Below, piece by piece: positions 1 through 45,360 of a DNA stretch of 45,360 bases (its first letter is position 1; each line of letters begins with the position of its first letter). A program made the position numbers and the translations under genes. The stretch comes from Chrysochromulina tobinii (Eukaryota > Haptophyta > Prymnesiales > Chrysochromulinaceae). Location of the stretch: the NCBI GenBank assembly GCA_001275005.1, contig JWZX01002518.1, forward strand, positions 1 through 45,360. Reading direction: 5' to 3'. A model generated the notes under the pieces. The model was given only the letters and a program-made list of their open reading frames with translations, searched no databases and was not told where the DNA came from.

Positions 1-3000
1 CTGCCGATCGTCGGCAAGACCGACGAGCACGTCCGGGAGATGATGAGTGGCATAGACGGAAGCTCTGCGAGCTCGACGCTGCCTGTGCCGATCCCCGTGC
101 GCCCGAGCTCGCCGCCCGGACTCAAGCTCGCGGGTGGCTCGCTTGGCGGCAGCGAAGGCTGTGGGGAGGCAGAAGCAAATGCGGCAAGGCTGGCGATGCT
201 TGATGCGCCTGCGTGGGGAGGCGGCGGCGAGGGTGGTGGCGAAGGCGGTGGACCGGTCACCAGCTCATTGCTTCACACAGAGAGCTGTGTAGCAAGCGAT
301 GCCGTTCAAGGCAGCTCACAAGGCAGCTCAAGCACGGCTCTTGCCTTAACGAGGTCGCCGTCTTCTCCACGCGAGGTGATCACGCTTTGCCTCGAAGGTG
401 ACGTCGACTCTTTTGACGACTCGCGCGAATGCCGATTGAAGCGCGTATTGGCAGAGCTGTTAGGTCCGGAGATCTGCAGCGGGCTTTGCTGGATCCGCAT
501 CGAAAAGCCCAGACTATCCTCCAAGAGGAAGGCAAGGATTGGAACAAAACGGTGCTGCATCCGTGTCGATGTCGACGAATCTCAGCTTCCGCAGCACCGC
601 ACAGCTTCCTACAGCAGTGGCGCTGCTGAGTCGAGCGACAGTCAAAGCGACACGTCCGTCGAGGATTACATTGAGGACAAAGTGAAGGAGCTGACAGAAT
701 TAAGCATCTGGCCTTCTGATGTTGGTGTTGAGGAAATCCAAGTAGTCTTAAGGCGCTTTAGCTCAGTCCTGCTCGTCTTGCTCGTGCACCCCGTTGCGGC
801 GCATGTCCTGTTCCAGCTCGCAAAGCAGCGCGATGAGACGTTGCGGCAGGAGAGCGTGAGGTGCTGCAAGCTTGGAGGTTGCGTCGCACAACTCGACGAC
901 CGTGCGGACATTGAAGACTGCGTTCGCAAGACGTGTGACGCGGAGAGAGAAGCGATCAGTAAGATGCCCGAGTACCGAAAGGAGAAACAACTCATGACCG
1001 CAATTAGAAATGGTGGTGGCGGCGGCGGTGGCGGCGGTGGCGGCGGTGGTGGCGGTGGCGACGGTGGCGACGTCGCCGCGGCCGCCGACGAGAAGGCGGC
1101 GGCCGAAAAGGCGGCGGCCGAAGCGGCGGCCGAGAAGGCGGCGGCTGAGGAGGCGGCGGCTGAGGCCGAGATCGAGATCGACGCCGAGGAGCGCTCGAGG
1201 TGCGAGGCCAACGAAAAGGCTAAGCTTCACGCCGAAGAGGAAGCGCCGGGGGCAGAGCGGCGTGAGGCAGAGCGGCGCGAGGCAGAGCGGCGTGAGGCAG
1301 AGCGGCGCGAGGCAGAGCGGCGTGAGGCAGAGCGGCGCGAGGCAGAGCGGCGTGAGGCAGCAGCGGCAGCCCGTCGCGAGGCGGAGCACGCGGCGGCAGC
1401 AGAGCACGCAGAGGCCGCTCTTCTCAGAAGCGCCTACAGACTCACTCTCGTGGAGCGCGGCGGAGGCGGCGGCGGAGGCGGCGGTGGTCGCGCGCCTGCC
1501 ACTCCTGCATCTGGCTCTCAGCGGCTCTTCGTTTCCTCGGAGCACCTCAAGATCCTCAGGCTGGAAGAGCTGCGCGACCACTGCGAGAAGCTCGGCGTGC
1601 CAAAGAGCGGCAACAAGGGCGAGCTCATCTCTCGCCTCGTGACGGCGAGCATCAGCTATGACAATCTCCTCGTGGAAGACCTCAAGGACATCCTCTACGC
1701 CATGTATCTTCCTGTGAGCGGCAACAAGTCCGAGCTCATCGCGCGCATCATTGGGGACGGTTCCTCTGAGGTGGTCAGAGGCACTCAAAGGCCATCAGAG
1801 GTAATCATAAGCACTCCCTGGCAATCAGAGGGCAAAGGGACCCAAGACGGTCGCGATGGCCACATCGCGTGCTGAGCGAGCACCGTGCGTCCGCGTGTGT
1901 GTGTGCGCAGCAGCAGCAGTACGGGCAATACGGCGGCGGCGGCAAGCAGTACGGCAAGCAGTACGGCAAGCCGCAGCAGCCGCAGTTCGCACAGCCGGCA
2001 ACCCACGAGGTGCGCCCGATTCGCGTGCAATCAGAGGTCATCAGTGGCCATCAAAAGCAATCAGAGACCATCATTGGCAATCAGTGGCCATCAGTAGCAA
2101 TCAATCGCAATTAGCGGCAATCCAGAGGGCACCGGGTTCCAAGATTGCCCCGATGGCCACGACGCGTGCTGAGCGTGCGCCGTGTGTGTGCGTGTGCGCG
2201 TGTTCGCAGGACTTGGAGGCACAGCAGCTTGCTGCAGCTATCGCTGCGAGCCTAACCCTCTCCGGCCCTGTCCCACCACCTCCCCCGCCATCTCTAGCCG
2301 CACGTGTCAAGCGATGGGGAGACGGGCTCGAAGCGCCTGACGGCAGTGACGGTGCTGACTCCGGAGCAGCGGCCGCACCTACGGAGGCTACCGTGACGGC
2401 ACCGGCGTCGGCCAGCTCGCGAGGTGCTTCCAGCGAGCGCCGTGCTCCACGTGCTGTCGACAGAATGTTTCAACAGCACAACCACGGCGAATGGCGCTCG
2501 AAACTCAAGGATCTGGCTCGCGGCGACGTGCACGGCCACTGCGAGAAGCTGCTTGCTATGCAGCGTGGCAACGGTGCATACTCGCTGCGGCCTCTGGGCG
2601 GCGCGGCCCACACGACCAATGCGCCCGAGGTTGACCACATCTTCGAATGTCAAGCAATGGGCGACCTTCTCTTCCGCGTGGACGCGCTGCGGCCGGTGTT
2701 GCGCCAGCTGGACTGGGCGGCGAAGAAGTTTGAGGGGCAGCCCATGGTCGTCCAAAATGCGCTCGCACACGCACGCGAAGTGCACAACCGCCCCGAGTTT
2801 CTCGTGGTCTGCGGCAGCCTCGAAAACAAGAAGAAGCAAGGCGCCTTCCAGAGCAGCCTGAACACCCTCGCCCAGGGCAGAGCGCTCGAGCACGGTCTCG
2901 AGGAGAGCCTTCGAGCCAACTTTAGCCGGGGTGTAGAGCCGTTTGAGTCCACCCAGGCGCGCCAGATGGCTCGGACGGTGGTCGACCTCCTCCGGGGTCT

Positions 3001-3139
3001 CGAGGATCCATTCACAGCAGCGCTGCGTGAGGTGCCACAGGGAGCTGCCCAGGGGCGCGAGCAGCAGGCTCGGTACGATGGGCTCGCAGATGAGGTTGTC
3101 CTGCTATACGAGCATTTCGATATCACGCGGCGCGTCTGA
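1..3139 (+). CDS. SAP-domain protein with UIM-like motif and possible HNH-like C-terminal domain (5' end outside window)
   Basis: The frame is open from base 1, so the gene probably starts upstream; the first ATG inside is at 40. Proposed exons are 1-1770, 1911-2009 and 2210-3139, all joined in phase 0 at GT-AG sites. Seen: Ser/Gly-rich N-terminus, poly-Gly tract, Ala/Glu/Arg-rich helical stretch with seven AERRE repeats, then two SAP-like helix-turn-helix units near residues 508-540 and 542-575 (both with SGNK.EL), which in known proteins bind DNA or RNA. Exon 2 encodes a 33-residue Tyr/Gly/Gln-rich linker. Exon 3 opens with a UIM-like DLEAQQLAAAIAASL. The C-terminal domain holds EVDHIFECQ near residue 750 and later SLENKKKQGAF, a spacing reminiscent of the His-metal core and Asn/Lys-Gly of HNH nucleases. 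The SAP call is fairly secure; the nuclease idea is inference and I do not recognise the family. Confidence 0.62.
1252..1356 (+). repeat. 15-bp coding tandem repeat (AERRE x7)
   Basis: Seven in-frame copies of a 15-bp unit encode AERRE. Copies alternate between a cgt and a cgc arginine codon, giving a 30-bp higher-order period that suggests duplication of a two-unit block. The product is a charged single alpha-helix or coiled coil. A poly-glycine GGC/GGT tract lies just upstream at about 1012-1063. Confidence 0.85.
1771..2209 (+). repeat. Two homologous introns flanking a 99-bp exon
   Basis: Intron 1 (1771-1910) and intron 2 (2010-2209) are related in sequence. Their 3' parts, about 1820-1910 and 2116-2209, align almost end to end, including a shared gatggccac core, gcgtgctgagcg and a GT-rich tract ending in CGCAG. 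Their 5' parts are built of degenerate 10-bp units of the type GCCATCAGAG or GCAATCAGAG. The exon between them (1911-2009) encodes a QYGK-rich linker. Confidence 0.7.
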
Positions 3140-4580
3140 GCCAGGCGTCGACCTCAAGTGCGTGGGCTGTCCATGCAGGTCGGCGGCGGGTGGCGGTACC
3201 ATATCCAGTGATCTTGGCTACATAATCTCGGCGCGTATGTCACGTTGTCGGTAACCCCAAGGGCATGCGGCAAACGGTGAGATCTAACAGATGCGTGTCG
3301 GTACTGTGAGGACTGAGAGTTGGGTGAGACGTGAGGGTTTTGAGACACCGGGCGGTGCGTGTGTCTCATCTTTACGGTGAACGCGCCTCGACGTGACACG
3401 TGTACGCGTATCGGTAAATGGCAGTAACGAGCTAAAACAGGCGTGGAGGGGTATCTGGTGACTTATATGGTGACCGTCTCGCGCGAAGGATCTTCGATGT
3501 TGCATGTTCTCCGGTCCCGCGGCCCGCCGTCCGGGGGGATCGGATCTCGCATCTCCCGTCCGTCGCACGTATCCCGCCTGCCGCCCGCGGACGACTCGCG
3601 TTCCGGAAATCCCCGCGCCGCGACAACCGACATCCCGTCGGGACGCTGTGCGAGGGCGGGTCCGGCGCGCCGGACGCACTGTCGCATCGACGCAAGGGCA
3701 AGCCCCGGCCGGGAGCGGGACGGCTCCGGAGTAACGCCATAAGCGTAACACGCGCGCCGTATGCCGTACCTAACCGCCTCGCGACCCTCGCTCTCCTTGT
3801 ATCGCTCTACAGTGCGACAGTCGCGTCTCGTCACCAGACTTCACCGCGGGACGCGGGGCGGCCCCGCGGCGCGCGCACGCCTCGTCCCTGCTGCTTCCTC
3901 GACCCGGTGCGCGTCCACGTAACCGGTAGAGTCAGACAAGAGAGTACTGTTGTGGGTCGACCGGCCAAGACCCGACTCCCGAGTTCGCGTACTCCGAAGT
4001 CCGATAGGCCGTACCGCCGTACCGCGGGGCGCGCGCGAGCTTTCGAGCTTGGAGCTAGCAGCTTCCACGGTTCCAGCTACAGGTACAGCGAGTTACAGGC
4101 TCGAGGCTGAGAGCTGTAATCCGTCCTCAGCCTCACACACGTGGTTGACACGACACATCAGACGCGCTGAGCAGACATCGCCGCCATGCAGATGCACCGA
4201 CATCACTAAGAACCTAATAACACGTGACTCACGAGATACTGTATGACGGACACTGACCCGGAACGCACGCATAAGATATGTCCTCCAGCGCCTGGAATCC
4301 TCCATGACACATGTACAAATTGCATCCGCCATCACCATCCTAGGGTGCCGTGCTCTAGCATGCCCTCTCTCAATTTCTCGCGTTGTTTATGCGCAACATC
4401 GTGGGAGCTCACTCCTCCATCGTGCGAGCTCACTCCTCGCGCATGGGCGGCAGGTAGGCGCCCCATGGGCGGCGGGTAGGCGGCCCACGGGCGGCGGGTC
4501 GGCGGGAAGGCGGCGGGTAGGCGGCGGCGCCATGGCGGCACGCTCAGCGCGCGATCAGCAGGCCACGTGGCGTGCCCGGC
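3140..4580. other. Gene-poor interval between convergent genes
   Basis: No reading frame here has coding character beyond GC-driven open frames. The interval would carry the 3' ends of the SAP-protein gene and of the minus-strand ankyrin gene. An 8-bp inverted repeat, TGAGACAC at 3341-3348 against GTGTCTCA at 3361-3368, could form a small hairpin. The right end (4401-4533) is G-rich tandem repeat. Confidence 0.5.
4401..4533. repeat. Short tandem repeats, G-rich
   Basis: Two near-identical copies of a GAGCTCACTCCTC block (about 4405-4437) are followed by several degenerate copies of a roughly 19-bp GGGCGGCGGGTAGGCG-like unit. The many short G runs make it G-quadruplex-prone on the plus strand. 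No coding role is seen. Confidence 0.55.
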
Positions 4581-4602
4581 TCAGCGCGCGATCAGCAGGC
4601 CA
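4542..4602. repeat. 24-bp direct duplication spanning a stop codon
   Basis: A 24-bp sequence, exact at 4542-4565 and 4579-4602 (offset 37 bp), contains the last codons (GLLIAR) and stop of the minus-strand ankyrin gene. The downstream copy therefore repeats the protein's C-terminus and stop codon just past the real one. Confidence 0.85.
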
Positions 4603-6389
4603 TTCAGCCCCGATGCCACGCCGCGCGACGCCGCCTTATCACGCGGGGTCGCGCTGCTCACCTTGCCACTCCCCTTGTTCGCGATGACCACCGGAGGCTT
4701 GTCGAAGGTCGGCATGCCAGGCGCCGCGCCGAGGACCGTGGGCGAGCTCGTCACGTTCGGTCCTGGTCCGTTGCGTTGGAGCAGCTGGCCGCGAACGTCA
4801 TGGCGTGGCGTCGCACCGCCCACCTTGCTGGCCTCACGTGGCGTGGCAGCCGCTACCCTGGACGCCGAGATCGAGTGAAGCAGCGCCGGCGACGAGGCCG
4901 AGCCACCGACGACGGGCGTGGACACCCCCCTGCCTAGTCGCGGCGTCGCACTCGAGATCAGGTCGCGCGGGGTTCGGCTACCGACCGCCCCGCTGCTGAC
5001 CGTCACCTCACGCGGGGTCCTGTGTCCGACGCCTCCACCCCCCTCGCGCGGTGTCGCATGCCCAACCCGACCAACGCCGGCCGACATGCGCCCCTCTCGC
5101 GGCGTCGACCCGCCAACGTTGGCCCCGCGCATAGGTGGCGAGACGCCTCGGCCTAGGGGGTTGAATCCAGGGCCTCGGGGCGTCGCACGCCCGACGCCGC
5201 CATCGCGCGGGGTGGCACCCGCCACAGCGGAGCCCACAGCGGACCCCACAGCGGAGCCCACATGCGCCCCCGTGCCCGCCATGTAGCGCGGCGTCGCCGC
5301 CGCCACCCTCGGTGCGTCGGGCACGGGCGGAGGCAGGGGCGGCGTGTACGGGGGGCAGACGAGCGTGCCCGATCCCTCCACCAGGGGCGGTGGATCCACG
5401 TTGAGCATGGCGAAGCGCGTGTTGCAGAGCATCTCGCGGTCGCCCGGCTCGCAGAAGGTTGCCTCCTCGAGCAACCGGTCGATGATGTACACGTACGTTT
5501 CGCGAGCGACCCGCCGCTTCGGCAGCGACGACGACTGAAAGTGGAGGATGCCTCCTGGGGGCTTGCCGCCGTCGTAGTAGCCGGCGCCAGTGAGCATGGA
5601 GGCGCAAACAAAGGGGCGCGGCGTCGACTGCCAGTCCTTGTCCCGGAAGATCGCGCGGTGCTTCAGCAGCACCTCGACGCACTCAACATGGCCGCCCGCG
5701 CACGCCACCTGCAGCGCTGACGTGAAGCCCTCGCCCACGCGGCCAGGCTCGTCCACCGTCCAGGGATCGAGGGCGAGGAGGGCGGTGAGGGCGAGGTGGT
5801 CGCCATCGCGCGCCGGACCCCACAGCTGCGAGCGCATCACGATCAGCCCCGCGTCCGCGTAGGCCGCCACCAAGTGGCCGATTGTGTATTGGGACTCCTT
5901 CTCCGTCATCTTCTTCGGCTCCTTGGCCGTCGAAGGGGAGGCGTCCTGGCTGCGCGACGAGCCATTCTCACTCGAGCCGTCGCTGTGTTCCTCCTCCTCC
6001 TCCTCGTCATCCCACGAGTCCCTGCGGCAGAGCGCTTTGCGCGCCGCCGTGCGCACCTGCAGACCCTCCTGCCGGCGTGTGCCCGCAAGGAAGTCGACGC
6101 TCCCCGCATCGAGCAGCGGGATGATCCACGTGACGAGCTCGCCGACCTCAAATTGCGAGAGCCCGTCAATCATTTGAACCACCTGCTCCTCGATCGCCTG
6201 CAGCTTCTCCATCAGCTCGCCGAAGGTCTCCTCGTCCTCGCGCGGCCGGCTGATCTGGAAGCCCGAGACCGACTCAAACTTGGCGCGCACCTTGCGCTCG
6301 GCCTCCTTGAGCGAGGGCAGCAGCTTGACGAGTGCATGGTCCGCTGGCACAGGCCGCTGCTGCTTCTTCTTCTTCTTCTTGCCGGCCAT
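4581..6389 (-). CDS. Ankyrin-like protein with C-terminal TPR phospho-motif array
   Basis: A single 602-residue frame from an ATG at 6389. Seen: Lys-rich N-terminus (MAGKKKKKKQQ), an alpha-helical region, an acidic/Ser stretch near residue 135, and an ankyrin-like helical pair around residues 195-255 (SALQVACAGGHVECVEVLL). A low-complexity C-terminal third (about 366-590) contains eleven TPR tripeptides, mostly [AS]TPR[ED], spaced 8-35 residues apart. Ankyrin repeats are protein-interaction modules. Thr-Pro-Arg arrays resemble proline-directed kinase sites such as those in splicing factor SF3B1, but a kinase link is inference. The 3' end overlaps a 24-bp duplication. The family is not recognised. 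Its neighbour at 6513-8579 is on the same strand, about 120 bp upstream. Confidence 0.72.
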   Translation of the reverse strand: MAGKKKKKKQQRPVPADHALVKLLPSLKEAERKVRAKFESVSGFQISRPREDEETFGELMEKLQAIEEQVVQMIDGLSQFEVGELVTWIIPLLDAGSVDFLAGTRRQEGLQVRTAARKALCRRDSWDDEEEEEEHSDGSSENGSSRSQDASPSTAKEPKKMTEKESQYTIGHLVAAYADAGLIVMRSQLWGPARDGDHLALTALLALDPWTVDEPGRVGEGFTSALQVACAGGHVECVEVLLKHRAIFRDKDWQSTPRPFVCASMLTGAGYYDGGKPPGGILHFQSSSLPKRRVARETYVYIIDRLLEEATFCEPGDREMLCNTRFAMLNVDPPPLVEGSGTLVCPPYTPPLPPPVPDAPRVAAATPRYMAGTGAHVGSAVGSAVGSAVAGATPRDGGVGRATPRGPGFNPLGRGVSPPMRGANVGGSTPREGRMSAGVGRVGHATPREGGGGVGHRTPREVTVSSGAVGSRTPRDLISSATPRLGRGVSTPVVGGSASSPALLHSISASRVAAATPREASKVGGATPRHDVRGQLLQRNGPGPNVTSSPTVLGAAPGMPTFDKPPVVIANKGSGKVSSATPRDKAASRGVASGLNGLLIAR

Positions 6390-6512
6390 TGCGGTCGGGC
6401 GGCGAGTTCGACGGCTGCCTCTCGCTCAGCGAGCGCCTCTCCCCTCTTCTTTTGAGCAAAAGCTCGTTGGCGCCGTGCCGGTACGACGCGCCGAAAATTC
6501 ACTGACAACACT

Positions 6513-7606
6513 CTAATCAAAGCCGAGCGGCTCGACGCGGCTGAATGCCTGCTGCAGCCGCTGGAAGGCTTCTCGGGCGCGCGGGTCGGCACACTTGTCC
6601 GGGTGCAGCCGCTTGGCAAGGGCCAGGAAGCGCTTGCGGACTGCCGCGCGCGCCGCCGGCACTGCTGGGTCGAGCCCGAGACAGCGCCATTCACAGGTCG
6701 CGCCCAGCACGGACTCGATCAAGTCCGCAGCCTCGGTAGGCAAGTCCGCAGACGCCTCCGCCACGCCCCTCGCCCCGGACGCGCCGCCCTCAACTGGCGC
6801 GTGGCGCTCGCGCTCGAGACGGCGCTCGAGCTCGCGCAGTGTCTCGACGAGTGGCTCAAGCAGCTGATCAGTCCGCCGCGGCCGCGACGGCCGGCCAGCG
6901 CCCACCTGAGTGTCGTCCGAGGCGGCGGAGGCGGTGGAGGCGGCGGAGGCGGTGGAGACGGTGGAGGCGGTGGAGGCGGACGAAAAGGTGCGTGCAGGCA
7001 GTGGGGCTGTCGACGGTACGCTCGGCGGCGGCACGCCCCTCCCCGGGCTTGCGGCCTCCTTGTACTTCGTGAGCTCCTCGAGGGCATGCAGCAGCCCTCG
7101 GGAGGGCTTCTCAAATGAGGTACCTCCGAGCGTGCTTGGGAGCCGTTGAGCCGCCGGCCCCCGCGCACAGCCCAAACCCATCGTATGCAGGAATGGGGTG
7201 CCCGCGACGGCGCCCTCCGAGGGGGCCCTCGCTCGCTCCGCGCCCATGTACCTCGCGTACTGCAAGGCGGCCTCCTCGGCCGTCGCGAAGCTGCCGAGGT
7301 ACCTCTTCTCGGGATGCGTGCCATACCTGCGCAGCTCGACTGTATACCTGCCCTTATGTATACCTGTGCGCACGCCCTTGTAGCCGGACTGGCTGTTCCA
7401 CGACGGTTCCAGCTCGAGCCCCTCGGCCGCCGCGGCCGCCCTCACCTCCTCCACCGTGAGGGGCTGCGGCTTGGGCTGTTTCTTCGGCTTGGGCTGCGGG
7501 TACGGAGGTCGCTGGGGCGCGGGGGCGGCAGCCGTGGGTCGATCCGGTGCCCAACTCGGCGCCGGCTTGGGCGGCGGCGGCGGCGCGGCAGTCCATCCAC
7601 CCGGCA

Positions 7607-7640
<34 letters not shown>

Positions 7641-8579
7641 ATGAGGCGGCGGCGGCGGCGGCGGCGGTACAGACTCTGGTTGTGGCGGGGCCACTGCGAC
7701 GGGTGCGGTGGCTGCGGTGGAGTCGGGCTGAGCAGTGCAGGGCGTGGGCGACGGCGCTGGCCCTGGGCACAGCCCTTGGCAAACCTCGCTCTCTTCGACC
7801 GCGTCTGCCTCGTCATCGAACAGCTCAGGCTGATGCGCGCACTCATGCCTATAGAGCCCTCCATTCGATATGGACGCCTTCCCACAGACGGGGCAGGCGT
7901 GTGTGAGCTCATCCATGTGTTGCTCGCTCTCACGAGGACGGCTTCCGGATCGCTTGCCAGGGGCCACAGCGACCTGCTTGGTCTCGGCCATCAGCCAAGG
8001 GTGATGCTTGCGCCGGTGCTGGTCACCTGTCTCCTCCTCAGTGTACCTTTCGCTGTCCTCCTCTTCCTCCTCCTCGCCCTCGTCCTCCTCCTCCTCCTCC
8101 TCCTCCTCCTCCTCCTCCTCCTCCTCTGCCTCTTCCAGACATGCATCATCTGACCTCGCGTCTGAATTTCGCCGCTCGCTTATCGTCTCGCCCGGCCGCT
8201 CGACAAACGCTCTGCGCTCAAACTTGACGGGCTCGTGACCAAAGTCACAATCCCTGAACCCATCGGAATCCTTCCCAATGACGCGGCCATGGACGAGGGC
8301 CGACCGCCACGATTTCGGATGCGTAGCCTGGGCCCACTGCTGCCCCAAAGCGAGAGCCTCGATCGCGACGACATCGCCTGCCATGAGCGCCCGGCTCGTC
8401 CCCTCCGGTAGGCGAATCCTCCTACGCCGCCGCTTCGTGCCTTTGATGAGCTGCGGCTCGCACTCGGACGCTGCACGGCTGCGATCACGCACGCCGTCCT
8501 CTTCGACCATGTACCGCAACGTCGGCGTTATCCATCGGCCGCTCGACGTGTTGAGCACGCGGCTCCTCGCGGCTTGCAT
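6513..8579 (-). CDS. AP2/ERF + C2H2 zinc finger + C-terminal J-domain protein
   Basis: Read from the ATG at 8579 (688 residues); the frame stays open a little further upstream but without an ATG. Domains in order: a basic N-terminus with a small beta-rich region; a poly-Glu tract near 170-200; one C2H2 finger at about 226-247 (CPVCGKASISNGGLYRHECAH, C-x2-C-x12-H-x3-H); a proline-rich linker; an AP2/ERF-like domain at about 390-455 (SGYKGVR, GRYTVELRRYG, RYLGSFATAEEAALQYA); Ser/Ala/Thr repeats; and a C-terminal J domain (about 630-688) with intact HPD in RLHPDKC. AP2 and C2H2 domains bind DNA, while J domains stimulate Hsp70 ATPase. The combination suggests a nuclear regulator that recruits Hsp70, but that is inference. 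Start codons of this gene and the plus-strand ALDH gene are about 150-180 bp apart. Confidence 0.8.
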
Positions 8580-8756
8580 GCCACGTGAGCGGAGGGAAAG
8601 GTGTCGCGGAAATTCACAGTCGAGGCTCGAGCGAGTAAAGTTCAAGTTCACTTGTCACTTGGAAAGGACTTGACGTGACTATAGTTCCGCCGCCTCAACG
8701 GGCTGCGCAGCTGGCTCGTGTCGGTTGGCATGCTGACTTGTCTTGACTTGGAAGTA
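8580..8756. promoter_or_regulatory. Putative bidirectional promoter with CTTGACTTG-type motifs
   Basis: This short gap separates two divergent start codons (minus 8579, plus 8757 or 8730). It contains several CTTG/CAAG words, including gacttgacgtgac near 8667 and gtcttgacttgg near 8740, which also occur in the inverted repeat at 35698-35763. No clear TATA box is seen. Confidence 0.4.
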
Positions 8757-10627
8757 ATGAGGAGAACGCCCATGCGCCGCGCTCTCGCTCGCTCGCTCTC
8801 GAGCCGCGCGATCGCCGTGATATCGCCGCGTGATGGTCGTGTGTTCGCCGAGATCGCCGATGCATCGGCCGCAGAGGTGGATGCGGCCGTCAGCCGTGCT
8901 GCCACCTGCGCGCGCTCACCATGGGCACGGCCGGAGTCGGTCGACGTACGCTCCGCGTCGCTGCGGGCGCTGGCGGCGGCGATTCGGCGCGAGACATCGC
9001 GACTCGCCGAGCTCGAAACGCGCGATTGCGGCAAACCCATCCGGGAGAGCGTAAGCGACATGACCGCGAGCGCCGCTTGCTTCGAGTACTATGCGGAGAT
9101 CGCGGCGGAGGAGCTCACGCCGCAGCCGCTCGCGCTGCCCGACGAAGCCTTCAGGTCGCGCGTGGTCGCATCCGCGGCCGGTGTTGTCGCATGCGTCACA
9201 CCGTGGAACTTCCCACTCCTGCAGGCCTCCTGCAAGGTGGCGCCCGCGCTCGCCGCCGGATGCGCGACGCTGCTCAAACCGTCTCCGCTCGCATCGCTCA
9301 CATGCCTCGAGCTGGGCAAGCTGGCTCAGGCCGAGGCGGGGCTGCCCGAGGGTGCGCTGAGCGTGCTCACCGGCGGCCCGCCCGTGGGCACCTCCGACGG
9401 CGCCTCGCGCCTCATTGAGCACCCTCGCATCGACTATCTCTCGTTTACCGGCTCGACGCGCGCCGGCGTCCAGGTGCGCCCTTCCGGTCCTGATGGCCCT
9501 GATTGCGTCTGATGGCGTCTGATGGCGTCCAGGTGCGCGCCCTACCGGTCTTGATGGCCTTTGATGGCCCCCCGAGCGCCCCCTGATTGCGTCTGATTGC
9601 GTCTGATTGCGTCTGATCCTCGGCGCTTTCGTGGGCGCTGTCCAGATGCTCGGCGCGAGCGCGCCGCACGTGCGCCGTACCGGCCTGGAGCTTGGCGGCA
9701 AGGGCGCACTCATCGTCCTCGAGGACGCGCCCATGACGGCGCTCGTCGATTGGGCGATGATGGGGATCTTCATGACGTCGGGTCAGGTGTGCTGCGCGAC
9801 CTCGCGCCTGCTCATACACGTCTCGCGCAAGGACGAAGTGCTTGAGGCGCTGCGGGCGAGCGCGGCGGCGGTGCGGATGGGCGACCCTCTCGACGAGACG
9901 ACCCAAATGGGTGCCGTCATCACGGAGGAGGCTGCCTTGCGCCTCGTCGGAGCGGTGGCACAGGCGCGCGCCGAAGGCAGCATCCTCGTCTGTGGCGGCG
10001 GGCGCGTCGCGGCGGGCGCGTTACCGGCTGCCCTAGCCGGCGGTTACTACGTGCAGCCGACAGTGCTTGCGGACGTCCCTCGGAGTTCATCCGCGTGGCA
10101 GGCGGAGCTCTTCGGCCCGGTGCTATGCGTGCAGAGCTTTGAGAGCGAGGAACAGGCTGTCGCGCTCGCTAACGACTCGCCCTACGGCCTCGCGCATGCC
10201 GTCCTCTCCGCTGACCCAGAGCGGTGTGAACGTGTGGGAGCCCAGCTTGAGGCGGGCACTGTGTGGCTCAACTGCAATCAGGTGAGAGGTCAAGGCCGGA
10301 TGACCACTGATGACCACTGATGGCCTCGGATGGCCTCTGATGGCCTCTGCTGTGCTCAACTGCAATTAGTCGACGTGGCCTCTGATGGCCTCTGATGGCC
10401 TCTGATGGCCTCTGATGGCCTCTGATGGCCTCTGATGGCCTCTGATGGCCTCTGATGGCCTCTGCAACCAGACGACGTGGCCGGTCACACCCTTTGGGGG
10501 CTGGAAGGCGAGCGGCTTCGGCAGGGAATGGGGCGCTGCCGGCATGCATGAGTACTTGCGCCACAAGACGGTCACGAGCGCTGCGCCGGGCTACTCGTGG
10601 AACTACTACGGCGCCTCAACCACGTGA
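8757..10627 (+). CDS. Aldehyde dehydrogenase, ALDH10-like (betaine/aminoaldehyde dehydrogenase)
   Basis: Exons 8757-9473, 9646-10281 and 10472-10627 join in phase 0 to give 502 residues, the normal ALDH length. Family signatures are intact: TPWNFPLL (catalytic Asn), FTGS (NAD binding), LELGGKG (general-base Glu near residue 254), SGQVCCATSRL (nucleophile Cys near 288), ELFGPVLCV and TPFGGWKASGFGRE. ETRDCGKPI..., CFEYYAEIA and WLNCNQ are typical of ALDH10, whose plant members oxidise betaine aldehyde to the osmolyte glycine betaine or oxidise omega-aminoaldehydes. The N-terminus MRRTPMRRALARSLSSR looks like a mitochondrial presequence; an in-frame ATG at 8730 is an alternative start. Both introns carry 10-bp repeat arrays and copies of their own splice junctions. 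Substrate choice is not proven. Confidence 0.92.
9465..9645 (+). repeat. ALDH intron 1: duplicated donor region plus decamer repeats
   Basis: The intron runs 9474-9645 (donor GTGCGC, acceptor TGTCCAG). The exon end plus donor (GGCGTCCAGGTGCGC, continuing to CCGGTC and tgatgg) at 9465-9499 is repeated at 9524-9559, and the intron ends in a third gtccag. Between and after the copies are units such as ctgattgcgt and ctgatggcgt; one run has three exact ctgattgcgt copies near 9582-9615. Confidence 0.8.
10282..10471 (+). repeat. ALDH intron 2: decamer array with internal copy of the exon-exon junction
   Basis: The 190-bp intron (GTGAGA...CCAG) holds eight perfect tandem copies of tctgatggcc at 10381-10460, with variant copies at 10299-10349. 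At 10354-10380 a sequence resembling the end of exon 2 (gctcaactgcaattag) is directly followed by one resembling the start of exon 3 (tcgacgtggcc). Confidence 0.9.
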
Positions 10628-11019
10628 CACATGCGGCGTGAACACCGCCGCCCGGCCGCCGCCGCATGCGCCGCCGCCGCCGCCGGGTCAGCGTCCGGTC
10701 ACGCGGTCAGTAGCGTCACGCCTTTATTGAAAACCCGGAAAACCTTTTTGGAAACCGAAATTGATACACTTTGAGCTCCGCCCGAAATAGAGACTGTCCG
10801 ACAGTTATTTCAGGACGTGCCCGCGCTCACGCTCCTCCGTGACCGTGGATCCAGCCTATACTGACTCTGTGCTCACACCTCGGGTCCTCCCTCTCTATAC
10901 GGAGCGAGTACAGTTTTTGGAGGTGCCGTATGCGTGCGCATGAACGGCGACGACGCAGCGCGCCGCTCAACTGCGCGCATCCTCAGCAGCCATGTCCCAG
11001 CCTCTGCCCGAAGATCCAC
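10628..11019. other. Intergenic, 3' ends of ALDH and PsbW-like genes
   Basis: The gap lies between convergent genes. It contains a CGC/GCC-rich stretch (about 10650-10690) and an AT-richer part around 10725-10765 that could hold 3' processing signals. No gene is seen. Confidence 0.5.
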
Positions 11020-11750
11020 TTAAACGCGGTTGCGGTTGGAGAGCTCGCGGTCGCCACGGCGCGAATCGTACGTGTCGAAGAAATCGTCGTCGTCGTCCTG
11101 GTACGACTGCCACTGGCTGAAGGCGAAGCCAATCGCGAAGATAACAGTGAGGAGCACGAAGCCGAGCGAGTCGTCGTTGATGCCGAGGGCCTGCGCGGCG
11201 CGATGTGCGAGGAAGGCGGCGATGAGCGGAGAGGTTGGTGGTGGGACAGGCGAGATTTTCGCGTGCCGGTAGCGCGCAGCAGGTGCTGGCCGGAGCCTCG
11301 CCCGCAGCAGCCATGCAGGTAAATTGTGCCGTCATTCCGAGCTCGCAGAGCCAGGCGCAACGCGACCCGTGCGCGCGCAGAGCACAGGGCAGGGGGAAGA
11401 TGATCACAACTGCCGCTGCTCCGCGTGTGGCGCCTTGCTCGGAGGAGCGAGCGCGCGCGCGCGCCGCCGACACGCGATGGCGCGCGGTGCAGATGGGTAA
11501 TCTTGTGCTGTGAGCGCACCTTGCCAGTGCCCTCACCGCCCGGCTGGTCGCCAGCAAGCGGACCAAAGTCGAGACCGCCGTTGACGCCAAGAACGGACTT
11601 AGCGTGCGCAGCCTCCGAGTGAAAGGTGACAGCGAGCGCCGCCGACGACGCGGCGAGCTTGGAGAGGTGCTGCTGCAGCTTGGGCGCGGACGGCATCTGG
11701 AAGCACTCCGCAGACGCGAGGAGCATGGCAGCGATGAGCTTCTGCATCAT
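11020..11750 (-). CDS. psbW: Photosystem II PsbW-like protein, plastid-targeted
   Basis: Exon 1 (11750-11520, 77 codons) and exon 2 (11190-11020, 56 codons plus stop) join at AAG|GCC in phase 0 across a 329-bp GTGCGC...GCAG intron, giving 133 residues. The N-terminus is a signal peptide with a CFQMPSAP plastid-type motif, then a second hydrophobic stretch ending in AAHA, a typical thylakoid processing site. The mature part reads GVNGGLDFGPLAGDQPGG EGTGK, then a single membrane helix (LGFVLLTVIFAIGFAFSQW) and an Asp-rich tail. GGEGTGxxxG(I/L) before one transmembrane helix is the PsbW hallmark. PsbW sits at the edge of PSII and stabilises PSII-antenna supercomplexes. It is divergently related to land-plant PsbW, so the assignment rests on the motif, topology and targeting. 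Confidence 0.8.
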
Positions 11751-11982
11751 TTTCCAAGCAAGACCGTCGCAGCGAGGTTCTGAAGAGATCGACCACTCAA
11801 TTTGGGCGAGTTTTCACAGCGGAATCGCTCACCTCGACGCCGTCGAGTGACATGTGCAGGATGTGCTTCTCCCCCCGGTGTCTTTGAACAAGTGCTACAC
11901 TCAACCGTTGCTAGAACGAGTGCTCTATGCTAGAACAAGTGAACCCCAACCGAACGCCCGCGAACCCCACAAAATCAAAAAG

Positions 11983-13143
11983 TCAAACCCACGCCCCGTT
12001 GAGCCCTCCCTCGCCGTCCTCGTCGACCAGCAGCGGCGGCACCGCCTCCGGATCCGCCGCCTCGTCGGCGTCGGCCTCCCACGCCCGCAACCCGCCCTCC
12101 ACTGTCCGTACGTCCGCGAAGCCGGCTGCGACGAGCACAGCGGCAGCCCCCTTGGCGAGCTTGCCATCGGCGCACAGCAACACGATCGTCTCGGCGCGCG
12201 TGCACACGGCGGCGACCTCCGACGCGAACGCTTCGCTCGGCAGGTAAAACCCATGCTCCCACGTATACGCGGCGAGGTTAGTGGAGCCTCCCACGTGACC
12301 TTCGAGCCTCCATTCCGCAGGCTGGCGCACGTCAATCAGCATGGCGCTGCCTTGCAGGGCGAGCGCGGCCGCCTCGGCGGGAGACACCTCGCGAGGCGCG
12401 GCCGCCGCCGGTGGGGGCGAGGGCGGCGGCGGCGAGGGCGAGGGCGGCAAGGGCGGCGGCAAGGGCGAGGCGTCCGGGTCGACCCTCATGCCCTCGAGGT
12501 CCCGCGGCATGGCGGGGTTGAGCCAATAAGCACCCGGTGTGGAGAGGTCCGCCACGCGAAGCGCGAGCGCCGCGCTCTCCTCTCCCACAAGGTCGAGGCA
12601 CACGTCAGCCACACCCTCGAGCTCCGCCGCCACCTGGCCGCCCTCGTCGCGCGGCAGTGCCACGGTGCGCATGCCCGCGCCTAGCGCAGCGGCCACCTGC
12701 TGCAACGTCGTGACCAGCACAACGCAATACGCCGCAATCGGCTCGCGTCCGAGGCCGCCGGGACGACGGCCGAAGCCATCGGAGCCACCAAAGCCGTTCG
12801 GAGCGTCCACGTGTAGCCTCAGGCGCAGCGCACTCATCTCGGCTATGGTCGGCTCGCTCGACGAGAGCGGCCAGCACAGAGCGCCGTCACGCATCGCAGC
12901 ATCCTCCACAGGCCTGCCGGGAGGCTCGAGAAATGCGACCAGTGCGCCTTGCTCTAGTGCCTCCGCCTTGAGCCTTGCGATGCCGGCGTGGTCCACGACG
13001 TCGCGACTCAGGATGATGGCCTCGCACTGATCGATGTTACGCAGCATGGCGATGCGAGCTGAACGCGAGGCTCGCTGCATGGTCAGCGTGCAGTACTGAG
13101 GGGCAAAAGCGAGCGCCGTCAAGACTGCCGAGAAGAGGATCAT
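11983..13143 (-). CDS. Plastid-targeted HAD-like/rhodanese fusion protein
   Basis: A 386-residue frame from the ATG at 13143. The N-terminus MILFSAVLTALAFAP is a signal peptide ending in an AFAP-type motif, the bipartite plastid entry signal of chromist algae. Residues about 35-235 resemble a degenerate HAD-superfamily fold (CEAIILSRD near the start, then LVTTLQQVAAALGAGMRTVALP) but lack the DxDx(T/V) nucleophile motif. A Pro-rich linker follows. Residues about 255-360 form a rhodanese domain (SAMLIDVRQPAEW, LLCADGKLAKGAAAVLVAAG, VEGGLRAWE) with the predicted active Cys in LLCADGK. Rhodaneses transfer sulfur or bind thiols; the substrate is unknown. Its start is divergent from the DUF1995 gene about 180 bp away. 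Confidence 0.75.
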   Translation of the reverse strand: MILFSAVLTALAFAPQYCTLTMQRASRSARIAMLRNIDQCEAIILSRDVVDHAGIARLKAEALEQGALVAFLEPPGRPVEDAAMRDGALCWPLSSSEPTIAEMSALRLRLHVDAPNGFGGSDGFGRRPGGLGREPIAAYCVVLVTTLQQVAAALGAGMRTVALPRDEGGQVAAELEGVADVCLDLVGEESAALALRVADLSTPGAYWLNPAMPRDLEGMRVDPDASPLPPPLPPSPSPPPPSPPPAAAAPREVSPAEAAALALQGSAMLIDVRQPAEWRLEGHVGGSTNLAAYTWEHGFYLPSEAFASEVAAVCTRAETIVLLCADGKLAKGAAAVLVAAGFADVRTVEGGLRAWEADADEAADPEAVPPLLVDEDGEGGLNGAWV

Positions 13144-13321
13144 CGCGGCCGCCTCGACGCGGGAAAGGTTTGATGTTCATGCTGGAAGGAGCTCAACACC
13201 ATGAGAATTCCGCAATCACGAGATGAAACGCGATGTCCGCTCCAGTCCAAATCTAGCTTCCGCAGTCGGAGTACAACGCCGGGTTTTTGACGATTCTGTC
13301 CGAAACCTCTGGTTTGGGGCG
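13144..13321. promoter_or_regulatory. Putative bidirectional promoter of two plastid genes
   Basis: This 178-bp gap separates the divergent start codons of the rhodanese and DUF1995 genes. A further in-frame ATG at 13223 lies inside it and may be the true start. No recognisable core motif is seen. Confidence 0.35.
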
Positions 13322-15217
13322 ATGGTCTTCATGTATGTCATCTCCGTCGCCGCCGCAGCCTCGCCGCTGCTACTGTCAGCCGAGCGCAATATTGTGATGC
13401 CGGTTTACCGGCCGCTACTGCAGCCGGCCCGCCGATGGCCACTGCCGCGGTCGCGTAGCATTCGACTTGACGAGTCACTCTCGGACGATGCGGTACGTGA
13501 CAAGCTCGCTCGCCTCCGCAATCGTAAACCAGTGGCGCGGCCCTCGGCGGCTTCAGTGTCGCCGGAGGCGGTGGCATCGCCCGCCAACGAAAAGGAGAAA
13601 GAGTTCTCATTCATGGCGCCTCCGCCCGGCCTCGAATGCAATGATGACGACGAGTGCGTGCTGCCCGAGTTGGCGGATGGGGACGAGGACAAATCGGCCA
13701 ATGACGAGGGGCCCGCACCGATCGACCGGCTGCGGGCGACGGTGGCCGCACGCGCCACGGCGGCTGCGCCGCTGGACGAGTCGGCCGCGGCCGAGATCCG
13801 CACCTTCCTCAACGAGTACCTCGGTGACGAGATGCTCGGCTGGGTTCTGATTCACACGGAGTTGGGCAAGGAGGCCGCGCGCAAGAACGCGTGGAGCGCG
13901 CGCTCGTGGGTACCCAAGACGGCGCGGATCGAGGCGCTCACGGGGCGCTCGCTCACCGTGCGTGTGGGCGTGCAGGAGCGAGGCAAAGCCGAGCCCACCA
14001 TTCTCATCACGGAGCTAGCCCTGCCAAGGCCGGTGGAGAGTGTCGATGCGCTTCGGGACGTTCTTCTGGAGCTGAGCCAGCCGCCCGAGAGCGAGGGCGG
14101 CAAGGGCGGGAGTGCGGCGATGAGCCCGGGCACGAGCGCCATCCTCCTCCAGCTGCCCGGCGCCACCGACGACTGGTCCCTCCCCGATGACCTGTGGCTC
14201 AATACTTGTCCGTACCCGCGCGCCGTACGGCAGATGTTTTATGAGGATGTGTCGAGTGCGATGCAGGCGGCTGTGGCGGATTTCTCATGCGCGCGCCGGA
14301 TGCGCGTGTGGGTGAGCCCGCCGGAGCTCAACATGGAGATGGACTCGTACCGTGTCGGCTCGCTCCTCGAGCTCGTGCGAGATTGCGCGCTCGGGTTTGC
14401 TAAGCATGGGTTGCGCACACGCGTCTGTGTCCAGGGCTCGATGGGGCAGGGCGCGTTCACCGGAGTGCCGCGCGTGCTGAGCGGGATCCGCAAGCTGCTC
14501 AGTATGATGGACTGGCAGGCGCAGCCGGGCGAGGAGTATGAAGGGCTCCTCACGGGCGGCGACGGGGAGGGCGATGGCAGCGACGGCAGCGGCGCGGGCG
14601 GCGGCGGCGCGGGCGGCGGCGAGGAGGGCGCCTTCGACGGCATGGTGCGCTTTGGCGCGGTCGGGGCGGCGGAAGTGAGTCCGTCGGATGATGTGCTGCT
14701 GGTCTTGGCCCCGCAGAGCATGGTGGGGGCGAGCATCTATGAGCCCCTGCGAGCGATGACCGAGGCGGCCGAGGCGCAGGGCTCGGCCATCATCCTCATC
14801 AACCCGCAGCTGCAGGACCGACAATCCTCCTCTGGGGTAATGGGGGTGCGTGGGCGTGCCGAGCGTCTGGCGTTCGCCTCCTCGTTTGAGGACATCTACA
14901 CCTTCCGCAACATCTACTCGGGCACCACGTTCATGTATCCAATTTTGGGTGGCTTGCGATTGACGCGGCCGGTCGGCGCCGTGTCGGGCGGGCGGCGAGT
15001 GCTTTACCAGAGGCGCGAGAGTGGGGGGCACGAGCGCTATGAGCCCGTCGGCTGCTGGCTGCGCCGTGAGCCCAGCGCGAGCGAGATCACCGAGCTCGTG
15101 CCGAACCAGGTGGTCGGTGTGGGGCCTGCCGGCGGCGGGGCGCAACCTGCGCCGAGCAGCGCGCCCGCACAACCTGCGTCCGCCATTGTCAAGGGGGAGC
15201 GCATGCCGTGGGACTGA
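13322..15217 (+). CDS. DUF1995 protein, LPA3-like photosystem assembly factor candidate
   Basis: Intronless. The ATG at 13322 opens a signal-peptide-like MVFMYVISVAAAASPLLL (631 residues); an ATG at 13223 in the same frame adds 33 residues. After an acidic linker, the C-terminal half (about residue 300 on) matches the DUF1995 pattern: PYPRAVRQMFYEDV near its start, YRVGSLLELVRDCALGF, DDVLLVLAPQSMVG, SAIILINPQLQDRQSSSGVMGVRGR, and SGTTFMYPILGGLRL. A Gly-rich insert near residues 415-440 is low-complexity. Known plastid DUF1995 members include LPA3, which helps insert CP43 during PSII assembly. The plastid location and neighbouring PSII and antenna genes fit, but the specific function is inference. 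Confidence 0.75.
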   Translation: MVFMYVISVAAAASPLLLSAERNIVMPVYRPLLQPARRWPLPRSRSIRLDESLSDDAVRDKLARLRNRKPVARPSAASVSPEAVASPANEKEKEFSFMAPPPGLECNDDDECVLPELADGDEDKSANDEGPAPIDRLRATVAARATAAAPLDESAAAEIRTFLNEYLGDEMLGWVLIHTELGKEAARKNAWSARSWVPKTARIEALTGRSLTVRVGVQERGKAEPTILITELALPRPVESVDALRDVLLELSQPPESEGGKGGSAAMSPGTSAILLQLPGATDDWSLPDDLWLNTCPYPRAVRQMFYEDVSSAMQAAVADFSCARRMRVWVSPPELNMEMDSYRVGSLLELVRDCALGFAKHGLRTRVCVQGSMGQGAFTGVPRVLSGIRKLLSMMDWQAQPGEEYEGLLTGGDGEGDGSDGSGAGGGGAGGGEEGAFDGMVRFGAVGAAEVSPSDDVLLVLAPQSMVGASIYEPLRAMTEAAEAQGSAIILINPQLQDRQSSSGVMGVRGRAERLAFASSFEDIYTFRNIYSGTTFMYPILGGLRLTRPVGAVSGGRRVLYQRRESGGHERYEPVGCWLRREPSASEITELVPNQVVGVGPAGGGAQPAPSSAPAQPASAIVKGERMPWD

Positions 15218-15516
15218 AAGACCATTGTCAAGTGGCTCCCGAGGGACCGCGAGAGGCCGTGAAGAAACGCGGAACAATTCACATTCATACTACCGAGTCC
15301 CGTGCATGGGGGTCCGGAGAGTGTGCGCTGCGCTGCGCTTTTGAGTTTCACAGCAGCTGCAGCATTTTACCGGTAACACCGCCAATTTGTGTGTTGTCCA
15401 GCTCACACCTCGCCAGGCAAAGGCCGCTTCGTCGCATCGCCGCGCCTTCGCTGCCCGAGAGTGAAGCTAACGCGTCGTTGTCGCACCCTATCGCCACGCA
15501 GATCTTCGCAGCAGCA

Positions 15517-16421
15517 ATGGCGCTCTCGCTTGCGGTCCTCAGCAGGTGCGAGCAGGCCCGTCTTGGACCTGGGGCGCCCAGATTTGGTCTCCGACCCTTT
15601 GCTTGCCTGTCTCTGCAACTACTGCCTTTGTAACCCTGGAGCTCACCGTGGCGACGCGCGCTCTTCTGCTGCCTGCAGCACCGGCTTCGCCGCCCCGATG
15701 GGCGCCGCGACGGGCAGCGCCGCCCCGCTCATCTCAATGAAGATGAAGGGCATGGTCGGCGACGGCGCGCCTCTGGGCTTCTTTGACCCGCTCGGCTTCT
15801 CGAAGGATGCGACGCCCGAGAAGATGAAGATGTGCGTCTCCGCCACGGCTCGAATTAATCTGCGGCTGGCAAGGCGTCGGCCGCGCAGCGAGCGTGGCTT
15901 GCCATGCTTTCGCACGAGACGGCTGTGGCCGAGCGAGCCCTCATCATCATGCATCTCCGACCTCTCTGTTGCTGACTGCACGCTCGCCCGACTGGCGCAG
16001 GTACCGCGAGGCCGAGCTGAAGCACGGGCGCGTGGCGATGATCGCGTGCTTCGGCATGATCACCGCCGACTCCACGTCGCTCTTCCCGCGCGTGTTCGAG
16101 AAGTTCAGCTCAAACCCGCTGGAAGCCTTGACCCAGTGCCCCAAGCTGGGCTGGCTGCAGATCCTCACCTTCATCATGTTCATCGAGGTGCTCGGCATCA
16201 TCAACAGCAGGCGGCCCGACTACGAGCCGGGCAACTTCCTCGGCACCTCGCAGTGGGGTCTGGAGGCCGGTAACGACTTTGGCTGGGATAGCTACCAGAC
16301 CAAGGAACTCAACAACGGCCGGCTCGCCATGTTCGGCGCGATCGGTATGCTCGCCGGCTCGTACATCACGGGCAAGGGACCGCTCGAGGTCATGACGGGC
16401 GGCGGCACCGTCGTCTTCTAA
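15517..16421 (+). CDS. Fucoxanthin/chlorophyll a/c-binding antenna protein
   Basis: Exons 15517-15545, 15679-15831 and 16001-16421 give 200 residues, typical of FCP/LHCF proteins. Exon 1 encodes only MALSLAVLS plus two bases. The presequence reads into STGFAAPMG, an FAAP plastid-entry motif. Helix 1 carries the chlorophyll-ligating EAELKHGRVAM, helix 2 is LGWLQILTFIMFIEVLGII, and helix 3 carries KELNNGRLAMFG. A stroma- or lumen-exposed segment (GAPLGFFDPLGFSKDATPEKM) precedes helix 1, as in FCPs. The introns are 133 and 169 bp with GTGCGA and GTGCGT donors. The protein harvests light with chlorophyll a/c and carotenoid. The splice at AT|G before TAC CGC gives KMYREAE, close to the family's KxYREAE. 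Confidence 0.93.
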
Positions 16422-16915
16422 ACGTGCGGCAGGACCCTCGCAGAGGGCTGAGGGGTGGGCGGAGGCGGCGGCGGCGGCAGCGGCGGCGGCGGCGCTCGGC
16501 TCCTATGAAGGCTCCTGTGAAGGACCAATGGACGAGCGTTCCTGATTGCGTTTGTCGCGATGCCGGGCGCCGAGACGGCTGAACCTGCGCCCGTGTGTGA
16601 ACGTAAGAGTCGGCGAGTGTCAAGCGCGGACAGCGGATGCGGATAGAGGCAGCCCGAGATGCATGTGCGCATGTGGTAGTAACAGCGCGAAGTGTTCAGA
16701 CAATTTGTTCTTTCGCGCGTTGCTTCAGACGGAAAATCATTTCGACAGAAACTCTTGCCATGCACATGAACGAATACACCTCTCCGGAGAGCTGGTTTGC
16801 AGCCTGCAGCCACGTCGCCGTCAACACGTGCTCTGCTCTTGCATCAGCGCGCGGCAGGTCCGTGACGTCATCACGACGTACGTGGTAGCACCGCCATAGT
16901 GCCTCCAAAAGTTGT
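16422..16915. other. Intergenic between convergent antenna and eL37 genes
   Basis: Contains a GGC/GGA-rich simple-sequence stretch at about 16455-16495 and an isolated cctgattgcgtt at about 16543, matching the decamer unit of ALDH intron 1. No gene is seen. Confidence 0.5.
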
Positions 16916-17485
16916 CTATGCAGCCGCCGCCTTCTTCTTCGGGGGAGCCGCGGTCTGCGAGGGCGAGGAGCGAAGCACACAAATGAGACAGAGATGCAGG
17001 CTGGCGGTGGCGCTCGCAGCATTGCGAGGGAACGGCGCCGGCTGAGGACGCGGGCCACATGCGCGGCGTTCGCCGCACGGAGTAGGCAGCGGCTGCGCCC
17101 ACGCATCAGGCAGCTGAGGTGGACCGTTGCCGTTCGTGCCCCGCCTGAAAGGAAGCTGCTTGCTCGAGCAGCTCTGTTGCGCTGGGTGGCTGGCAGGCTC
17201 TGGAGCAGGCGCCCGTGCGGATCGCCGTCTGCGGCGGCTCACCTTCTCGCGGAAGCCGTTCTTGAAGCGGCGCGGCAGCTCCTTCTCGTAGCGCATGCGG
17301 CCAGTGCCGCGGTTCTTCCTGCGAATCATCTTCGCGCCCCAGTTGTAATGCCTGTTGCGCGCCGACGGGTAGCCGCAGGCGCTGCACACCTTCTTCTGAA
17401 GGTGGAACGACGTGCGGCCGCAGCGGCGGCAGGACGTGTGCGTCTTTTGGATCTGCATCTTGTAGGCCTGCTTGGAGTGCGGCAT
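16916..17485 (-). CDS. RPL37: Large-subunit ribosomal protein eL37
   Basis: Exon 1 is 17485-17243 (81 codons) and exon 2 is 16954-16916 (12 codons plus stop), joined at AAG|ACC in phase 0 over a 288-bp GTGAGC...GCAG intron, giving 93 residues, the normal eL37 size. Diagnostic features are [24 protein letters not shown] (split zinc ribbon, Cys 19, 22, 34 and 37), [22 protein letters not shown] and [10 protein letters not shown]. It binds 25S/28S rRNA near the exit tunnel of the cytosolic ribosome. The N-terminus ([13 protein letters not shown]) differs from the usual TKGTxSFGxR. Without splicing, the frame would run into a non-homologous tail, so the intron is well supported. Confidence 0.93.
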
Positions 17486-18047
17486 GGTTGGCGCAGACTG
17501 ACTTTCTTGGGGATAGAGAGAGCGTCGACGTCGAGGTTGGAAGGAGGGGGGTTGGAAGAAAAGTCACTGCCCAAGACGACGGAATAGTTTGAGGAAACCC
17601 CCGAGGGTTTTAGAAAGAGGTTGTGTCTCCACAAACATTTGATTACACCGCCTCACTGTGGGTGTATGAGTGTCCTCCGACGGACGTAGTAAGACGTAAA
17701 TCGTAATTTCTCGTATCTCGACCGTACATGGTACATGGTTTTAACATGGTTGACCCGGGGCGCGGGGGGTGCCTAATGACCCGGTTTTTTCCGGAGCGTC
17801 TGGAACAAGGTCTCTATTATAAGTATAATGTAAATATCGCGTCATAAGACCACAACTGAAATCTGAATCCAAGAATGGACCGCGTTGGTATCCGTTACGT
17901 GTATCGTGTTCGCACGTGCGTGTTCGATTCAAGTGAGTAGGTTTGGAGGTGCAGGAGGCGGATCCCTCATGGCGTCGCCCTACGCGTACTTGTTCGTACG
18001 GCAATTGTCGTACGGTACACGCGGGAGGCCTATGTTGTATTCTAGAT
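17486..18047. other. Upstream region of eL37 and 3' flank of IQ-motif gene
   Basis: The part next to 17486 should carry the eL37 promoter and leader. The stretch 17640-17900 is AT-richer than its surroundings. A tgttcgattc at about 17920 looks like a tRNA T-loop but its flanks do not pair. No gene is seen. Confidence 0.45.
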
Positions 18048-21000
18048 CTAGTTGAGACTACGACTAAGGTTGCTTAGTGGAGTACGTGTACAAGCTGTTC
18101 GAGCTACGGGTGCAGCTACATCTACTGCAGCTGCCGGCCGCGGCGAGGACGGTGGCGGCTTCCATGTCGGCCTGCCGGCTACGACCAGTTCCTGCTGCCG
18201 GTGGTCCGTGTCCTTACAGTCGAATCCCGAGAGCGCTTCGTCCAGAAGCCACTGGATGCCCTTGCACACAGTTGACAGGTCGCACGACGGGTCGACCATG
18301 GCTATCGCGGTCTCTTGCTCAGCAGCCTCCTCCTCCAACACGACGGCGGCAACGGTCGAGTATTTCTTGACGCGTGCGGGTACAGCGGGCGTGCAAAGCT
18401 TGGGGGGCGGAGGTGCGCGAGCGTTCGCAGCTCGCCCAGCGCTGGCCGCGAAGCTTCGCACGTAGGCACCGCAGCCCAGCACAGGCACCAGAGGTGCCCT
18501 GCGCTGGGGTGGCAGCCGTCGGATGCCACGAAACTTGAGGCCGAGGTGGGGCTGCGTGGAGGCCTTGGCCGTCTCCGCCGCCACACCATCTTCCTCCTGC
18601 TCCCCTCTCTCGAGTGTAAGTGTCTTCGTCCTCTCCGCCTCCACGCTCTCCACTTCCGCCCGCAGATTCGCTTCTGCTTTTCGTTCTATATCGGCGCTCT
18701 CCGCGGCTGCTCGCGCCGCCACCTCCGCCTCCGCCTCGGCCGTCGTCGTCTCCGCCTCCGCCTCCGACGTCGTCTCCGCCTCAGACGTAGCCGCCGCCGG
18801 TGCCGCCGGTGCCGCCGGTGCCGCCGGTGCCGCCGGTGCCGCCGGTGCCGCTGGTGCCGCTGGTGCCGCTATTGCCGCCGGTGCCGCTTCCACCTCATCG
18901 GATCTCGAGGCTGGCATGCCATGCCGCCAGTGCCACGCAAGTTGTATCAGCAGCGCCGCGTCGTCTTCGTGCTGCCAGCGCACCATGCGCTGCTCGAGAG
19001 CGCGCAGGCTCTTCTCATGCTTGCGCGCGATAACTTCTTCCCGCTTCGCCTCCTCGACGAGAAGGCGCTTCCGGACCCCGGCCGCGCGCATCCACATGCG
19101 TCGGTCAGCTCGCCAGCGAGCAAGTGACGCCTTATCCAGCTTGACGTGCGCCGAGCGCATCGTTGAATCCATCCAAGCCACTGCTTGCCTCGCTGTCGCC
19201 GACTTGAGATGACTGTTCTTATCTGCCCTCGGGTTGACGAGCACCACGGAACGGATGTGCTCCTCGCTCAGTGCCTCCCGCTCAGGGATGCGCGACGGCG
19301 CCTCGCAGCACGCACGCTGGGCCAAAAGGATCGACACCATCGTCGAATCCTTGCTCTGGTTGAGCTGCGATTCCTTGCGCTCGAGTGCGGGTCGAAGGGC
19401 ATTTGCAGTCGCCTCCTCGACCAGGTCGCGGACGCCCGGTGTCTGCACCCACATGCGACGGTGGAAAGCAAGGCTGGAGACGCAGTCGATTGCTGACGGC
19501 GGGCGTTGTGGTCTCGTCAGCAACGTGCTGCCTGTTGCCTGCTGGGCGGGGCGCGGGAAGGCCGGCACCGTTGCCAGAGCCTCTTCGGTCGGCGCGGACC
19601 TATCTGTCCTCGCCGAGTACGGCACCGCAGCCGGAGCCGCTTCGCTTGGCGCGGACCGATCTGACCTGGCTGAGTTTGGCCAAGACGGCCGGACCGGTCG
19701 CGTTGGCAGCCGTTGAGCCTGGGAAGGATACTGGGCAGAGGACGGCCTGACCGGTCGCGGTGGCGAAAGAGTCGCTGACGCGCACTTGGCGGAGGACGGC
19801 CGGGATAGTCGCGTCGGCTGCCAAGCATCGGCGGCCACGGGGCCTGTAGCGGACTGACACAGGACGGGAGCCGGACGGACCGGTCGCGTCGGCTGCGAAC
19901 CATCGGCTTTCATGGGGCCTGCGGCACCCGTGTGCGCTGGACGAGCCGCACGCGCGCTTGGCGGGGTCGTCGGCCGCTCTTCATCAGGAGCATCAAAGGC
20001 GCCCGCATGCAGCTGCGGCTGTCGAGCGCGCCGCGCGGACGCAGCACGCTCTTGCGCGGCGAAGGCACAGCGGTGCGCGCATTCTGCAATGGCCTGCTGC
20101 CTATTGGCCATCTCCGCGTCCGTCTCGAGGATGCGGGGGCGCCGCGTACGTGGCTGTGGAGGTGCGCGCCACTGCTCCCTCTGAAAGGCGGCCTCGCGCT
20201 GCAGCAGCCTCGTGCGCTGTGGGGCGAAGCGCAGGGCGAAGCTAAGGTTGCGCACTGTCGAGTCCGTCTGCGCGGTTCGTGCTAACGCCGACTCCGCCCA
20301 AAGCATCTGGTCGCGATTCCACTTGCGCTCGCGCACGAAGCGCTGAATCGTGGTAGCAGCCATAGCTTGCTGAGTCGTCACGGAGATCCGAATGGCACGA
20401 TTGCTCCTCATGTGGGTCATGACATTCGAGAGCATTTTCTGCATTTGCGTCTGCCTTCGCTTGGCAGCTTGATGGGCAGCTTCCTTGGCGATCCGCGCAG
20501 CCTCCGCGGCGTGTCGATCCTGAGCATGCTGATGCCGATGGCGTACGGCGCGCTTCAAGCTTGCCCGCCACACCTCTGCTGCCTCGCCCGTCAGGGCAGA
20601 AAACGCCAACTCGAGCATCTCCCTGTAGCGCCTCAACAGCCTGAGACGGTTGCTCTGCCCAAAGGATAGTTCCAGTGGCGGCAGCAGCTTTCGAATGGCA
20701 CGATCGGTGACACAGAAGTGCATCTCGATGCGCTCCATGTCGCGCCTAATCTCGTTTGCCGCCCGATGCGAGTCGGCAATACCCAAGATCCACATCTCCG
20801 ATCGTAGCAGCGCCGTGCAAATCGCTGCATCACAGTGTGCGAGCTGCGGGCTGTGCCGCAGCTTCTCATAATCATCATCGACGACCTCGAGTCCGGCGCG
20901 GACGCCGACGATCCCATCCGCCTTGAAAGTTCCACGTCCACCTGGCTTCTTAGACGGAGAACCTGGCCTTTTAGACGGAGAACCAGATGACCAGCGCAGT

Positions 21001-21176
21001 CGCACCTTGACAAGAGCTGGCGCTTCCATCGCCGCGAGGTGCCCATTGAGGGTGGCCTCGGACCTTAGTAGGAGCGATCGGCTGATGCAGCCGCGGATGC
21101 ACGCCTGCAGCCTGCAGATCAGCCGGATGGCCTCCGGTGACGAGCTTCGGCTCAACACCTTCGGTTGCCCCGGCAT
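18048..21176 (-). CDS. IQ-motif, coiled-coil-rich protein
   Basis: Read from the ATG at 21176 (MPGQPKVLSRSS..., 1042 residues); the frame continues upstream without an ATG. Seen: three IQ-like calmodulin-binding segments, IRLICRLQACIRGCISRSLLL near the N-terminus, AATTIQRFVRERKW around residue 275 and ALLIQLAWHWRHG around 750; long basic helical regions; Pro/Arg-rich repeats (TRPVRP) in the middle; and an (AAP)n tract and an acidic Ala/Glu helix later. Such IQ/coiled-coil proteins are often cytoskeletal, centriolar or flagellar scaffolds bound by calmodulin or myosin light chains. That is family-level inference and I do not recognise an ortholog. One uninterrupted frame, no intron evident. 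Confidence 0.68.
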   Translation of the reverse strand: MPGQPKVLSRSSSPEAIRLICRLQACIRGCISRSLLLRSEATLNGHLAAMEAPALVKVRLRWSSGSPSKRPGSPSKKPGGRGTFKADGIVGVRAGLEVVDDDYEKLRHSPQLAHCDAAICTALLRSEMWILGIADSHRAANEIRRDMERIEMHFCVTDRAIRKLLPPLELSFGQSNRLRLLRRYREMLELAFSALTGEAAEVWRASLKRAVRHRHQHAQDRHAAEAARIAKEAAHQAAKRRQTQMQKMLSNVMTHMRSNRAIRISVTTQQAMAATTIQRFVRERKWNRDQMLWAESALARTAQTDSTVRNLSFALRFAPQRTRLLQREAAFQREQWRAPPQPRTRRPRILETDAEMANRQQAIAECAHRCAFAAQERAASARRARQPQLHAGAFDAPDEERPTTPPSARAARPAHTGAAGPMKADGSQPTRPVRPAPVLCQSATGPVAADAWQPTRLSRPSSAKCASATLSPPRPVRPSSAQYPSQAQRLPTRPVRPSWPNSARSDRSAPSEAAPAAVPYSARTDRSAPTEEALATVPAFPRPAQQATGSTLLTRPQRPPSAIDCVSSLAFHRRMWVQTPGVRDLVEEATANALRPALERKESQLNQSKDSTMVSILLAQRACCEAPSRIPEREALSEEHIRSVVLVNPRADKNSHLKSATARQAVAWMDSTMRSAHVKLDKASLARWRADRRMWMRAAGVRKRLLVEEAKREEVIARKHEKSLRALEQRMVRWQHEDDAALLIQLAWHWRHGMPASRSDEVEAAPAAIAAPAAPAAPAAPAAPAAPAAPAAPAAATSEAETTSEAEAETTTAEAEAEVAARAAAESADIERKAEANLRAEVESVEAERTKTLTLERGEQEEDGVAAETAKASTQPHLGLKFRGIRRLPPQRRAPLVPVLGCGAYVRSFAASAGRAANARAPPPPKLCTPAVPARVKKYSTVAAVVLEEEAAEQETAIAMVDPSCDLSTVCKGIQWLLDEALSGFDCKDTDHRQQELVVAGRPTWKPPPSSPRPAAAVDVAAPVARTACTRTPLSNLSRSLN
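18790..18890. repeat. 9-bp coding tandem repeat (AAP)n
   Basis: Consecutive gtgccgccg-type units on the plus strand encode about eight AAP tripeptides on the minus strand, then decay through ctggtgccg variants. It links two parts of the IQ-motif protein and is likely length-polymorphic. Confidence 0.8.
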
Positions 21177-21482
21177 GGCCCGCCTCGTCCGTCGGCCTGG
21201 CCCGATGATGCCTGTTGAACGCGCTGACGCTGCGCGCGTTTCGCGTAGCAGGCATACGAAATCGAGCACGAATGGCGCACGTCGAGGCGCACGGGGGATT
21301 GTCCGAGCGACGAGGAGCGCTTCGTTACGTCGATTATGATCGATTTTATCCGAGTTTGGTTGTCGAAATCGAAATCCGCAACGAATTCTCGATCTTGCAA
21401 ATCCTCGTCGAAGTCGAAGTCTTCTCTGCTCTTCGAGAAGACTGTCCTCTCCAAGGCTAGGGGCCCGTCCGAGGAGACCATC
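21177..21482. promoter_or_regulatory. Putative shared promoter and leader region
   Basis: Lies between divergent start codons at 21176 (minus) and 21483 (plus). An in-frame ATG at 21336 would extend the plus-strand protein by 49 polar residues (Ser/Lys-rich), but these precede a clear signal peptide, so I treat them as leader. Confidence 0.35.
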
Positions 21483-22265
21483 ATGCTGGCGTGCGTGCTG
21501 AGCTTAGCTCTGCTGGCATTCCACATGCCCTCCATTCGGGTCACGGAGCCCGCCTCCTCTTCGCGGATAAGCGGCGTCTCTGCATCCGCGCTCACCGAAA
21601 CACCAGTGCTGCAGCATCAACCACCCTCTTCGCCTCCACCCGTGGCGAACGGTGGTGGAGGAGGCGGCGACGACGACTCGAGCGCCGAATTCCTGCGGTT
21701 GCTCAGCCCGGTGGAGCAGTGCCAGGTGCTCAGCGAATGGCTGCAGCGATCGCGCATCTACAAGCTCACCGACAATGCTGAGCTCGCAGCCCAGCACCAA
21801 ACTGCGATTGCGGATCTTGAGGCGCTGCAACGCTTCGTACGCTGCCGATCGGCGCGTCGTCGAACGCGGGCCGTTGTGCGCTTGGCCCGTATCCTCTGCC
21901 ACCTCACCCGCTCCCTGCTGCATGGCCCCCTCGCCTCTGCGCAGGACACGACGGACAGCGGCCCAAATGGCCGACGGATGCTGCTCGGCCTCTTCGACAG
22001 GGAGCAACTCTGGGCGCTGGCGGCGGCGGAGGTGAGCCGCACAAATGGGCTGGTCGTGTCCAGCCTGTGCGTCTACCCGGCCGAGGTCAACGACGCGAGC
22101 TCGACTGCCTCACTGCGCCTGGTCCATGCCCTGCACCTGCTCGCCGATGCCATCGAGACGCCAATCAACCTCAAGGACAGCTGCCGCTTCGACAGCGAGC
22201 TGGCGGAGCTGCTGCCCGAGTGGAAAAGCAGCAGGGGCGGCGAACTGGGGGGCTTCGACGAGTGA
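21483..22265 (+). CDS. Plastid-targeted protein of unknown function
   Basis: The ATG at 21483 gives 260 residues starting with MLACVLSLALLAFHMPSIR, a signal peptide ending in an AFHMP motif like those marking plastid entry in chromist algae. A Ser/Pro and Gly/Asp linker follows, then an all-alpha region with SPVEQCQVLSEWLQRSRIYKL, a basic helix (RRRTRAVVRLARILCHLTRSLL), and RLVHALHLLADAIETPINL. No domain is recognised. The targeting and helical content would fit a small plastid assembly or stroma protein. It is convergent with the repeat-rich gene at 22713-25331. Confidence 0.6.
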   Translation: MLACVLSLALLAFHMPSIRVTEPASSSRISGVSASALTETPVLQHQPPSSPPPVANGGGGGGDDDSSAEFLRLLSPVEQCQVLSEWLQRSRIYKLTDNAELAAQHQTAIADLEALQRFVRCRSARRRTRAVVRLARILCHLTRSLLHGPLASAQDTTDSGPNGRRMLLGLFDREQLWALAAAEVSRTNGLVVSSLCVYPAEVNDASSTASLRLVHALHLLADAIETPINLKDSCRFDSELAELLPEWKSSRGGELGGFDE

Positions 22266-22712
22266 GCCGCGCACGGAGCGGCTGAGCGCGATGTACGGTT
22301 GTGACGGCACCCGCACAAGCGCGTCCCTGAAGGTGAGACTGAGAGCGACCTCGGGAGTGGAGGCGATGTAAGCTGTGTAACGCATCAGATAGCCCATTTA
22401 CGCAAATGGACCCAGTTGGCATGGGTATTTGTTGGTATCGTTTCGTTTTATGATTGATGGTTGTTTTAGAGAACGCCAAGGTGTTTTAAGGACGAGCGTC
22501 TAAGGTGTGAGCGGAGTTCTGTGTATTCGAGCTCGTTCCATGGCGAGCTACGTAAACGTATAAGTCGACCGTGCGGGAGGGTCACCGCCGGCGCCGCCCC
22601 GCTATTCGTCTCGTGTGGCACGTAGTACGGCCGACTGGCGCCCTCAGATGCGGGGGCGCTCAATGGAGCTTGAGCGCGGCCCCTCGCCATCCATATGCAG
22701 TAGGGGCACCTC
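22266..22712. other. Intergenic between convergent genes
   Basis: Slightly AT-richer around 22380-22560, consistent with 3' untranslated and polyadenylation regions. No gene, repeat or RNA structure is seen. Confidence 0.45.
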
Positions 22713-25331
22713 TTATGGGAAGCGAAGGGCAACTAGTCGTGAGCGCATGCGGACGAGCTTCCGAGCGAGCCAGCTGCGTCGCATCCACTTGCCCAGGCAC
22801 GCCTGCCGGCGCTGGCAGGGTGTGGCAGGCTCGCGTGTGGAAGAAGTCAAGAGCTCGACCTGCGAGCTCAAGCAGGTCAGACGATCGGAGAGCTCGAGGA
22901 CCTGCAGTCGAAGCCGCAAGTTCTCTTGCGCCACCTCCTCGTCCACGCTGTCGGCGCTCGCATGGCCCAGAGAGAGCCCCCCCAGCGACAGCCCCCCGAG
23001 CGACATCGCACCAAGGGACATCTTGCGGGCAGTGCGGCTGCGCGGCGTTGGGCGAGGGGCTGTGTTGGGGGCCGTGTTGGGGGCCGTGTTGGGCGAGCGT
23101 AGCGATGGCCATCCAAAGAGTCTCCGGGGGGATGTGCCGTTGGGGGAGGTGCGATTCGAGAGCCAACCGGCCGGAGGAACGCTCGCACACAGCCGCTCGG
23201 GCGAGGGCGACGAATCCTTAAGTGACGAATCCTTGGGTGACGAATCCTTGGGTGACGAATCCTTGGGTGACGAATCCTTGGGCGACGAATCCTTGGGCGA
23301 CGAATCCTTGGGCGGCGGCGGCGGCGGCGGCGATGGCAGCTGCGAGGTTGCATAGATGCCCGCGAAGCCATCTGTGAATGCCGACATCATGTGAATGCCC
23401 GCGAAGCCATCTGGCGGAGGCGGAGGAGGCTCCTCGGCAGAGGAGACATCGTCGTCCCTTTCCGCGCTCACAGTGGTTCCGAGAGTTTCAACGACGTCGG
23501 CGTTTACGTTCGCAGGGCGGTCGGCATTCACAGGGTCGTCGGCATTCACAGGGTAGTCGGCATTCACAGGGTAGTCGGCATTCACAGGGTCGTCGCCATC
23601 TTCGGCCGCCGCCTCAGCATCCTCGTCGGCATTGCTGTGCCGCCTGTGCATCGCAGCCGACGGCAGCGAGCGAGCTCGACGGCTCCCTTGATGAGGGATG
23701 TCATGAGACAGAGCTCGACGGCTCCCTTGATGAGGGATGTCATCAGACAGAGCTCGACGGCTCCCTTGATGAGGGATGTCATGAGACAGAGCTCGACGGC
23801 TCCCTTGATGAGGGATGTCATCAGACAGAGCTCGACGGCTCCCTTGATGAGGGATGTCATCAGACAGAGCTCGATGGCTCCCTCCCGAGCGCGTGAGCAA
23901 CGGGTTCGTTGGCCCTTCGTCTGCCCGGGACGTCGCCTCCATCGGGCCTTCGTCTGCCCGGGACGTCGCCTCCATCGGGCCTTCGTCTGCCGCCTGCTCG
24001 CCGCCTCCCTCCCAGCAGCCATGAGCGCCGCCCCGGGCGCCGCCTCCGCTGCCCACCAAGCCGCCTTCGCTCGAGAGCAAGCGCGTCCTCCCCGTATGCG
24101 ATTGCGAATGCCATCCCACCGATCGGCCAGTACGGCGCCTCACACGCCCACTCATCGACGGCGCGATCGCGCTCGAGGCGGCGCGTGCCGCCACGTGCAA
24201 GCTCGCGATAATCTGACGGGTGCCCGGCGAGGGCGGTTGCGAGCGTGCTGTCGCCTCCAAGGCTAGGCGCATACGTGAGGGGCTTGGAGCCTTGTCAATG
24301 CAGACGTTGTCGGCGGCGGCGGCAGCGGCGGCGAGGGCCGCGGCAGTCCCGGGCTGCAGCGCGCTTGTGTGCTCACGTGCTGGCGACTGCGGAGCCTTGA
24401 TTGCACCTTGATTGCACCTTGATTGCTCTTGATTGCACATTGATTGCTCACGTGCTGGCGACTGCGGAGCCGTTGACATCTCGCCTGGCTCCAACGCGAG
24501 CGTCGCTGCCGAGCTAGGCGCCGCCTCATCCTCTGCCGGCGACCATGCCGCCTCCGCCGTCCCCTCCCTGATGGTCTTGACGATCTCAGCCGTCTCCTCC
24601 TCGGCAAATACGAAGAGTGTGGGCGCGGCGACGGCGCGTTGTACTGGGCGCCGCTTGGGTGTCCCCTTCGAGCTCGATGGCGTCTTCGTCCTCGCATCGT
24701 TCGGCGTGGGCGGTGGCGTTCGCGGCGGCGCGGCGCATAGCGGCGAGGGTGGCGGCTGTGAAGGGCGATGCGGTGTGGGCGGCGCCTCGCCCCCCTCGTT
24801 CAAAGAGCGCGGCCCCAAACCCTTGCGTCTCGCCACATAGGTGCGTAGCGACGCCGGCGGTGCGGCCGGATTCTCTGCGTTGACGTCCATCTCGGCCGTC
24901 TTGCTCTTCAAGAGCCACTTCGAAAGCGTGTTGGGCGTTTGGCCTGGCGTGGTGCAGGGTGTGGTGCAGATTCGACTGCTGCCTGGCATGGAGGTTGGCG
25001 TGCTGCCCTTGGACGACGCGGCATCGCGCATCGAGCTCTCGAGCCAGGCGAACTGTTGCTCCCAGGTCGGAGAGACCACGTCTTTCCTGGGCCGCTGTGA
25101 TGTGCAAGACAGCTGCAGCTGTGGCGTGCAAGACGGGTCTTCGAGAAATCTCGCCCTCAAGGCGAGCGCAGCGGGCCGGCAGTCGAAGGGCGTGAGACAC
25201 TCAAGGGACGGATACAGCGAGCGCGATGACTGCTCATATGGCGATGATGGGCGCCGTGCGTAAACACTCGGCAGGTCGCGCCACGAGCGCGACGACGGAG
25301 CGACCGGCGACGCTGCGTCGGCGCCGGCCAT
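22713..25331 (-). CDS. Repeat-built Ser/Pro-rich protein with C-terminal leucine-zipper-like helix
   Basis: 872 residues if unspliced, ATG at 25331. The N-terminal third is Ser/Pro/Thr-rich with many TP/SP sites. The centre is a patchwork of in-frame tandem repeats, in order: an ADEGPMEATSR block (33 bp), RRALSDDIPHQGS (39 bp, five copies), NADYPV (18 bp), KDSSP (15 bp, seven copies), NTAP (12 bp) and SLGG units. Near the C-terminus a heptad helix (QENLRLRLQVLELSDRL, then SSQVELL) could be a coiled coil; no basic DNA-binding region precedes it, so it is not a bZIP. At 24371-24471 a duplicated 26-bp segment brackets a decamer array that may be a 72-bp intron. No family is recognised. It is divergent from TOP1. 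Confidence 0.6.
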   Translation of the reverse strand: MAGADAASPVAPSSRSWRDLPSVYARRPSSPYEQSSRSLYPSLECLTPFDCRPAALALRARFLEDPSCTPQLQLSCTSQRPRKDVVSPTWEQQFAWLESSMRDAASSKGSTPTSMPGSSRICTTPCTTPGQTPNTLSKWLLKSKTAEMDVNAENPAAPPASLRTYVARRKGLGPRSLNEGGEAPPTPHRPSQPPPSPLCAAPPRTPPPTPNDARTKTPSSSKGTPKRRPVQRAVAAPTLFVFAEEETAEIVKTIREGTAEAAWSPAEDEAAPSSAATLALEPGEMSTAPQSPAREQSMCNQEQSRCNQGAIKAPQSPAREHTSALQPGTAAALAAAAAAADNVCIDKAPSPSRMRLALEATARSQPPSPGTRQIIASLHVAARAASSAIAPSMSGRVRRRTGRSVGWHSQSHTGRTRLLSSEGGLVGSGGGARGGAHGCWEGGGEQAADEGPMEATSRADEGPMEATSRADEGPTNPLLTRSGGSHRALSDDIPHQGSRRALSDDIPHQGSRRALSHDIPHQGSRRALSDDIPHQGSRRALSHDIPHQGSRRARSLPSAAMHRRHSNADEDAEAAAEDGDDPVNADYPVNADYPVNADDPVNADRPANVNADVVETLGTTVSAERDDDVSSAEEPPPPPPDGFAGIHMMSAFTDGFAGIYATSQLPSPPPPPPPKDSSPKDSSPKDSSPKDSSPKDSSPKDSSLKDSSPSPERLCASVPPAGWLSNRTSPNGTSPRRLFGWPSLRSPNTAPNTAPNTAPRPTPRSRTARKMSLGAMSLGGLSLGGLSLGHASADSVDEEVAQENLRLRLQVLELSDRLTCLSSQVELLTSSTREPATPCQRRQACLGKWMRRSWLARKLVRMRSRLVALRFP
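23209..23313. repeat. 15-bp coding repeat (KDSSP x7)
   Basis: Seven copies of a 15-bp unit around gacgaatccttgggt encode KDSSP on the minus strand, with one copy changed to KDSSL. The near-identity of copies implies recent expansion. Confidence 0.88.
23672..23884. repeat. 39-bp coding repeat (RRALS[DH]DIPHQGS)
   Basis: Five full 39-bp copies and a partial sixth start at 23672, 23711, 23750, 23789, 23828 and 23867. They are almost identical; one base alternates so that residue 6 of the unit is Asp or His. There are no unique spacers, so this is not a CRISPR array. Confidence 0.9.
24371..24471 (-). repeat. 26-bp duplication bracketing decamer repeats; candidate 72-bp intron
   Basis: Exact 26-bp copies at 24371-24396 and 24446-24471 (offset 75 bp) enclose five degenerate units of the type ttgattgcac. 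On the coding strand a GTGAGC donor lies in the upstream copy (intron start 24451) and a CCAG acceptor in the downstream copy (end 24380). Removal of 72 bp keeps frame. Read through, it encodes a Gln/Asn/Cys-rich insert. Confidence 0.6.
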
Positions 25332-25511
25332 TCAAAAACAAGCACGAAAATCGGGAACTAAAAAACTTCTAGCGAATGCATAGGGCGTCAGCTACGGCCA
25401 CACCACACGATGCGCCACACTGGACGTGAAAATGAAATCGAACGAATTGCCTTCTTCATCAGTGGCCTAGGCCTCGCCACTGACTGCGCCCCGACGTGCT
25501 GCGTCAAGACG
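25332..25511. promoter_or_regulatory. Putative shared promoter of the repeat gene and TOP1
   Basis: A 180-bp gap between divergent starts (minus 25331, plus 25512). It has an A-rich patch at about 25332-25370. An in-frame ATG at 25410 would add 34 residues to TOP1 but the encoded stretch shows no family similarity. Confidence 0.35.
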
Positions 25512-26308
25512 ATGGCGGACGACGATGACAGCGATGACGACAAGCCGCTCGCACAGATACTAGCGCCGAAGCAGCCTGCACCGGACAGCCAGAAGAGCAG
25601 CAGCAGCGCCGCGCCAGCTTCCAAGGCGGCGCCTCCTCCGGTGAGGCCACCACCCGCCAAGCCAGCTGCGGCGAGCGCCGTCAAGGAGGCACCGCTCAGC
25701 AGCAAGCGCAAGGCGGAGGAGCCGCCCGAATCCGCGAAGAAGCCCAAGGCCACCGACCCCACAGCCAAGCCAGCGGCCGCCGCGGCTGCCTCCTCCAGCA
25801 GCAGCGCTCCGGCGCCCAAGCCAGCAGCCAAGCTGCCGGCAGCGGCACCCGCGAAGCCGCCCGCGGCGGCCGCGGCGAGCAAACCCAAGCGCGTCGTGCA
25901 GGACGACAGCAGCGATGACGAGCCGATCAAAGCACCGCCAAAGGCGGCGAAGACTGAGGCACCCGCACCCGCGCCGGCCAAGGCGCCCGCGCCGGCGCCG
26001 GTCAAGGCGCCCGCGCCGGCGAAGCCGCCGCCGGAGCCCGCGCCCAAGCCTGCGCCTAAGCCTGCGCCCAAGCCTGCGCCCAAGCCTGAGTCTAAGCCAA
26101 GCAGCAGCAGGAAAAAGGTCGAGTCTGAGTCTGAGGACGGCGACGAGGACGAGGACGAGGACGAGGATGAGGATGAGGACGAGGACGAGGACGAGGACGA
26201 GAGCGAGGATGACTATGGCGAGTCGAAGAAGAAGAAGGCAGCGGCGCCGAAGAAGGCTGCACCCAAGCGCTCGCCCAAGCCCAAACCCAAGAAGAAGGCT
26301 AAGGATGA

Positions 26309-26357
<49 letters not shown>

Positions 26358-28194
26358 GGCGGCGGGATGCCAAGCAGTCAAGGTGGCGGCAAGTGGTACG
26401 AGAAGAACCCCGATGAGGTCGAGTGGACCCGCGGCGGCCAAAAGTGGCAGACACTCGAGTGGGCGGGCGTGGTCTTCCCGCCGTTGTACGAGCCACACGG
26501 CGTCGAGTTCAGGTACAAGGGCAAGAAGGTGCCCCTCTCGCCTGATCAGGAGGAGGTGGCGACGATGTATGCGGCGATGCTCTCGACCGAATACGTGACG
26601 AATGCCGAGAAGGGCGCGGTGTTCAACAAGAACTTCATGGAGTCGTGGCGGCCTTTGCTCAAGAAGACAGAGGAGGGGAAGGAAGTCAAGGAACTCGCGC
26701 TGTGCGACTTTTCGAAGATTAAGGAGCACCTCGACGAGATTGCGGCCAAGAAGAAGGAGCTGACCGCTGCCGAGAAGAAGGCCGCCAAGATCGAGAAGGA
26801 CAAGTTCGAGGAGCCGTACCTGTACGCGCTCGTCGACGGGCGCAAGGAGAAGGTGGGCAACTTCCGCGTGGAGCCGCCGGGCCTCTTCCGCGGACGTGGC
26901 GCCCACCCGAAGATGGGCAAGCTCAAGGCGCGCATCTTCCCTGAGGACGTGAGCCTCAATATGAGCAAAAAAGCCAAGGTGCGAAGCGCGCCGCCCGCCG
27001 CTGCCGAGTGTCTCACCTCGCCACGCTGAACGCCTGTGCTCTCCTCCTTCCCACCACCCACCCCACTCATTCCCACGCCCTCCTTCCTCGGTGCCGTCAC
27101 GCTCGTCGCAGGTGCCGCCGGTGCCCGATTTGGGAGACGGCAAGGTGCACAAATGGGGCGAGGTGGTGCACAAGAACACGGTCACCTGGCTCGCCAAGTG
27201 GAAGGACTCGATCAACGGCGAGGATAAGTGCGTCTGGCTCGCGGCCAACTCGTCGTGGAAGGGCATGTCGGACATGGCCAAGTACGAAAAGGCGCGGCTG
27301 CTCAAGCAGCACATCGGCAAGGTGCGCAAAGACTATGCGGAGGGGATGAAGCACGGCGATCTGACGGCGCAGCAGAAGAGCGTCGCCGTGTACCTGATCG
27401 ACCGGCTCGCGCTGCGTGTGGGCAATGAGAAGAACACGGACGAGGAGGCGGACACGGTAGGCTGCTGCTCGCTGCGGGTCGAGCATGTCAAGGACGACGC
27501 GGGCGAGAACATGCTCCATCTCAACTTCCTGGGTAAGGACTCGATTGTCTACGACAACACCAACCCAATCGAGCCAATCGTGTACCAGATGATCAAAAAG
27601 TTCATGAAGGGCAAGAAGCCGACCGAGGAGCTCTTCGACAAGGTTGAGCCCGACGACCTGAACGACTATTTCAAGAGTGTGATGGAAGGCCTCTCCGCCA
27701 AAGTGTTCCGCACGTATAACGCGTCGATCACGCTCTGCTCGGAGCTCGCCAAGACGGACGTGGAGGTGACGGCCGAGAAGCGCGAGAAGGAGGGCGACGT
27801 GAACGCCCTCTGCTCGTGGTACAACACCGCCAACAAGAACGTGGCCATCCTTTGCAACCACCAGAAGGCCGCGTCCGCCTCACACGGAACCACCATGGCC
27901 AAGATTGACGAGAAGATTGAGAAGGTGACGGAGGAGCTTAAGGAGGCAAAGAAGGCGAAGAGCTCAAAGGTGGACGCGCTTCAGAAGCGCCTCGTCAAGC
28001 TGCAGGCCGAGCGACAGACGAAGGATGACCTCAAGAACGTCTCCCTCGGCACCTCCAAGATCAACTACAACGACCCGCGCATCACCATCGCCTGGTGCAA
28101 GCGATTCGACGTGCCCATCCAGAAGCAGTTCCCGAAGACTCTCCTAGCCAAGTTTGCGTGGGCGATGGAGACGCCCCCCGACTTCAAGTTCTGA
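25512..28194 (+). CDS. TOP1: DNA topoisomerase I (type IB)
   Basis: Exon 1 is 25512-26978 (489 codons) and exon 2 is 27112-28194 (360 codons plus stop), joined in phase 0 over a 133-bp GTGCGA...CGCAG intron: 849 residues. The enzyme relaxes supercoils through a 3'-phosphotyrosine intermediate. The N-terminus is an unstructured Lys/Ala/Pro and poly-Asp region (nuclear, as in other TOP1). The core begins KWYEKNPDEVEW and includes EPPGLFRGRG, HPKMGKLKARI and DTVGCCSLRVEH. The catalytic residues are all present: Arg in ALRVGNEK, Lys in LGKDSI, Arg in AKVFRTYNAS, His in AILCNHQK, and the nucleophile Tyr in SKINYNDPRITIAWCK (near residue 808). A coiled-coil linker precedes it. A 34-bp copy of the 3' end, stop included, follows the gene. 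Confidence 0.97.
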
Positions 28195-28244
28195 TTGCCT
28201 CCCTCATCAGGGCGATGGAGACACTCCCCGACTTCAAGTTCTGA
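28161..28244 (+). repeat. 34-bp duplication of the TOP1 3' end
   Basis: The last 11 codons plus stop of TOP1 (28161-28194) recur at 28211-28244 with two mismatches, offset 50 bp. The 16-bp spacer includes ctgattgcct, a unit like the decamer of ALDH intron 1, and the second copy directly follows an AG. Confidence 0.88.
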
Positions 28245-29276
28245 GCCGGCGGAGGCGGTGGCGCCGACGTTCAGAGCCGCCGCCTCTGGTGGCCTCTTCA
28301 CCAGTGGCGGCAGCAGTGGCGGCGGCGCGTGCTGCGCGCCTCGCGTCCCTTGAGCGGGCGACGGCGCGCGAGGGCCGGCGGAGAGGTCGCCTCTTATGTC
28401 GTACAGTTGTAGAGAGAGGGCGAGCGAGGAGTGGACAGCGGCACCGCGTGCCGCATGATAGGTTGGAGCACGCCGAGGGGAGAGGGCGCGTGCCATGGGG
28501 CGCGCGATGCGCACGACGAGATGCGCGCAGTGGCAGCGCGTGGGCCGACGAGCGAGCGGAGCGGGGCTGGCGTGGCATATCTGGCAGGAACAGAACGTGC
28601 CGTGCGGGAACGGCAGGATTATGTGGCGCGATCCCGTCCGCCGCACATGGCGTTCATTCTGCGCGATCTCACTTTTTCAAAACCGAACCAGTGAGCCAAA
28701 ACATGGTACATGCAGAAACACGGTACACGGGGCACGCAGTTGGATGGGACTGTTCCGTGTTCGGACTGAGAGCCCGGTAGTTGCGCACGATTTGATTCGA
28801 ATTCCGGTCGTTGCTCGTTCGCCGCCCCGGACGCCCGGACGAGGTGCCAGGGAGCGCTCCAGGTGGCGCGGAGGCGCCAGGCGGCGGAGCCGCCGGAGCG
28901 CTCCTGGCTCCGGTCGTCTGCGAGTGATCGAGTGTTGGGCCGTTGGCGTCGACGTAACATTAAGTCTTCTCTGTGCATCACACTTGTTAGGGATGTTAAG
29001 TTTAAGTAATAGTCAGCCCCGAGCATGGCCCCGAGAGCTGGCGCCTTGTGAGCGCCGATTGGCCGAATTCTCGATTAAACTTTACGCTCGAAATTCCGTC
29101 GACGAGCGTCGAGCCCGCACGTTGTTCATCCGTGTTCCCGTTTCACGTCTCACGTTAAAACGCGAAGCCGACACACGAGTCTGATTATTCTCGAGCTCCG
29201 TCTCGTACTCTTCCAGTTCCACCTTCCAGAGCGGGGGCTTCTCAGAAGGTTCCAATGCGTGCCTTCTGATCGGCTC
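28245..29276. other. Intergenic between convergent TOP1 and channel genes, with a strong inverted repeat
   Basis: No convincing gene. At 28847-28907 the outer arms ccagggagcgctcc and ggagcgctcctgg pair with one bulged base, and two smaller hairpins (ggcgc/gcgcc and gcggc/gccgc) lie inside. This gives a cruciform-capable or multi-stem RNA element of about 61 nt. It may be a 3' processing or terminator-like structure, or a MITE remnant. Confidence 0.5.
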
Positions 29277-31929
29277 CTAGGCGCTGTAGTCCCTGCTGGA
29301 TGGTAGTCCCTGCTGCTCTTTGACCATGAGCTGCGCGACCATCTTCTCGAGCTCTCGCACTTGCTTGTCGATGGCGGACTCCCGCTTCTGCAGCTTCTGA
29401 CGCTCGCTGTCGAGCTCCGCTAGCGCCGCAGAGGCGACCTCGCCGCCGCCGCCGCCGCCGCGCCCGCTGCTGCCGGCGCCCGCGCCAACCTCGAAGGGTG
29501 AGGCGAGAGAGGGCCAGGCGCCGAGGTCTTGGCTGGGCTCGGCCAGGCCAAAGAGGCCGGGCATGAGCCACTCGAGCCGACCGTTGGCCGCGAGCCGTTT
29601 GTCTTGCAGCCGAATGACCAACTTGCGAACCCAGCTCACTTGGAGGAGCAGCGCGGCGCCCGCGCGCTCATCGAGGGCCTTGATCTCCTTGACGACCATT
29701 CGGAGCGCCCAGTAGCGCAGCATGCCGTGCCGGAGCAGGTCCTCGAAGACAAACTCGGCGAGCTCGGCGCGCGCATACGGCCGGCGCTCGAGGAGGGCGT
29801 ACAGGTCTTCCTTATTTAGGCTGAAGAGTTCGCAACGCGTGGCGGCGCGGTAGGCAAGCTCCGCGGGCGCGTTGCACAGGATGTGCTCGCCGAGGAGGGA
29901 TCCTTTAGCTACGATGGGGAAGAGGACGCGCTCGCCAAGTGACGAGCACGCGGCGACTGTCCCTTTGGAGAGGAAGAAGAGGTCGGCCCCGCGAGCGCGC
30001 TTGGGGACGATGAGCGAGGGATGGTGGGGCACCGACGCCTCGTACATGAGCGGCTTGAGGAGCGGATGGACCTCGAGCTGAAACTCGACCGTCGCGTACG
30101 AGCAGTACTCGATCGAGAACATGGGGATCTGTGCGGCGGTCTTCTCGAGCAGGTACGAGATCACCTCTCGCTGGAGGGCCGGCGCTAAGTTGGCCACGAT
30201 CGCCTCCTCGTCCATCGCGGACTTGCGCATGTAAAAGTAGTCGAAGTACTTTCGAACGCGCGCCGCGAGGTCGGGGCCCATCCGGTGCCATCGGGTGAAG
30301 TCCTTGATCTCGGCGAACTTATCATCGAGGACGACGGCGTTCTTGTCGAGCGTGTTCACGAGCTCGCCGATGGCGGAGAGCATGTAGCCGAAGACGAGCG
30401 CGCCGAGCAGCAGGGTGCCGAGCGCGTACCTGTGGGGAAGAGGTGGGGGCGTCGTGGTGAGCATGTAGCCGAAGACGAGCGCGCCGATGAGGAGCGAGCA
30501 GAGGACGTACACGCGCTCCGTGTTGTTCGTGGGCACGATGTCGCCGAAGCCGACGGTGGTGAGGGTCGTGAGCGCCCAGTAGACCGAGTACAGGTACTTG
30601 ACCGACGTGGGCTTGGTGAGGCCCGAACCGCCGTCGTAGGACGTAAGCCATGTCTTGTCGTGCTCGCCCGTCGAGGCGATGAAGTACCAGAAGCAGCCGA
30701 GGATGTGCATGAGGTAGACGAGGCCGGCGACCATCTGGACGATCTTGAGCAGCTGCATCGACGTGACGAAGGCGTCCTCGAGCTCGTCGATGATGCGCTG
30801 CACCTTGAGCAGCTTGAGCATGCGCAGCAGGCGCACCATACGCAGCGCTCGCAGCGCCGTCGGGTCGAAAGCCGAGTCGCTCACGCCATAGTGAGCCTCC
30901 GAGTCGCTCGCACCTCCAGCCTCAAAGAGCCCAAAACGCGGATCGAAGATCTCGACCGGGAAGGACGAGAGCGCGTCGATCACGAGCCACGTGCGTGCGT
31001 AATTGGTCGCGATCATCCAACGGTCGATGACCCAAAACGAGCCCGCGAGGTAGGCCGTGTTGAAGTTGAAGCACAGGTCGATGCAGAAGCAGATGGTCAC
31101 GCCGAACTCGAACCACCACATGTGGCCCTCCGCGTCGGCGCTGCGGCGTCGCGCGCGGCAACAGGGCGAGGGGAGCGAGGGGAGCGGGGGGAGCACGTGA
31201 GGCAGGATGGGGCGGCGCGCTGATCGCGCTTCGTGATCGGGTCGGGCATTCCGATGGTCACCTCATTCCGATGCGGAAGGGCACCACCACGCACGAGTAG
31301 ACGATCAACCAGAGGACAAGCAGGTCCCACAGCTTCTTGGCTGGCATGCCCGGGAACCAGACGCCCAAGCGATGGTGAGGGCCCGGCTCGTCCCACTTGT
31401 CCTCGGCCACGTAGGTGGCTTCGAGCCGCTCTGCGAGGAGCTTCTCGTTCGCCGACTTGGGCGCCGCCGTCTCGCCCGACCGCATGCGCCGCGCCGCCGG
31501 TCGCAATGCGCCAGGCTCGGGCTCGGACATGGCCTCGCGGCTGTCGTCCCAGCAGCCGCTGATGCGGCTGCTCACGCCGCGCAGGCCGAACACGCTGAAG
31601 AAGCAGACGGCAAGGGCGAATACAGTCGTCGACAGCGCACGCCACAGGTGCTCGAGCGCGAGCCATGCATGCGTGCTGGCTCGCGGGCCGAGAAGCTGGC
31701 GGCGCTTGGCTTTCGCGATCAGCTTGTTCTTGCGCGAGCGCTCCTGCGCGACCTCATCGGCAAGCCGCTCGCACTCGGCACGCGCAGCCACGAGCTGAAG
31801 CTGAAGCTGCTGCTGCTCAGCGCCCGTCATCGAGCTCCGGGCCATCATTTGCAGTTCGACGGCTTCGCCAAGGGTCCTGAGGCGCTCCAGCCGCAGCCGC
31901 TTCTGTGCCTGCGCCTCGAGGTCGGCCAT
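29277..31929 (-). CDS. Voltage-gated K+ channel with cyclic-nucleotide-binding domain (CNG/HCN/EAG superfamily)
   Basis: Exons 31929-31262, 31140-30511 and 30429-29277 join in frame (816 residues). The N-terminus is a coiled coil followed by a hydrophobic segment (STTVFALAVCFFSVFGL) before S1 (KLWDLLVLWLIVYSCVVVPF). Then S2 (FGVTICFCIDLCFNFNTAYL), S3, an Arg-rich S4 (ALRALRMVRLLRMLKLLK), S5, a pore with TTVGFGD (K+ filter), S6 (ALVFGYMLSAIGELVNTL), a C-linker, and a CNBD with GSLLGEHI and YRAATRCELF resembling the phosphate-binding cassette. It ends in a coiled coil. Start chosen at MADLEAQAQ; an upstream in-frame extension to 32130 looks like leader. The 81-bp second intron (30430-30510) is in frame and stop-free: if retained, S6 is duplicated. 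It likely sits in the plasma or organelle membrane; ligand gating is unproven. Confidence 0.9.
30378..30511 (-). repeat. Duplicated S6-coding segment defining an 81-bp intron
   Basis: 27 identical bases at 30378-30404 and 30459-30485 (offset exactly 81 bp) encode GALVFGYML twice. Donor GTACGT (intron start 30510) and acceptor CCCCACAG (end 30430) sit at equivalent points of the duplication, so splicing restores one S6 helix. Confidence 0.9.
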
Positions 31930-32147
31930 CGCGCCGCCCACTACCGCAGAGGAGGAGCGGATGGTTTTTTTCGAGGCAAACTCGATATTTTTGGCTTTTT
32001 TTCGAGACAAACTCCGGCGGCATGAATAAGGAGGATGCTGATGAGGATTCAGACATGTCTCTCGCCTATTTGGCCAGTATTTGGCCTCCAAACTTTTCGG
32101 TCGTCGGGCGCTCAGGAACGCGCCGCTCAATCAAGGACACACATAAA
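31930..32147. promoter_or_regulatory. Putative bidirectional promoter with T-rich direct repeat
   Basis: The gap lies between divergent starts of the channel (31929) and succinyl-CoA ligase (32148). A T-run followed by cgaggcaaactc (31965-31983) is repeated at about 31996-32014 with one mismatch, 31 bp apart. The ataaaatg at the right end overlaps the SCS start. Confidence 0.4.
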
Positions 32148-33494
32148 ATGCTGCGCGGGGTGCGATTATTCGCGGAGCCCGCATCTACCGCCGGAGCCCT
32201 TGCAGTCGCTGACCCGTGTGTGTGATCGCCGCCGCAGGCCCGTGCACTCAACTCCTCGCCGGCCACGCGGCAATTTGTCCGCCGGCTCAACCTTCATGAG
32301 GTTAGCATCGTCGCCGTCCTTCACAATCAGCAAGAGAACCTCCTTTCGCCCGCGGTCGCCATCGCTGACAGTAGGCCCCTGGTGCCCGCGTGTGCGCAGT
32401 ACCAAAGTGCGCAGCTGATGGCCTCCAAGGGCGTGAACGTGCCCTTCGGCATCCCTGCCAAGTCGGTCGCCGAGGTGTGCTGCAGCCACCATCATTGCCG
32501 CCTCCACTGCTGCCGCCGCCGCCGCCGCCGTCGCCGCCACCGCGCGTCTGCAGCGTAGCGCACGGCTGCTCTCCGATCGCTGACGGGTCCGTGCGCTTGG
32601 GTGCCGTGGCGCCGTGCTCGCAGGCGGTCGCGGCGGCCAAGCAGATTGGCGACGACGAGGTCGTCATCAAGTCGCAGATCCTGGCGGGCGGCCGCGGTCT
32701 GGGCACCTTCACCAACGGGTTCAAGGGTGGCGTGCACGTGATCAAGTCGGCGGACGTGGCCAAGTACGCGGACAAGATGCTCGGCCAGACGCTGGTCACC
32801 AAGCAGTCGGGCCCCGCGGGAAAGCCCGTCGACACGCTCCTCATTGCCAAGAAGATGAAGCTCGTGCGCGAGATGTACTTTGCTATCATGCTCGACCGAA
32901 CGACGATGGGCCCGCTGATCATCGCGTGCGCCGAGGGCGGCACTTCCATCGAGGACCTCGCCGAGAAGTACCCGGAAAAGATTGTCAAGGTGCCCATCGA
33001 CATCAACAAGGGCATCACCGATGAGCAGGCCATGAAGGTCGTCACGGGCATCGAGGCCAAGGGCGACAAGAAGAAGGCAGCGGAGCAGATCAAGGCGCTG
33101 TACAACCTGTTCCGTGAGTCCGACTGCACGATGGTCGAGGTCAACCCCCTCGCTGAGGATCCGGAGGGCAACCTGATCGCGGCGGACGCTAAGATCGGTT
33201 TCGACGACAACGCGGCCTTCCGGCAGCCTGCGATCTTCGAGCAGCGTGACTGGACGCAGGAGGACCCTCGCGAGGTCGCGGCGAGCAAGTGGGACCTGAA
33301 CTACATCGGGCTCAACGGTAACATCGGGTGCATGGTCAATGGCGCGGGCCTCGCGATGGCCACGATGGACATCATCGCCGCGTACGGAGGCTCACCGGCC
33401 AACTTCCTCGATGTGGGCGGCTCGGCGAAGAAGGAGCAAATCTCGGCCGCGTTCAAGATCATCTCTTCGGACCCGTCGGTCAAGGCGATCCTCG

Positions 33495-33526
<32 letters not shown>

Positions 33527-33706
33527 GTGATCGCCGAGGGCGTGATCGCCGCCACAAAAGAGGTCGGCCTCAAGATCCCGCTCATCGTACGCCTCGAGGG
33601 GACCAATGTCGAGAAGGGCAAGGCGCTCATCAACGCGTCCGGCCTCAACATCATCTCCGCCAACGACCTCGATGACGCCGCAAAGAAGGCCTGCGCCGCC
33701 TTGTAG
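32148..33706 (+). CDS. Succinyl-CoA ligase beta subunit, mitochondrial
   Basis: Proposed exons: 32148-32159 (12 bp), 32238-32300, 32400-32474 and 32624-33706, all phase 0, giving 410 residues. Spliced, the protein starts MLRG|ARALNSSPATRQFVRRLNLHE, a good mitochondrial presequence leading into the conserved RLNLHEYQSAQLM. The ATP-grasp part has VVIKSQILAGGRGLGTF and NGFKGGVHVIKS. The metal/nucleotide region has MVEVNPLAED, and the CoA-ligase domain has LNGNIGCMVNGAGLAMATMD, NFLDVGGSA, ILVNIFGGIMKCD and VRLEGTNVEKGK. It catalyses succinyl-CoA + NDP + Pi to succinate + NTP with the alpha subunit in the TCA cycle; ADP versus GDP preference cannot be read safely. Introns are 78, 99 and 149 bp. 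The tiny first exon is the least certain part. Confidence 0.93.
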
Positions 33707-34075
33707 AGAGGCGGCTCGTCCGCGGCGCCAAGGCCGGCCCTGGATGGGCGGCGCACGGCGCACACGTGGACCGCTTCTGTAGCGCGCACGCTCCTTCGCT
33801 GCCGCGTGCCGGTGGGTGCGGAGGGGCGTTACGCACCGCGGTTCGAATGCGCCTGCGGCGGGGGTCATCTGTCGAGGTTCCGGTCTGGGGCGCGCGGTGG
33901 ATGCGCGATTGATCGGGATGCAACCTACGCGCGAAAGGAGACCACAGCGCGCACAGGCGACGGCCGACGCGCCGACGGGCCACGTGAGTCCGCTTGATGT
34001 AATAAGACCTCTGTGTGACGAGTGAATTTTGGTGCTAGCAGTCCCTGGGCGCCCCCTTCTGCCAATTTCACCGAT
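33707..34075. other. Intergenic between convergent genes
   Basis: Holds the 3' flanks of succinyl-CoA ligase and of the minus-strand repeat protein. A ggttcgaat near 33840 resembles a tRNA T-loop but has no pairing stem. Nothing else is seen. Confidence 0.45.
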
Positions 34076-35587
34076 TCAACACGGCATCGGCGTTGCAATC
34101 TCACCCGGCCAGACTGACGGGCGGCCACCCGCGGCCCGTCGTGCCGCAGCGCTGCCTGGGCGAAATCCCGTCCCTCGGCCAAGACGGCCACCCTCTCCTT
34201 GACCCTCTCCTATGCTCGCCCGACGGAGCAGATCCTCGTGAGCCGCAGAGCGCGCCAGCTCAGCAGCACGCCCAACATCATTCGCGCGTGCTTCCTGCAG
34301 CAGGGCCTGAGGGCGAGTCGGCGGTGGCTCAGCGGCCGGCGGCGGCACGAACTCACTCCCGAGAACCGACTTGCCAGTCAGAGCGGCGGAGGCCACCTGA
34401 TGGCGAGACTCGTTGCGCTCGATGGCTTGTTGCGCGAGCGCGAACGCGCGCGGGTCGACGCGACGTGCCTCGGGAGGGCACGGGTGGTTCGCGCGCGGGT
34501 TCGTGTGCCCGGAATGGCGCGCTTGCGGGTCGGTGCGACGCAGGCGGTGATCGGTGGCGCGGCTCGACATGTCCGCAGCCACCGCGACGGAGGCGTCGAG
34601 GAAGCCGTCGCCACGAGCGCCGCCCGGCGCACGCTGCCCTGGCCCCTGGGCAAGGATCACCTCGGCGAGCGGGCGCACGGTCACGTACTCAAACGAGCGT
34701 CGGTGGCGCGCTAGGTACGGGTCGGTTGCGGAGGGCTCCGGCAGTCGCAGCGCCGCGTTGGGCGGCCAGTCTGCCGTCTTGGGCCACGGCGTGTGGCGGA
34801 GCGCCGTCTCGAGCGGGTGGCCGCGGCGCGAGTAGAAGCCGTTGGCGGCGGACGGCCACTCCTGCGAAAACTGCCTCGCCTCGTGCTGCATGTTGGCCGT
34901 GCGTGCGAGGAGCACCTCGACAAGTGAGGTCGCCTCTGCAACTGTGGCTGTGCCCGAAAGTGTGCCTTTGGCTGCGCCCGCGTGCGAGGCGAGTGTATCC
35001 CGGAGGCCAATCAGGTCGCACGCCTCCATGGCCACGCGGATGGCCGCCTCGCTCGCCGCTGCGTTCGGCTCGGCCTTGGCCTTCGACGCCGCCTCAAATG
35101 CCCTATCGCTCACCTCGCTCGGCAGCACGGTCCACGGCGCCGGCTCGGGCTCGGGCCGGCGCCCCTGTGGGAACTCGTGCGGCGTGAAGGCGACGTGGTC
35201 GGCCGTGTTCACCTGCCTCCAGCCCGCGCTCGGCCAGCACTCGTACTGGAGCCACGCCTCGTGCCTCATGTCGGCTGTCCACTGCTCGGGTGGCCAGTCG
35301 GGCCCAGTCGCGCCGCCGTGCATGGCTCGGCTGGTTGGCTTCGGCCACGGCCGTCGAAACGGCGTGGATGGCGTGAGAGGATGGCCACGCCGCGAGTAGA
35401 ATGCGTTCTCGGCAGTTGGCCACTCTTGCTCCTTGAGCCACGCCTCGTGCCTGTCGTTAGTCGTCGAGGCCAGCAGCTCGTCGTGAAGCGCCTGCGCAGC
35501 CGCGAGCTCTTCGGAGCCAGCCGCTGCTTCGCCGTGCGTCTTCAGCGCTGGGAGCGGTGCGCCTGTAAAGATCGCGGGGTCGTCCAT
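34076..35587 (-). CDS. Protein with duplicated WPxAxNxFYSRRGHPL repeats, unknown function
   Basis: 503 residues from the ATG at 35587 (MDDPAIFTGAPLPALK); the frame continues a few codons upstream without an ATG. Two clear copies of a motif unit, EWPTAENAFYSRRGHPL and EWPSAANGFYSRRGHPL, are each followed by PWPK and DWPP; a third weaker unit (HEAWLQYECWPSAGW) lies between. The C-terminal third is low-complexity and basic. Short Trp/Pro/Tyr repeats like these are common in microtubule-inner and axonemal proteins, so a flagellar role is possible but unproven. No catalytic domain is recognised. It is divergent from the large calpain-like gene. Confidence 0.62.
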   Translation of the reverse strand: MDDPAIFTGAPLPALKTHGEAAAGSEELAAAQALHDELLASTTNDRHEAWLKEQEWPTAENAFYSRRGHPLTPSTPFRRPWPKPTSRAMHGGATGPDWPPEQWTADMRHEAWLQYECWPSAGWRQVNTADHVAFTPHEFPQGRRPEPEPAPWTVLPSEVSDRAFEAASKAKAEPNAAASEAAIRVAMEACDLIGLRDTLASHAGAAKGTLSGTATVAEATSLVEVLLARTANMQHEARQFSQEWPSAANGFYSRRGHPLETALRHTPWPKTADWPPNAALRLPEPSATDPYLARHRRSFEYVTVRPLAEVILAQGPGQRAPGGARGDGFLDASVAVAADMSSRATDHRLRRTDPQARHSGHTNPRANHPCPPEARRVDPRAFALAQQAIERNESRHQVASAALTGKSVLGSEFVPPPAAEPPPTRPQALLQEARANDVGRAAELARSAAHEDLLRRASIGEGQGEGGRLGRGTGFRPGSAAARRAAGGRPSVWPGEIATPMPC

Positions 35588-35915
35588 TGCCGTTATCTTC
35601 ACACAGGCGCAATTACATCCCTCATCAAGGGGCTGTCCCAGGCGCGCGCCTGGCTGCCCCCCCGCTCTGTGGGGAAACGTAAAGGCCTGTTATCTTCAAG
35701 TCAAGTCAAGTCGAATGGTTGTCTGTTGTTTACGCCGCTTTATGAATAGACTTGACTTGACTTATCTTCAAGCTCCCGCAGGTACGCAGGTGTGGATGTG
35801 TTCAGTAGGTGTGTATGAGGGCTCTCCCCCTCACCGCGACAAAACTGACTGAGAACAGAAATCTATTCTCGAGAAATCTATTCTTGAACACGAAGCACTG
35901 ATTCTGATTTTGAAG
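35588..35915. promoter_or_regulatory. Intergenic region with perfect 15-bp inverted repeat
   Basis: Divergent gap of 328 bp. The arms aagtcaagtcaagtc (35698-35712) and gacttgacttgactt (35749-35763) are exact reverse complements with a 36-nt AT-richer spacer. The word tatcttcaag flanks both arms as a direct repeat. It could be a cruciform, a regulator-binding site built of TTGACTTGAC units, or a leader hairpin. Confidence 0.55.
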
Positions 35916-38900
35916 ATGTCAGATAAGCCATTCGAGACAGAGACATTGATCGAGGCCTTCCAAGACAATGCAGCACCCTCTTCTCCGCAACATGGCGCAG
36001 TCGTGCCTGTGGACGACCTAATGATTGTTGCTTATCATAATGAGAGCGCCCCCACCACGCCAAAAGACAAGCCAACTGATCCAGCCAGAAAGCCCGAAGC
36101 GCCTGCAAAGAAGGCCCCCGCGCCCGCGCGCACGCGCACTGCTGTTTTACCTGATGCTCGCTTTCCAACTGGTGCGCGCGCGGCAGCAAAAAAGGCCTCC
36201 GCGCCGGCGGCAAAGAAGGAGCCGGCAACCGAGATGCCAGCCACACCAATGGTCGGCACCTCCCTCGCAAACCACTTTGGCATGCCGTACTTGCCGCTTC
36301 AGATGGTGTGCTCGGCGATCAAAACCGGTAGCCCCGAGGAGATGTTGACAATCGGCCGGAAGGCCCGCCTGATCGCTGGCGAGGGCTCCGTCATATTCAT
36401 CCCGCCCGAGCTCTACGCGCTCGGCTGGGCCGCCAACACCTTTGCGAACCGCGTCGAGACGGTCAACGACGCGGAGGCCATCGACGTGGCGCAACTCTTC
36501 GCGATCCCCCCCAAGGAGGTATATAGCTACGGCTGCTTTGGCCGCAGGAAGGTGCGGGTGTTTCCGAATGTGGTGCCGGAGACGCACGTCCGGATGACGA
36601 ACGCGAGCTCGGACCGCGCCATCCTCGCGCTGCGAGACGCGCTCCGGCGTGGTAACGGCGAGACGCTCCTCGCCTTTGGGAAGCGCGTGGAGGAGGAGTG
36701 GGCGATCGGCTACCGTAACGTGCCGGATCTGCATGCGCTCGTCTGGTCGTGTCACATCCTGGGCGAGCGCTGCTTGAAAGGCGACTTTGGTTCGTCAATG
36801 ACTCCCGAGGAGGCGGCCTTCCTCGCGAGACTCGAGTCCATTGTCCAGCGCGTGCACAACCTTGAAACAGGCGAGGAGCAGGTGGCTCTGGCCAGATGGC
36901 ATGCGCAGGTCACGCAGGCACTCGCGGATATGGAGGCGTCTCCGGCGTCGGACGGGCTGCCGGAGGCCTTCGTGTCGCGCAATCACCTCCGCGCGCTGCC
37001 TGCTCTTGCGGCGGTGCTCAAAATGGACGACGAGGGTTGCGCCAAGATTGCGTCGATCGAGGCGATGCCCCTCACGTCCGAAAAGATCATGGCGCTGCTT
37101 GACACCGACCATTCGAAGATGCTGGATGAGGAGGAGCTCGTGGTCTTGGAGCTCGCCCTCAAGCCCATCTTCATCCTCGAGACTTGCGTACGCCACGCGG
37201 AGAAGCAAGCCAAGGCCGGCAACCCGCCGGGGTCCCTCGCGTGTCGCTTCGTGGCCGATGGTGCGATCCTCCTCGAACAGCGCAAGATCGAGCGAGATCT
37301 CATTGAGGGCGTCATCGAGGCCAACGGGCCGACGCTCATCGCCAATCTCGCCGAGCTCGAAGCCAAGCCGAAGCTGGCGCAGCGTGTAGCGCCCGAGCTT
37401 GTGCCCCTCGCACGCCAGACGATCGTACGCTTACAGGTCGAGGAGGAGCTCTATGCCGGCGTGCAAGAGCGCGTGCGCGCCAAGTGCGTGGCTGCTCTCG
37501 AGCGCGTCGGCAAGGGCGATGCGGGAAAGTGCGTCTCACGAGAGCTCCTTGAGGGGGCGCGAGCTATGGTCGAGAAGCTCGACCTCTTCTTCGAGTGTGC
37601 GAAGGCAGTCGATGCGGCTGACGCCGATGGGCTCAAGGCCAAGATTCACGACCTCATGTCCGGCTGGTGGATGAACTCGGACGCCGACGACGGCGAAATC
37701 CAGTATACTGGTAGCCCGAACTGGCTGCTCGCCGATAAGACCCAGCTGCAAGTATACAAGGTGGCACTCAAGGAGCTGACCGTGCTGAGCTCGATCCGAA
37801 AGTACATGGAGCCGCTCAACGCCGCCCAGCTGCAGGCGTCCGTCGACGTGGCGCTCGAAGTGAAAATAAACGACCCGCTCGTCGACAAGGCGATTGAGCT
37901 TCTCAACGCTCTCGATCGCGAGACGCGCTACGGTGAGTTTGCGCACCCGCTCACCGCCGGTGGTCCGTACGAGGGCGGCTCGTGGCTAGTCAACCCACAG
38001 TTCTGCCTGACCTTTCCTGCCGAGGTCGAGTCGCACACGTGCAAGCTCTCCATCATCATGATCGAGGGCGGCAACAACTCAGACTTCAATTATTTTGAGG
38101 ACTTTGGGCTGCATCTCGTCCAAAACCCCGCGGGCAGCCTCGCCGAGGAGGTCGCACCCGACCACAAGGTCGTCGCCAAGACTGAGTACGATTCCGAGAC
38201 GTCGATCCTTGTCCTCGAGGCCCTTCCAACCGGTGATGGCGCCAGGTACTACATCGTGCCCTCGACCAAGCTTGCGAGGGAGGTGGGGCCCTTCACGATC
38301 AAGATCCTATGCGAGACGCCTGGCGTGAACATGGACGTAGAGGCCGTCGTCAAGATGGGCGATCTCGTCCTTGAGGCGATGCGCAAGGACGATTTGGTCG
38401 AGCTCGAGCGGCTGCTCAACCTTGTCCAGGAGCGCAAACTCCAGCACGTGCATGCGACGAGGGGACTTCGGTACCTTGCGCGCCGCAAGAAGGAGATCAA
38501 ACTCACCAAGGCCTGCGAGGACGCCGACCCGGACCATTCGGGAGAAGTGGAGCTCAGCGAGCTCAAAGGCCTCGTAGGCGGCACCGCCGACCTCGCGGCT
38601 GCTTTCCAGGACGGCCTTGCCGATGCTGCGAGCCTCAGCGTACCGCCGTCGCTCATCGAAAAGTCGAAGGCCTACCTTGCGCAGCTCCTCGCGCTGCCGC
38701 CTTTGGTCAAGGCGTCCGAAGACAAGGACTGGCAGGCCCTCGACGCTGCCATCCACGCGGCGAGGGAAGGCCACCTTCCTGAGCGGATCATCGAGCCCTA
38801 TATGAAGGAGATGCTCCTGCTGCGCGCGGAGGTGCGTCTGCGCGCGTGCCTCGCCCGGGGCGAAGACGGATTCCCTGAGCTGCAGTCGTGCTATGACGCC

Positions 38901-41216
38901 GCGCTTGCAACCGTGCTCAAGGGTGCCGACGTCGATGAAGCCAAGCGCATCCTCGCTGCACTTAAGGATGCGCAGCGCTCCTTCCGCGGCGCCTTCGACC
39001 AGACTTCCGGCGGCGCCAAGACGAATGCGCTCTGGATCGACAACCCGCAGTACAAACTCACGATCGGCACGCCGCCGCCGCAGACTGTGAGCGTCTCGCT
39101 CGACCGCGATGGCGCGGCCGAGTACGTGGATTACGCCGTGCACGTTGTGAGCGTGCCGGCGGGCGGCGATCAGGTGGGTGAGGCGTGCGAAGTCGTGATG
39201 GAGTCGGCGTACAATGCCGAGACGAAGACGCTCAAGTTCGCAGTGACGGCCGAGGCAACGTACTTCATCGTGTGCTCGGCCAAGGAGGCGCACATGGCTG
39301 GTGGCTTCGTGCTGACGACCATCGGCGTCGGCAAGTATACGCTCAAACAGGTAAGCCTCTGAGAACCGCTGATGACCGCTGATGACCTCTCCGAGGAGCA
39401 TGCATGTGCTCACCACGGCGCGCGCCCGGATACGCTCGAACAGGTGAGCCTCTTGCAGATCGAAATCAAGGCGGCAATGAACGCCAAGGCCTTCGAGGAC
39501 TTGCCGAAACTCATCGCGCGGGGCGTGTGTGAGAAGGCCAACATCCCGAATCACCCGGAGCTCGTGAAGGCCAAGCTCATCGGAAACATTGAAAAAGGAT
39601 GGCAGGAGAAGGACGCAGAGTTCATGGGCAATGCGCTCGGGGCCGCCAAGAACGCCAAAGTCGACAAGGCCGTGCTCAAGATATACTGTATGCGGTACAA
39701 ACAGCTCTCGATGCAAGTTCGCTTGCACAAGGCCCTCGAGAACAAGGACACGGCCTTCCTCCTGGCCGGAGTGGAGATGGCCAAACTCATCAATTACACG
39801 GGCAAGCACTGGAAGGAGGCGCAGGCTATCACCAAGAAGCACAAATTCCACAAGTCGATCGCCTCCATCTTCCTCGACGAGAACGCCGCCGGCGCGCGCA
39901 AGTTTGGCTCCTGGCGCGACAACCCCGCGTGGAAGCTCACGGCGACGGCGAAGACGATGGTGTACATTGCCATCAACGAGGACGGCAAGCTCGACGAGGC
40001 GACGGAGGTGCGCCTCCAAAAAAAGCAGCGAAAGTCGGACCTCAAATTCGCGGCAGCACGCGACAAGGTGGCGTCGACGCAGGCCGCGTCGGATGCAGAG
40101 GAGAAGAACGAGGAGCTCAAAGCGGCGGCCATGGACGCGATGCGCGTCTTCACAGAGATGGATCAGAGGCGCAGGATAAAGAAGCAAAAGATTGACGATG
40201 GCGATGAGGATGCCTTCACCCAAGTTGGCGTGCACGTTGTCAAGAACACACGCCTCTCCGCCTTTCCTGGCGTGACCGCCGGCTACGTGGACATCGCGAG
40301 CTGTAACGAGTACGGCGATGACCAGGCCTGGCTGAGCTTCGAGTACGACCCGGAGATGGGCCCGCTCTTTGTCGTGGCTTCGACGTTCACACCAGGCGAA
40401 GAAGGCATCTTCACAATGTCCTTCATGGCCGACGCTGAGCTCACCCTCGAAGAGGTGCCCGACTTTGAGGGTAACTCGTACAGGTTTAAGGGAGAATGGT
40501 CGACCGCCAACCAGGGCCCGCGCTCCAAGAAGAATGGCGACAAGGAGACGGGCGCCAAGTTCGCCCCCGAGAAGACGTGGAACAAGAATCCGCAGTACCG
40601 CGTGTGGCTCAGGGACCCGGACACGGGCGCGGCGCTCGACTCGGCCACGCTCTCCATTGTACTCTCAACTCCGATCGAAGGCGCAGAGATGGGCTTGCAC
40701 ATCATGCGCAACGCATACTGCCGTACGCCGCCAGCACTCGAGCCCGCCGCCGTTGGGGCCCTGGCACGCCTTGCAAGCACCCATATTAGGCCGTCCTCGA
40801 GCCCGCCGCCGTTGGGCCCTGGCACGCCTTGCGCCTGCATACGCCTGCACATGCCTGGACTGCGTATGCCTTGTTCCCGCTTGCCGACTGCTCACTCAAT
40901 ACGCCACGCTCGATGCCCGGCGTTCGCAGAGTTTTATAATGAGAAAATCGAGATTCTGGCGGATCGGTACCAAAGGATGGTGGGCAAGACCGACATGCAC
41001 GTGGGCTTCTCCGACGGAATGGCGCCGGAGATCGCGTTCGACGTAACTCTCGACGCCCTATTTGAGGTGAAGAAGAACGGCTGCGAGGAGGGCTTCCCCT
41101 TCTTCATCGTCCCCTCGCTCATGGACAAGAAGATGGCGGGTCCCTTTCTGATTCAAATAATCTCGGATAAGAAGATCGTCATCCAGGTACTCGATGACGA
41201 CGCGCGTAAGCTTTAG
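35916..41216 (+). CDS. Large protein with multiple calpain-domain-III-like modules and EF-hand-like loops
   Basis: Exons 35916-39350, 39444-40722 and 40930-41216 give 1666 residues. The start is the ATG of MSDKPFETETLIEAF. After an Ala/Pro/Lys-rich N-terminus come helical segments alternating with beta-rich modules opening NPQFCLTFP (about 693), NPQYKLTIG (1043), NPAWKLTAT (1304) and NPQYRVWLRD (1526). This W/NPQ..L start, followed by GLHLV or YAVHVV and (Y/F)(Y/F)IVPS, is the calpain large-subunit domain III (C2-like) pattern. EF-hand-like loops are DTDHSKMLDEEE (about 395) and DADPDHSGEVEL (about 869). No papain-like catalytic Cys/His/Asn domain is visible. Domain III binds Ca2+/phospholipid and regulates calpains, so this may be a Ca2+-responsive scaffold (inference). 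Intron 1 is bounded by a direct repeat; intron 2 (207 bp) is in frame and stop-free. Confidence 0.78.
39338..39453 (+). repeat. Duplicated AGGT junction defining a 93-bp intron
   Basis: A 23-bp sequence (two mismatches) occurs at 39338-39360 and 39431-39453, offset 93 bp, exactly the intron length (39351-39443). The first copy's CAG|GTAAGC is the donor and the second copy's CAG|GTGAGC is the acceptor plus exon start. The intron interior has two cgctgatgac decamers. Confidence 0.92.
40737..40833 (+). repeat. Direct repeat of about 38 bp inside calpain-like intron 2
   Basis: A segment starting ctcgagcccgccgccgttgg at 40737 recurs at 40797 with a one-base length difference, offset 60 bp. Both copies lie in the 207-bp intron 40723-40929, which has no stop in the flanking frame. 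Confidence 0.85.
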
Positions 41217-41398
41217 TTTTGTGTGGGAAGCCGTCCGTTGAGACTGCGGTGTGGTGAGCGCTGGGGGGACCGCGAGGTGTGAGAAGCACAAAGAAGACGC
41301 CCGTCATTCATGCTTGGAGTAGGTGTACTCGTAGGAATACGCCATAGATAGCATACAGTGTACAGTTCCAACAGTATAGACAGTGAGGTGGTACACAT

Positions 41399-43009
41399 AT
41401 GGCGATCCGTGGTCCATCGCTGGCCTCGGCGCCGACGCCGACTGGACGATGCAATCATCGAAAGTGTACATCTGCGTGCCGCCGAGGTACAGTTTCAAGT
41501 ATCCGTCATCCTAATTTGGTAACCCCCGGACCAAAGCACATCACACGAGGGTGTCCACTGGGTCGTGGCATGCCGAGAGGAGGGCGAACTTACGACGTGA
41601 ACGTGAGCCAGCTGAGTTGCCTGCCCAGCTGCGCCAATTGTAGCCCAGTAACGTTTGCTGCTTGCGGGCATTGCAGCCTCCGCTACCCCGACGTGACACG
41701 CCATCAGCTCGAGCTGTCCCGTGCCCGTGGCCTCGTGCGCGCGATCTTGGAGCCTGGGTTTTGCCAGTGCGAGATGTTGCAGCACCTTGCTGGGCAATGG
41801 GTGCTGTTCATGGGTGACAGCACGCATCGGCACGTATATGAGGGCGCATGGCGCGTGATCGGGCATCGCGGCTTCAACCTCTCCGTCGTCCGTCCGCACG
41901 TCGATGGAATAGGCGTGCGGGACCGCGACTTGCAGAAGGACAAAGACACCGTCTTCGAGTGGCTACCCAACCATCGGTGCCGCTCCGTCATGCGTGATCC
42001 AAACGCAACTTTGAGTCCGCTGCTGCTCTCGTTTCGCTTCATGCGAGGTCTCGACTTGCACAAGCTCGATCACGTGCTCGCCAACTTTCGCCAACGGTTC
42101 CATTACCCCGAGTGGCGCCAACGCTCTCCAAAAAACCCGACACTCATGCTCCTGTCGAGCGATGCCTTTGACGCACACCCCGTGACGCGTCGCCATTTTG
42201 AGAATCGGAGCGCGCCGGCCGTCATCATCTTCAATGCGTGTGCATGGGATTTGCCGCACATCAACAAAAGTGAGTACTACTTTGGCTTCTCGAGCCCAGA
42301 GCACTGCCACTCTCCGCCGGCCGAGCGTGCATTCGTCTACCTGGAGGAACTTCGCAACGGAACCTACTTGAAAGGCAACAGGACGGTCAAGGTAATGGGC
42401 GTCCCCTGCGTCCCGGATAGCAACCGCCTCTCCGATGACGCGATCTATGCGGGCTTTGAAGCGAAATTGCGTGCAGCAATGCTGAAGCTGCGCGCAAGCT
42501 TCAAGGGCAGGCTCGTGCTGCGCAGTTGTCACGCAGGGACGCGGGACCTACGCCGCTATGGACTCACGGTTGCGGACCGTCAGCTCGAGTCGCTCTTTCG
42601 AATGGATGCCATCGTGCGGCGCGTCGCTGCCCAGATGTGCATCGAGCTGCTCGACGTGATGGCGCTCGATGCGGCCGCCGGCTGGCACGAACACAATTAC
42701 AGCGAAACCTTTCACGTGCCGCAGCAGGCGGCGGATGCGGCGGGGCTTGCTGCCCTCCGGATGCTGATGGCGGAGCCGGAAGATTCGACAGGCGGCTTAG
42801 CAGCTGCACAGGCAGCATCCGCCGCACAGCGCAACGCCGCGCTGTGCGTAAGCCACGAGCTGCACAACCAGATCGTTGACCGCAGGACCACGTGGTGCAG
42901 AGGCGCTCTTGAGCAAAACCCTCATAAAAAGTGTGACCCATCGGGCCGAGCTGGTACAATGGCGCTGTTTACTACGAGTGCGCCAGAAAAAACCGAGACA
43001 AACCGCTAG
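41399..43009 (+). CDS. Secreted PC-esterase/SGNH-like acyl-esterase family protein
   Basis: 536 residues from the ATG at 41399; the N-terminus lacks a signal peptide, so an upstream exon or another start (41570) is possible. The key motif is WVLFMGDSTHRHVYEG near residue 137, the GDS nucleophile block of plant TBL/CASD1-type PC-esterases, followed by FNLSV and a conserved central region (VIIFNACAWDL, VMGVP). A candidate C-terminal His lies in HNYSETFHVPQQAADAAGL, although the usual DxxH is not intact. Nine N-X-S/T sequons and paired cysteines near the N-terminus indicate passage through the secretory pathway. Such enzymes add or remove acetyl groups on extracellular polysaccharides or sialic acid; the substrate here is unknown. 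Confidence 0.72.
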   Translation: MAIRGPSLASAPTPTGRCNHRKCTSACRRGTVSSIRHPNLVTPGPKHITRGCPLGRGMPRGGRTYDVNVSQLSCLPSCANCSPVTFAACGHCSLRYPDVTRHQLELSRARGLVRAILEPGFCQCEMLQHLAGQWVLFMGDSTHRHVYEGAWRVIGHRGFNLSVVRPHVDGIGVRDRDLQKDKDTVFEWLPNHRCRSVMRDPNATLSPLLLSFRFMRGLDLHKLDHVLANFRQRFHYPEWRQRSPKNPTLMLLSSDAFDAHPVTRRHFENRSAPAVIIFNACAWDLPHINKSEYYFGFSSPEHCHSPPAERAFVYLEELRNGTYLKGNRTVKVMGVPCVPDSNRLSDDAIYAGFEAKLRAAMLKLRASFKGRLVLRSCHAGTRDLRRYGLTVADRQLESLFRMDAIVRRVAAQMCIELLDVMALDAAAGWHEHNYSETFHVPQQAADAAGLAALRMLMAEPEDSTGGLAAAQAASAAQRNAALCVSHELHNQIVDRRTTWCRGALEQNPHKKCDPSGRAGTMALFTTSAPEKTETNR

Positions 43010-43322
43010 AACCGAAGAGTATCAGTATGATCGTAATTGATATGTTGTCATGTATGTTGTAGTCGAGTAGATCACCGCCACACCGGTATGGGCAATGGGT
43101 ATGGGATCATCCTTGTTGACTACAGTCGCTGTACGGACCCAGATAGGTCTCGGTTTTCATGACAGAGTAATAACATCAACGTAAAAGGAGACTCGGGGCA
43201 CTTTGAGATGTGACGCCTCGGGTCCGACTCGGGAGGTTACGAATCTTTCAACCTCGCGAGCGTGGCCGATGGAGCTTGGTCAGGAAAGCTTCTCGCCTCG
43301 ACGCCGCGTAACGCGGTCACTT
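43010..43322. other. Intergenic between convergent genes
   Basis: AT-richer than neighbouring exons at 43020-43180, fitting 3' ends of the esterase and methyltransferase genes. No gene or repeat is seen. Confidence 0.45.
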
Positions 43323-44144
43323 TCATGCTCTTTTCACGTCCAGCAGGATGACTTCGTCATTCGAGCCTTGCGCCGCCGAATCGTCCCCCCAGTTTAGTGG
43401 CGCCACTCGCAGACCGCTGGCGCTTGCGACGGAGCAAAAGTGCACCAGATCGTCCCTCATGTCGCCGCTGGCAAAGAATGTGCGGCGCTGATGAGCGACG
43501 ACGACGTGAGGAGGCAGGGACCGCGGGGTGCCCGGCGACGGATCCAGGAGCCATCGTATCGACTTGCAGAGCGCGCGATGGGCTCCGCGAGAGTAGGTGC
43601 AGTCGCAGGCGAGCACTAGGTCGACACGAGGCGCGATCTTCGCCTCGAGGCCCTCGCCCCATCGGTGCTCGATGACGTGTACGCGCGCCGCACTTGCGAT
43701 TAGCGCTCGATTCCTCTCCAAATTCTCCTTGGCCGCGCTCAGGACGCCTTGGCCGCCACCATCTGTGAGGGTCACGTCGGCAGCGCCGAGTGCCGCGGCG
43801 TAAAGGCCAACCGCACCCGTGCCACTACCCAGCTCGTACACAGATTTACCTGCGAGCGATTGGCCGCGCAGCCAGCGGCAAACCTTGGCCGCCGCAGGCC
43901 ACAGCTTGCCTCCCAGCCCTACACTATCGGCATTCTTGAGGCCGCGAGACCGGATGCTTAGGGACTTGCCGTTCGGGAGCGGCGGCATCTCCTTGAGGTG
44001 CTGCCGATTCGAGCGAGCCTCCCTTTTGGCGCGGCGCTCGCGGCGTTCTCGGCGCATGGCGAGGTGCGAGCAGTGGCGGTAGATGCCGCACGGCGCGTGC
44101 GCGCGCAGCGCGCGGCTGGCCTTCGTCGCCATCCTTACCGCCAT
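43323..44144 (-). CDS. METTL21-like (Methyltransf_16) protein-lysine methyltransferase
   Basis: 273 residues from the ATG at 44144, no intron evident. The very basic N-terminus (RRERRERRAKREARS) may target nucleus or nucleolus, or may be poorly ordered. The catalytic fold shows GLGGKLWPAAAKVCRWL (the family's G..LWp...L..wL), motif I VYELGSGTGAVGLYAAALGA (SAM binding), VTLTDGGGQGVLSAAKENLERN, and the DxxY motif in LACDCTY that marks this group of lysine methyltransferases (METTL21/METTL22/VCPKMT/FAM86). The C-terminus ends in a beta strand EVILLDVKR. Members methylate chaperones, elongation factors or histones; which applies here cannot be told. Confidence 0.85.
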   Translation of the reverse strand: MAVRMATKASRALRAHAPCGIYRHCSHLAMRRERRERRAKREARSNRQHLKEMPPLPNGKSLSIRSRGLKNADSVGLGGKLWPAAAKVCRWLRGQSLAGKSVYELGSGTGAVGLYAAALGAADVTLTDGGGQGVLSAAKENLERNRALIASAARVHVIEHRWGEGLEAKIAPRVDLVLACDCTYSRGAHRALCKSIRWLLDPSPGTPRSLPPHVVVAHQRRTFFASGDMRDDLVHFCSVASASGLRVAPLNWGDDSAAQGSNDEVILLDVKRA

Positions 44145-44215
44145 TTGCTCGCGTACCGGGAACCGGGTTTACATGAATGTCAAGACCAGACAAAAAAGGA
44201 CAACTTCGTTCCAGA

Positions 44216-44283
44216 TGTGTGAACGTGCATGCATGTGCTGTAACACGACACACGCGAGAGAGTGTCGTGTTAACGTTCACACA
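44216..44283. repeat. Nested two-stage inverted repeat
   Basis: Outer arms TGTGTGAACGT (44216-44226) and ACGTTCACACA (44273-44283), and inner arms TAACACGACAC (44241-44251) and GTGTCGTGTTA (44262-44272), are all perfect. The right arms are contiguous; the left arms are separated by 14 nt, giving a bulged 22-bp stem with a 10-nt loop. It lies between the divergent methyltransferase and Cys-rich genes. Confidence 0.75.
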
Positions 44284-44382
44284 CACGCTGAGGGACCATG
44301 CGGGTTTTCGCTTCAGTTCTCGTCTCCACTTTGACCACAGGGAGCTCTCGGCGAGGAGAGAAAAGACCAAGGCGCGTAAAAG

Positions 44383-45174
44383 ATGCGTGCCCGAGTTTCC
44401 CTACCATCCTCAGCCGATGGAATGTATCAATTCGTGGGCCTCGGCTACTGCGCATTGACCTCCAGCATCCCATCATCCTGCCGTGATGATGATAAAGGAT
44501 CATGGCCGCTGCCACCTCTTGCGAGCAGCACTAATGCAGCCGCAGAACTAGCATGCAGTACGATGTGTGCGCAGTGTGCCAACTGCCACTACATATCTTA
44601 TTCTCTTCGTGCTCAGGAGTGCTCGTGGTTTGCCTCGTGCGGCCATCTGAAAACCGACGTCAATGGGTTCAGCACCATTCGTGTGGTGAAAGGCGGCCAG
44701 AGCCGTTCAGCGTTCGTGGCAGTCTCGTCACCGTCGCCAGCACCGTCCAAGCGAGCTGCTGCGGACCATGAGGCTTTCGGCTCGTTCCTCGGGAAGGTTT
44801 CGGCCGGTGCTCCCGGCTACTGCGAGGCGACCGAGTTCCATGGGGAGTACTGGCATGATCGTGCCTGCGAGTGTACGCAGAATGGTGCGTGGCTTCTGCC
44901 CTTGGAGGAGCTTCGTCAACTTCCAGACGACGGAAGGCTGCGAGAGTGGGCCTCGGCGTGGTGCCTGCGCCAGTGCGAGACGTGCGCTAACTGCCGTTTC
45001 GTCAGCGTCAGCGTCAATGACGGCGACTGCAGCTGGTTTTCAACCTGCCCGGGCTTGCACGCTGATCGTCAGTGGCTGAAAGGGAATGCGAGCACGGACT
45101 TCGTCACTCACCGCCTCCAAGTGCGAGCGAGCGAGCGAGGCACGAGCAGGCCACCGGCACTGCCTGGAATGTGA
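44383..45174 (+). CDS. Two-domain Cys-rich (CxxC..CANC...CSWF) protein, probably secreted
   Basis: 263 residues from the ATG at 44383; the true start may lie upstream, for example in an exon near 44298 where MRVFASVLVSTLTTG resembles a signal peptide in another frame. Two homologous Cys-rich units of about 85-100 residues are seen: one with CAQCANCHYISYSLRAQECSW and FASC, the other with CETCANCRFVSVSVNDGDCSW and FSTC, each preceded by GYC and followed by a G.ST..V segment. The cysteine spacing implies a disulphide-bonded extracellular module. Similar modules occur in haptophyte secreted proteins as I recall them, but I cannot name the family. The reading frame ends where another frame opens, so this may be an internal exon of a larger gene. 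Confidence 0.6.
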   Translation: MRARVSLPSSADGMYQFVGLGYCALTSSIPSSCRDDDKGSWPLPPLASSTNAAAELACSTMCAQCANCHYISYSLRAQECSWFASCGHLKTDVNGFSTIRVVKGGQSRSAFVAVSSPSPAPSKRAAADHEAFGSFLGKVSAGAPGYCEATEFHGEYWHDRACECTQNGAWLLPLEELRQLPDDGRLREWASAWCLRQCETCANCRFVSVSVNDGDCSWFSTCPGLHADRQWLKGNASTDFVTHRLQVRASERGTSRPPALPGM

Positions 45175-45360
45175 TGCTGGCGCTCACGGCAGCCTTCGGT
45201 GGGCACGCAGGCGGACCCACCACCCCCCGCGCGCAGCCTCGACTCTACGCATCCTACGAGGGCGAAGGCGACGGCGAGGCCGGGTTTCTGGACGCGCAGG
45301 CCCTCGAGCCACCGCGTATGCTCGAAGGCTACTCGGCCTCGCCGCTCTACGCCTCCAACG
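45174..45360 (+). CDS. Open frame running off the window end (partial)
   Basis: An ATG at 45174 overlaps the stop of the preceding frame and opens a frame that stays open to the last base (62 codons, starting MLALTAAFGGHAGG). It could be a new gene or, more likely, the next exon of the Cys-rich gene reached by splicing. No domain is recognisable. Confidence 0.3.
   Translation, partial: MLALTAAFGGHAGGPTTPRAQPRLYASYEGEGDGEAGFLDAQALEPPRMLEGYSASPLYASN

What the first reader, a model, noticed from the sequence alone, without database searches (positions are those of the whole stretch)
9465..39453. A common 'duplication - decamer array - duplication' architecture at several unrelated loci
At five places a short host segment (about 15-34 bp) is directly duplicated and the copies are separated by units related to CTCTGATGGC / CTGATTGCGT: ALDH intron 1, ALDH intron 2, calpain-like intron 1 (39338-39453), the repeat-gene exon (24371-24471) and the TOP1 3' end (28161-28244). 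The SAP-gene introns carry the same decamer in the opposite orientation. Variable duplication lengths argue against a transposase with fixed target-site duplication and for repair-associated or slippage-driven synthesis that pastes in a decamer filler. Where the product is spliced out, it has become an intron.
Basis: partly seen in the sequence, partly recalled or inferred. Interest (0 to 1): 0.88.

Follow-up and report, generated by a model that had tools for sequence, protein, structure and literature searches.

The report
Introns born from self-copying splice cassettes
In this haptophyte alga, short repeat arrays that often end in a ready-made 3' splice signal have been inserted at many places in its genes, each time duplicating a dozen to nearly fifty bases of the gene, and many of these insertions look like introns; telomere repeats were inserted in the same way, which hints at a repair or reverse-transcription process making new introns.

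Summary
All five window sites have duplicated host sequence around decamer units, and the pattern is genome-wide. Of 85 decamer arrays tested in 284 kb, 27 have flanking duplications scoring >=18, against 0.7% of permuted flank pairs.

(1) Many arrays end in one 3' terminus, TGATTGCCTCCCTCATCAG: 3,713 places with <=2 mismatches, reversed control 0. It reads as a branch-site-like CTGAT, pyrimidines and CAG. Of 879 exact copies, 590 (67%) are followed by GT. [quoted passage not shown] (2) Duplications vary, about 12-47 bp, with excess microhomology at the left junction and no inverted ends. (3) Telomeric repeats sit in the same architecture: 4 of 16 internal arrays have 24-47 bp duplications, against 0 of 240 permuted pairs.

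Best explanation: an introner of new design, inserted at staggered breaks by a reverse-transcription-like process. The genomic structure is solid; splicing is inferred from frame, and enzyme and RNA template are unknown. DNA-repair filler capture stays the main rival.

The parts
9465..9479 (+). ALDH exon end / intron 1 start, left copy of the 15-bp duplication
   Evidence: 15/15 with 9524-9538
9474..9645 (+). ALDH intron 1, with two decamer stretches (9488-9526 and 9583-9617)
   Evidence: splicing 9473|9646 gives an uninterrupted ALDH; for the arrays
9524..9538 (+). right copy of the ALDH intron 1 duplication
10266..10281 (+). ALDH exon 2 end, left copy of duplication 1 (right copy 10354-10369, 15/16)
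10282..10471 (+). ALDH intron 2, holding decamer arrays 10305-10344 and 10380-10459 and a nested second duplication (10360-10379 / 10462-10481)
24370..24471 (-). in-frame exon insertion in the repeat-rich gene 22713-25331(-): 27-bp perfect duplication (24370-24396 / 24445-24471) around a decamer-type array (24395-24447, antisense to the gene); spacing 75 bp
   Evidence: same insertion in protein P0242 from a separate ENA contig
28160..28244 (+). TOP1 stop-codon region: 35-bp duplication (28160-28194 / 28210-28244, 33/35) around a 15-16 bp insert that is the bare element 3' end TTGCCTCCCTCATCA(G)
   Evidence: protein end in line with homologues
39337..39453 (+). calpain-like gene: 24-bp duplication (39337-39360 / 39430-39453, 22/24), GCTGATGACC units between, 93-nt intron 39351-39443 whose removal keeps the frame open
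1775..1831 (-). SAP-gene intron 1: decamer array in reverse orientation, followed by a shared 3' part (1826-1910)
   Evidence: intron status from sequence reading only
2027..2122 (-). SAP-gene intron 2: decamer array in reverse orientation, followed by the related 3' part (2123-2209, 78% to 1826-1910)
   Evidence: intron status from sequence reading only

Best explanation
These are introners of an unusual design. SHOWN: the element is a short array of about 10-bp units (CTCTGATTGC / CTCTGATGGC and variants), in many copies ending in TGATTGCCTCCCTCATCAG. It sits between two direct copies of about 12-47 bp of host sequence. Where both flanks score as coding, the frame continues across the empty site, and the GT at the start of the left host copy plus the CAG of the element would, as splice sites, restore the exon. 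INFERRED: those segments are spliced. The terminus is a complete minimal 3' splice module (CTGAT fits a branch site, then pyrimidines, then CAG; recalled consensus). Insertion works like target-primed reverse transcription: a nick next to a G lets its 3' end pair with the terminal ..CAG of an RNA (an excised intron or array RNA), the RNA is copied for a variable distance, and the far end is joined with a few bases of microhomology to a second nick 12-47 bases away, which creates the duplication. Insertions in exons survive if spliced out or in frame. Telomeric repeats in the same frame suggest the same break-and-fill route also accepts telomerase-type synthesis.
For: Fixed right end: 3,713 places <=2 mismatches, control 0. 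GT after 590 of 879 exact copies. Anchored duplication at 35 of 67 termini against 168 of 2,000 random positions. In 10 loci picked in advance from the 100 places listed, 7 have a duplication starting at or within 3 bases of the terminus. Left end and duplication length vary; in 18 non-nested cases duplications are 12-41 bp, inserts 16-108 bp, GT follows in 14. Left-junction microhomology averages 1.6 nt against 0.40 permuted, >=3 nt in 6 of 20 against 2.2%. Of the 20 non-nested duplications that begin 0-4 bases before the terminus end, 18 share its last G, AG or CAG with the target, including TOP1, L030 602 and L075, which have no GT after it. The same 47-49 bp element sits at two places in L030 with different duplications. 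Frame continues across the empty site in L029, L037 5050/2525/6705 and L041; distances of 85, 100, 82 and 73 bp would break it unless spliced. Telomeric arrays: 4 of 16 with 24-47 bp duplications, 0 of 240 permuted at >=14; two more in the random 200 kb (L035 5774, L037 6705).
Against: No transcript data. No RNA template or enzyme was identified: 26 RVT_1 matches exist, none tied to the element; a telomerase RBD search found nothing, but its controls were silent too. Several duplicated arrays lack the terminus and end at other phases (L006 1083, L030 2330, L038 7575, L045, window 24370), which strict RNA-3'-end priming does not predict. Of the 35 anchored duplications, 7 begin 1-4 bases after the terminus and 8 run on from an upstream element copy. 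G|GT at the junction could be selection for splicing. 32 of 67 termini show no anchored duplication and 54 of 85 arrays no score >=14; I read this as age, untested.
Confidence: 0.55

Rival explanations
1. DNA double-strand-break repair without reverse transcription: a staggered break is gap-filled (making the duplication) and the ends are bridged by filler copied from existing decamer or telomere DNA by a microhomology-prone polymerase. Selection keeps the copies that splice. This is the Daphnia model with a common filler.
For: Left-junction microhomology; several filler types including telomeric and unrelated repeats in one architecture; arrays ending at various phases; direct-repeat neointrons in Daphnia are attributed to staggered breaks (PMC4202315, passages seen).
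Against: In 18 non-nested terminus-bearing cases the insert ends at CATCA(G); 7 others run 1-4 bases further, and I saw no long run into donor flank. The bare 15-16 nt terminus was inserted at the TOP1 stop codon, where splicing is unlikely to have selected it. Duplications are mostly longer than the 4-12 bp reported for Daphnia.
Confidence: 0.3
2. Tandem genomic duplication of an exon piece holding AGGT makes the intron; the array grows later by slippage.
For: Calpain, L037 2525 and L037 6705 have both splice boundaries inside the duplicated piece. Near-pure tandem duplications also exist (15 with gap -3..5). L041 and L030 show later duplication of whole units.
Against: The same filler sequence appears at thousands of places, and perfect duplications already hold long fillers (L029, L037 908, L055).
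Confidence: 0.07
3. A cut-and-paste DNA transposon (MITE-type introner) carries the array.
For: Many introners are of this kind (PMC9860276, sections 7 and 8 read), including 5' splice sites taken from the TSD in Symbiodinium.
Against: Host duplications are variable, 12-47 bp rather than 3-9 bp; insert ends are no more complementary than shuffles (0.229 against 0.232, 18 cases); inserts as short as 16 bp.
Confidence: 0.04
4. Chance repeats or a metagenome assembly artefact.
Against: Permuted and reversed controls; the exon insertion is present in a protein from a separate ENA contig; splicing restores ALDH and calpain frames.
Confidence: 0.02

Closest known systems
Introners (introner-like elements), e.g. 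Symbiodinium microadriaticum family 1
   Same: Repeated sequence makes many introns; [quoted passage not shown] 2B legend).
   Different: There 4-bp TSDs and terminal inverted repeats; here 12-47 bp variable duplications, no inverted ends, a tandem decamer array, inserts down to 16 bp.
Chrysochromulina sp. introner family 5 (TARA MAG)
   Same: Same broad algal group (haptophyte, recalled), TSD without TIR.
   Different: 4-bp TSD, element carries the 5' splice site and takes the 3' one (PMC9860276): the reverse of what is seen here.
Daphnia neointrons from staggered double-strand breaks
   Same: Direct repeats of exon sequence at both ends, repeats inside the intron (PMC4202315, passages).
   Different: Repeats 4-12 bp in Daphnia; here mostly longer, and one filler family is used at thousands of places.
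Interstitial telomeric sequences inserted by telomerase at breaks in mammals
   Same: Repeat arrays inserted at breaks with microhomology (PMC2246262, passages and section 14).
   Different: There target duplication is the minority (6 of 130 rodent, 4 of 25 primate loci) and deletions prevail; here long duplications at 4 of 16 telomeric arrays, and a second decamer filler that makes introns.
Non-LTR retrotransposons (target-primed reverse transcription)
   Same: Fixed 3' end, variable 5' truncation, variable target duplication, 5'-junction microhomology (recalled features).
   Different: No protein-coding body seen: upstream of the terminus lies array, then host. No linked RT was shown.

Membership tests
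Introner | Same sequence family present as introns at many unrelated positions | tested here: met
   3,713 termini, 590 of 879 exact ones followed by GT; decamer or terminus introns with frame restored in ALDH, calpain, L037, L041
Introner | Splicing shown by transcripts | not testable with these tools
   No RNA-seq for this genome
DNA-transposon (MITE) introner | Short TSD (3-9 bp) | tested here: not met
   12-47 bp, variable
DNA-transposon (MITE) introner | Terminal inverted repeats | tested here: not met
   End complementarity 0.229 against 0.232 in shuffles over 18 inserts; one insert (L037 5682) reaches 0.6
Non-LTR retrotransposon / SINE | Fixed 3' end with variable 5' truncation and variable TSD | tested here: met
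   arrays without the terminus are exceptions
Non-LTR retrotransposon / SINE | Linked or matching reverse transcriptase | not tested
   26 RVT_1 matches in the genome, flanks not read
Staggered-break repair intron (Daphnia type) | Direct repeat of exon sequence at opposite ends of the intron | tested here: met
   permutation test
Staggered-break repair intron (Daphnia type) | Filler without a genome-wide common source (my reading of the model) | tested here: not met
Telomerase-made interstitial repeat | Telomeric hexamers inserted at a break | tested here: met
   4 of 16 internal arrays with duplications; applies to the telomeric fillers only
Telomerase-made interstitial repeat | Telomerase present | tested here: inconclusive
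   PF12009 search negative in the genome and in all 14 controls

The most novel reading that the evidence does not exclude
Excised intron RNA, ending in a free ..CAG 3' end, is itself reverse-transcribed into staggered genomic nicks. Introns thus breed new introns by copying only their 3' splice module and taking the 5' splice site from the duplicated exon. The same enzyme system also lays telomere repeats into breaks, so intron gain, minisatellite spread and break healing are one process in this alga.
Probability: 0.27. Interest if true: 0.92.

Novelty: new variant of a known kind. Interest (0 to 1): 0.78.

Why it matters
How introns arise is a long-standing open question, and most new introns have lost their birth marks. 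Here birth marks are still legible: in 10 of 31 rows measured the two host copies are identical. The alga offers hundreds of candidate young introns (590 exact terminus-plus-GT sites), each with its own empty-site prediction, so competing models (transposon, break repair, RNA copying) can be tested statistically. The parallel with telomeric insertions would link intron gain to break repair by reverse transcription. It would also show how little an intron needs: about 20 nt carrying a 3' splice module, with the rest borrowed from the host.

Tried and rejected
LINE tail: I considered that the decamers are the 3' tail of a retrotransposon. RVT_1 has 26 matches, but I saw no copy with long unique sequence between left host copy and array, so a long LINE body is unlikely; RT flanks were not read. 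Viral source: exact terminus and tandem decamer not found in IMG/VR (0 matches each). Rfam: no match in the window. RNA structure: three terminus-type introns fold no better than shuffles (z 2.59, 1.56, -1.24), while the ALDH intron 2 array does (z -5.2), which a GGCC-rich tandem repeat explains; no functional reading made. Presence/absence: ALDH relative P0122 (ENA, 71% identical) reads straight through both intron positions while carrying an insertion elsewhere that looks like an unspliced intron. This suggests absence of our introns there, but its gene caller is unknown, so I give it little weight. P0242 shares the exon insertion, so that one is not new within that pair. TERT: silent search with silent controls, no conclusion. 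SAP-intron 3' part: 6 places, two of them in the window.

Flaws in my own counts: the two ALDH seeds paired at wrong places, L030 1846, two L018 rows and L041 merged later duplications, and one of 32 seeds (L032) found no pair; these rows are in its length and identity lists but not in the microhomology set (n=20, which includes three non-decamer fillers). The L037 5050 value of 6 nt there is inflated by extension over a mismatch. One search's permuted control is not clean (5.6% >=14) because flanks contain arrays. One search used a loose terminus (<=4 mismatches): 20 of 50 with duplication, 34 of 50 followed by GT. In one search the ALDH seed paired wrongly and the L048 seed found one copy. 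In one search the L041 right flank contains a second element copy, and many other cases scored too weakly to judge. One search's random control (168 of 2,000) includes positions inside arrays.

Not in print: in the open-access PMC library only, the papers listed do not, by title and abstract start, describe this architecture; some searches listed 15 of 351, 12 of 2,027 and 10 of 322 papers; subscription papers and preprints were not searched.
Full report
WHAT WAS CHECKED. The window is contig C1370 of an unnamed 53.15-Mb, 2,253-contig eukaryote assembly. Each of the five claimed sites was read and measured. All have a host segment in two direct copies with decamer-type units between them: 15/15 (ALDH intron 1), 15/16 plus a nested second pair (ALDH intron 2), 27/27 (exon at 24.4 kb), 33/35 (TOP1) and 22/24 (calpain-like).

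INTRON STATUS IN THE WINDOW. Removing 9474-9645 and 10282-10471 gives an uninterrupted ALDH whose sequence runs cleanly through the family alignment. Removing 39351-39443, exactly the 93-bp copy-to-copy distance, keeps the calpain-like frame open. The exon insertion at 24370-24471 is 75 bp, stop-free and in frame on the minus strand, and a protein from a separate ENA contig, 95% identical over 484 aligned residues, carries it too. At TOP1 the insert is 15-16 bp at the stop codon. The protein end ..KFAWAMETPPDFKF* is in line with relatives, so nothing needs to be spliced there.

GENOME-WIDE EXCESS. CTCTGATGGC occurs 3,274 times against 40 for the reversed pattern. A three-unit array with up to 3 mismatches matches at 3,949 places against 0 (neighbouring registers of one array count separately). 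In 283,814 bases held (window, 20 heads of 10 kb from randomly numbered contigs, 13 array-targeted loci) I found 88 arrays and tested 85. The left flank was aligned to its own right flank and, as control, to right flanks of arrays in other loci. Scores >=18: 27 of 85 against 0.70% of 1,568 control pairs; >=14: 31 of 85 against 2.2%. The random contigs alone give 10 of 24 at >=14.

Many arrays end on the right in TGATTGCCTCCCTCATCAG. With <=2 mismatches it occurs 1815+1898 times, control 0; exact 879, of which 590 are followed by GT. Typical case, L037..GATGCCG | GTGGCGCGCGCACGCTGTGCTTCC | (TCTGATTGCC)n TCCCTCATCAG | GTGGCGCGCGCACGCTGTGCTTCCTATG... The left host copy begins with GT, the element ends in CAG, and cutting out GT..CAG restores the exon exactly, whatever the duplication length. 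From recalled consensus, CTGAT fits a branch site, TGCCTCCCTC a pyrimidine tract and CAG the acceptor, so the terminus looks like a full 3' splice module.

CODING FRAME TEST. With codon usage trained on window genes (frame and strand right for 53 of 54 training pieces of 150 bp; in-sample), the cases whose two flanks both score clearly as coding are in one frame across the empty site: L029, L037 5050, L037 2525, L037 6705, L041 (L041 is a doubled insertion). Distances of 85, 100, 82 and 73 bp would shift the frame if left in, so splicing is implied; L029's 75 bp would not. All five lie in gene sense by that score. The window's antisense decamer insertion (75 bp) and two insertions with other fillers (L035 5774, 78 bp; L047 537, 81 bp) have distances divisible by three. 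L037 2525 and 6705 would need GC-AG introns. Most other cases of the 31 scored were too weak to decide.

SHAPE OF THE INSERTIONS. In 18 non-nested terminus-bearing cases the duplications are 12-41 bp, the inserts 16-108 bp, and the next two bases are GT in 14, with GG, TC, GA and CG once each; telomeric cases reach 47 bp. Insert ends are no more complementary than shuffles (0.229 against 0.232; one insert reaches 0.6). Left-junction microhomology averages 1.6 nt against 0.40 in permutations, with >=3 nt in 6 of 20 against 2.2%. Anchored duplications exist at 35 of 67 termini against 168 of 2,000 random positions. Of the 35, 18 share the last G, AG or CAG of the terminus with the target, 2 begin at other points up to its end (L030 1802, L074), 7 begin 1-4 bases after it, and 8 run on from an upstream element copy and cannot be judged. 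In ten loci chosen before reading from the 100 listed places, seven show a duplication starting at or within 3 bases of the terminus; three do not, one of them (L071) having only 10 bp. The same 47-49 bp element occurs at two places 1.2 kb apart in L030 with different duplications, which is copying, not slippage.

TELOMERE REPEATS IN THE SAME FRAME. The unbiased scan of random contigs met TTAGGG-type fillers between 30-bp and 25-bp duplications (L035 5774, L037 6705). I therefore fetched all 17 non-terminal telomeric arrays among the 100 places listed (210 in all); one proved to be a contig end. Of 16, four have duplications of 47/47 (L055), 34/34 (L066), 33 (L053) and 24 bp (L063), a fifth (L060) is weaker; 0 of 240 permuted pairs reach 14. 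Eleven show none at >=12. Both orientations occur. Other fillers seen include (TCATTCGCAC)n, (CTTGA)n and non-repeat sequence.

MECHANISM. A fixed 3' end, variable 5' truncation, variable target duplication, 5' microhomology and terminal-nucleotide pairing at the 3' junction are what target-primed reverse transcription leaves (recalled). The fixed end coincides with the 3' end an excised intron would have. I therefore favour RNA copying into staggered nicks, with splicing filtering which insertions survive in exons. Against this: duplicated arrays that end elsewhere than CATCAG, no enzyme, no template RNA, no transcripts. A repair model with DNA-copied filler explains the varied fillers at least as well and stays the main rival. 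The two differ on whether inserts run past the terminus into donor flank; I saw run-on of at most 4 bases.

COMPARISON. Introners in the published survey have TSDs described as 3-9 bp, and the arrangement '3' splice site carried, 5' from the TSD' is known (PMC9860276, sections 7 and 8 and passages). The survey's Chrysochromulina example has a 4-bp TSD and the opposite arrangement. Daphnia neointrons have 4-12 bp repeats from staggered breaks (PMC4202315, passages). Amoebophrya introners have 3-5 nt direct repeats and 8-20 nt inverted repeats (PMC7789003, passages). Telomerase-made interstitial repeats in mammals show duplication in 6 of 130 rodent and 4 of 25 primate loci (PMC2246262, table passage and section 14). 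Of the review PMC3443670 and the mirusvirus paper PMC12768974 I saw passages only. What is new here is the combination: a tandem-decamer element with a splice-module terminus, long variable duplications, and telomere repeats in the same frame.

LIMITS. Only about 0.6% of the genome was read. Arrays without a duplication (54 of 85 at score 14) and termini without one (32 of 67) may be old or of another origin. Whether the terminus-bearing introns are species-specific could not be tested with DNA; one protein hint is in Tried and rejected.

Noticed in passing
window 1826-1910 and 2123-2209: The two SAP-gene introns share an approximately 80-bp 3' part (78% to each other) that occurs at four further places in the genome (84-87% identity): a small separate introner-like family.
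   Followed up: partly
L037 (C386) 1-10000: One contig head carries several terminus-bearing insertions (termini at 433, 983, 4791, 5135, 5682 and 9803); many other random contig heads have none, so insertions cluster by gene or contig.
   Followed up: partly
L018 12-72; C127:6603-6684: The terminus itself is tandemly repeated with 21-bp spacing, so later duplication acts on whole elements.
   Followed up: no
L050 7165: 29-bp perfect duplication around a 305-bp non-repeat filler; could be a longer element with the same long target duplication.
   Followed up: no
L047 537-637 and L033 7281-7426: Other repeat fillers, (TCATTCGCAC)n and (CTTGA)n, between 20-bp and 23-bp duplications.
   Followed up: no
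window 28160-28210: The 15-16 nt TOP1 insert is exactly the stretch 3' of the A of CTGAT, the putative branch point; if not chance it would fit a copy that stopped at a lariat branch.
   Followed up: no
window 10380-10471: The perfect CTCTGATGGC array in ALDH intron 2 folds far more stably than shuffles (z -5.2).
   Followed up: no
window 22713-25331 (-): Repeat-rich gene with many tandem peptide repeats, no Pfam match and a single relative at E<=1e-8 in the protein search (P0242).
   Followed up: partly
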